From: Stramenopiles sp. TOSAG23-6
Lineage: Eukaryota > Sar
Direction: 5' to 3'
DNA length: 42,146 nucleotides
Assembly: GCA_900128565.1 (NCBI GenBank)
Contig: LT635935.1
Span: 1-42,146, forward strand
Numbering within the stretch: position 1 is the stretch's first letter; the number at the start of each line of letters is the position of its first letter. Positions 1 to 42,146 of the stretch are shown piece by piece. The notes beneath the pieces are model-generated. The model was given only the letters and a program-made list of their open reading frames with translations, did not search any database and was not told where the DNA came from. Both the position numbers and the translations under genes were made by a program.

Positions 1-55
1 AGGAGAAAAGAGAAATGTGACACTTTGGCTTGCAGGACCCGATGCACATAAAAAT
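1..55 (+). repeat. 55-bp terminal repeat, left end
   Basis: These 55 bases are identical to 38154-38208 on the same strand, and to 3939-3993 and 42092-42146 on the opposite strand. Identity stops exactly at base 55: the next bases are CGTAAATC here and GGAATATA in the gene. The internal copy belongs to the 3' part of the giant IQ/PDZ gene. A contig that starts with an exactly 55-bp sequence shared with an internal site is the signature of a 55-mer vertex in an assembly graph. Confidence 0.9.
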
Positions 56-364
56 CGTAAATCATCCGTGAGACAACAAGTTATGCTTCTTAGTAGCAAA
101 TACGAACAACTGAAAGAAAAATTGGCTGTTTCGGAAACTGCAAAAGCACTTGATGCACAAGAACAACGCCTTCGACATTATGAACAGAATCTATTTAAAC
201 TAAATGAATTCATTGAATCAAAAGGAAGAGAAACTGATTATGTACAAGTAAAAGATGAATGTAAACAGCAAATGGGGGAACTGAATGCCCTATTAGTAAG
301 TTTAGCATCAGAACTGAAACCAGTTCTCATATCTAATAATCAGGGTAATCTTAATGATTTTTGA
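2..364 (+). CDS. IFT74: IFT74-like intraflagellar transport protein, C-terminal fragment
   Basis: This open frame has no start in the window and ends at TGA 362-364. IFT74 is a coiled-coil subunit of the IFT-B complex that carries tubulin and other cargo along the flagellar axoneme. The match lies in the extreme C-terminus: from about base 80 the protein reads as coiled coil, followed by LRHYEQNLFKLNEFIESKG and a TDY motif. These resemble the LEQNNF..KEFIA.K..E.DY segment near the end of animal IFT74, which I recall from family knowledge. The first 55 bases are not IFT74 sequence; they are an exact copy of the giant scaffold gene, so the codons before base 56 should not be trusted. An AATAAA lies at 415-420, about 50 bases after the stop. 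The fusion stays in frame, but I infer a chimeric joint. Confidence 0.72.
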   Translation, partial: GEKRNVTLWLAGPDAHKNRKSSVRQQVMLLSSKYEQLKEKLAVSETAKALDAQEQRLRHYEQNLFKLNEFIESKGRETDYVQVKDECKQQMGELNALLVSLASELKPVLISNNQGNLNDF

Positions 365-414
365 AAGTTTGCTTTGTAGTTTATCTAACAACACATTTAT
401 TTGAATAGTGTATA

Positions 415-420
415 AATAAA
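415..420 (+). terminator. Candidate polyadenylation signal of the IFT74-like gene
   Basis: AATAAA lies 51 bases after the stop codon in an A/T-rich 3' region. Position and sequence fit a cleavage/polyadenylation signal, although this AT-rich DNA contains such hexamers by chance. Confidence 0.45.
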
Positions 421-508
421 AATATCAAATTTTTTTGAGAGCAAATTGTTAATTTAAATTGTTAAACAGATTAATTTTGGGCACTTTTTCAAATTTTTAC
501 TCCTACAA

Positions 509-526
509 ACCTAACCCTAACCCTAA
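509..526 (-). repeat. Interstitial telomere-like repeat (CCCTAA)n
   Basis: About three units of CCTAACCCTAACCCTAAT sit about 120 bp upstream of the membrane-repeat gene start. The G-rich strand points toward the left window end, opposite to the patches near the axis. The mirror copy is at 41621-41638. Confidence 0.8.
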
Positions 527-644
527 TTCGGAAAATTCTACAGAAAAAATGAAACGGAAACTGCGGAAACTGTAGTCATATCTTTCAGGTTGACCTGTCC
601 GTGGGTAGTGCCTATTATTACCTGCGTTACCTGCCACACCGTTT

Positions 645-3600
645 ATGATGGAAGGCATGCTCTTTTCAATGAAAGGAGTGCAAGATTTTGATTTGTCTGA
701 TGGTGACAGTGATGATTCATGGGAATGTGTGACTCGTGAAGCAACTATGTAAGTTTTTCTTCTAACTTTTTTTTTTTCAACAACAAAACTTCCAATCACA
801 ACAGAAACTTGTCCACTTTCATCTTCAAATAACATTTCTTGCTTTTCTTTCAAATTGTAAAACTAACTCTTGATTGACATCTGATTGCTTTACAAATACA
901 GTATACCCGATCAACATGGAGAATCTTTAGGGAATATGGATCCTTTGGAAATCTCTGAAGACTCTTCTATTGAGTTTTTTTGTATCTCCGATGTGTCTAG
1001 CGAGATATCTAGCGATGATAGTTCTACTGAAATAAGCGATGATAGTTCTACTGAAATAAGGAGTGATTTCTCTGAATGCAGCTTTTACGATGGTATTAGC
1101 AATTCTCTAAAACCACTTGATATTTTCTCGTACTTGTTGAATGAAAATAACAAATCCCAAAGAGTACGAAAAAATGTTTTCCGTGAAGACATGGATGAAG
1201 CGGAAAAAAAACTGGACGCTACCAAAAAACTTGGAAGGAAGCTGAATCGTAAAAGCAAACGTAAGGTGAAAAGAAGTATCATTGATGGTGATACTACAGG
1301 TGCTGATGCAGATATTGACACTCATGTGGATACGGATACAGCTGAAGAATTTGAAAAATATTTTGTTTTTGAGAAAAAGCATGAAGACATTATCACTCAT
1401 CGTCTATCAAGACCAAGCGAATATGATCATCAACTACTTCGATGTATGCTGCAACTGATTATCGTCACAATTTATGCCACAAACATTTTTTTGGTGTTTT
1501 CAGTCGTATTTTACTTAATTGTTCCATATGATCCAACATTTTCGTCCACTGATATAATGCTACCTTTTGGTGACCCTACTACGCAAGAGACACTTCTTGA
1601 AACGATTTCGAAAGAGGTAGATTACAGTCGTGATACTTGTGCTGCTATCGATCTCTACCCGACTACTCCAACTATAGGACAAAAGATCACCAATTTACAA
1701 AGATCACATCTCATGAACATGTCTTACTTGTTGCCACATCGGGTTAAATCGGGTTTCAATATTATTCGAACGAAGAAAATTCCAAAGCTACAAAATTCAT
1801 CTCTCACTAAATCGAGGGAAAATCTCTCGACAATTCCAAACGTTGATTTTTTGATTCGATCCAGACATATTGAAAACATACAATTGTATTCGAAAAAACA
1901 TAATGCTCGAAATAATACATTTTTGTTGAACTTTCTTGCAAATCAAGAATATGGTTCGAATGTGCGTCTCAGTTTGTACGATAAACAAGTATGGATTCCT
2001 ACCTCAAATCTCGCTTCAAAAACTTTACCTTCAGTCAAAACGTCAAGTGTATTGCCTAATTACAAAAATGTTTTAACGACAACGCCATTTATTTTGTCCT
2101 CGGCAAGTTCAAAATTTGCATCTGTCAATGAAAAAGTTTCTTCTGGGGTCATATCTTTCATAAAGCCTAATCTGTATCATACTACAGCTACACAAAAAGC
2201 AATACGAATTTCAGAAAAGAAGAAAATATCTTCAACTTTTAACAGATTGGGGGAAGGAAAACAAGGTGATTCTTGGAAATCTTTGATTCAACCAACACCA
2301 CCGGTTACAAAATCCTTGAAAGGTAAAAACACTTTGCGCGTTCGTCCTTGGTGGGATGTAGTGTCTGCTGTTGTTAGAGTTCTTCGACCTGCGTCGGCTC
2401 GAAAAAATAAGCTAAATTGGTCTCCAATGGAAGGATTTAAAAGCAAGGGTATTTGTCGTGTATCAAAGACGTGTAAGCGTAGACACCGGAAAATGCGCCA
2501 ATGCGAAAGTTCAGCAGGTACCGCAATGCCAATTCTAGCTTGGCCTTCATCTGATGCTGAAACTAAACGAAGCGATGGTCCAGTCAGTAGTTTCTCAACA
2601 ACTTCTGGTGAAGAGCATGTATACGTTCGCAACACAGGAAAAAGTAATCGTCTCCGCCCTGTCGAATTTCATCAAATTGATCACGAAAAACAATCGGAGC
2701 ATGTGCGCCTTAACGCGGTAAAACCTGAATCAAATTCATGGTTGAAGAGCTGGTGGGGCAAAGGTGACTGGTGTGTACCTCCAGCAGAGCTAAAGGCTAA
2801 GTCTTGGTGGAAATCACCCTCATACTGCAATAATATAGATGCCTCACGATGTCCTGTTCGTAAATGGTATCAGCAGAATAGTTTGTGCCTTCAATCAGCT
2901 CAATGTCCTGTTCCTAAATGGTATCAGAAGAATGGTTTGTGTCTTCAACCAGCTCAGTGCCCTGTTCCTAAATGGTATCAAAAGAATGGTTTGTGCCTTC
3001 AATCAGCTCAATGTCCTGTTCCTAAATGGTATCAGAAGAATGGTTTGTGTCTTCAACCAGCTCAGTGCCCTGTTCCTAAATGGTATCAAAAGAATGGTTT
3101 GTGCCTTCAATCAGCTCAATGTCCTGTTCCTAAATGGTATCAGAAGAATGGTTTGTGTCTTCAACCAGCTCAGTGCCCTGTTCCTAAATGGTATCAAAAG
3201 AATGGTTTGTGCCTTCAATCAGCTCAATGTCCTGTTCCTAAATGGTATCAGAAGAATGGTTTGTGTCTTCAACCAGCTCAGTGCCCTGTTCCTAAATGGT
3301 ATCAAAAGAATGGTTTGTGCCTTCAATCAGCTCAATGTCCTGTTCCTAAATGGTATCAGAAGAATGGTTTGTGTCTTCAACCAGCTCAATGTCCTGTTCC
3401 TAAATGGTATCAGAAGAATGATATTTCTGTAGTGAAGTCAAAAGAGGAACAGGGCGAAGAAAAGCTGCGTAAAATTTGTTTCGGGAAAATATGTAGCGAG
3501 GAGGAATTATACTTAATCAAATTTGTTTTTGATGAACTAGATTTATACGATTTATATTCCAGTTTATCCCCAAGTCTTATGGAATTGTTTCCAAGTTTGT

Positions 3601-3692
3601 TTGACGACGAAGAATTCAACGAATTCTTTAGAGTAGAAAGTGTTGGAGAAACAATTGATGAAATTTTTGATGAAATGTTTGAAACTCATTGA
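645..3692 (+). CDS. Single-pass membrane protein with eleven 18-residue Cys/Trp repeats
   Basis: I do not recognise a family. I infer two exons: 645-748, a GTAAGT...ACAG intron at 749-901 with ACTAACT at 861-867 as a likely branch site, and 902-3692. Phases agree (two bases plus one) and give 964 residues. The first ATG (645) follows an in-frame TAG at 606. The N-terminus is acidic and Ser-rich. A Lys/Arg cluster lies near residues 143-160, and one hydrophobic segment near 217-242 should anchor it, with the N-terminus probably cytosolic. The next 400 residues are Ser/Thr/Lys-rich, then WW-containing segments. Residues about 685-874 are tandem copies of CPVPKWYQKNGLCLQ[S/P]AQ, with two Cys per unit. 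The tail is strongly acidic and aromatic. The repeats may be an extracellular adhesive or structural domain, but that is only inference. Confidence 0.75.
2850..3419 (+). repeat. 54-bp coding tandem repeat with 108-bp higher-order period
   Basis: Ten full 54-bp units start at 2850, with an eleventh partial unit at 3390-3419. The first unit is divergent (CPVRKWYQQNSLCLQ). The rest alternate strictly between two nucleotide versions, one with TGTCCT...CAGAAG...GTGTCTTCAACC and one with TGCCCT...CAAAAG...GTGCCTTCAATC, so the true period is 108 bp. Differences within each version are almost absent, which indicates recent homogenisation of the dimer. Confidence 0.95.
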
Positions 3693-3742
3693 TAAACTTG
3701 GTAGTCTGGAAGATTTGAAAAAATGTATAACTTTCGCTATCA

Positions 3743-3766
3743 AATAAAACATGGCATTTATTTATT
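3743..3766. terminator. Back-to-back polyadenylation signals of convergent genes
   Basis: The 78-bp gap between the membrane-repeat gene and the giant gene holds AATAAA at 3743-3748 for the plus-strand gene. On the minus strand, overlapping AATAAA hexamers lie between 3757 and 3766, only a few bases after the TAG stop of the giant gene. The two 3' UTRs must be very short or overlap antisense. Confidence 0.55.
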
Positions 3767-3770
3767 ATTA

Positions 3771-6700
3771 CTATGAAAAGGGGAGCAACTTTCCCTCAAA
3801 TGACATCATCGACTTATGCTTTCTATTTTCTATTTTGTATGTTTTTTTCAAATCTTGAATGTCTCTATTCTTTGGCTCTAGATATATTTCGAAATTAACT
3901 TGGCCAAAATTCTGAGCTGTAGTACTATTATATATTCCATTTTTATGTGCATCGGGTCCTGCAAGCCAAAGTGTCACATTTCTCTTTTCTCCTGACTTCA
4001 AGGGACCTGGAGAAGACATCATTCGATCACATGGTCGATATACAGCAAATCCAACAAGAGTGTGTGAAATTTCGGCAGACGATCCTCTATTTTTCACAGC
4101 AGATCCAATGCTACTGCCATCATCATCAGCATATATCTCTATCAAAATAGCTTCCTTTGAAAAGCGACCATTTCCACTCTTTGTATCTGTTGCAAGTTCA
4201 ACGTTACATATGCCAGAGGAATCTTTCCAACTGGGATATAACTTTCCCGTTCGATCATTTACAGTGCGTGGTCTTCGATTTGTGGTGTCTATATATTGAG
4301 TTGTATTAGAGTGCAAATTATAAGATGGCATTTGAGATTGTTTTAACTCATGAATTTCTTGTTCATTCACAGATTCTAAATCATCAAATGTAAACATATC
4401 TTTGATCCATGCTGAACCTGTCCTTTTGGAGTTGCGAACGGCGGTTGAAACCCTTGGTATACCCCGAATTTCTTCTACGCGTCTGCTTCGAAATATTTTG
4501 TTGGTTGAAAACACCATTGTCTTTATCTGGCCATTTCTCTCCTTTGATTTCAGTATTGTTTTCAGCTTAGAAAATGCCAGTTCAGTAACATTTTCACCAT
4601 CAATGCTCCGTACAAACATTCCAATATTCACACCTAATGAATACAGCAATGGGGTTCCTTCTAACGAAAAATGACTCACAAATGCACCGGTATCGTTTAA
4701 ACCTGGATGAAAAGAATTGCGCCAATTACGAATAAGACCAGGAATCTTAAGTTCGATTGTCTTGTCACCCGATTTCCACTGATGTTTCATCTGGAAACGA
4801 ACTCGAGCACCGCGAAAGTATCGTTGAATTCTCTCGACAGCAGTTACTTGTATGATTTGAGAGATGTTTATTACATCACGCAAAGCTGCATTTGCTGCGG
4901 ATTTCGCTTGCATTGATGCTTGCTGTGCAACATGTCTTTGAAACTGTAATTTTGTTGAATTAATGCGAGACACAAGCAATTTAAAAACTTCTTCTGAACG
5001 AACCATATATTCGTGGATGAATGTTGCTGCTTCGTATGCCGCTTGAGCTGCGCGGGATATGCTTATCTTTCGATTAAACTGTTGAGAACATAAGATCTTC
5101 CGATACATACATTGTAGTCTAGTTACCGCAAGACATTTGCGGCGATAACGAAAATAGTGTTGAAGTTTAGATGCTGCCTTAGTTTGCTTGACTAAAAGTT
5201 TCATCGCGGCAAAATTCTTCCTTGCAAGTACTACGCGAAATAGGCACTGAATTTTGGTCGCCGCCCGGAATTTTCTTCTACCTTGAATACCACCTAGACC
5301 CTTCTTCATCATCGTACTGGAATAAGAATCTTCTGTGTTATCTTCATGATATATTTTATCACCCCCGCCTTTAAGCCGATTAACAAGATTCATTTGTGAA
5401 AAATCTTGTATTTCTGTTGATTCTGACGAGTTTGAATGTCTATCGATACTGTTGTTAATCTTCACCAATGATGCTTTTAATTTTGTTCTCAATATTTTTT
5501 CAAATATTAATGTCTTGGGAGCTTGGGCAGATTTCTTAAGTATGGACATCGCCATCTTTTTAGATAAAGAACTGACATCAGTATCACCCACAAATACTAA
5601 ACGCATACCTTGTACAATTCCTCCTTTAGACAGAGGGCTTCCTCCATGTATATCAGGTCGAAATGATTTTACGAATATGCCTTGTAGTGTTTGATGTCCT
5701 CCAAACTGGGCATATAAAGGGCCTGGGGGTACATCAATACTGATTGTGTGTTTTGAAGACACAACATCTTCCTTTGTTTCGAGTTTCTTCTTCAACCCTT
5801 CTATAACAACAGTTTTGACATTTTGCTCTTTATTTCCTTGGAACCCTCGAACCTCATCTGCGCTTTTGATTATGTCGTGTTCTACACAAACGTTTTGCTT
5901 ATTACCCCTCTCAAAATTTTCCACTTCAAGAAAATCATCGTCTGATTTAGATTCAAATTCTTTCATTTCTTCATCATTTGCTTTCTTATTCCAATGCTCC
6001 ATCATTGCGCGAGCTTCACTCACCTCACGTTCATCTTTCTGTACTTGACCACGTAAACGTTTGACATCTACCTTCACAAGGTTCAAATTCCTCTCCATAT
6101 TTATTTCAGTTGCCGATGGTGAGTAACTTCTGGTATTTTTCGTGCGACGACTGCGAAATATATTTTGTATTCTAATTGCTGCTCTTGTCTGGTTAGATTG
6201 CATCGCCTCAAGTGATATCATCAACATTTGCTTATTTGTCGCACGCGAAAAAACAAGGACCTTTGACTCTGAAGCAAGTGTTTTCAGCAACTTTAACCCC
6301 TCATTAAAGTCGATATCTTTTGTATTTACATCATTGATTTTCTTAAGGATCATCCCAGGTCGAATTTTGGGGTGAAGTTCAACGACTCCAGGATTTCCAT
6401 CGCTTAGTGGTGAAAGGAAACGGGAAATAAAAAGTGAACAATTATTTGCACCCGGGCATAAACCCATTCCTAAAGGGCCTCCTGGAACACGAATTGTCAC
6501 ATCATCTTTTATCTTTTTTCTTTTCTGTTTAACCTCTAACTTAATCGGTTGGGGTGAAATAGAAATCGAATTGATTTCATTAATGTTTGCTTCACTGAGG
6601 CTTGATGGTTTGTTTTTTACTTCGGTCTTTTGAAAGCGTGATTGTTGGTGTTCGTTGTGTGTCTTTTTCTCTACATTTTCGAGTTTCACTATTGTAGATT

Positions 6701-9700
6701 TATTACCCCTTACTGTTTTCTCTGGTATCTCAGAGGTTTTGGGCATTAAAGATATTTTCGATGGTATATTTTCAACTTGAGGTTTTTGTTTTGATACGAT
6801 GTCACTGTTTTGCTTTTGCTTCTTGGGAAGAGCTAGTGGTTTAACGTTTCCTTTTTTTTTCTTCCTTGGACTTATTGAAGATTGTTTTCGTTTATCATTT
6901 TTGATACCCCTTTTTGCTTGTGTAGTATGTTTAACTTTACCTTTTTCCAAAATATTTTTTTTACTTTTCGAGGGATAAGATTTTATCAAATTTTTAGGTG
7001 ATTCCTTTTTAATATTGTTGCTTGCGATGCGTTTTGATCGGAGCATGTCTTGATCAACCCGGGGTACTCTTTCTTCTGTATGGCTCTCCAATTTTGACCG
7101 TGTAATTATTCGTTTCTGGGTTTCGTTTTTTACACATTTGTTCTTTTTAAGCTTTTGTAAATGTATCTTTTTTGAAAGTCGCTGAATCATCACCGCAGCG
7201 GAATTTTCTATATCATTGAAATTGTGTTTTACTGATATATTTAAGAGTGAAATGATATTTGATGGAGGGTGTGTTGAAAATGTTACAACGCAATCAGAAG
7301 TGAATAGTTTCTTCAATAAAGATTTTGCTTCTTCGAAACGAAGAGAGCCAATTAAAGGCTTGTCATCAATTTTTGTCACTATCATACCAATATGAACCCC
7401 TGCTTCTTCGAGTATACCAATGTCACCATCATCACCTGTTTCAAATGAAGAAACTCGAAGTCCGAATTTGCCGAAGTATGGCTGAAAGGAAACCCTTAGT
7501 GAAGAGTCTGATTTTACATGTACATTTTTCACAATGAGCTCGGGTAAATTGACTGGGTCAATTGGATGTAAGACCCCGGTGATGTCGCGGTGCCACTTCA
7601 TGAAAACACCTCCGCCTTGACCAGCATTCAAACAATATCTTTTACTACCACGAGAACTTCTATGTGCCACAGAAAGTTTGGCTTCACCAATGACAGAAGA
7701 TACTTTGTTGTTTGGCGATTGCATACATAAACGTACTGTTACTTCAGGATCTATGTATCCTTGAAGATTCAGTTTATGATATTCTTCCCACCTTATCCAA
7801 TTTGAAAGTTTTCTCAGTTTTGTTTTGCAGCTTCTATGCAACAGTCCCTTGGATCGACCCTGATTTAATTTTTGCTTAACCTCCCAAGACCGCCCTCGTT
7901 CACCAGTTAAAGCACACAGGGAGAATCTATTTCTCGAATCATTCTGTATTTCATTGCAAAATTTTACGCCAACTGCGCCCGATAGAGATAAATGTAACAC
8001 ATTCTCGAGATATTTTGGATCTGTACCTTTACATTTGCTGTGTTTCTGTGTCAAAAATAATCTTTGAATTACTCTTGCAGAATTCTCATGAGTTTTGTTG
8101 AAGAAATATATTGGTCGTTCAAAATTATTTAAAGAGAATGTTACAAGATGGTACAAATTATTTGGAACAATATCATTTTGCAAAGAACTCCAATGTTCAT
8201 CTCTCAGCTTTCCCTCAAAAGGTTTTCCGTTTATTCGTACTAATTGCATCCCTCGACACATTCCTGCAATTTCACAAATCCCCGGTTTCCCATTTACGCC
8301 TCTAAATTGTGCTATCCTATTATCTTCTGCGCCTAATCGGATACCCATACTTTCAACTGACTTGACAGACACGGCTATTTGCGATTTTGCAAACGAACGA
8401 AAATCTAATGATGTTGATATATATTGACGCATGTTAAATTCTCCGCTATTATTGTAAAAAGGGGCCCCGACACCGTAACTCCACAAAAGCTCGACGCTAC
8501 CGGATAGTGATTTAAGTAAACATTGTTCTCTAGAATCTAGTTCATTTGGAATATCGCTGAATGCTTCGGCTAAAACATAATCAGATGTTTCTTTGGTATT
8601 ATTTGCGCCATTGTTAGATTGTATTATTCGAACACTGAGCTCGGGCATATCTATAGAACCAATGCAAAAAGCAGAAGTGTAATTGTATGCAAGTGTTTCC
8701 TTGCTTTTGCGAAATGGTGTTTGACATACGCATTCCAACACACAATCACCAGTGTTTTTTACTTTATTTTCCCAGCGTAATCCTTTTTCGCCAACACATA
8801 AAGCTATCCTTGTGTATTTTCCTAAAGTGCAAAAATCATTTGCAGCAGGTAAACCAAAGCACCCGATTACGTTTATATTTAATATGTCCCCATGTTTGGT
8901 ACCCACGGACATATATTTTTCATCTTTTATTTTGCTTTCGACATCAACTAACTTGCGCAATTTCCATTCTCGAATATATTTTTGAATTCTCATCACCGCG
9001 CGTTGTTTGATATTTCTTGACATTGCATTTATCGTGGCTATTTTTAAGGCTTTTTCTGAAGGACGAGAACTCCATACCATGTGTTTTTTTGTATTTGTTT
9101 TTGATTTTAACAATACCAATATATCAGTCGCATACATTGTTGCAACATTTGCATTATCATCTAGTTTTGAGAGATACATTCCAAGTTTGATATTACTTCT
9201 TTCTAATTGCCCGTGCTTGCCACGAGCATCCAAAAAAAATGAAGCAACGCGTAAACCAATTCCACCTGGTCCGGGCAGAAACTTCGCACTCATCGAACCA
9301 GGATTAACTTCAATTGTAATATCTTTGAGCTTCGGAAATTTATACAGTTTCTCTCCAGATAGTTGTACGGACATTGCCCGTTGCCACTGTAATAACATTG
9401 ACCCTCCAGAAAAGTTTTTGGAATTTATAGGCGCTTTGAATGTATAACGTTGAATACCATTCGATGTCCGGGAGCTAGGTATTATCACAGAGCACTCGCC
9501 AAGTAGAATATCTTGCTCATCTATTACACGTTCCATAAGTCTTATGGTAATTTCTGGAGATTTAATTCCTGTTAATGTAATCATTTTATGTTCATTCCAA
9601 ACTGCAAACTTCCCTCTCTCAATTACAGATTTTGTAGTAATATATCTTGAAGAAAGCTTTTTATCACTAGTATTGGGAATACAGTCTAGCTTTGATTGCC

Positions 9701-12700
9701 ATCTATAACCTTGTTCTCCAACGAGTAGTTGCAGATATAAAGATGGTATTTCTAAATTTTGTGGTACTTTTCTTCCACTATTTTGGCATCGTTGACGGAA
9801 GTCATTGATACCTTCAATCCGCGAAATAGATATACGAAGATCTTCCCCTAGATGTTTTTTCAGTATCTCTGGAGTTTCTCTTTCAATAGCCGAATCAATC
9901 TGGGCTTTTACTTGCAAGAGAGATATACGAGACTTTTCGTATTTTTTCATATATTTTTTTATTTGAAGTTGCCGACAAGTCCATGCTGAATCTATCGCCG
10001 TTGTATGTTTAAGATTGTAAATACGACGACGAATTGTAATTAGTTTAGTTTTATCGCCAAATGAATCCTCTTCTTTCACCAAAAGTCTCAAGAGCAATTG
10101 CCATTTGCGCAGAACACGATGGGCTCTTTCAAGGATTCTAGCTTCTCCTCCTGATCCTCGTAAATATTTTTCAGAATTTGATAGGTTAGCTTCGTTTTGT
10201 TTCATTCGATTCTTCAGAATGTTAATATGTGCGTATATACTAGCAATATTAGGTTGAGGAATAAGTAATGTATCTTGTTCTCTTAATTTGGCTAAGAAGA
10301 CCCTCGCACATCTTTGTATTTTAAAAATAGCATAGCCTTTGGGGTCGATACTGGAAAGAAATGCTTGCCTGGATGACCATTCTAACGCCGCAGTGGAAGC
10401 ATTATTGCTAAATATTAATTCCTTTTTCTCTAATGTATGCAAACGAAGGATTTCTATTGCATCCAGAAAGTTCATATTACCCAGGGTTTTCTCGTTATCG
10501 CTTTTATAATTAGGATGCTTCATATCAATGAGATGCATTCCTACTTTTACACCCACACTTGCAAGTGGACCGGGTGTTCCATCCACCAATGCTAATGCTT
10601 TCACGGCAACGCCAATGCCACCTAAGCTTGATTGAAAGTTACAACCTAGTCGACCTCCAGGTACAACAGCCGTAAAAAAACGAGTGGTATTTATTACACT
10701 CAATGTTTTCTTGGTCATAGTAAAACGTTGCCATGACACTGTTATTCTTCCTTTTACAACTTCTTTGGTGCCATGTCTACAAACAGCATATGTTTCTGTC
10801 CCACCAGAATGTTCTTTCAATAACCTTAACGCACATTCCCCAATTGGACGACGAATTCCATTTGGGCTTGTTTCAATAATTTGTAGAGATATTTCGGGTA
10901 CCTTCACATTTTCTTTCACTAATTCACACGTTGCACACCAGTATACACTAGCAGCCTTTTGTACACCGATAGTTTCAAATGACCCTTTGAAGGACTCTTT
11001 TGACTCGGCAATGCGTCTGGTATTTGAAAGACGCTTCTTTAAGGCGAAAGATTGACCATGTTCACCAAGAGCTGCCGCAACTGATATCTGTCGTTTATCT
11101 ACATTATGTCGTCGCAGAGGCAGTTCTGTTACACTCACAATAGTTAGACGAAACATTTCAAAAACTCGTTTCGCTTCTTTTCGAATACACATCTGTCGGA
11201 AACCATTTTGTATAGACTTTGCTGATGAATGCTCAAGTCGTTTCTGTTCAGCATTAGCTTTAATTTTCCTTTTATTGCACATACTTTTGAAGGAACGCTG
11301 TATTGATAATGCTGACATTTCTTGAACGACACGAATTCTCATATCAGAGAGCATGGTACGACTCCACCGTTGTATCTTTTTTTTTGCACTTGTCATTAAT
11401 TTTAGTACGCGTGCGTCGTATATTTCACGTGGCACAATTTGAAATGTAAATATATTTTCTTGTTTTACTTCTGCTACTCTTATCATTTTCGATATGTGAT
11501 TAAATGTTTTTTCAACTGTACTTTTACCATTAATTGACACCAGGTACATTCCTTTTCGTATTCTGCCATCGGCTTCAATAGGCAAAATATTACCAGATTT
11601 TGAGCGGTAGAAACCCAATAACATTGCCCCGCGGTCTTCTTTAAATAAAAATGTTCCAGGGCGTATAATTGCACCGATAGCACCAGAACCACAGTATATG
11701 TTTATTCCACGAATTCCCAAATTTTCAATATTTCGGGTACACCTGCCTCGCCAAACTGCTTGAATGTTTGTTGCAAATTTTGCTTTATCTATTGGTTCTT
11801 TTGGTTTCCTTAGAGCAAACCGGATTCTAAAACTTCGATAATAAGCCTGAATAATTATTGCCATTTTTTCTTCAAGTACACCAGGTTTCCAAAACCTAGT
11901 TTCTGTACGATGAACTAGTTTAGCTCTATCTACTTCTAATACATGACTATTATGTTGTAAATACACAGGAATCACTTTAACAACCGCATAAACACCACGA
12001 ACTTCATTATTTTCTTTTACATTAGGCATTCTCAAACCTAATGCACGAATGAGAGACATATTTATATTCATTTTATGTCGAAATGCAGCATTAATACTTT
12101 GCTGCTGTAATTCACTTATTTTCCTTGTGCTAGATTCGCTCATTTCATTTTTGACAATATCCATGACTTCAATATCACCGTTAATTTCTTTTGCCCCATT
12201 CTCCAAATTTACAATGTCATGACCAACTTGATTTGGAAAGGGGGGGTTCAGTTCTAATATTTTGTCTTTGCGATATCTATTTCGCTTTTCAAGATTCAAA
12301 GAGGAATACTTATCTTCCCATTTTTTGTTTTGTCCTTTTTCAATACGCATTTTACGTGCTTTCTTTTGAGCAGCATACACGCGAACGTGTTTTTGAATCT
12401 CAATTGCTGCATATCGCATCTCACTTGTGCAATTTAAACGAAAATCGATGTTTCGTGCCTTTCGTCTAGCTATATAATTTCTATACGCCCTCTGTACACA
12501 CCGAAGTCCATCTATCTGGGATGGTGTCGTATTTTTGATGACATATTTTTTGTGTGCTTTTATTCTACCTAATCTACCCCGATGAATTGTTTGGATGGCG
12601 ATAGCAGAATCTATTTCTCTGAGTTCTTCTTCAGTAAAATTTAGTAACATTTCATCAGTTTTCCGACCTCGTGTCCAGCGGCTTAGACTCCGGCCAGTGT

Positions 12701-15700
12701 CGCCAGCATGAAGTGCAAGACGAGCTCCTAACATACCCATATCACGAGAAGAAATTCCCCGTCGAGCAATCATTTCATGTCTTCGACGACCTGTCCACCC
12801 ACGTGCATTGGTTTTACGGCGCGTATGAGCTCTGCTACTCCACCCACGAACATTTGCTTGAATACGCAAAGCGGCGTCATTCTGTATCTTTTTTTTTTTT
12901 CCTGTATATTTTTGACGACGGCCAGTCCAACCACGCACACTTGCTTGTATAGTTACAGCAGCATGATTGATATCTTGCTTGCGACTGTGCTCTTGTCCAA
13001 TATCAAGCTGCCCCCGTCGCATCACTTTCAGTCTAGTATCAGCGACAACCTTACGTTTTTTATGTAGTTGCTCTCTCACGTCATGAGTTTTAAGATGTTT
13101 AGCCTTTCTAAAGATAAGTGTTGGATCAGTATCAAGCATATCAATACTAATATTGCGACTTCTCATATCGCGTTCCACAGCACGACGCGGTACACCAAGA
13201 CGGAGCATCTCTCTATAGTGTTGTAACAACATAATACGATTTGCATCAACCTCAGCAGAATGCTGCTTTTTTTTCCGTTGCCTTTTTTGGGCAATTATGT
13301 TCCCCTTTTTATCATCAGTATTATGCTGGTTCGTTGCCAGTCTTTTTGCAAAACGACTTTTTAATTTCTTCGATCTTTGATCACTATTTAGTAAGTTCAT
13401 TTCTTTCTGATCTAAAACATCAATATTATGTGATGTGTTTTGGTGAGACAGTCGGCTTTTGGATAAGAACAATGGCAAAGGTTCACTCCTCGACAATTCT
13501 TCGGCGATTTCCCATGCTGCTTTACTCCTTTTAATATTTGAGGATTTCTGTTCAAAATGATCTATGTTATCGTTTTCTATTGCGGGCCTCTTAGACAGCC
13601 ATTGCGGCATCTTTACACCTACACGTGTATTACCTTTTCTATATCTTTGAATATTATGGACTGATCGTAGACCTTGCTGAAAAGATGGTTTTGAGAGCTG
13701 TGCATTCCGACGTTCGATCTTTCTCTGCTGCACATTAACATTTTTATTATATTGTTTGTTTACTTCAAATCGACCAATGTCTTGAGTTAAATGTAACTTT
13801 GGTGGATCTTCGATATCTATAAAAAACTCTTCGGGGTCGAAAGATACGTCCTGGTCAAAAGATACATCAGTAGTTCCTATTGTATTATCGTCATTTTGAT
13901 TGATTGAGTGTACTGTATATCCTGTTTTAGCTCGAAGCATGTCCGCACGAGTGATTCTTCGGTAACCGGTACCTTCATTTGTTAAACTATTACTAATACT
14001 ATTGCTAGTATCATTGCTCTCCCCATCGCTCACAATATCAAACACATTGTTTTGTTGACGATGTTTATTTGTGCGTCGTCTTTCTAACTTGTTCCTTTGA
14101 TTCCTAATAAAATTTCCGTATGCAATGGATTGTTTCAACTTTGCTTTTCTATTTATATCTTTGACACTAAGTCTTTTAATACCCTTTTTATCATTTTTAT
14201 GTCTTATAATTTTTCTATCAATTTTTGTTTTTTTTGGTTGTAGTTCTATATATAAGTCCTTTTTGTCATCGATAGCTGACATTAATTTCTCATAACGTTG
14301 AATATTATGTAACTGCTGCTGTTGGATATGAGTTCTTTTTCGCATCTCAACATTATCCGATTTGTGTCTTTCTTGTAATTTAATCTTGACTCGTTGTATT
14401 TTGAGAGATCGAATTATAGAATGTTTTCCCCCTATTGTTTCTAATGTCGAGATACCTTTTTCCAGACATGAAACTGCGGCACCGGGTAATTTGAGACTAA
14501 TATGCTGACGCGCTAATGCCAAGTATGCTCCTCCTAATTCTTTGCACTGTTCTTCTACATTTAGTTCAATTTTATCAGGAGCAAAAAATTTCCGCCTTGA
14601 ATTCTTTCTGGAACTTCTTCTTGATTGATTCCTTTGCAAAGCTTTTCGAATACCAACTTCAAGCAAACGGATAGCTTGCTGACCGTGTGCAGCTGCCAAC
14701 GTGTGCTCTCGGAGCAGTGCAAATACAAAACAAAGTTGCAAATGTGTACTTGCAGTTGCTTTTTCTATTTTTGAAACATTTGAATTCTTTTTAGCACTAA
14801 CAAAATTAGTTATTTGCTTTTTTTGAACTATATTATCTGCAACTCCTAAAGACTTTTTCAGACAAACAAGGGCATTCTGTAATTCAGTTTCATCTGCTGT
14901 TTGAACATATCTATTTCTACTTACAGCAGCTACTAAATTAAGAGTGATCAACAACTGTAATGCAAAGTTTTTATTTAGTATTTCTGCTTTCATCAGGAAA
15001 ATATCAGCATCATCAAGATTGCCCTGTTCTAACTTGTTTTTACCTAATCTATTACACAATGCACCTGCGTGACGTATTACATTCGTTGCTTCGTCACTGT
15101 GTAATCCAAATCTATCACGTTTCAACACAAGCTCTTTTTCTAAACAGTCTAAGCATCCTTCTAATTGTCCCCTTTTTTCTTGTTTGTTCATATCTGACTT
15201 TATTTGTCGAAGTTGAAACGAGTATGTATCCTCACGCCGCATAGATAGTCCACTCAATGATCTGCTTTGAGCATAGTCGCGACTTATACCACCACCAGGA
15301 GTTAATAAGGTTCCTCTTTGAGATATTGGCGAGACTAATTGTTGGTGTGTAGGAGGTCGCGAGAGTGAACTATGTGCCCGTGTGACTGGCCGGGAAAGAC
15401 GCAAACCTCGTCTTGAAGATGTATTAATACGAGAAACAGGGGTTCGACGAAGACTGGATGCTCCAAAAAGTCGACTCTGAGGTTGGTTAGGATTGAGCAT
15501 TGAATTTGCAGATACTAATCGAGAGAATGGTCGAGATCCATGCTGAAGCATTGCATCAGCAGCGGCTTCTTGTATAGTAATATCATTTGCTGGTACATGA
15601 GGTATATCAGCAGGAAGCTCGTCTTGTTTACACCATTTTTTCCAAGCATTAATTGCATTTCTACTTAAACTAGCATGAATAAAAGGTGGATAAGAATTTG

Positions 15701-15752
15701 TATATTGCAAGCTTGGATCACGAATGTCCGCATCCAATAATGTAAACTCCAT
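3771..15752 (-). CDS. Giant IQ/PDZ/C2-like multidomain scaffold protein (3993 aa)
   Basis: This is one uninterrupted frame from ATG 15752 to TAG 3771-3773. Residues about 190-450 look like helical TPR-type repeats. About 19 IQ-like motifs (for example TIQASVRGWTGRR near 933, IIIQAYYRSFRIR near 1299, RIQRYFRGARVR near 3640) predict binding of calmodulin, centrin or EF-hand light chains. Eight PDZ-like modules with the GxxxGM.L..I.g core lie near 1345-1446, 1692-1784, 2144-2229, 2457-2541, 2739-2829, 3083-3172, 3336-3419 and 3665-3752. C2-like beta segments (RxSLxALxGERGRSWE type) precede four of them, near 1529-1679, 1972-2126, 2289-2429 and 2585-2726. A Lys-rich linker spans about 2876-3080. 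No enzyme motif is visible. The role is likely cytoskeletal or flagellar scaffolding, but that is inferred. The 55-bp end repeat lies near its C-terminus. Confidence 0.85.
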   Translation of the reverse strand: MEFTLLDADIRDPSLQYTNSYPPFIHASLSRNAINAWKKWCKQDELPADIPHVPANDITIQEAAADAMLQHGSRPFSRLVSANSMLNPNQPQSRLFGASSLRRTPVSRINTSSRRGLRLSRPVTRAHSSLSRPPTHQQLVSPISQRGTLLTPGGGISRDYAQSRSLSGLSMRREDTYSFQLRQIKSDMNKQEKRGQLEGCLDCLEKELVLKRDRFGLHSDEATNVIRHAGALCNRLGKNKLEQGNLDDADIFLMKAEILNKNFALQLLITLNLVAAVSRNRYVQTADETELQNALVCLKKSLGVADNIVQKKQITNFVSAKKNSNVSKIEKATASTHLQLCFVFALLREHTLAAAHGQQAIRLLEVGIRKALQRNQSRRSSRKNSRRKFFAPDKIELNVEEQCKELGGAYLALARQHISLKLPGAAVSCLEKGISTLETIGGKHSIIRSLKIQRVKIKLQERHKSDNVEMRKRTHIQQQQLHNIQRYEKLMSAIDDKKDLYIELQPKKTKIDRKIIRHKNDKKGIKRLSVKDINRKAKLKQSIAYGNFIRNQRNKLERRRTNKHRQQNNVFDIVSDGESNDTSNSISNSLTNEGTGYRRITRADMLRAKTGYTVHSINQNDDNTIGTTDVSFDQDVSFDPEEFFIDIEDPPKLHLTQDIGRFEVNKQYNKNVNVQQRKIERRNAQLSKPSFQQGLRSVHNIQRYRKGNTRVGVKMPQWLSKRPAIENDNIDHFEQKSSNIKRSKAAWEIAEELSRSEPLPLFLSKSRLSHQNTSHNIDVLDQKEMNLLNSDQRSKKLKSRFAKRLATNQHNTDDKKGNIIAQKRQRKKKQHSAEVDANRIMLLQHYREMLRLGVPRRAVERDMRSRNISIDMLDTDPTLIFRKAKHLKTHDVREQLHKKRKVVADTRLKVMRRGQLDIGQEHSRKQDINHAAVTIQASVRGWTGRRQKYTGKKKKIQNDAALRIQANVRGWSSRAHTRRKTNARGWTGRRRHEMIARRGISSRDMGMLGARLALHAGDTGRSLSRWTRGRKTDEMLLNFTEEELREIDSAIAIQTIHRGRLGRIKAHKKYVIKNTTPSQIDGLRCVQRAYRNYIARRKARNIDFRLNCTSEMRYAAIEIQKHVRVYAAQKKARKMRIEKGQNKKWEDKYSSLNLEKRNRYRKDKILELNPPFPNQVGHDIVNLENGAKEINGDIEVMDIVKNEMSESSTRKISELQQQSINAAFRHKMNINMSLIRALGLRMPNVKENNEVRGVYAVVKVIPVYLQHNSHVLEVDRAKLVHRTETRFWKPGVLEEKMAIIIQAYYRSFRIRFALRKPKEPIDKAKFATNIQAVWRGRCTRNIENLGIRGINIYCGSGAIGAIIRPGTFLFKEDRGAMLLGFYRSKSGNILPIEADGRIRKGMYLVSINGKSTVEKTFNHISKMIRVAEVKQENIFTFQIVPREIYDARVLKLMTSAKKKIQRWSRTMLSDMRIRVVQEMSALSIQRSFKSMCNKRKIKANAEQKRLEHSSAKSIQNGFRQMCIRKEAKRVFEMFRLTIVSVTELPLRRHNVDKRQISVAAALGEHGQSFALKKRLSNTRRIAESKESFKGSFETIGVQKAASVYWCATCELVKENVKVPEISLQIIETSPNGIRRPIGECALRLLKEHSGGTETYAVCRHGTKEVVKGRITVSWQRFTMTKKTLSVINTTRFFTAVVPGGRLGCNFQSSLGGIGVAVKALALVDGTPGPLASVGVKVGMHLIDMKHPNYKSDNEKTLGNMNFLDAIEILRLHTLEKKELIFSNNASTAALEWSSRQAFLSSIDPKGYAIFKIQRCARVFLAKLREQDTLLIPQPNIASIYAHINILKNRMKQNEANLSNSEKYLRGSGGEARILERAHRVLRKWQLLLRLLVKEEDSFGDKTKLITIRRRIYNLKHTTAIDSAWTCRQLQIKKYMKKYEKSRISLLQVKAQIDSAIERETPEILKKHLGEDLRISISRIEGINDFRQRCQNSGRKVPQNLEIPSLYLQLLVGEQGYRWQSKLDCIPNTSDKKLSSRYITTKSVIERGKFAVWNEHKMITLTGIKSPEITIRLMERVIDEQDILLGECSVIIPSSRTSNGIQRYTFKAPINSKNFSGGSMLLQWQRAMSVQLSGEKLYKFPKLKDITIEVNPGSMSAKFLPGPGGIGLRVASFFLDARGKHGQLERSNIKLGMYLSKLDDNANVATMYATDILVLLKSKTNTKKHMVWSSRPSEKALKIATINAMSRNIKQRAVMRIQKYIREWKLRKLVDVESKIKDEKYMSVGTKHGDILNINVIGCFGLPAANDFCTLGKYTRIALCVGEKGLRWENKVKNTGDCVLECVCQTPFRKSKETLAYNYTSAFCIGSIDMPELSVRIIQSNNGANNTKETSDYVLAEAFSDIPNELDSREQCLLKSLSGSVELLWSYGVGAPFYNNSGEFNMRQYISTSLDFRSFAKSQIAVSVKSVESMGIRLGAEDNRIAQFRGVNGKPGICEIAGMCRGMQLVRINGKPFEGKLRDEHWSSLQNDIVPNNLYHLVTFSLNNFERPIYFFNKTHENSARVIQRLFLTQKHSKCKGTDPKYLENVLHLSLSGAVGVKFCNEIQNDSRNRFSLCALTGERGRSWEVKQKLNQGRSKGLLHRSCKTKLRKLSNWIRWEEYHKLNLQGYIDPEVTVRLCMQSPNNKVSSVIGEAKLSVAHRSSRGSKRYCLNAGQGGGVFMKWHRDITGVLHPIDPVNLPELIVKNVHVKSDSSLRVSFQPYFGKFGLRVSSFETGDDGDIGILEEAGVHIGMIVTKIDDKPLIGSLRFEEAKSLLKKLFTSDCVVTFSTHPPSNIISLLNISVKHNFNDIENSAAVMIQRLSKKIHLQKLKKNKCVKNETQKRIITRSKLESHTEERVPRVDQDMLRSKRIASNNIKKESPKNLIKSYPSKSKKNILEKGKVKHTTQAKRGIKNDKRKQSSISPRKKKKGNVKPLALPKKQKQNSDIVSKQKPQVENIPSKISLMPKTSEIPEKTVRGNKSTIVKLENVEKKTHNEHQQSRFQKTEVKNKPSSLSEANINEINSISISPQPIKLEVKQKRKKIKDDVTIRVPGGPLGMGLCPGANNCSLFISRFLSPLSDGNPGVVELHPKIRPGMILKKINDVNTKDIDFNEGLKLLKTLASESKVLVFSRATNKQMLMISLEAMQSNQTRAAIRIQNIFRSRRTKNTRSYSPSATEINMERNLNLVKVDVKRLRGQVQKDEREVSEARAMMEHWNKKANDEEMKEFESKSDDDFLEVENFERGNKQNVCVEHDIIKSADEVRGFQGNKEQNVKTVVIEGLKKKLETKEDVVSSKHTISIDVPPGPLYAQFGGHQTLQGIFVKSFRPDIHGGSPLSKGGIVQGMRLVFVGDTDVSSLSKKMAMSILKKSAQAPKTLIFEKILRTKLKASLVKINNSIDRHSNSSESTEIQDFSQMNLVNRLKGGGDKIYHEDNTEDSYSSTMMKKGLGGIQGRRKFRAATKIQCLFRVVLARKNFAAMKLLVKQTKAASKLQHYFRYRRKCLAVTRLQCMYRKILCSQQFNRKISISRAAQAAYEAATFIHEYMVRSEEVFKLLVSRINSTKLQFQRHVAQQASMQAKSAANAALRDVINISQIIQVTAVERIQRYFRGARVRFQMKHQWKSGDKTIELKIPGLIRNWRNSFHPGLNDTGAFVSHFSLEGTPLLYSLGVNIGMFVRSIDGENVTELAFSKLKTILKSKERNGQIKTMVFSTNKIFRSRRVEEIRGIPRVSTAVRNSKRTGSAWIKDMFTFDDLESVNEQEIHELKQSQMPSYNLHSNTTQYIDTTNRRPRTVNDRTGKLYPSWKDSSGICNVELATDTKSGNGRFSKEAILIEIYADDDGSSIGSAVKNRGSSAEISHTLVGFAVYRPCDRMMSSPGPLKSGEKRNVTLWLAGPDAHKNGIYNSTTAQNFGQVNFEIYLEPKNRDIQDLKKTYKIENRKHKSMMSFEGKLLPFS
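3939..3993 (-). repeat. Internal copy of the 55-bp end repeat (left arm)
   Basis: This is the reverse complement of bases 1-55. It lies inside the giant scaffold gene near its C-terminus, in the coding frame reading GEKRNVTLWLAGPDAHKN. It is native here, because the reading frame runs through it without a break on both sides. Confidence 0.9.
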
Positions 15753-15882
15753 ATTTCAATTATTCAAGTTCATTCGCATCCGAGAAATATATTAATTTGT
15801 CATGGTGAATCTAAATCTTTTGCATTTCAATGAGAGGTCGTACTAGAGTACCCGATAGACGAAGAAGCGGAGATATTGTGTA

Positions 15883-15916
15883 ACTGACAAGGGGATGTGA
15901 AATCCCCGATGTCAGT
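15883..15916. other. Hairpin upstream of the giant gene
   Basis: In the 228-bp gap between the ankyrin gene end and the giant gene start lies ACTGAC-A-TC-GGGGAT, a 5-base loop, ATCCCC-TT-GTCAGT. Two 6-bp stems are separated by a small internal loop. It starts 131 bases upstream of the giant gene ATG. It could form in the 5' UTR RNA or mark a regulatory site; no tRNA fold fits around it. Confidence 0.6.
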
Positions 15917-15960
15917 CAATTTAGTACCTGGTACCCATTTGTAAAAAATATTTTTCTTTC

Positions 15961-15966
15961 TTTATT
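15961..15966 (-). terminator. Candidate polyadenylation signal of the ankyrin gene
   Basis: AATAAA lies 14 bases after the TGA stop of the 642-residue ankyrin protein gene. The mirror is at 26181-26186. Confidence 0.5.
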
Positions 15967-15980
15967 GATTTAATAATGTT

Positions 15981-17909
15981 TCACCTCAACTTTGAGCTTT
16001 TCTTCTTCAATCGCCCTTTACCTCTTTTCTTCTTCTTTTTTGGATTCATTATTTCTTTTGCTTTCTTACTTATGTCGGATTCAAGTTGTTCTTTATCAAT
16101 AGTATTCAAATCTGTCCAACCGTTTTTTTCGCCCCATGTACGCAAGATTTGTTTTATTTCTTCACTTTTTGTTACCTCAAATGTATTTTTTCCATATGAA
16201 TTTCTTAATTTAGGATTGCCGCCATGATCAAGCAAAAGTTCAACAATTTTTTTCTTTGAATGAAATGCTGCAATCATTATTGGTGACCAACCCTTTGTGT
16301 CTCTTGAATTTACATCAACTCTCCACACCCTTCTCTTCATTTCATTTTCATCAATGTCAAAAAATGAGTCCGATTCTTTTAATTCTGTTTTCCAGTGAGT
16401 TACAAATTTTTTGACAAGTTCAATTCTACCATGCTGCGATGCAATACTTAATAATGTATTTCCTCTATAATCACGAGCCATTGCGGATCCCATAGGTACT
16501 CTCTCATTATTTTCTTCAGCTTCAGTTGCTAGGTTTTCTAGATATTCCGTCACTTTAAGTACATCACCTATTTCTGCAAGCTCAACGAGCTCTTGCTGAA
16601 TTTTATTTCGTGCTATGGCATTTAGTTTATGTTTATCTTTAATTCTCTCTTCTAATTTACGCTGAATTTCAGACTCTCGTTGACGCCTCAACTCAATGGT
16701 AACCTTTCGATCCCAAGCTGATAATTTGCTTTGAAGTTCTTTTGTCTTTGCAATATCTTGGGGCTTTTCGGGTACTGTTCCATTCGTTTTTAAATCGGGA
16801 TCAGCTCCAGAGCATAATAACAATTCACAAATATCAGAATGACCATGAAATGCCGCACGAAATAGAGGTGTTCGATTCTGTTTTTTACAAAATGTATTTG
16901 TGTTTGCTCCTTGTTCAATCAGCCATTCAACAATATCTATCTTACCAGCACAGGATGCTTCACTGATGGCAGTATGACCTAGTTTGTTTTCTGAATCTAT
17001 GTGATACCCCTTAGCTACAAAATTTTGCACTTCGGCAAGATCGCCATTAAAAGCAGCATCCACAAGCTCCTTTGAATTGCGTTTCATTTCTTTTAAACCA
17101 AATGCACCAGCTAATTCACTTCGAGCTGCCTCAGACTCTCGGCCTCGCCTTCGAGGAACATCATTTCTAACCCTTATTATAGCCATACGAGCTGCTGTTC
17201 TCTTTGGTGCTTCTTCAGCAGAACAAAGGCAAACAAACTTAAAATCATTTTGTGGTACGAATTTTTCAAATGTAGGATCACCAGAATCAGGTCGTAAAAG
17301 GGACTGTATAACTTCATCCCTGTATAGTATTTCTCTATCAAAAATTGCAGATGGAAAAAATCCTTGGGAGAAAAACTGTGAGAGTTCCAGCCGCTTGACA
17401 GTGCCAAAGTTTATACAGAGAGTTTTACCATAACGCAAACAGGCTACAAGAGCCTTTCGAAGATTCTCTGGTTCCATATCACGAGGGTTAGTTGAATCAA
17501 GTAGACAGCCTCCTTGATATCGAAAGAACGTAGCTACTTGTCCTGTACCATCTATTATAAAGGGCCAACGTTGACCAACAAAAACTGTGGCGTCAATTGC
17601 ACTTTCAAGTGCTTTAAGCACCACTTCAACTTCTTCTATTTGTTTCTCCCTTTGATTCATATTGTATGCTGTGCAAAGAGTTTTATATGCTGCTACACGC
17701 GAAGGGTCCGTAATTGGTACTGCAAATACAGATTCTATGTTATCTTCAGCAGCTTTACCTCCATTCTCTGTGTACGCGTTCAGATAGATCTTTCGATAAT
17801 TTTCGAGTTCACGCTTTGTTTTTGGAGGCATTGTTTCTATAACATCTTCACTTAAACGAGACGCTACTGTCCGTTCTGACGTACTGAGAAAGGACGCAGA
17901 GGCACCCAT
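15981..17909 (-). CDS. Ankyrin-repeat protein with dynein/IQANK1-like segment, probable N-myristoylation
   Basis: This has 642 residues with ATG at 17909. The N-terminus MGASAS carries Gly-2 and Ser-6, the pattern for N-myristoylation, so membrane or axonemal attachment is plausible. Residues about 107-175 (FVGQRWPFIIDGTGQVATFF, then a conserved LR.AL...LRYGK stretch) resemble the RxPLxIDPxxQA...LE.A...G segment in the motor region of dynein heavy chains. IQANK1-type proteins carry the same kind of segment beside ankyrin repeats (recalled family knowledge). Ankyrin repeats lie near 278-375 (three) and 440-578, separated by a charged helix at 400-440 that may be a coiled coil. The C-terminus is a Lys/Arg tail (624-642). 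I see no P-loop, so it is unlikely to be an ATPase. Its partner is unknown. Confidence 0.8.
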   Translation of the reverse strand: MGASASFLSTSERTVASRLSEDVIETMPPKTKRELENYRKIYLNAYTENGGKAAEDNIESVFAVPITDPSRVAAYKTLCTAYNMNQREKQIEEVEVVLKALESAIDATVFVGQRWPFIIDGTGQVATFFRYQGGCLLDSTNPRDMEPENLRKALVACLRYGKTLCINFGTVKRLELSQFFSQGFFPSAIFDREILYRDEVIQSLLRPDSGDPTFEKFVPQNDFKFVCLCSAEEAPKRTAARMAIIRVRNDVPRRRGRESEAARSELAGAFGLKEMKRNSKELVDAAFNGDLAEVQNFVAKGYHIDSENKLGHTAISEASCAGKIDIVEWLIEQGANTNTFCKKQNRTPLFRAAFHGHSDICELLLCSGADPDLKTNGTVPEKPQDIAKTKELQSKLSAWDRKVTIELRRQRESEIQRKLEERIKDKHKLNAIARNKIQQELVELAEIGDVLKVTEYLENLATEAEENNERVPMGSAMARDYRGNTLLSIASQHGRIELVKKFVTHWKTELKESDSFFDIDENEMKRRVWRVDVNSRDTKGWSPIMIAAFHSKKKIVELLLDHGGNPKLRNSYGKNTFEVTKSEEIKQILRTWGEKNGWTDLNTIDKEQLESDISKKAKEIMNPKKKKKRGKGRLKKKSSKLR

Positions 17910-18358
17910 TTTAGAAGAAATGCTTCAAAAGAGAAAAAGAAAGATTGCTTCAAAAGAGAAAAAAAAAGATTGATTTAGATTAGGTAGTACACTAGATTTT
18001 TGGTGATTTTTGACTGGCAGTTACATCAACCGACAATATTTTTTTTAAATTCTTCTTTAACAATTCTTTGTTTTAAGTGGCATCAACTTGCAAAATCTAA
18101 AAATACACGAAAATGTGTGCATAGGCTATATCAAGTTATAGAACAAGCAGAATGAAAGAAAAACGAAAAAGTGTTTATAGAAATACATCTTTTCTAAAAT
18201 GACAAATTTCATACAATATTTGAAAACCCTCTAAGTGTGTTAATATGTTGGAAAGAGAAAATATCGAACTGCAACATATCTATTATTGTGCTTGTTTCAT
18301 GTAAGCACATGCACCAATATCTGCTGGGAAATTCCTTGTATTGTTAGAAAAACAAAAA
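17910..18358. other. Intergenic region between the RBX1 and ankyrin genes
   Basis: This 449-bp stretch is A/T-rich and holds the 3' flank of the RBX1-type gene and the promoter or 5' UTR of the ankyrin gene. I saw no RNA gene, no canonical AATAAA close behind the RBX1 stop and no further coding frame. The only clear structure is the 25-bp tandem duplication next to the ankyrin start. Confidence 0.55.
17922..17971 (-). repeat. 25-bp tandem duplication before the ankyrin gene start
   Basis: Two adjacent copies of AATCTTT(T/C)TTTTTCTCTTTTGAAGC differ by one base and end 12 bases before the ATG. The pyrimidine-rich strand is the sense strand. It could be an initiator or 5' UTR element that duplicated by slippage. 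The mirror is at 24176-24225. Confidence 0.8.
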
Positions 18359-18866
18359 TTATGCACCTTCACCTTCTTGAGCAGGTCCACCACCATCAAG
18401 AATTCTCTCAATTTTTGCAAATTCCCATTCTTTCGAACAAATTGGACAAGTATTACGAGTCTTCAGCCAACGCTGAATACAGTCTAAATGAAATACATGA
18501 CCACAACAACCCCAAGCGATAGAAAGACCAGACTCATTTGCTCTCGTTGGATTAGCTTGATACTCAATACTAGGTTCAGTCAACTTATTACGACATATTG
18601 CACAAGTATCCGTACATATATCCCAGGACCACATAGCTACACCATTCCAACTCTTCACTTTGAAGCGTTCCTCACTGGAATCACCCTTTTTACTATCACT
18701 CACTATGGAAACTATAGAATCAAAATAAATAGAGGTATGAGTATATATGATTGTATGAATGGGTAACTATAGTGTAACACGGTTTCTAAAAATTGGGTAT
18801 TTGAACATGAGAGAGAGAATACTTACCTTTCGCCAGCGTCTCTGCGCTTTTTGCCTCAGATGACAT
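18359..18866 (-). CDS. RBX1: RBX1/ROC1-type RING-H2 protein, cullin-RING ligase subunit
   Basis: RBX1 binds the cullin C-terminus and recruits the E2 in SCF-type ubiquitin ligases. There are two exons: 18827-18866 (13 codons plus one base) and 18359-18711, with a GTAAGT...TATAG intron at 18712-18826. An alternative AG nine bases later (exon from 18703) is also in frame. The product is 130 or 127 residues. RFKVKSWNGVAMWSWD is the cullin-binding beta strand. The RING follows with TCAICRN, CGHVFHLDC, RWLKTR and CPIC, then EWEF. The length matches the family (about 108-118). Oddly, the four residues that hold the third zinc in human RBX1 (Cys53, Cys56, Cys68, His82) are Ser, Tyr, Leu and Asp here, and the usual RBX1 Asp in CPLD is Cys. 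I call it RBX1 rather than RBX2 from RWLKTR and EWEF. Confidence 0.9.
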
Positions 18867-19159
18867 CTGTTATATATATATGATCGTCGTATATGTAGTA
18901 TGTGTCTTATTAAAGCTCACTATATTGATATACTTGAAAGCAATGCAACAATATTCTGCGCTAAGAAATACCGTAAGCGTGGTCGATAGATCACTTTCTC
19001 CATGACTTCGAGTCGAGATGATGATGAGTCGCGCATCACAAAACTGCTCGAGAGCGAGAATTGCATTTTTGTACTGACACCACTGACCGATCTCGAGAAC
19101 TGGGTCAAGTAGTCAACAACAAGGTTATAACCTTGCAGCGCTTTGGAAATACAATTAAA
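18867..19159. promoter_or_regulatory. Divergent promoter region of the RBX1 and NIPSNAP genes
   Basis: The two genes start 293 bp apart and point away from each other, so their promoters must share this stretch. Next to the RBX1 start is a TATATATATA run. Near the NIPSNAP start is a 14-bp perfect palindrome (19121-19134). No coding sequence is convincing here: the NIPSNAP frame stays open upstream but without an ATG. Confidence 0.6.
19121..19134. promoter_or_regulatory. 14-bp perfect palindrome AAGGTTATAACCTT
   Basis: This fully self-complementary site lies 25 bases before the NIPSNAP ATG. It could bind a dimeric factor or lie in the 5' UTR. The mirror is at 23013-23026. Its function is unknown. 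Confidence 0.5.
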
Positions 19160-19882
19160 ATGAATGCCCGTAGAATAACTCACGCCATTGCTTCTCGGCT
19201 TAAAGTTGCATCTAGCAGTAATGTAAGTTTAGAATCTTTGCGTATTTCCACTCGGCCATTATCCACAGACGTTGCAGACGACGAAAACTATGGGTTGCAC
19301 GAACTCCGTGAATACACTTTGCACACGGACCAGTTACCCAAGTATCTCGAACTTACCGGTAGTAGTGCATTTGATGCTCGTACAAATGCGTCTCCTTTAC
19401 TTGGTTTCTTTGTTCTAGAAATGGGTGGTCAACTCAATAAAGTTGTACATTTGTGGGAGTACGAAAACTTGGACCATAGAACGGAAGTCCGGAAGGAACT
19501 TTCCACTAACCAAGGTTTCCTCGACTACTTTGCAGCCATTCGACCTATGCTTGCGTCCCAATCATCAGTTTTACTAAGACCTCATTTATGGGACCCCGAT
19601 TGCGTAAATGGCGACTCTGGATTGTTTATGCTTTCTCGTCGATCTTTGGTTGTTGAAGAAGAAAATTTTGAAGAAGATGATGAAGGTGAGGAGAGTGAAG
19701 ATGAAGAGCAAGTACAAACTATCGGCCACTGGGAAGAAATCCTAGGAGATCGTGGGACAGAATGGGCACTTGAACGCAGCACTTGTTACCAGTCTCTTTT
19801 GGATAATGCTGATGATACAGAAAGAGATCTTGGCTGGAACGTTCGAATAATGGCTCCAACTCCTTTTTCACCTCTCAAGTGA
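19160..19882 (+). CDS. NIPSNAP-family protein, probable mitochondrial
   Basis: This has 240 residues. I place the start at ATG 19160: the open frame extends further up but has no ATG, and this one opens a classic mitochondrial presequence (MNARRITHAIASRLK, basic, Ser-rich, no acids until about residue 25). The NIPSNAP dimeric alpha/beta-barrel signature is at residues 45-135: LHELREYTL, then LLGFFVLEMGGQLNKVVHLW and EYENLDHRTEVR. NIPSNAPs are mitochondrial proteins with roles in mitophagy signalling in animals; their biochemistry is unclear. The C-terminus RIMAPTPFSPLK matches the family's usual ending (RIM.P...SPL), supporting the TGA at 19880-19882. An acidic insert (Glu/Asp-rich, about residues 169-190) interrupts the second half. 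There is an AATAAA at 19950-19955. Confidence 0.85.
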   Translation: MNARRITHAIASRLKVASSSNVSLESLRISTRPLSTDVADDENYGLHELREYTLHTDQLPKYLELTGSSAFDARTNASPLLGFFVLEMGGQLNKVVHLWEYENLDHRTEVRKELSTNQGFLDYFAAIRPMLASQSSVLLRPHLWDPDCVNGDSGLFMLSRRSLVVEEENFEEDDEGEESEDEEQVQTIGHWEEILGDRGTEWALERSTCYQSLLDNADDTERDLGWNVRIMAPTPFSPLK

Positions 19883-20283
19883 GTGATATCTTAAAAAAAA
19901 TTGTTAGGTACAAAATTTCGTATGAAAAAAAAATCGAATTTGAAAAAAAAATAAAACATACATATCCTATATCTTCCAAAAAGAGACATAACACTGTCAT
20001 TCGACCATATCCTTGCATTAAAACATCTTTTTGGTATTTTTGGTATTTTTGGTCTTTTTGGTCTTTTTGGTCTTTTTGGTTAGAATTAGGGTTGGGGATA
20101 TCTTTTTGGTTAGCGTTAGGGTTAGGGCTATCTTTTTGAGTACATAATAACAATTGCCCTGCTATAAGAGCATTTTGTGTACGGTCATTTGTTACCGGGT
20201 ATCTATAGGCTGAATCTAAATATATTCCTTCATGACAACAACCACCACCCGATAGAAAAACATCTTCTAGTAACAATGTTGCT
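19875..20283 (-). CDS. Candidate 3' exons of a chaperonin-like gene, mirror copy
   Basis: This is the mirror of 21864-22272. The main exon is 19962-20283, the intron 19890-19961 and the last exon 19875-19889. The gene would be convergent with NIPSNAP and would start near the palindrome axis, so its 5' part may be lost in the A/T tract. Confidence 0.35.
19950..19955 (+). terminator. Candidate polyadenylation signal of the NIPSNAP gene
   Basis: AATAAA lies 68 bases after the stop, in very A-rich DNA, so chance occurrence is likely enough to keep confidence low. The mirror is at 22192-22197. Confidence 0.3.
20027..20131 (+). repeat. 9-bp and 30-bp tandem repeats with telomere-like units
   Basis: Six 9-bp units of (C/A)TTTTTGGT run from 20027 to 20080. 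Two 30-bp units then overlap the last of them: CTTTTTGGTTAG(A/C)(A/G)TTAGGG followed by TTGGGGATAT (20072-20101) or TTAGGGCTAT (20102-20131). So a 9-mer array and a telomere-like array are interleaved. On the minus strand they read in frame as KDQKDQ and PNPN. The mirror is at 22017-22121. Confidence 0.8.
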
Positions 20284-20311
20284 CTTGCACAAATGTTTTG
20301 TCAAAAATATA

Positions 20312-20880
20312 TTAGGGTTAGGGTTGAAGGGTTAGGGTTTCAAAAAAACTAAAAATAAAAGATTCATACAAAAGGTTTACAATTTTTCAAAAAAACAAAT
20401 TAGGGTTAGGGTTAGGTACATTTCTTCGGAATTTGAAAAACATGCGACAAGTCTTACTCGAAGACAGACAATTCGTAACCACAATGCATTTGTAAAAACA
20501 TATTCAAAAATAATTGAAATTTGTTAGGTACAAAATTTACTATAAAAAATATTTCATTAAAAAAAAAGTCTAGGGTTAGGGTGTACAACATTTTCATCGA
20601 AAAAAAAAAAACTCGTTATGTACAAATTTTTTATACGGATAACCATTAGGGTTAGGGTTCATTAAGGTTCATTAGGGTTGGGGTTATAGTAAAACCTACA
20701 TGGACGAATTTTTTTTTCTGTTGAAATAAAAAAATCAGAAAATTTTGGATGAATTTTTACTTCATTTAGTAAATTATAAATCCGATGCATATATTTAATA
20801 ATAATATACATATTAACATATTGACAAGTACGACCATTTTGATAATTCTTTTTTCTAGATTTCTCATTAGGGTTAGGGTT
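20312..20880 (+). repeat. Scattered telomere-like TTAGGG patches, left of the axis
   Basis: Patches of about two to four TTAGGG-type units occur at 20312-20340, 20400-20417, 20571-20583, 20645-20685 (two patches) and 20867-20880. All have the G-rich strand on plus, pointing to the axis, and are separated by ordinary A/T-rich sequence. Some units are degenerate (TTGGGG, TTAAGG, TTGAAGGG). At a real chromosome end the G-strand runs outward, so the orientation is what one expects if the axis side were the end. Confidence 0.85.
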
Positions 20881-20954
20881 ATAATTTACATTTCGATTTG
20901 TTTTTCTTTTTTTACTACATTCAACATCCAAAATATCACTTGATAAAGACGATG
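20700..20954 (-). CDS. Candidate upstream exon, mirror copy
   Basis: This is the mirror of 21193-21447. No start codon of a convincing kind is visible between it and the A/T core, so if it is real its first exon is missing from the window. Confidence 0.2.
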
Positions 20955-20995
20955 CTTTGTGAAAACAATATTTTTTTAAAATGTTTTGTTAGGTA

Positions 20996-20998
<3 letters not shown>

Positions 20999-21043
<45 letters not shown>

Positions 21044-21053
21044 ATTTTTAAAT

Positions 21054-21093
<40 letters not shown>

Positions 21094-21103
21094 ATTTAAA
21101 AAT

Positions 21104-21148
<45 letters not shown>
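20999..21148. repeat. A/T homopolymer blocks at the palindrome axis
   Basis: This 150-bp stretch contains only A and T. It reads T38 A8 T5 A3 T21 and then, across the axis at 21073/21074, A21 T3 A5 T8 A38. It is the only sequence at the turning point. Such low-complexity DNA is where an assembler can fold back onto the opposite strand, or where a polymerase can switch template. No gene is visible in it. Confidence 0.95.
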
Positions 21149-21151
<3 letters not shown>

Positions 21152-21192
21152 TACCTAACAAAACATTTTAAAAAAATATTGTTTTCACAAAG

Positions 21193-21447
21193 CATCGTCT
21201 TTATCAAGTGATATTTTGGATGTTGAATGTAGTAAAAAAAGAAAAACAAATCGAAATGTAAATTATAACCCTAACCCTAATGAGAAATCTAGAAAAAAGA
21301 ATTATCAAAATGGTCGTACTTGTCAATATGTTAATATGTATATTATTATTAAATATATGCATCGGATTTATAATTTACTAAATGAAGTAAAAATTCATCC
21401 AAAATTTTCTGATTTTTTTATTTCAACAGAAAAAAAAATTCGTCCAT
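21193..21447 (+). CDS. Candidate upstream exon, unidentified
   Basis: An open frame follows a plausible acceptor (TTCACAAAG, 21192) and reads HKASSLSSDILDVECSKKRK and then a Cys/Tyr/Ile-rich stretch ending near IRP. A GTAGGT at 21448 could be its donor. It contains one telomere-like patch translated as NPNPN. I do not recognise it. It may belong to the candidate gene downstream or be non-coding. The mirror is at 20700-20954 on the minus strand. Confidence 0.22.
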
Positions 21448-21835
21448 GTAGGTTTTACTATAACCCCAACCCTAATGAACCTTAATGAACCCTAACCCTA
21501 ATGGTTATCCGTATAAAAAATTTGTACATAACGAGTTTTTTTTTTTTCGATGAAAATGTTGTACACCCTAACCCTAGACTTTTTTTTTAATGAAATATTT
21601 TTTATAGTAAATTTTGTACCTAACAAATTTCAATTATTTTTGAATATGTTTTTACAAATGCATTGTGGTTACGAATTGTCTGTCTTCGAGTAAGACTTGT
21701 CGCATGTTTTTCAAATTCCGAAGAAATGTACCTAACCCTAACCCTAATTTGTTTTTTTGAAAAATTGTAAACCTTTTGTATGAATCTTTTATTTTTAGTT
21801 TTTTTGAAACCCTAACCCTTCAACCCTAACCCTAA
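21267..21835 (-). repeat. Scattered telomere-like patches, right of the axis
   Basis: This is the mirror set at 21267-21280, 21462-21502, 21564-21576, 21730-21747 and 21807-21835, with the C-rich strand on plus. Several fall in what would be introns of the candidate chaperonin-like gene, where CCCTAAC could act as a branch-site-like sequence. Confidence 0.85.
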
Positions 21836-21863
21836 TATATTTTTGACAAAACATTTGTGCAAG

Positions 21864-22272
21864 AGCAACATTGTTACTAGAAGATGTTTTTCTATCGGGT
21901 GGTGGTTGTTGTCATGAAGGAATATATTTAGATTCAGCCTATAGATACCCGGTAACAAATGACCGTACACAAAATGCTCTTATAGCAGGGCAATTGTTAT
22001 TATGTACTCAAAAAGATAGCCCTAACCCTAACGCTAACCAAAAAGATATCCCCAACCCTAATTCTAACCAAAAAGACCAAAAAGACCAAAAAGACCAAAA
22101 ATACCAAAAATACCAAAAAGATGTTTTAATGCAAGGATATGGTCGAATGACAGTGTTATGTCTCTTTTTGGAAGATATAGGATATGTATGTTTTATTTTT
22201 TTTTCAAATTCGATTTTTTTTTCATACGAAATTTTGTACCTAACAATTTTTTTTAAGATATCACTCACTTGA
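21864..22272 (+). CDS. Candidate 3' exons of a chaperonin-like gene (CCT/BBS type?)
   Basis: A frame open from about 21847 encodes ATLLLEDVFLSGGGCCHEG and then DRTQNALIAGQLLL. A GGG followed by Glu, and then Q-x-A-x-x-A some 20 residues on, recalls the equatorial domain of group II chaperonins and the BBS6/10/12 relatives; this is weak. A GTATGT...TTTTTAAG intron at 22186-22257 lets the frame close at TGA 22270-22272. Upstream, a segment ending at 21689 (LQMHCGYELSVF) joins in phase through a GTAAGA...GCAAG intron at 21690-21863. Between QLLLC and DVLMQGYG lies a low-complexity insert built from telomere-like and 9-bp repeats. The last exon overlaps the NIPSNAP gene by eight bases. It may be a pseudogene. 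Confidence 0.35.
22017..22121 (-). repeat. 9-bp and 30-bp tandem repeats, mirror copy
   Basis: This is the mirror of 20027-20131. Here the plus strand is the possible coding strand, and the array sits inside the open frame between LLLC and DVLMQGYG without breaking it. Confidence 0.8.
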
Positions 22273-22987
22273 GAGGTGAAAAAGGAGTTGGAGCCATTAT
22301 TCGAACGTTCCAGCCAAGATCTCTTTCTGTATCATCAGCATTATCCAAAAGAGACTGGTAACAAGTGCTGCGTTCAAGTGCCCATTCTGTCCCACGATCT
22401 CCTAGGATTTCTTCCCAGTGGCCGATAGTTTGTACTTGCTCTTCATCTTCACTCTCCTCACCTTCATCATCTTCTTCAAAATTTTCTTCTTCAACAACCA
22501 AAGATCGACGAGAAAGCATAAACAATCCAGAGTCGCCATTTACGCAATCGGGGTCCCATAAATGAGGTCTTAGTAAAACTGATGATTGGGACGCAAGCAT
22601 AGGTCGAATGGCTGCAAAGTAGTCGAGGAAACCTTGGTTAGTGGAAAGTTCCTTCCGGACTTCCGTTCTATGGTCCAAGTTTTCGTACTCCCACAAATGT
22701 ACAACTTTATTGAGTTGACCACCCATTTCTAGAACAAAGAAACCAAGTAAAGGAGACGCATTTGTACGAGCATCAAATGCACTACTACCGGTAAGTTCGA
22801 GATACTTGGGTAACTGGTCCGTGTGCAAAGTGTATTCACGGAGTTCGTGCAACCCATAGTTTTCGTCGTCTGCAACGTCTGTGGATAATGGCCGAGTGGA
22901 AATACGCAAAGATTCTAAACTTACATTACTGCTAGATGCAACTTTAAGCCGAGAAGCAATGGCGTGAGTTATTCTACGGGCATTCAT
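22265..22987 (-). CDS. NIPSNAP-family protein, mirror copy
   Basis: This is the mirror of 19160-19882, on the minus strand with the start at 22987. Its last codons overlap the predicted last exon of the convergent candidate gene (22258-22272) by eight bases, so one of the two 3' ends may be misplaced. Confidence 0.85.
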   Translation of the reverse strand: MNARRITHAIASRLKVASSSNVSLESLRISTRPLSTDVADDENYGLHELREYTLHTDQLPKYLELTGSSAFDARTNASPLLGFFVLEMGGQLNKVVHLWEYENLDHRTEVRKELSTNQGFLDYFAAIRPMLASQSSVLLRPHLWDPDCVNGDSGLFMLSRRSLVVEEENFEEDDEGEESEDEEQVQTIGHWEEILGDRGTEWALERSTCYQSLLDNADDTERDLGWNVRIMAPTPFSPLK

Positions 22988-23280
22988 TTTAATTGTATTT
23001 CCAAAGCGCTGCAAGGTTATAACCTTGTTGTTGACTACTTGACCCAGTTCTCGAGATCGGTCAGTGGTGTCAGTACAAAAATGCAATTCTCGCTCTCGAG
23101 CAGTTTTGTGATGCGCGACTCATCATCATCTCGACTCGAAGTCATGGAGAAAGTGATCTATCGACCACGCTTACGGTATTTCTTAGCGCAGAATATTGTT
23201 GCATTGCTTTCAAGTATATCAATATAGTGAGCTTTAATAAGACACATACTACATATACGACGATCATATATATATAACAG
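22988..23280. promoter_or_regulatory. Divergent promoter region, mirror copy
   Basis: This is the mirror of 18867-19159, with the NIPSNAP start on the left (22987, minus) and the RBX1 start on the right (23281, plus). Confidence 0.6.
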
Positions 23281-23788
23281 ATGTCATCTGAGGCAAAAAG
23301 CGCAGAGACGCTGGCGAAAGGTAAGTATTCTCTCTCTCATGTTCAAATACCCAATTTTTAGAAACCGTGTTACACTATAGTTACCCATTCATACAATCAT
23401 ATATACTCATACCTCTATTTATTTTGATTCTATAGTTTCCATAGTGAGTGATAGTAAAAAGGGTGATTCCAGTGAGGAACGCTTCAAAGTGAAGAGTTGG
23501 AATGGTGTAGCTATGTGGTCCTGGGATATATGTACGGATACTTGTGCAATATGTCGTAATAAGTTGACTGAACCTAGTATTGAGTATCAAGCTAATCCAA
23601 CGAGAGCAAATGAGTCTGGTCTTTCTATCGCTTGGGGTTGTTGTGGTCATGTATTTCATTTAGACTGTATTCAGCGTTGGCTGAAGACTCGTAATACTTG
23701 TCCAATTTGTTCGAAAGAATGGGAATTTGCAAAAATTGAGAGAATTCTTGATGGTGGTGGACCTGCTCAAGAAGGTGAAGGTGCATAA
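23281..23788 (+). CDS. RBX1: RBX1-type RING-H2 protein, mirror copy
   Basis: This is the mirror of 18359-18866. Exon 1 is 23281-23320 and starts at ATG after TATATAACAG. The intron is 23321-23435 (or to 23444), and exon 2 runs from 23436 to the TAA at 23786-23788. The frame in exon 2 has no ATG of its own before the RING, so the upstream exon is needed for a proper start. Confidence 0.9.
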
Positions 23789-24237
23789 TTTTTGTTTTTC
23801 TAACAATACAAGGAATTTCCCAGCAGATATTGGTGCATGTGCTTACATGAAACAAGCACAATAATAGATATGTTGCAGTTCGATATTTTCTCTTTCCAAC
23901 ATATTAACACACTTAGAGGGTTTTCAAATATTGTATGAAATTTGTCATTTTAGAAAAGATGTATTTCTATAAACACTTTTTCGTTTTTCTTTCATTCTGC
24001 TTGTTCTATAACTTGATATAGCCTATGCACACATTTTCGTGTATTTTTAGATTTTGCAAGTTGATGCCACTTAAAACAAAGAATTGTTAAAGAAGAATTT
24101 AAAAAAAATATTGTCGGTTGATGTAACTGCCAGTCAAAAATCACCAAAAATCTAGTGTACTACCTAATCTAAATCAATCTTTTTTTTTCTCTTTTGAAGC
24201 AATCTTTCTTTTTCTCTTTTGAAGCATTTCTTCTAAA
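23789..24237. other. Intergenic region between the RBX1 and ankyrin genes, mirror copy
   Basis: This is the mirror of 17910-18358. The two genes are in tandem here (RBX1 then ankyrin), so the stretch carries a 3' flank followed by a promoter. The 25-bp duplication is at 24176-24225. Confidence 0.55.
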
Positions 24238-26166
24238 ATGGGTGCCTCTGCGTCCTTTCTCAGTACGTCAGAACGGACAGTAGCGTCTCGTTTAAGTGAA
24301 GATGTTATAGAAACAATGCCTCCAAAAACAAAGCGTGAACTCGAAAATTATCGAAAGATCTATCTGAACGCGTACACAGAGAATGGAGGTAAAGCTGCTG
24401 AAGATAACATAGAATCTGTATTTGCAGTACCAATTACGGACCCTTCGCGTGTAGCAGCATATAAAACTCTTTGCACAGCATACAATATGAATCAAAGGGA
24501 GAAACAAATAGAAGAAGTTGAAGTGGTGCTTAAAGCACTTGAAAGTGCAATTGACGCCACAGTTTTTGTTGGTCAACGTTGGCCCTTTATAATAGATGGT
24601 ACAGGACAAGTAGCTACGTTCTTTCGATATCAAGGAGGCTGTCTACTTGATTCAACTAACCCTCGTGATATGGAACCAGAGAATCTTCGAAAGGCTCTTG
24701 TAGCCTGTTTGCGTTATGGTAAAACTCTCTGTATAAACTTTGGCACTGTCAAGCGGCTGGAACTCTCACAGTTTTTCTCCCAAGGATTTTTTCCATCTGC
24801 AATTTTTGATAGAGAAATACTATACAGGGATGAAGTTATACAGTCCCTTTTACGACCTGATTCTGGTGATCCTACATTTGAAAAATTCGTACCACAAAAT
24901 GATTTTAAGTTTGTTTGCCTTTGTTCTGCTGAAGAAGCACCAAAGAGAACAGCAGCTCGTATGGCTATAATAAGGGTTAGAAATGATGTTCCTCGAAGGC
25001 GAGGCCGAGAGTCTGAGGCAGCTCGAAGTGAATTAGCTGGTGCATTTGGTTTAAAAGAAATGAAACGCAATTCAAAGGAGCTTGTGGATGCTGCTTTTAA
25101 TGGCGATCTTGCCGAAGTGCAAAATTTTGTAGCTAAGGGGTATCACATAGATTCAGAAAACAAACTAGGTCATACTGCCATCAGTGAAGCATCCTGTGCT
25201 GGTAAGATAGATATTGTTGAATGGCTGATTGAACAAGGAGCAAACACAAATACATTTTGTAAAAAACAGAATCGAACACCTCTATTTCGTGCGGCATTTC
25301 ATGGTCATTCTGATATTTGTGAATTGTTATTATGCTCTGGAGCTGATCCCGATTTAAAAACGAATGGAACAGTACCCGAAAAGCCCCAAGATATTGCAAA
25401 GACAAAAGAACTTCAAAGCAAATTATCAGCTTGGGATCGAAAGGTTACCATTGAGTTGAGGCGTCAACGAGAGTCTGAAATTCAGCGTAAATTAGAAGAG
25501 AGAATTAAAGATAAACATAAACTAAATGCCATAGCACGAAATAAAATTCAGCAAGAGCTCGTTGAGCTTGCAGAAATAGGTGATGTACTTAAAGTGACGG
25601 AATATCTAGAAAACCTAGCAACTGAAGCTGAAGAAAATAATGAGAGAGTACCTATGGGATCCGCAATGGCTCGTGATTATAGAGGAAATACATTATTAAG
25701 TATTGCATCGCAGCATGGTAGAATTGAACTTGTCAAAAAATTTGTAACTCACTGGAAAACAGAATTAAAAGAATCGGACTCATTTTTTGACATTGATGAA
25801 AATGAAATGAAGAGAAGGGTGTGGAGAGTTGATGTAAATTCAAGAGACACAAAGGGTTGGTCACCAATAATGATTGCAGCATTTCATTCAAAGAAAAAAA
25901 TTGTTGAACTTTTGCTTGATCATGGCGGCAATCCTAAATTAAGAAATTCATATGGAAAAAATACATTTGAGGTAACAAAAAGTGAAGAAATAAAACAAAT
26001 CTTGCGTACATGGGGCGAAAAAAACGGTTGGACAGATTTGAATACTATTGATAAAGAACAACTTGAATCCGACATAAGTAAGAAAGCAAAAGAAATAATG
26101 AATCCAAAAAAGAAGAAGAAAAGAGGTAAAGGGCGATTGAAGAAGAAAAGCTCAAAGTTGAGGTGA
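24238..26166 (+). CDS. Ankyrin-repeat IQANK1-like protein, mirror copy
   Basis: This is the mirror of 15981-17909 on the forward strand. ATG 24238 lies in TTCTAAAATGGGT, and the second residue Gly needed for myristoylation supports this start over Met-27. The stop is TGA 26164-26166. The gene reads in the same direction as the downstream giant gene, with 228 bp between them. Confidence 0.8.
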   Translation: MGASASFLSTSERTVASRLSEDVIETMPPKTKRELENYRKIYLNAYTENGGKAAEDNIESVFAVPITDPSRVAAYKTLCTAYNMNQREKQIEEVEVVLKALESAIDATVFVGQRWPFIIDGTGQVATFFRYQGGCLLDSTNPRDMEPENLRKALVACLRYGKTLCINFGTVKRLELSQFFSQGFFPSAIFDREILYRDEVIQSLLRPDSGDPTFEKFVPQNDFKFVCLCSAEEAPKRTAARMAIIRVRNDVPRRRGRESEAARSELAGAFGLKEMKRNSKELVDAAFNGDLAEVQNFVAKGYHIDSENKLGHTAISEASCAGKIDIVEWLIEQGANTNTFCKKQNRTPLFRAAFHGHSDICELLLCSGADPDLKTNGTVPEKPQDIAKTKELQSKLSAWDRKVTIELRRQRESEIQRKLEERIKDKHKLNAIARNKIQQELVELAEIGDVLKVTEYLENLATEAEENNERVPMGSAMARDYRGNTLLSIASQHGRIELVKKFVTHWKTELKESDSFFDIDENEMKRRVWRVDVNSRDTKGWSPIMIAAFHSKKKIVELLLDHGGNPKLRNSYGKNTFEVTKSEEIKQILRTWGEKNGWTDLNTIDKEQLESDISKKAKEIMNPKKKKKRGKGRLKKKSSKLR

Positions 26167-26230
26167 AACATTATTAAATCAATAAAGAAAGAAAAATATT
26201 TTTTACAAATGGGTACCAGGTACTAAATTG

Positions 26231-26264
26231 ACTGACATCGGGGATTTCACATCCCCTTGTCAGT
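26231..26264. other. Hairpin upstream of the giant gene, mirror copy
   Basis: This is the mirror of 15883-15916, seen here in the sense orientation of the giant gene. Flanking it are short GTAC-rich elements (GGTACCAGGTACT before, GGTACTCTAGTAC after) that could extend local folding. The G/C content of this patch stands out from the A/T-rich surroundings. Confidence 0.6.
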
Positions 26265-26394
26265 TACACAATATCTCCGCTTCTTCGTCTATCGGGTACT
26301 CTAGTACGACCTCTCATTGAAATGCAAAAGATTTAGATTCACCATGACAAATTAATATATTTCTCGGATGCGAATGAACTTGAATAATTGAAAT

Positions 26395-29300
26395 ATGGAG
26401 TTTACATTATTGGATGCGGACATTCGTGATCCAAGCTTGCAATATACAAATTCTTATCCACCTTTTATTCATGCTAGTTTAAGTAGAAATGCAATTAATG
26501 CTTGGAAAAAATGGTGTAAACAAGACGAGCTTCCTGCTGATATACCTCATGTACCAGCAAATGATATTACTATACAAGAAGCCGCTGCTGATGCAATGCT
26601 TCAGCATGGATCTCGACCATTCTCTCGATTAGTATCTGCAAATTCAATGCTCAATCCTAACCAACCTCAGAGTCGACTTTTTGGAGCATCCAGTCTTCGT
26701 CGAACCCCTGTTTCTCGTATTAATACATCTTCAAGACGAGGTTTGCGTCTTTCCCGGCCAGTCACACGGGCACATAGTTCACTCTCGCGACCTCCTACAC
26801 ACCAACAATTAGTCTCGCCAATATCTCAAAGAGGAACCTTATTAACTCCTGGTGGTGGTATAAGTCGCGACTATGCTCAAAGCAGATCATTGAGTGGACT
26901 ATCTATGCGGCGTGAGGATACATACTCGTTTCAACTTCGACAAATAAAGTCAGATATGAACAAACAAGAAAAAAGGGGACAATTAGAAGGATGCTTAGAC
27001 TGTTTAGAAAAAGAGCTTGTGTTGAAACGTGATAGATTTGGATTACACAGTGACGAAGCAACGAATGTAATACGTCACGCAGGTGCATTGTGTAATAGAT
27101 TAGGTAAAAACAAGTTAGAACAGGGCAATCTTGATGATGCTGATATTTTCCTGATGAAAGCAGAAATACTAAATAAAAACTTTGCATTACAGTTGTTGAT
27201 CACTCTTAATTTAGTAGCTGCTGTAAGTAGAAATAGATATGTTCAAACAGCAGATGAAACTGAATTACAGAATGCCCTTGTTTGTCTGAAAAAGTCTTTA
27301 GGAGTTGCAGATAATATAGTTCAAAAAAAGCAAATAACTAATTTTGTTAGTGCTAAAAAGAATTCAAATGTTTCAAAAATAGAAAAAGCAACTGCAAGTA
27401 CACATTTGCAACTTTGTTTTGTATTTGCACTGCTCCGAGAGCACACGTTGGCAGCTGCACACGGTCAGCAAGCTATCCGTTTGCTTGAAGTTGGTATTCG
27501 AAAAGCTTTGCAAAGGAATCAATCAAGAAGAAGTTCCAGAAAGAATTCAAGGCGGAAATTTTTTGCTCCTGATAAAATTGAACTAAATGTAGAAGAACAG
27601 TGCAAAGAATTAGGAGGAGCATACTTGGCATTAGCGCGTCAGCATATTAGTCTCAAATTACCCGGTGCCGCAGTTTCATGTCTGGAAAAAGGTATCTCGA
27701 CATTAGAAACAATAGGGGGAAAACATTCTATAATTCGATCTCTCAAAATACAACGAGTCAAGATTAAATTACAAGAAAGACACAAATCGGATAATGTTGA
27801 GATGCGAAAAAGAACTCATATCCAACAGCAGCAGTTACATAATATTCAACGTTATGAGAAATTAATGTCAGCTATCGATGACAAAAAGGACTTATATATA
27901 GAACTACAACCAAAAAAAACAAAAATTGATAGAAAAATTATAAGACATAAAAATGATAAAAAGGGTATTAAAAGACTTAGTGTCAAAGATATAAATAGAA
28001 AAGCAAAGTTGAAACAATCCATTGCATACGGAAATTTTATTAGGAATCAAAGGAACAAGTTAGAAAGACGACGCACAAATAAACATCGTCAACAAAACAA
28101 TGTGTTTGATATTGTGAGCGATGGGGAGAGCAATGATACTAGCAATAGTATTAGTAATAGTTTAACAAATGAAGGTACCGGTTACCGAAGAATCACTCGT
28201 GCGGACATGCTTCGAGCTAAAACAGGATATACAGTACACTCAATCAATCAAAATGACGATAATACAATAGGAACTACTGATGTATCTTTTGACCAGGACG
28301 TATCTTTCGACCCCGAAGAGTTTTTTATAGATATCGAAGATCCACCAAAGTTACATTTAACTCAAGACATTGGTCGATTTGAAGTAAACAAACAATATAA
28401 TAAAAATGTTAATGTGCAGCAGAGAAAGATCGAACGTCGGAATGCACAGCTCTCAAAACCATCTTTTCAGCAAGGTCTACGATCAGTCCATAATATTCAA
28501 AGATATAGAAAAGGTAATACACGTGTAGGTGTAAAGATGCCGCAATGGCTGTCTAAGAGGCCCGCAATAGAAAACGATAACATAGATCATTTTGAACAGA
28601 AATCCTCAAATATTAAAAGGAGTAAAGCAGCATGGGAAATCGCCGAAGAATTGTCGAGGAGTGAACCTTTGCCATTGTTCTTATCCAAAAGCCGACTGTC
28701 TCACCAAAACACATCACATAATATTGATGTTTTAGATCAGAAAGAAATGAACTTACTAAATAGTGATCAAAGATCGAAGAAATTAAAAAGTCGTTTTGCA
28801 AAAAGACTGGCAACGAACCAGCATAATACTGATGATAAAAAGGGGAACATAATTGCCCAAAAAAGGCAACGGAAAAAAAAGCAGCATTCTGCTGAGGTTG
28901 ATGCAAATCGTATTATGTTGTTACAACACTATAGAGAGATGCTCCGTCTTGGTGTACCGCGTCGTGCTGTGGAACGCGATATGAGAAGTCGCAATATTAG
29001 TATTGATATGCTTGATACTGATCCAACACTTATCTTTAGAAAGGCTAAACATCTTAAAACTCATGACGTGAGAGAGCAACTACATAAAAAACGTAAGGTT
29101 GTCGCTGATACTAGACTGAAAGTGATGCGACGGGGGCAGCTTGATATTGGACAAGAGCACAGTCGCAAGCAAGATATCAATCATGCTGCTGTAACTATAC
29201 AAGCAAGTGTGCGTGGTTGGACTGGCCGTCGTCAAAAATATACAGGAAAAAAAAAAAAGATACAGAATGACGCCGCTTTGCGTATTCAAGCAAATGTTCG

Positions 29301-32300
29301 TGGGTGGAGTAGCAGAGCTCATACGCGCCGTAAAACCAATGCACGTGGGTGGACAGGTCGTCGAAGACATGAAATGATTGCTCGACGGGGAATTTCTTCT
29401 CGTGATATGGGTATGTTAGGAGCTCGTCTTGCACTTCATGCTGGCGACACTGGCCGGAGTCTAAGCCGCTGGACACGAGGTCGGAAAACTGATGAAATGT
29501 TACTAAATTTTACTGAAGAAGAACTCAGAGAAATAGATTCTGCTATCGCCATCCAAACAATTCATCGGGGTAGATTAGGTAGAATAAAAGCACACAAAAA
29601 ATATGTCATCAAAAATACGACACCATCCCAGATAGATGGACTTCGGTGTGTACAGAGGGCGTATAGAAATTATATAGCTAGACGAAAGGCACGAAACATC
29701 GATTTTCGTTTAAATTGCACAAGTGAGATGCGATATGCAGCAATTGAGATTCAAAAACACGTTCGCGTGTATGCTGCTCAAAAGAAAGCACGTAAAATGC
29801 GTATTGAAAAAGGACAAAACAAAAAATGGGAAGATAAGTATTCCTCTTTGAATCTTGAAAAGCGAAATAGATATCGCAAAGACAAAATATTAGAACTGAA
29901 CCCCCCCTTTCCAAATCAAGTTGGTCATGACATTGTAAATTTGGAGAATGGGGCAAAAGAAATTAACGGTGATATTGAAGTCATGGATATTGTCAAAAAT
30001 GAAATGAGCGAATCTAGCACAAGGAAAATAAGTGAATTACAGCAGCAAAGTATTAATGCTGCATTTCGACATAAAATGAATATAAATATGTCTCTCATTC
30101 GTGCATTAGGTTTGAGAATGCCTAATGTAAAAGAAAATAATGAAGTTCGTGGTGTTTATGCGGTTGTTAAAGTGATTCCTGTGTATTTACAACATAATAG
30201 TCATGTATTAGAAGTAGATAGAGCTAAACTAGTTCATCGTACAGAAACTAGGTTTTGGAAACCTGGTGTACTTGAAGAAAAAATGGCAATAATTATTCAG
30301 GCTTATTATCGAAGTTTTAGAATCCGGTTTGCTCTAAGGAAACCAAAAGAACCAATAGATAAAGCAAAATTTGCAACAAACATTCAAGCAGTTTGGCGAG
30401 GCAGGTGTACCCGAAATATTGAAAATTTGGGAATTCGTGGAATAAACATATACTGTGGTTCTGGTGCTATCGGTGCAATTATACGCCCTGGAACATTTTT
30501 ATTTAAAGAAGACCGCGGGGCAATGTTATTGGGTTTCTACCGCTCAAAATCTGGTAATATTTTGCCTATTGAAGCCGATGGCAGAATACGAAAAGGAATG
30601 TACCTGGTGTCAATTAATGGTAAAAGTACAGTTGAAAAAACATTTAATCACATATCGAAAATGATAAGAGTAGCAGAAGTAAAACAAGAAAATATATTTA
30701 CATTTCAAATTGTGCCACGTGAAATATACGACGCACGCGTACTAAAATTAATGACAAGTGCAAAAAAAAAGATACAACGGTGGAGTCGTACCATGCTCTC
30801 TGATATGAGAATTCGTGTCGTTCAAGAAATGTCAGCATTATCAATACAGCGTTCCTTCAAAAGTATGTGCAATAAAAGGAAAATTAAAGCTAATGCTGAA
30901 CAGAAACGACTTGAGCATTCATCAGCAAAGTCTATACAAAATGGTTTCCGACAGATGTGTATTCGAAAAGAAGCGAAACGAGTTTTTGAAATGTTTCGTC
31001 TAACTATTGTGAGTGTAACAGAACTGCCTCTGCGACGACATAATGTAGATAAACGACAGATATCAGTTGCGGCAGCTCTTGGTGAACATGGTCAATCTTT
31101 CGCCTTAAAGAAGCGTCTTTCAAATACCAGACGCATTGCCGAGTCAAAAGAGTCCTTCAAAGGGTCATTTGAAACTATCGGTGTACAAAAGGCTGCTAGT
31201 GTATACTGGTGTGCAACGTGTGAATTAGTGAAAGAAAATGTGAAGGTACCCGAAATATCTCTACAAATTATTGAAACAAGCCCAAATGGAATTCGTCGTC
31301 CAATTGGGGAATGTGCGTTAAGGTTATTGAAAGAACATTCTGGTGGGACAGAAACATATGCTGTTTGTAGACATGGCACCAAAGAAGTTGTAAAAGGAAG
31401 AATAACAGTGTCATGGCAACGTTTTACTATGACCAAGAAAACATTGAGTGTAATAAATACCACTCGTTTTTTTACGGCTGTTGTACCTGGAGGTCGACTA
31501 GGTTGTAACTTTCAATCAAGCTTAGGTGGCATTGGCGTTGCCGTGAAAGCATTAGCATTGGTGGATGGAACACCCGGTCCACTTGCAAGTGTGGGTGTAA
31601 AAGTAGGAATGCATCTCATTGATATGAAGCATCCTAATTATAAAAGCGATAACGAGAAAACCCTGGGTAATATGAACTTTCTGGATGCAATAGAAATCCT
31701 TCGTTTGCATACATTAGAGAAAAAGGAATTAATATTTAGCAATAATGCTTCCACTGCGGCGTTAGAATGGTCATCCAGGCAAGCATTTCTTTCCAGTATC
31801 GACCCCAAAGGCTATGCTATTTTTAAAATACAAAGATGTGCGAGGGTCTTCTTAGCCAAATTAAGAGAACAAGATACATTACTTATTCCTCAACCTAATA
31901 TTGCTAGTATATACGCACATATTAACATTCTGAAGAATCGAATGAAACAAAACGAAGCTAACCTATCAAATTCTGAAAAATATTTACGAGGATCAGGAGG
32001 AGAAGCTAGAATCCTTGAAAGAGCCCATCGTGTTCTGCGCAAATGGCAATTGCTCTTGAGACTTTTGGTGAAAGAAGAGGATTCATTTGGCGATAAAACT
32101 AAACTAATTACAATTCGTCGTCGTATTTACAATCTTAAACATACAACGGCGATAGATTCAGCATGGACTTGTCGGCAACTTCAAATAAAAAAATATATGA
32201 AAAAATACGAAAAGTCTCGTATATCTCTCTTGCAAGTAAAAGCCCAGATTGATTCGGCTATTGAAAGAGAAACTCCAGAGATACTGAAAAAACATCTAGG

Positions 32301-35300
32301 GGAAGATCTTCGTATATCTATTTCGCGGATTGAAGGTATCAATGACTTCCGTCAACGATGCCAAAATAGTGGAAGAAAAGTACCACAAAATTTAGAAATA
32401 CCATCTTTATATCTGCAACTACTCGTTGGAGAACAAGGTTATAGATGGCAATCAAAGCTAGACTGTATTCCCAATACTAGTGATAAAAAGCTTTCTTCAA
32501 GATATATTACTACAAAATCTGTAATTGAGAGAGGGAAGTTTGCAGTTTGGAATGAACATAAAATGATTACATTAACAGGAATTAAATCTCCAGAAATTAC
32601 CATAAGACTTATGGAACGTGTAATAGATGAGCAAGATATTCTACTTGGCGAGTGCTCTGTGATAATACCTAGCTCCCGGACATCGAATGGTATTCAACGT
32701 TATACATTCAAAGCGCCTATAAATTCCAAAAACTTTTCTGGAGGGTCAATGTTATTACAGTGGCAACGGGCAATGTCCGTACAACTATCTGGAGAGAAAC
32801 TGTATAAATTTCCGAAGCTCAAAGATATTACAATTGAAGTTAATCCTGGTTCGATGAGTGCGAAGTTTCTGCCCGGACCAGGTGGAATTGGTTTACGCGT
32901 TGCTTCATTTTTTTTGGATGCTCGTGGCAAGCACGGGCAATTAGAAAGAAGTAATATCAAACTTGGAATGTATCTCTCAAAACTAGATGATAATGCAAAT
33001 GTTGCAACAATGTATGCGACTGATATATTGGTATTGTTAAAATCAAAAACAAATACAAAAAAACACATGGTATGGAGTTCTCGTCCTTCAGAAAAAGCCT
33101 TAAAAATAGCCACGATAAATGCAATGTCAAGAAATATCAAACAACGCGCGGTGATGAGAATTCAAAAATATATTCGAGAATGGAAATTGCGCAAGTTAGT
33201 TGATGTCGAAAGCAAAATAAAAGATGAAAAATATATGTCCGTGGGTACCAAACATGGGGACATATTAAATATAAACGTAATCGGGTGCTTTGGTTTACCT
33301 GCTGCAAATGATTTTTGCACTTTAGGAAAATACACAAGGATAGCTTTATGTGTTGGCGAAAAAGGATTACGCTGGGAAAATAAAGTAAAAAACACTGGTG
33401 ATTGTGTGTTGGAATGCGTATGTCAAACACCATTTCGCAAAAGCAAGGAAACACTTGCATACAATTACACTTCTGCTTTTTGCATTGGTTCTATAGATAT
33501 GCCCGAGCTCAGTGTTCGAATAATACAATCTAACAATGGCGCAAATAATACCAAAGAAACATCTGATTATGTTTTAGCCGAAGCATTCAGCGATATTCCA
33601 AATGAACTAGATTCTAGAGAACAATGTTTACTTAAATCACTATCCGGTAGCGTCGAGCTTTTGTGGAGTTACGGTGTCGGGGCCCCTTTTTACAATAATA
33701 GCGGAGAATTTAACATGCGTCAATATATATCAACATCATTAGATTTTCGTTCGTTTGCAAAATCGCAAATAGCCGTGTCTGTCAAGTCAGTTGAAAGTAT
33801 GGGTATCCGATTAGGCGCAGAAGATAATAGGATAGCACAATTTAGAGGCGTAAATGGGAAACCGGGGATTTGTGAAATTGCAGGAATGTGTCGAGGGATG
33901 CAATTAGTACGAATAAACGGAAAACCTTTTGAGGGAAAGCTGAGAGATGAACATTGGAGTTCTTTGCAAAATGATATTGTTCCAAATAATTTGTACCATC
34001 TTGTAACATTCTCTTTAAATAATTTTGAACGACCAATATATTTCTTCAACAAAACTCATGAGAATTCTGCAAGAGTAATTCAAAGATTATTTTTGACACA
34101 GAAACACAGCAAATGTAAAGGTACAGATCCAAAATATCTCGAGAATGTGTTACATTTATCTCTATCGGGCGCAGTTGGCGTAAAATTTTGCAATGAAATA
34201 CAGAATGATTCGAGAAATAGATTCTCCCTGTGTGCTTTAACTGGTGAACGAGGGCGGTCTTGGGAGGTTAAGCAAAAATTAAATCAGGGTCGATCCAAGG
34301 GACTGTTGCATAGAAGCTGCAAAACAAAACTGAGAAAACTTTCAAATTGGATAAGGTGGGAAGAATATCATAAACTGAATCTTCAAGGATACATAGATCC
34401 TGAAGTAACAGTACGTTTATGTATGCAATCGCCAAACAACAAAGTATCTTCTGTCATTGGTGAAGCCAAACTTTCTGTGGCACATAGAAGTTCTCGTGGT
34501 AGTAAAAGATATTGTTTGAATGCTGGTCAAGGCGGAGGTGTTTTCATGAAGTGGCACCGCGACATCACCGGGGTCTTACATCCAATTGACCCAGTCAATT
34601 TACCCGAGCTCATTGTGAAAAATGTACATGTAAAATCAGACTCTTCACTAAGGGTTTCCTTTCAGCCATACTTCGGCAAATTCGGACTTCGAGTTTCTTC
34701 ATTTGAAACAGGTGATGATGGTGACATTGGTATACTCGAAGAAGCAGGGGTTCATATTGGTATGATAGTGACAAAAATTGATGACAAGCCTTTAATTGGC
34801 TCTCTTCGTTTCGAAGAAGCAAAATCTTTATTGAAGAAACTATTCACTTCTGATTGCGTTGTAACATTTTCAACACACCCTCCATCAAATATCATTTCAC
34901 TCTTAAATATATCAGTAAAACACAATTTCAATGATATAGAAAATTCCGCTGCGGTGATGATTCAGCGACTTTCAAAAAAGATACATTTACAAAAGCTTAA
35001 AAAGAACAAATGTGTAAAAAACGAAACCCAGAAACGAATAATTACACGGTCAAAATTGGAGAGCCATACAGAAGAAAGAGTACCCCGGGTTGATCAAGAC
35101 ATGCTCCGATCAAAACGCATCGCAAGCAACAATATTAAAAAGGAATCACCTAAAAATTTGATAAAATCTTATCCCTCGAAAAGTAAAAAAAATATTTTGG
35201 AAAAAGGTAAAGTTAAACATACTACACAAGCAAAAAGGGGTATCAAAAATGATAAACGAAAACAATCTTCAATAAGTCCAAGGAAGAAAAAAAAAGGAAA

Positions 35301-38300
35301 CGTTAAACCACTAGCTCTTCCCAAGAAGCAAAAGCAAAACAGTGACATCGTATCAAAACAAAAACCTCAAGTTGAAAATATACCATCGAAAATATCTTTA
35401 ATGCCCAAAACCTCTGAGATACCAGAGAAAACAGTAAGGGGTAATAAATCTACAATAGTGAAACTCGAAAATGTAGAGAAAAAGACACACAACGAACACC
35501 AACAATCACGCTTTCAAAAGACCGAAGTAAAAAACAAACCATCAAGCCTCAGTGAAGCAAACATTAATGAAATCAATTCGATTTCTATTTCACCCCAACC
35601 GATTAAGTTAGAGGTTAAACAGAAAAGAAAAAAGATAAAAGATGATGTGACAATTCGTGTTCCAGGAGGCCCTTTAGGAATGGGTTTATGCCCGGGTGCA
35701 AATAATTGTTCACTTTTTATTTCCCGTTTCCTTTCACCACTAAGCGATGGAAATCCTGGAGTCGTTGAACTTCACCCCAAAATTCGACCTGGGATGATCC
35801 TTAAGAAAATCAATGATGTAAATACAAAAGATATCGACTTTAATGAGGGGTTAAAGTTGCTGAAAACACTTGCTTCAGAGTCAAAGGTCCTTGTTTTTTC
35901 GCGTGCGACAAATAAGCAAATGTTGATGATATCACTTGAGGCGATGCAATCTAACCAGACAAGAGCAGCAATTAGAATACAAAATATATTTCGCAGTCGT
36001 CGCACGAAAAATACCAGAAGTTACTCACCATCGGCAACTGAAATAAATATGGAGAGGAATTTGAACCTTGTGAAGGTAGATGTCAAACGTTTACGTGGTC
36101 AAGTACAGAAAGATGAACGTGAGGTGAGTGAAGCTCGCGCAATGATGGAGCATTGGAATAAGAAAGCAAATGATGAAGAAATGAAAGAATTTGAATCTAA
36201 ATCAGACGATGATTTTCTTGAAGTGGAAAATTTTGAGAGGGGTAATAAGCAAAACGTTTGTGTAGAACACGACATAATCAAAAGCGCAGATGAGGTTCGA
36301 GGGTTCCAAGGAAATAAAGAGCAAAATGTCAAAACTGTTGTTATAGAAGGGTTGAAGAAGAAACTCGAAACAAAGGAAGATGTTGTGTCTTCAAAACACA
36401 CAATCAGTATTGATGTACCCCCAGGCCCTTTATATGCCCAGTTTGGAGGACATCAAACACTACAAGGCATATTCGTAAAATCATTTCGACCTGATATACA
36501 TGGAGGAAGCCCTCTGTCTAAAGGAGGAATTGTACAAGGTATGCGTTTAGTATTTGTGGGTGATACTGATGTCAGTTCTTTATCTAAAAAGATGGCGATG
36601 TCCATACTTAAGAAATCTGCCCAAGCTCCCAAGACATTAATATTTGAAAAAATATTGAGAACAAAATTAAAAGCATCATTGGTGAAGATTAACAACAGTA
36701 TCGATAGACATTCAAACTCGTCAGAATCAACAGAAATACAAGATTTTTCACAAATGAATCTTGTTAATCGGCTTAAAGGCGGGGGTGATAAAATATATCA
36801 TGAAGATAACACAGAAGATTCTTATTCCAGTACGATGATGAAGAAGGGTCTAGGTGGTATTCAAGGTAGAAGAAAATTCCGGGCGGCGACCAAAATTCAG
36901 TGCCTATTTCGCGTAGTACTTGCAAGGAAGAATTTTGCCGCGATGAAACTTTTAGTCAAGCAAACTAAGGCAGCATCTAAACTTCAACACTATTTTCGTT
37001 ATCGCCGCAAATGTCTTGCGGTAACTAGACTACAATGTATGTATCGGAAGATCTTATGTTCTCAACAGTTTAATCGAAAGATAAGCATATCCCGCGCAGC
37101 TCAAGCGGCATACGAAGCAGCAACATTCATCCACGAATATATGGTTCGTTCAGAAGAAGTTTTTAAATTGCTTGTGTCTCGCATTAATTCAACAAAATTA
37201 CAGTTTCAAAGACATGTTGCACAGCAAGCATCAATGCAAGCGAAATCCGCAGCAAATGCAGCTTTGCGTGATGTAATAAACATCTCTCAAATCATACAAG
37301 TAACTGCTGTCGAGAGAATTCAACGATACTTTCGCGGTGCTCGAGTTCGTTTCCAGATGAAACATCAGTGGAAATCGGGTGACAAGACAATCGAACTTAA
37401 GATTCCTGGTCTTATTCGTAATTGGCGCAATTCTTTTCATCCAGGTTTAAACGATACCGGTGCATTTGTGAGTCATTTTTCGTTAGAAGGAACCCCATTG
37501 CTGTATTCATTAGGTGTGAATATTGGAATGTTTGTACGGAGCATTGATGGTGAAAATGTTACTGAACTGGCATTTTCTAAGCTGAAAACAATACTGAAAT
37601 CAAAGGAGAGAAATGGCCAGATAAAGACAATGGTGTTTTCAACCAACAAAATATTTCGAAGCAGACGCGTAGAAGAAATTCGGGGTATACCAAGGGTTTC
37701 AACCGCCGTTCGCAACTCCAAAAGGACAGGTTCAGCATGGATCAAAGATATGTTTACATTTGATGATTTAGAATCTGTGAATGAACAAGAAATTCATGAG
37801 TTAAAACAATCTCAAATGCCATCTTATAATTTGCACTCTAATACAACTCAATATATAGACACCACAAATCGAAGACCACGCACTGTAAATGATCGAACGG
37901 GAAAGTTATATCCCAGTTGGAAAGATTCCTCTGGCATATGTAACGTTGAACTTGCAACAGATACAAAGAGTGGAAATGGTCGCTTTTCAAAGGAAGCTAT
38001 TTTGATAGAGATATATGCTGATGATGATGGCAGTAGCATTGGATCTGCTGTGAAAAATAGAGGATCGTCTGCCGAAATTTCACACACTCTTGTTGGATTT
38101 GCTGTATATCGACCATGTGATCGAATGATGTCTTCTCCAGGTCCCTTGAAGTCAGGAGAAAAGAGAAATGTGACACTTTGGCTTGCAGGACCCGATGCAC
38201 ATAAAAATGGAATATATAATAGTACTACAGCTCAGAATTTTGGCCAAGTTAATTTCGAAATATATCTAGAGCCAAAGAATAGAGACATTCAAGATTTGAA

Positions 38301-38376
38301 AAAAACATACAAAATAGAAAATAGAAAGCATAAGTCGATGATGTCATTTGAGGGAAAGTTGCTCCCCTTTTCATAG
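26395..38376 (+). CDS. Giant IQ/PDZ/C2-like scaffold protein, mirror copy
   Basis: This is the forward-strand copy of the gene at 3771-15752 and the easier one to read: ATG at 26395, stop TAG at 38374-38376. The start is the first ATG after A/T-rich flank (TTGAAATATGGAG). Twelve kilobases without an intron is unusual beside neighbours that do carry introns. The module order in the middle is IQ, then C2-like, then PDZ-like, repeated four times, which suggests internal duplication of a unit of about 450 residues. Confidence 0.85.
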   Translation: MEFTLLDADIRDPSLQYTNSYPPFIHASLSRNAINAWKKWCKQDELPADIPHVPANDITIQEAAADAMLQHGSRPFSRLVSANSMLNPNQPQSRLFGASSLRRTPVSRINTSSRRGLRLSRPVTRAHSSLSRPPTHQQLVSPISQRGTLLTPGGGISRDYAQSRSLSGLSMRREDTYSFQLRQIKSDMNKQEKRGQLEGCLDCLEKELVLKRDRFGLHSDEATNVIRHAGALCNRLGKNKLEQGNLDDADIFLMKAEILNKNFALQLLITLNLVAAVSRNRYVQTADETELQNALVCLKKSLGVADNIVQKKQITNFVSAKKNSNVSKIEKATASTHLQLCFVFALLREHTLAAAHGQQAIRLLEVGIRKALQRNQSRRSSRKNSRRKFFAPDKIELNVEEQCKELGGAYLALARQHISLKLPGAAVSCLEKGISTLETIGGKHSIIRSLKIQRVKIKLQERHKSDNVEMRKRTHIQQQQLHNIQRYEKLMSAIDDKKDLYIELQPKKTKIDRKIIRHKNDKKGIKRLSVKDINRKAKLKQSIAYGNFIRNQRNKLERRRTNKHRQQNNVFDIVSDGESNDTSNSISNSLTNEGTGYRRITRADMLRAKTGYTVHSINQNDDNTIGTTDVSFDQDVSFDPEEFFIDIEDPPKLHLTQDIGRFEVNKQYNKNVNVQQRKIERRNAQLSKPSFQQGLRSVHNIQRYRKGNTRVGVKMPQWLSKRPAIENDNIDHFEQKSSNIKRSKAAWEIAEELSRSEPLPLFLSKSRLSHQNTSHNIDVLDQKEMNLLNSDQRSKKLKSRFAKRLATNQHNTDDKKGNIIAQKRQRKKKQHSAEVDANRIMLLQHYREMLRLGVPRRAVERDMRSRNISIDMLDTDPTLIFRKAKHLKTHDVREQLHKKRKVVADTRLKVMRRGQLDIGQEHSRKQDINHAAVTIQASVRGWTGRRQKYTGKKKKIQNDAALRIQANVRGWSSRAHTRRKTNARGWTGRRRHEMIARRGISSRDMGMLGARLALHAGDTGRSLSRWTRGRKTDEMLLNFTEEELREIDSAIAIQTIHRGRLGRIKAHKKYVIKNTTPSQIDGLRCVQRAYRNYIARRKARNIDFRLNCTSEMRYAAIEIQKHVRVYAAQKKARKMRIEKGQNKKWEDKYSSLNLEKRNRYRKDKILELNPPFPNQVGHDIVNLENGAKEINGDIEVMDIVKNEMSESSTRKISELQQQSINAAFRHKMNINMSLIRALGLRMPNVKENNEVRGVYAVVKVIPVYLQHNSHVLEVDRAKLVHRTETRFWKPGVLEEKMAIIIQAYYRSFRIRFALRKPKEPIDKAKFATNIQAVWRGRCTRNIENLGIRGINIYCGSGAIGAIIRPGTFLFKEDRGAMLLGFYRSKSGNILPIEADGRIRKGMYLVSINGKSTVEKTFNHISKMIRVAEVKQENIFTFQIVPREIYDARVLKLMTSAKKKIQRWSRTMLSDMRIRVVQEMSALSIQRSFKSMCNKRKIKANAEQKRLEHSSAKSIQNGFRQMCIRKEAKRVFEMFRLTIVSVTELPLRRHNVDKRQISVAAALGEHGQSFALKKRLSNTRRIAESKESFKGSFETIGVQKAASVYWCATCELVKENVKVPEISLQIIETSPNGIRRPIGECALRLLKEHSGGTETYAVCRHGTKEVVKGRITVSWQRFTMTKKTLSVINTTRFFTAVVPGGRLGCNFQSSLGGIGVAVKALALVDGTPGPLASVGVKVGMHLIDMKHPNYKSDNEKTLGNMNFLDAIEILRLHTLEKKELIFSNNASTAALEWSSRQAFLSSIDPKGYAIFKIQRCARVFLAKLREQDTLLIPQPNIASIYAHINILKNRMKQNEANLSNSEKYLRGSGGEARILERAHRVLRKWQLLLRLLVKEEDSFGDKTKLITIRRRIYNLKHTTAIDSAWTCRQLQIKKYMKKYEKSRISLLQVKAQIDSAIERETPEILKKHLGEDLRISISRIEGINDFRQRCQNSGRKVPQNLEIPSLYLQLLVGEQGYRWQSKLDCIPNTSDKKLSSRYITTKSVIERGKFAVWNEHKMITLTGIKSPEITIRLMERVIDEQDILLGECSVIIPSSRTSNGIQRYTFKAPINSKNFSGGSMLLQWQRAMSVQLSGEKLYKFPKLKDITIEVNPGSMSAKFLPGPGGIGLRVASFFLDARGKHGQLERSNIKLGMYLSKLDDNANVATMYATDILVLLKSKTNTKKHMVWSSRPSEKALKIATINAMSRNIKQRAVMRIQKYIREWKLRKLVDVESKIKDEKYMSVGTKHGDILNINVIGCFGLPAANDFCTLGKYTRIALCVGEKGLRWENKVKNTGDCVLECVCQTPFRKSKETLAYNYTSAFCIGSIDMPELSVRIIQSNNGANNTKETSDYVLAEAFSDIPNELDSREQCLLKSLSGSVELLWSYGVGAPFYNNSGEFNMRQYISTSLDFRSFAKSQIAVSVKSVESMGIRLGAEDNRIAQFRGVNGKPGICEIAGMCRGMQLVRINGKPFEGKLRDEHWSSLQNDIVPNNLYHLVTFSLNNFERPIYFFNKTHENSARVIQRLFLTQKHSKCKGTDPKYLENVLHLSLSGAVGVKFCNEIQNDSRNRFSLCALTGERGRSWEVKQKLNQGRSKGLLHRSCKTKLRKLSNWIRWEEYHKLNLQGYIDPEVTVRLCMQSPNNKVSSVIGEAKLSVAHRSSRGSKRYCLNAGQGGGVFMKWHRDITGVLHPIDPVNLPELIVKNVHVKSDSSLRVSFQPYFGKFGLRVSSFETGDDGDIGILEEAGVHIGMIVTKIDDKPLIGSLRFEEAKSLLKKLFTSDCVVTFSTHPPSNIISLLNISVKHNFNDIENSAAVMIQRLSKKIHLQKLKKNKCVKNETQKRIITRSKLESHTEERVPRVDQDMLRSKRIASNNIKKESPKNLIKSYPSKSKKNILEKGKVKHTTQAKRGIKNDKRKQSSISPRKKKKGNVKPLALPKKQKQNSDIVSKQKPQVENIPSKISLMPKTSEIPEKTVRGNKSTIVKLENVEKKTHNEHQQSRFQKTEVKNKPSSLSEANINEINSISISPQPIKLEVKQKRKKIKDDVTIRVPGGPLGMGLCPGANNCSLFISRFLSPLSDGNPGVVELHPKIRPGMILKKINDVNTKDIDFNEGLKLLKTLASESKVLVFSRATNKQMLMISLEAMQSNQTRAAIRIQNIFRSRRTKNTRSYSPSATEINMERNLNLVKVDVKRLRGQVQKDEREVSEARAMMEHWNKKANDEEMKEFESKSDDDFLEVENFERGNKQNVCVEHDIIKSADEVRGFQGNKEQNVKTVVIEGLKKKLETKEDVVSSKHTISIDVPPGPLYAQFGGHQTLQGIFVKSFRPDIHGGSPLSKGGIVQGMRLVFVGDTDVSSLSKKMAMSILKKSAQAPKTLIFEKILRTKLKASLVKINNSIDRHSNSSESTEIQDFSQMNLVNRLKGGGDKIYHEDNTEDSYSSTMMKKGLGGIQGRRKFRAATKIQCLFRVVLARKNFAAMKLLVKQTKAASKLQHYFRYRRKCLAVTRLQCMYRKILCSQQFNRKISISRAAQAAYEAATFIHEYMVRSEEVFKLLVSRINSTKLQFQRHVAQQASMQAKSAANAALRDVINISQIIQVTAVERIQRYFRGARVRFQMKHQWKSGDKTIELKIPGLIRNWRNSFHPGLNDTGAFVSHFSLEGTPLLYSLGVNIGMFVRSIDGENVTELAFSKLKTILKSKERNGQIKTMVFSTNKIFRSRRVEEIRGIPRVSTAVRNSKRTGSAWIKDMFTFDDLESVNEQEIHELKQSQMPSYNLHSNTTQYIDTTNRRPRTVNDRTGKLYPSWKDSSGICNVELATDTKSGNGRFSKEAILIEIYADDDGSSIGSAVKNRGSSAEISHTLVGFAVYRPCDRMMSSPGPLKSGEKRNVTLWLAGPDAHKNGIYNSTTAQNFGQVNFEIYLEPKNRDIQDLKKTYKIENRKHKSMMSFEGKLLPFS
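38154..38208 (+). repeat. Internal copy of the 55-bp end repeat (right arm)
   Basis: This is a direct-orientation copy of window bases 1-55, within the giant gene on the right arm. Reading out of this copy into position 56 would join the giant gene in frame to the IFT74-like tail. Confidence 0.9.
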
Positions 38377-38380
38377 TAAT

Positions 38381-38404
38381 AATAAATAAATGCCATGTTT
38401 TATT
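38381..38404. terminator. Back-to-back polyadenylation signals, mirror copy
   Basis: This mirrors 3743-3766. AATAAATAAA at 38381-38390 directly follows the giant gene stop (TAG 38374-38376). The signal of the convergent membrane-repeat gene is on the other strand at 38399-38404. Confidence 0.55.
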
Positions 38405-38454
38405 TGATAGCGAAAGTTATACATTTTTTCAAATCTTCCAGACTACCAAGTTTA

Positions 38455-41400
38455 TCAATGAGTTTCAAACATTTCATCAAAAATTTCATCAATTGTTTCT
38501 CCAACACTTTCTACTCTAAAGAATTCGTTGAATTCTTCGTCGTCAAACAAACTTGGAAACAATTCCATAAGACTTGGGGATAAACTGGAATATAAATCGT
38601 ATAAATCTAGTTCATCAAAAACAAATTTGATTAAGTATAATTCCTCCTCGCTACATATTTTCCCGAAACAAATTTTACGCAGCTTTTCTTCGCCCTGTTC
38701 CTCTTTTGACTTCACTACAGAAATATCATTCTTCTGATACCATTTAGGAACAGGACATTGAGCTGGTTGAAGACACAAACCATTCTTCTGATACCATTTA
38801 GGAACAGGACATTGAGCTGATTGAAGGCACAAACCATTCTTTTGATACCATTTAGGAACAGGGCACTGAGCTGGTTGAAGACACAAACCATTCTTCTGAT
38901 ACCATTTAGGAACAGGACATTGAGCTGATTGAAGGCACAAACCATTCTTTTGATACCATTTAGGAACAGGGCACTGAGCTGGTTGAAGACACAAACCATT
39001 CTTCTGATACCATTTAGGAACAGGACATTGAGCTGATTGAAGGCACAAACCATTCTTTTGATACCATTTAGGAACAGGGCACTGAGCTGGTTGAAGACAC
39101 AAACCATTCTTCTGATACCATTTAGGAACAGGACATTGAGCTGATTGAAGGCACAAACCATTCTTTTGATACCATTTAGGAACAGGGCACTGAGCTGGTT
39201 GAAGACACAAACCATTCTTCTGATACCATTTAGGAACAGGACATTGAGCTGATTGAAGGCACAAACTATTCTGCTGATACCATTTACGAACAGGACATCG
39301 TGAGGCATCTATATTATTGCAGTATGAGGGTGATTTCCACCAAGACTTAGCCTTTAGCTCTGCTGGAGGTACACACCAGTCACCTTTGCCCCACCAGCTC
39401 TTCAACCATGAATTTGATTCAGGTTTTACCGCGTTAAGGCGCACATGCTCCGATTGTTTTTCGTGATCAATTTGATGAAATTCGACAGGGCGGAGACGAT
39501 TACTTTTTCCTGTGTTGCGAACGTATACATGCTCTTCACCAGAAGTTGTTGAGAAACTACTGACTGGACCATCGCTTCGTTTAGTTTCAGCATCAGATGA
39601 AGGCCAAGCTAGAATTGGCATTGCGGTACCTGCTGAACTTTCGCATTGGCGCATTTTCCGGTGTCTACGCTTACACGTCTTTGATACACGACAAATACCC
39701 TTGCTTTTAAATCCTTCCATTGGAGACCAATTTAGCTTATTTTTTCGAGCCGACGCAGGTCGAAGAACTCTAACAACAGCAGACACTACATCCCACCAAG
39801 GACGAACGCGCAAAGTGTTTTTACCTTTCAAGGATTTTGTAACCGGTGGTGTTGGTTGAATCAAAGATTTCCAAGAATCACCTTGTTTTCCTTCCCCCAA
39901 TCTGTTAAAAGTTGAAGATATTTTCTTCTTTTCTGAAATTCGTATTGCTTTTTGTGTAGCTGTAGTATGATACAGATTAGGCTTTATGAAAGATATGACC
40001 CCAGAAGAAACTTTTTCATTGACAGATGCAAATTTTGAACTTGCCGAGGACAAAATAAATGGCGTTGTCGTTAAAACATTTTTGTAATTAGGCAATACAC
40101 TTGACGTTTTGACTGAAGGTAAAGTTTTTGAAGCGAGATTTGAGGTAGGAATCCATACTTGTTTATCGTACAAACTGAGACGCACATTCGAACCATATTC
40201 TTGATTTGCAAGAAAGTTCAACAAAAATGTATTATTTCGAGCATTATGTTTTTTCGAATACAATTGTATGTTTTCAATATGTCTGGATCGAATCAAAAAA
40301 TCAACGTTTGGAATTGTCGAGAGATTTTCCCTCGATTTAGTGAGAGATGAATTTTGTAGCTTTGGAATTTTCTTCGTTCGAATAATATTGAAACCCGATT
40401 TAACCCGATGTGGCAACAAGTAAGACATGTTCATGAGATGTGATCTTTGTAAATTGGTGATCTTTTGTCCTATAGTTGGAGTAGTCGGGTAGAGATCGAT
40501 AGCAGCACAAGTATCACGACTGTAATCTACCTCTTTCGAAATCGTTTCAAGAAGTGTCTCTTGCGTAGTAGGGTCACCAAAAGGTAGCATTATATCAGTG
40601 GACGAAAATGTTGGATCATATGGAACAATTAAGTAAAATACGACTGAAAACACCAAAAAAATGTTTGTGGCATAAATTGTGACGATAATCAGTTGCAGCA
40701 TACATCGAAGTAGTTGATGATCATATTCGCTTGGTCTTGATAGACGATGAGTGATAATGTCTTCATGCTTTTTCTCAAAAACAAAATATTTTTCAAATTC
40801 TTCAGCTGTATCCGTATCCACATGAGTGTCAATATCTGCATCAGCACCTGTAGTATCACCATCAATGATACTTCTTTTCACCTTACGTTTGCTTTTACGA
40901 TTCAGCTTCCTTCCAAGTTTTTTGGTAGCGTCCAGTTTTTTTTCCGCTTCATCCATGTCTTCACGGAAAACATTTTTTCGTACTCTTTGGGATTTGTTAT
41001 TTTCATTCAACAAGTACGAGAAAATATCAAGTGGTTTTAGAGAATTGCTAATACCATCGTAAAAGCTGCATTCAGAGAAATCACTCCTTATTTCAGTAGA
41101 ACTATCATCGCTTATTTCAGTAGAACTATCATCGCTAGATATCTCGCTAGACACATCGGAGATACAAAAAAACTCAATAGAAGAGTCTTCAGAGATTTCC
41201 AAAGGATCCATATTCCCTAAAGATTCTCCATGTTGATCGGGTATACTGTATTTGTAAAGCAATCAGATGTCAATCAAGAGTTAGTTTTACAATTTGAAAG
41301 AAAAGCAAGAAATGTTATTTGAAGATGAAAGTGGACAAGTTTCTGTTGTGATTGGAAGTTTTGTTGTTGAAAAAAAAAAAGTTAGAAGAAAAACTTACAT

Positions 41401-41502
41401 AGTTGCTTCACGAGTCACACATTCCCATGAATCATCACTGTCACCATCAGACAAATCAAAATCTTGCACTCCTTTCATTGAAAAGAGCATGCCTTCCATC
41501 AT
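38455..41502 (-). CDS. Membrane protein with 18-residue Cys/Trp repeats, mirror copy
   Basis: This is the mirror of the gene at 645-3692. Exon 1 is 41399-41502, the intron 41246-41398 and exon 2 38455-41245. Without the intron, the long exon has only an internal ATG at 41209-41211, and the spliced model adds 52 residues ahead of that. Removing the intron gives a continuous frame on this arm too, as expected from identity. Confidence 0.74.
38728..39297 (-). repeat. 54-bp coding tandem repeat, mirror copy
   Basis: This mirrors the array at 2850-3419, with the same unit number and the same alternation. A repeat array this close to perfect on both arms argues that the arms are the same molecule sequenced once, because independently evolving copies would be expected to differ in unit number. 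Confidence 0.93.
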
Positions 41503-41782
41503 AAACGGTGTGGCAGGTAACGCAGGTAATAATAGGCACTACCCACGGACAGGTCAACCTGAAAGATATGACTACAGTTTCCGCAGTTTCCGTTTCATTT
41601 TTTCTGTAGAATTTTCCGAATTAGGGTTAGGGTTAGGTTTGTAGGAGTAAAAATTTGAAAAAGTGCCCAAAATTAATCTGTTTAACAATTTAAATTAACA
41701 ATTTGCTCTCAAAAAAATTTGATATTTTTATTTATACACTATTCAAATAAATGTGTTGTTAGATAAACTACAAAGCAAACTT
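41503..41782. other. Intergenic region, mirror of 365-644
   Basis: This holds the telomere-like patch at 41621-41638 (G-rich strand on plus) and the flanks of the membrane-repeat and IFT74-like genes. I see nothing else in it. Confidence 0.6.
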
Positions 41783-42145
41783 TCAAAAATCATTAAGATT
41801 ACCCTGATTATTAGATATGAGAACTGGTTTCAGTTCTGATGCTAAACTTACTAATAGGGCATTCAGTTCCCCCATTTGCTGTTTACATTCATCTTTTACT
41901 TGTACATAATCAGTTTCTCTTCCTTTTGATTCAATGAATTCATTTAGTTTAAATAGATTCTGTTCATAATGTCGAAGGCGTTGTTCTTGTGCATCAAGTG
42001 CTTTTGCAGTTTCCGAAACAGCCAATTTTTCTTTCAGTTGTTCGTATTTGCTACTAAGAAGCATAACTTGTTGTCTCACGGATGATTTACGATTTTTATG
42101 TGCATCGGGTCCTGCAAGCCAAAGTGTCACATTTCTCTTTTCTCC
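41783..42145 (-). CDS. IFT74: IFT74-like C-terminal fragment, mirror copy
   Basis: This is the reverse-complement copy of the fragment at 2-364, cut off by the right edge of the window. Its stop is at 41783-41785. The bases upstream of 42092 on this strand are the 55-bp repeat shared with the giant gene, not IFT74. The AATAAA counterpart is at 41727-41732. Confidence 0.7.
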   Translation of the reverse strand, partial: GEKRNVTLWLAGPDAHKNRKSSVRQQVMLLSSKYEQLKEKLAVSETAKALDAQEQRLRHYEQNLFKLNEFIESKGRETDYVQVKDECKQQMGELNALLVSLASELKPVLISNNQGNLNDF

Positions 42146-42146
42146 T
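42092..42146 (-). repeat. 55-bp terminal repeat, right end
   Basis: This is the mirror of bases 1-55, closing the window at its right end exactly as the left end opens it. Confidence 0.9.

Follow-up and report, generated by a model that had tools for sequence, protein, structure and literature searches.

A perfect 42-kb palindromic contig in the assembly of Stramenopiles sp. TOSAG23-6 is very probably an artefact with one arm written twice

The window analysed here, 42,146 b long, is one complete contig, C393 (LT635935.1), of the 408-contig, 8,027,113-b assembly G000. We conclude with high confidence that it represents about 21 kb of eukaryotic nuclear genome written twice, an artefact from assembler fold-back or an amplification chimera, and that its palindrome is very probably not biology. 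Comparing the contig with its reverse complement gave 0 mismatches in all 42,146 b; the symmetry centre lies between 21073 and 21074, and A and T number 13,305 each, G and C 7,768 each. This bears out the initial annotation, which had described a perfect 2 x 21,073-bp palindrome, symmetric to the end bases, with the same genes, 54-bp array length and homopolymers in both arms; the identity of ORFs, array and homopolymers follows from the self-complementarity of the window. The features of the contig are listed below.

1-42146: whole contig, exact self-reverse-complement; on the best reading, edges A (1-3993), B (3939-38208) and A' (38154-42146)
1-55 (+): terminal 55-mer, present in reverse complement at 3939-3993; junction J1 between 55 and 56
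59-364 (+): putative C-terminal piece of an IFT74-like gene, apparently cut at J1 (weak PDB match); mirror 41783-42088 (-)
885-3692 (+): 935-codon ORF with the 54-bp tandem array (10.6 copies, 2849-3420; mirror 38727-39298); mirror 38455-41262 (-)
3771-15752 (-): 3993-codon ORF; mirror 26395-38376 (+)
3939-3993 (-): terminal 55-mer repeated internally, within the 3993-codon ORF
15981-17909 (-): ankyrin-repeat protein, 642 aa; mirror 24238-26166 (+)
18359-18703 (-): RBX1-type RING-H2 protein; mirror 23444-23788 (+)
19061-19882 (+): NIPSNAP protein; mirror 22265-23086 (-)
19883-20998 (+): stretch from the last gene to the core; one 133-codon ORF, no recognised gene
20999-21148: A/T-only core, with the fold junction J0 between 21073 and 21074
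38154-38208 (+): mirror of the internal 55-mer
42092-42146 (-): mirror of the terminal 55-mer; mirror of J1 between 42091 and 42092

The first 55 b of the contig recur in reverse complement at 3939-3993, with 100% identity that extends over exactly 55 b, and therefore mark a second inverted junction, J1. This junction is inverted, spans 3.88 kb and lacks the native flank to the left of position 56. A repeat search had returned the region as a 62-b, 95% inverted repeat (1-62 and 3932-3993), and a paralogous exon at the contig end was considered; this candidate was dropped, as perfect identity over exactly 55 b is a k-mer overlap. The terminal 55-mer occurs at 1, 3939, 38154 and 42092 and is the sole 55-mer outside the array with a multiplicity of 4, and a search with the first 300 b located it on no other contig of G000. 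C393 thus appears to end on a branching k-mer which recurs inside it, as is characteristic of a de Bruijn artefact. Comparison of 164 contig ends of 60-300 b gave a longest exact end-to-end overlap of 55 b, at four joints; 17 further overlaps of 31-53 b, none of 55 b, are put down to a dispersed repeat, one copy of which lies at 19886-19972 between the NIPSNAP gene and the core. Together, the terminal 55-mer and the 55-b maximum of the overlaps point to a k=55 de Bruijn graph.

We simulated a 55-mer graph from one arm supplemented with 120 b over the core and 115 b over J1. This yielded the unitig 3939-38208, which is self-complementary and 34,270 b long; simulation with one arm alone gave no self-complementary unitig, whereas one arm together with the 120 b over the core did give one. 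The two inverted junctions are all the information needed beyond one arm, the tandem array apart. Since both arms are the same nodes of a k-mer graph, zero differences and mirrored ends are forced by a single palindromic junction. The initial annotation had taken these two properties as evidence of an artefact, but they do not discriminate. Its preference for assembler fold-back or an amplification chimera is nevertheless upheld by evidence that does, namely the terminal 55-mer, the sister palindromes with unrelated folds, and the genes cut at folds, to which the IFT74-like gene contributes weakly.

J1 appears to cut this IFT74-like gene. With its first codons removed, the ORF at 59-364 had a sole PDB match at E≤10, to IFT74 (8bd7_G, residues 573-633 of 641) at a weak E of 0.44; with the first codons included, a phmmer search of the PDB gave no match at E≤0.1. 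The same ORF matched Pfam HBM (E 0.0011, 18.9 bits, below the cut-off of 29.8), which we take for a coiled-coil match, and had no match in NCBIfam. The 935-codon ORF had no family match in Pfam or NCBIfam. In the 3993-codon ORF there is a PDZ match under the Pfam cut-off, as well as IQ-like motifs read by eye, and a PDB search returned no match. The 642-aa ankyrin protein gave only sub-cut-off ankyrin-type matches in NCBIfam. The best match of the RBX1-type protein outside the window's own cluster was a EukProt protein at 87%, and a 99% identical NIPSNAP is encoded on a contig in Logan whose length is at most 10,537 b; the RBX1 cluster reports this length, too, for its longest contig. Neither the NIPSNAP nor the ankyrin protein had a relative among the viral contigs searched.

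Other contigs of G000 are also palindromic, at sites unrelated to that of C393. These contigs, the recurrence of the terminal 55-mer and J1 had all escaped the initial annotation. We tested 82 contigs for end symmetry, and 9 of the 79 with two readable ends were symmetric (in the remaining 3 one end was all N). Mirrored markers suggest three more palindromic contigs, with several mirrored pairs each in C27 and C58 and one in C147. In C372, C381 and C406 the symmetry is perfect over the 800 b to the left and to the right of the centre and over 300 b compared in mid-arm, and these three fold in sequence of ordinary complexity; the centres of C391, C369 and C396 are unshared, and C391 folds in poly-T/poly-A. 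No motif was common to the fold points of the sister contigs examined. Two sister palindromes fold inside coding frames. The fold of C381 cuts the only UTP14 found, whose alignment starts at most 5 b from it and enters the 731-position profile at position 104.

The core of C393 consists of A and T only, reading T38 A8 T5 A3 T21 up to the centre and A21 T3 A5 T8 A38 beyond it. Within the artefact reading, such a core could have allowed k-mers that were erroneous or of low complexity to connect the arm with its reverse complement in the graph, with no chimeric molecule involved. This has some plausibility, although we regard it as the less likely route. The poly-T/poly-A fold of C391 is consistent with it, as are the whole-contig palindromes in SPAdes assemblies described for Mycobacterium bovis (PMC9455707). 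In G000, 13 contigs have T tracts of at least 38 b, and in 5 of these contigs a tract lies at most 60 b from a contig end (tracts lie near or at an end in C47, C94, C96, C290 and C360); none in the assembly is as long as 55 b. However, C372, C381 and C406 fold at ordinary complexity, where noise is unlikely to build a 56-b palindrome, and J1 is a second inverted junction that lies in coding sequence.

The number of symmetric contigs would also fit real segmental palindromes across the genome, either young or homogenised by gene conversion, and C396 could be read in the same way, since its 16-kb arms surround a 6.8-kb spacer and are not quite identical, with a 35-b indel and one or more base differences between them. 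These differences are unlike a pure graph reflection, but allelic bubbles could explain them. With real segmental palindromes, UTP14 would be found only as two copies that both lack the start of the profile, and contigs of the same appearance are already known as artefacts (PMC9455707, PMC12755884); we consider this explanation very improbable. An open frame runs across J1 and across both inner junctions of C396, which counts against an artefact; by a rough estimate, an open frame crosses a chimeric join by chance about one time in six. It is similarly doubtful in the extreme that this organism contains many real near-perfect inverted dimers, that is, palindromic or dumbbell minichromosomes, with C393 as a 21-kb unit closed at J0 and J1.

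As the alternative, the initial annotation had offered a genuine inverted-dimer or hairpin chromosome end; on this reading, two 21-kb arms are present in the cell and joined at the core. Its main support is a set of five TTAGGG dimers (TTAGGGTTAGGG) within 19883-20998, all in one orientation and facing the core, and the confinement of the terminal 55-mer to C393 in the first-300-b search is compatible with it. However, TTAGGGTTAGGG has 531 matches in the assembly, on both strands, and also clusters inside C50 (among the matches listed, C1-C65). Four-unit TTAGGG arrays gave 5 matches, of which three are separated from the nearer contig end by more than 5 kb and two lie at most 1.4 kb from an end. 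The core itself has no telomere array, and the fold points of the sister contigs share no motif; an A/T core is absent where sister palindromes fold, two of these folds lie in coding frames, and J1 appears to cut a conserved gene (IFT74-like, by a weak match). As the dimers are dispersed over the assembly despite the five facing the core, we rejected a hairpin or telomere as the main explanation and judge it very improbable.

Artefacts of this kind have been described. In SPAdes assemblies of M. bovis, 81 whole-contig palindromes were considered a likely assembly error and inflate gene counts (PMC9455707). As in C393, the palindrome takes up the whole contig and the genes of one half recur in the other in reverse complement; M. 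bovis is bacterial, whereas C393 belongs to a eukaryotic assembly in which some sister contigs fold with spacers. Single-amplified genomes of hot-spring cyanobacteria also yielded palindromic contigs, which were judged very likely to be assembly artefacts (PMC12755884); these are single-cell data, but bacterial and with a small number of such contigs. In the Picozoa paper SPAdes was run in its single-cell mode at k values as high as 99, and we therefore claim no link between it and the G000 assembly. Palindromic reads have been reported from DNA that underwent whole-genome amplification (PMC6218980, PMC13265396). Most MDA chimeras are inverted; the segments joined mostly lie less than 10 kb apart, and the join often falls on a short stretch of complementarity (Lasken and Stockwell 2007, PMC1855051). 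Joins of this type would explain J1, with its 3.88-kb span, and spacers such as that of C396; the chimeras are described at the level of reads, and the contig-wide perfection of C393 would be added by the graph.

We therefore favour an artefact in which the junction reads most likely came from MDA chimeras, the amplification itself being what we infer. Fold-back chimeric molecules, most likely from MDA of one or few cells, would have supplied the junction k-mers at J0 in the A/T core and at J1, which joins 3939 read leftward to 56 read rightward; for J0, homopolymer noise is a possible alternative source. To such an assembler a k-mer and its reverse complement are a single object, so that any path crossing a fold has to run back along its own arm without changing a base and has to end at the mirror of the branch from which it started.

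C393 matters as quality control rather than as a real feature. Palindromic contigs double gene counts and can mimic inverted duplications or chromosome ends; the doubling pointed out by the initial annotation holds for C393, in which each gene of the arm is written twice. Perfect symmetry is uninformative on whether a second arm exists; testing the terminal k-mer and simulating from one arm show this cheaply and need no reads. At least nine contigs of G000 merit the same k-mer and one-arm check.

The window makes up the whole of C393, one of the 408 contigs (8.03 Mb) of assembly G000. C393 and its reverse complement match over all 42,146 positions, with the centre at 21073/21074, which bears out the perfect whole-window palindrome described in the initial annotation. 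A chance origin of this symmetry is out of the question. The same genes and the same 54-bp array had been noted in both arms, and these ORFs and the array are indeed common to both because the window is self-complementary. The gene content is eukaryotic, with ankyrin, RBX1-type RING-H2, NIPSNAP and an ORF of 3993 codons.

Features of the window
885-3692: 935-codon ORF containing a tandem repeat of 18 residues, CPVPKWYQKNGLCLQSAQ type (array at 2849-3420)
3771-15752: 3993-codon ORF, very long, with a PDZ match under the Pfam cut-off
19886-19972: single copy of a GTTAGGTACAAAATTTCG-type short dispersed repeat
20999-21148: A/T-only core

The CPVPKWYQKNGLCLQSAQ-type repeat alternates within a 108-bp higher-order unit, and the 935-codon ORF had no family matches in Pfam or NCBIfam. 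Searching PDB with the 3993-codon ORF returned nothing at E<=0.01. The NIPSNAP of the window is 99% identical to a Logan protein (P0121; contig up to 10,537 b), so another public run may contain this species or one closely related to it, unless the protein comes from the same run.

When the first 300 b of the window were searched against G000, four places matched, namely both ends of C393 and two internal copies with 100% identity across exactly 55 b. The window contains 20,699 distinct canonical 55-mers, of which 20,590 are present twice, 108 come from the tandem array, and a single one is present four times (positions 1, 3939, 38154 and 42092). With longer words (k = 77, 99 and 127), additional repeats were confined to the tandem array (2881-3388 in the left arm). 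Among 164 contig ends of G000, compared over 60-300 b, the longest exact end-to-end overlap was 55 b, found at four joints (C3-C369, C373-C374, C380-C392 and C398-C42), the first being visible at either end of C369, which is symmetric. Another 17 overlaps of 31-53 b probably stem from the dispersed repeat present at many contig ends. This GTTAGGTACAAAATTTCG-type repeat has at least 54 further matches in G000 (83-97% identity), and related copies at many contig ends probably break assembly. The four-fold terminal 55-mer and the 55-b overlap ceiling therefore suggest that G000 was produced by a de Bruijn assembler run at k = 55, presumably of the SPAdes type.

We constructed a 55-mer graph whose input was one arm (56-21073) together with two short junction pieces, 120 b spanning the core and 115 b spanning 55/56. 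The graph yielded a 34,270-b self-complementary unitig (3939-38208), and the tandem array and the four-fold 55-mer broke up the rest. The arm and core piece only gave a self-complementary unitig of 35,480 b, and the arm without junction pieces gave no self-complementary unitigs in the 55-mer graph. Arm identity and mirrored ends are therefore forced by the graph, and are no evidence that two arms had been seen. Since array copy number is not set by 55-mers, the equal array lengths must be a product of the assembler's resolution.

C393 can then be read as edge A (1-3993), self-complementary edge B (3939-38208) and edge A' (38154-42146). This path contains two inverted junctions, J0 in the core and J1, where 3939 leftward is joined to 56 rightward over a span of 3.88 kb. 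J1 connects the 3993-codon ORF with the C-terminal end of a candidate IFT74 gene. In PDB, the only match of the ORF at J1 at E<=10 was to IFT74 residues 573-633 of 641, and was weak (E 0.44). The junction reads would have come from MDA chimeras, the source we prefer, or from k-mer noise in the A/T core.

Both ends, 60-300 b each, were checked for symmetry in 82 of the 408 contigs (C1-C24, C368-C408 and 17 others, chosen partly because earlier searches had returned them). The first end was wholly N in three (C7, C16 and C378). Nine of the remaining 79 showed exact end symmetry (C2, C4, C369, C372, C381, C391, C393, C396 and C406), with a single N within each symmetric end of C391. All nine belong to C1-C24 or C368-C408, a group of 65 contigs to which the longest ones belong; none of the 17 others is symmetric. 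Mirrored opposite-strand markers imply three further symmetric contigs: C27 and C58, with four and two mirrored pairs of TTAGGG dimers among the matches listed, and C147, with one mirrored T-tract pair. Symmetry was perfect in C372, C381 and C406 over 800 b each side of the centre and in a 300-b mid-arm check. The mid-arm check was also symmetric in C391, where the poly-T/poly-A centre is asymmetric, and in C369, where the centre is unshared. C396 has a 6.8-kb unshared spacer between 16.1-kb arms, which are distinguished by a 35-b indel and by one or more single bases. The four perfect fold points have nothing in common except self-complementarity.

Perfect fold points
C372: GGTA/TACC
C381: TTGT/ACAA
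C406: TCAA/TTGA
Window: TTTT/AAAA

The C381 fold falls within UTP14, for which the two C381 arms are the only matches in G000; the alignment begins no more than 5 b from the fold, at profile position 104 of 731. The C406 fold lies within an open frame that extends for 266 codons or more and carries ankyrin-like repeats (judged by eye), and the C372 fold is without a long open frame. As the shortest G000 contig met is 10,020 b, short continuations at folds are invisible in this assembly.

Some observations speak against the artefact reading. An open frame continues across J1 and both inner junctions of C396, and the C396 arms are imperfectly alike. Five TTAGGG dimers within 0.76 kb are oriented toward the core of the window, as expected of a chromosome end. 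However, such dimers occur genome-wide, with similar clusters in C50. The dimer TTAGGGTTAGGG, found in the window at 20116-20867 and 515, has 531 matches in G000, scattered over both strands (265 and 266) and far exceeding the reversed control pattern (0 and 2). Taken jointly, the readings as a real palindrome are improbable.

There are published precedents for an artefact. Palindromic whole contigs, 81 in number, in M. bovis SPAdes assemblies were deemed likely assembly errors inflating gene counts (PMC9455707), and single-cell cyanobacterial assemblies contained contigs whose second half was the exact mirror of the first (PMC12755884). MDA of one E. coli cell yielded 475 chimeras, of which 406 were inverted; 337 of the inverted ones joined sequences <10 kb apart (PMC1855051). 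Palindromic reads made up 45.8% of an amplified A. thaliana set vs 0.5% of the non-amplified control (PMC6218980), and about one third of tardigrade mitochondrial reads after MDA (PMC13265396). The four-fold terminal 55-mer, the one-arm simulation and the sister palindromes with unrelated folds favour the assembler fold-back or amplification chimera originally considered most likely, and the C393 palindrome is very probably an artefact of this known kind.

Two other pairs of contigs in G000 share sequence. C69 and C388 are identical over their first 18,451 b and then diverge next to a repeat that contains single Ns. The pair C386 and C387 have their first and last 300 b in common and differ in length by 9 b. 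Each pair probably represents alternative paths of one locus, and the redundancy of G000 would therefore extend beyond palindromes.
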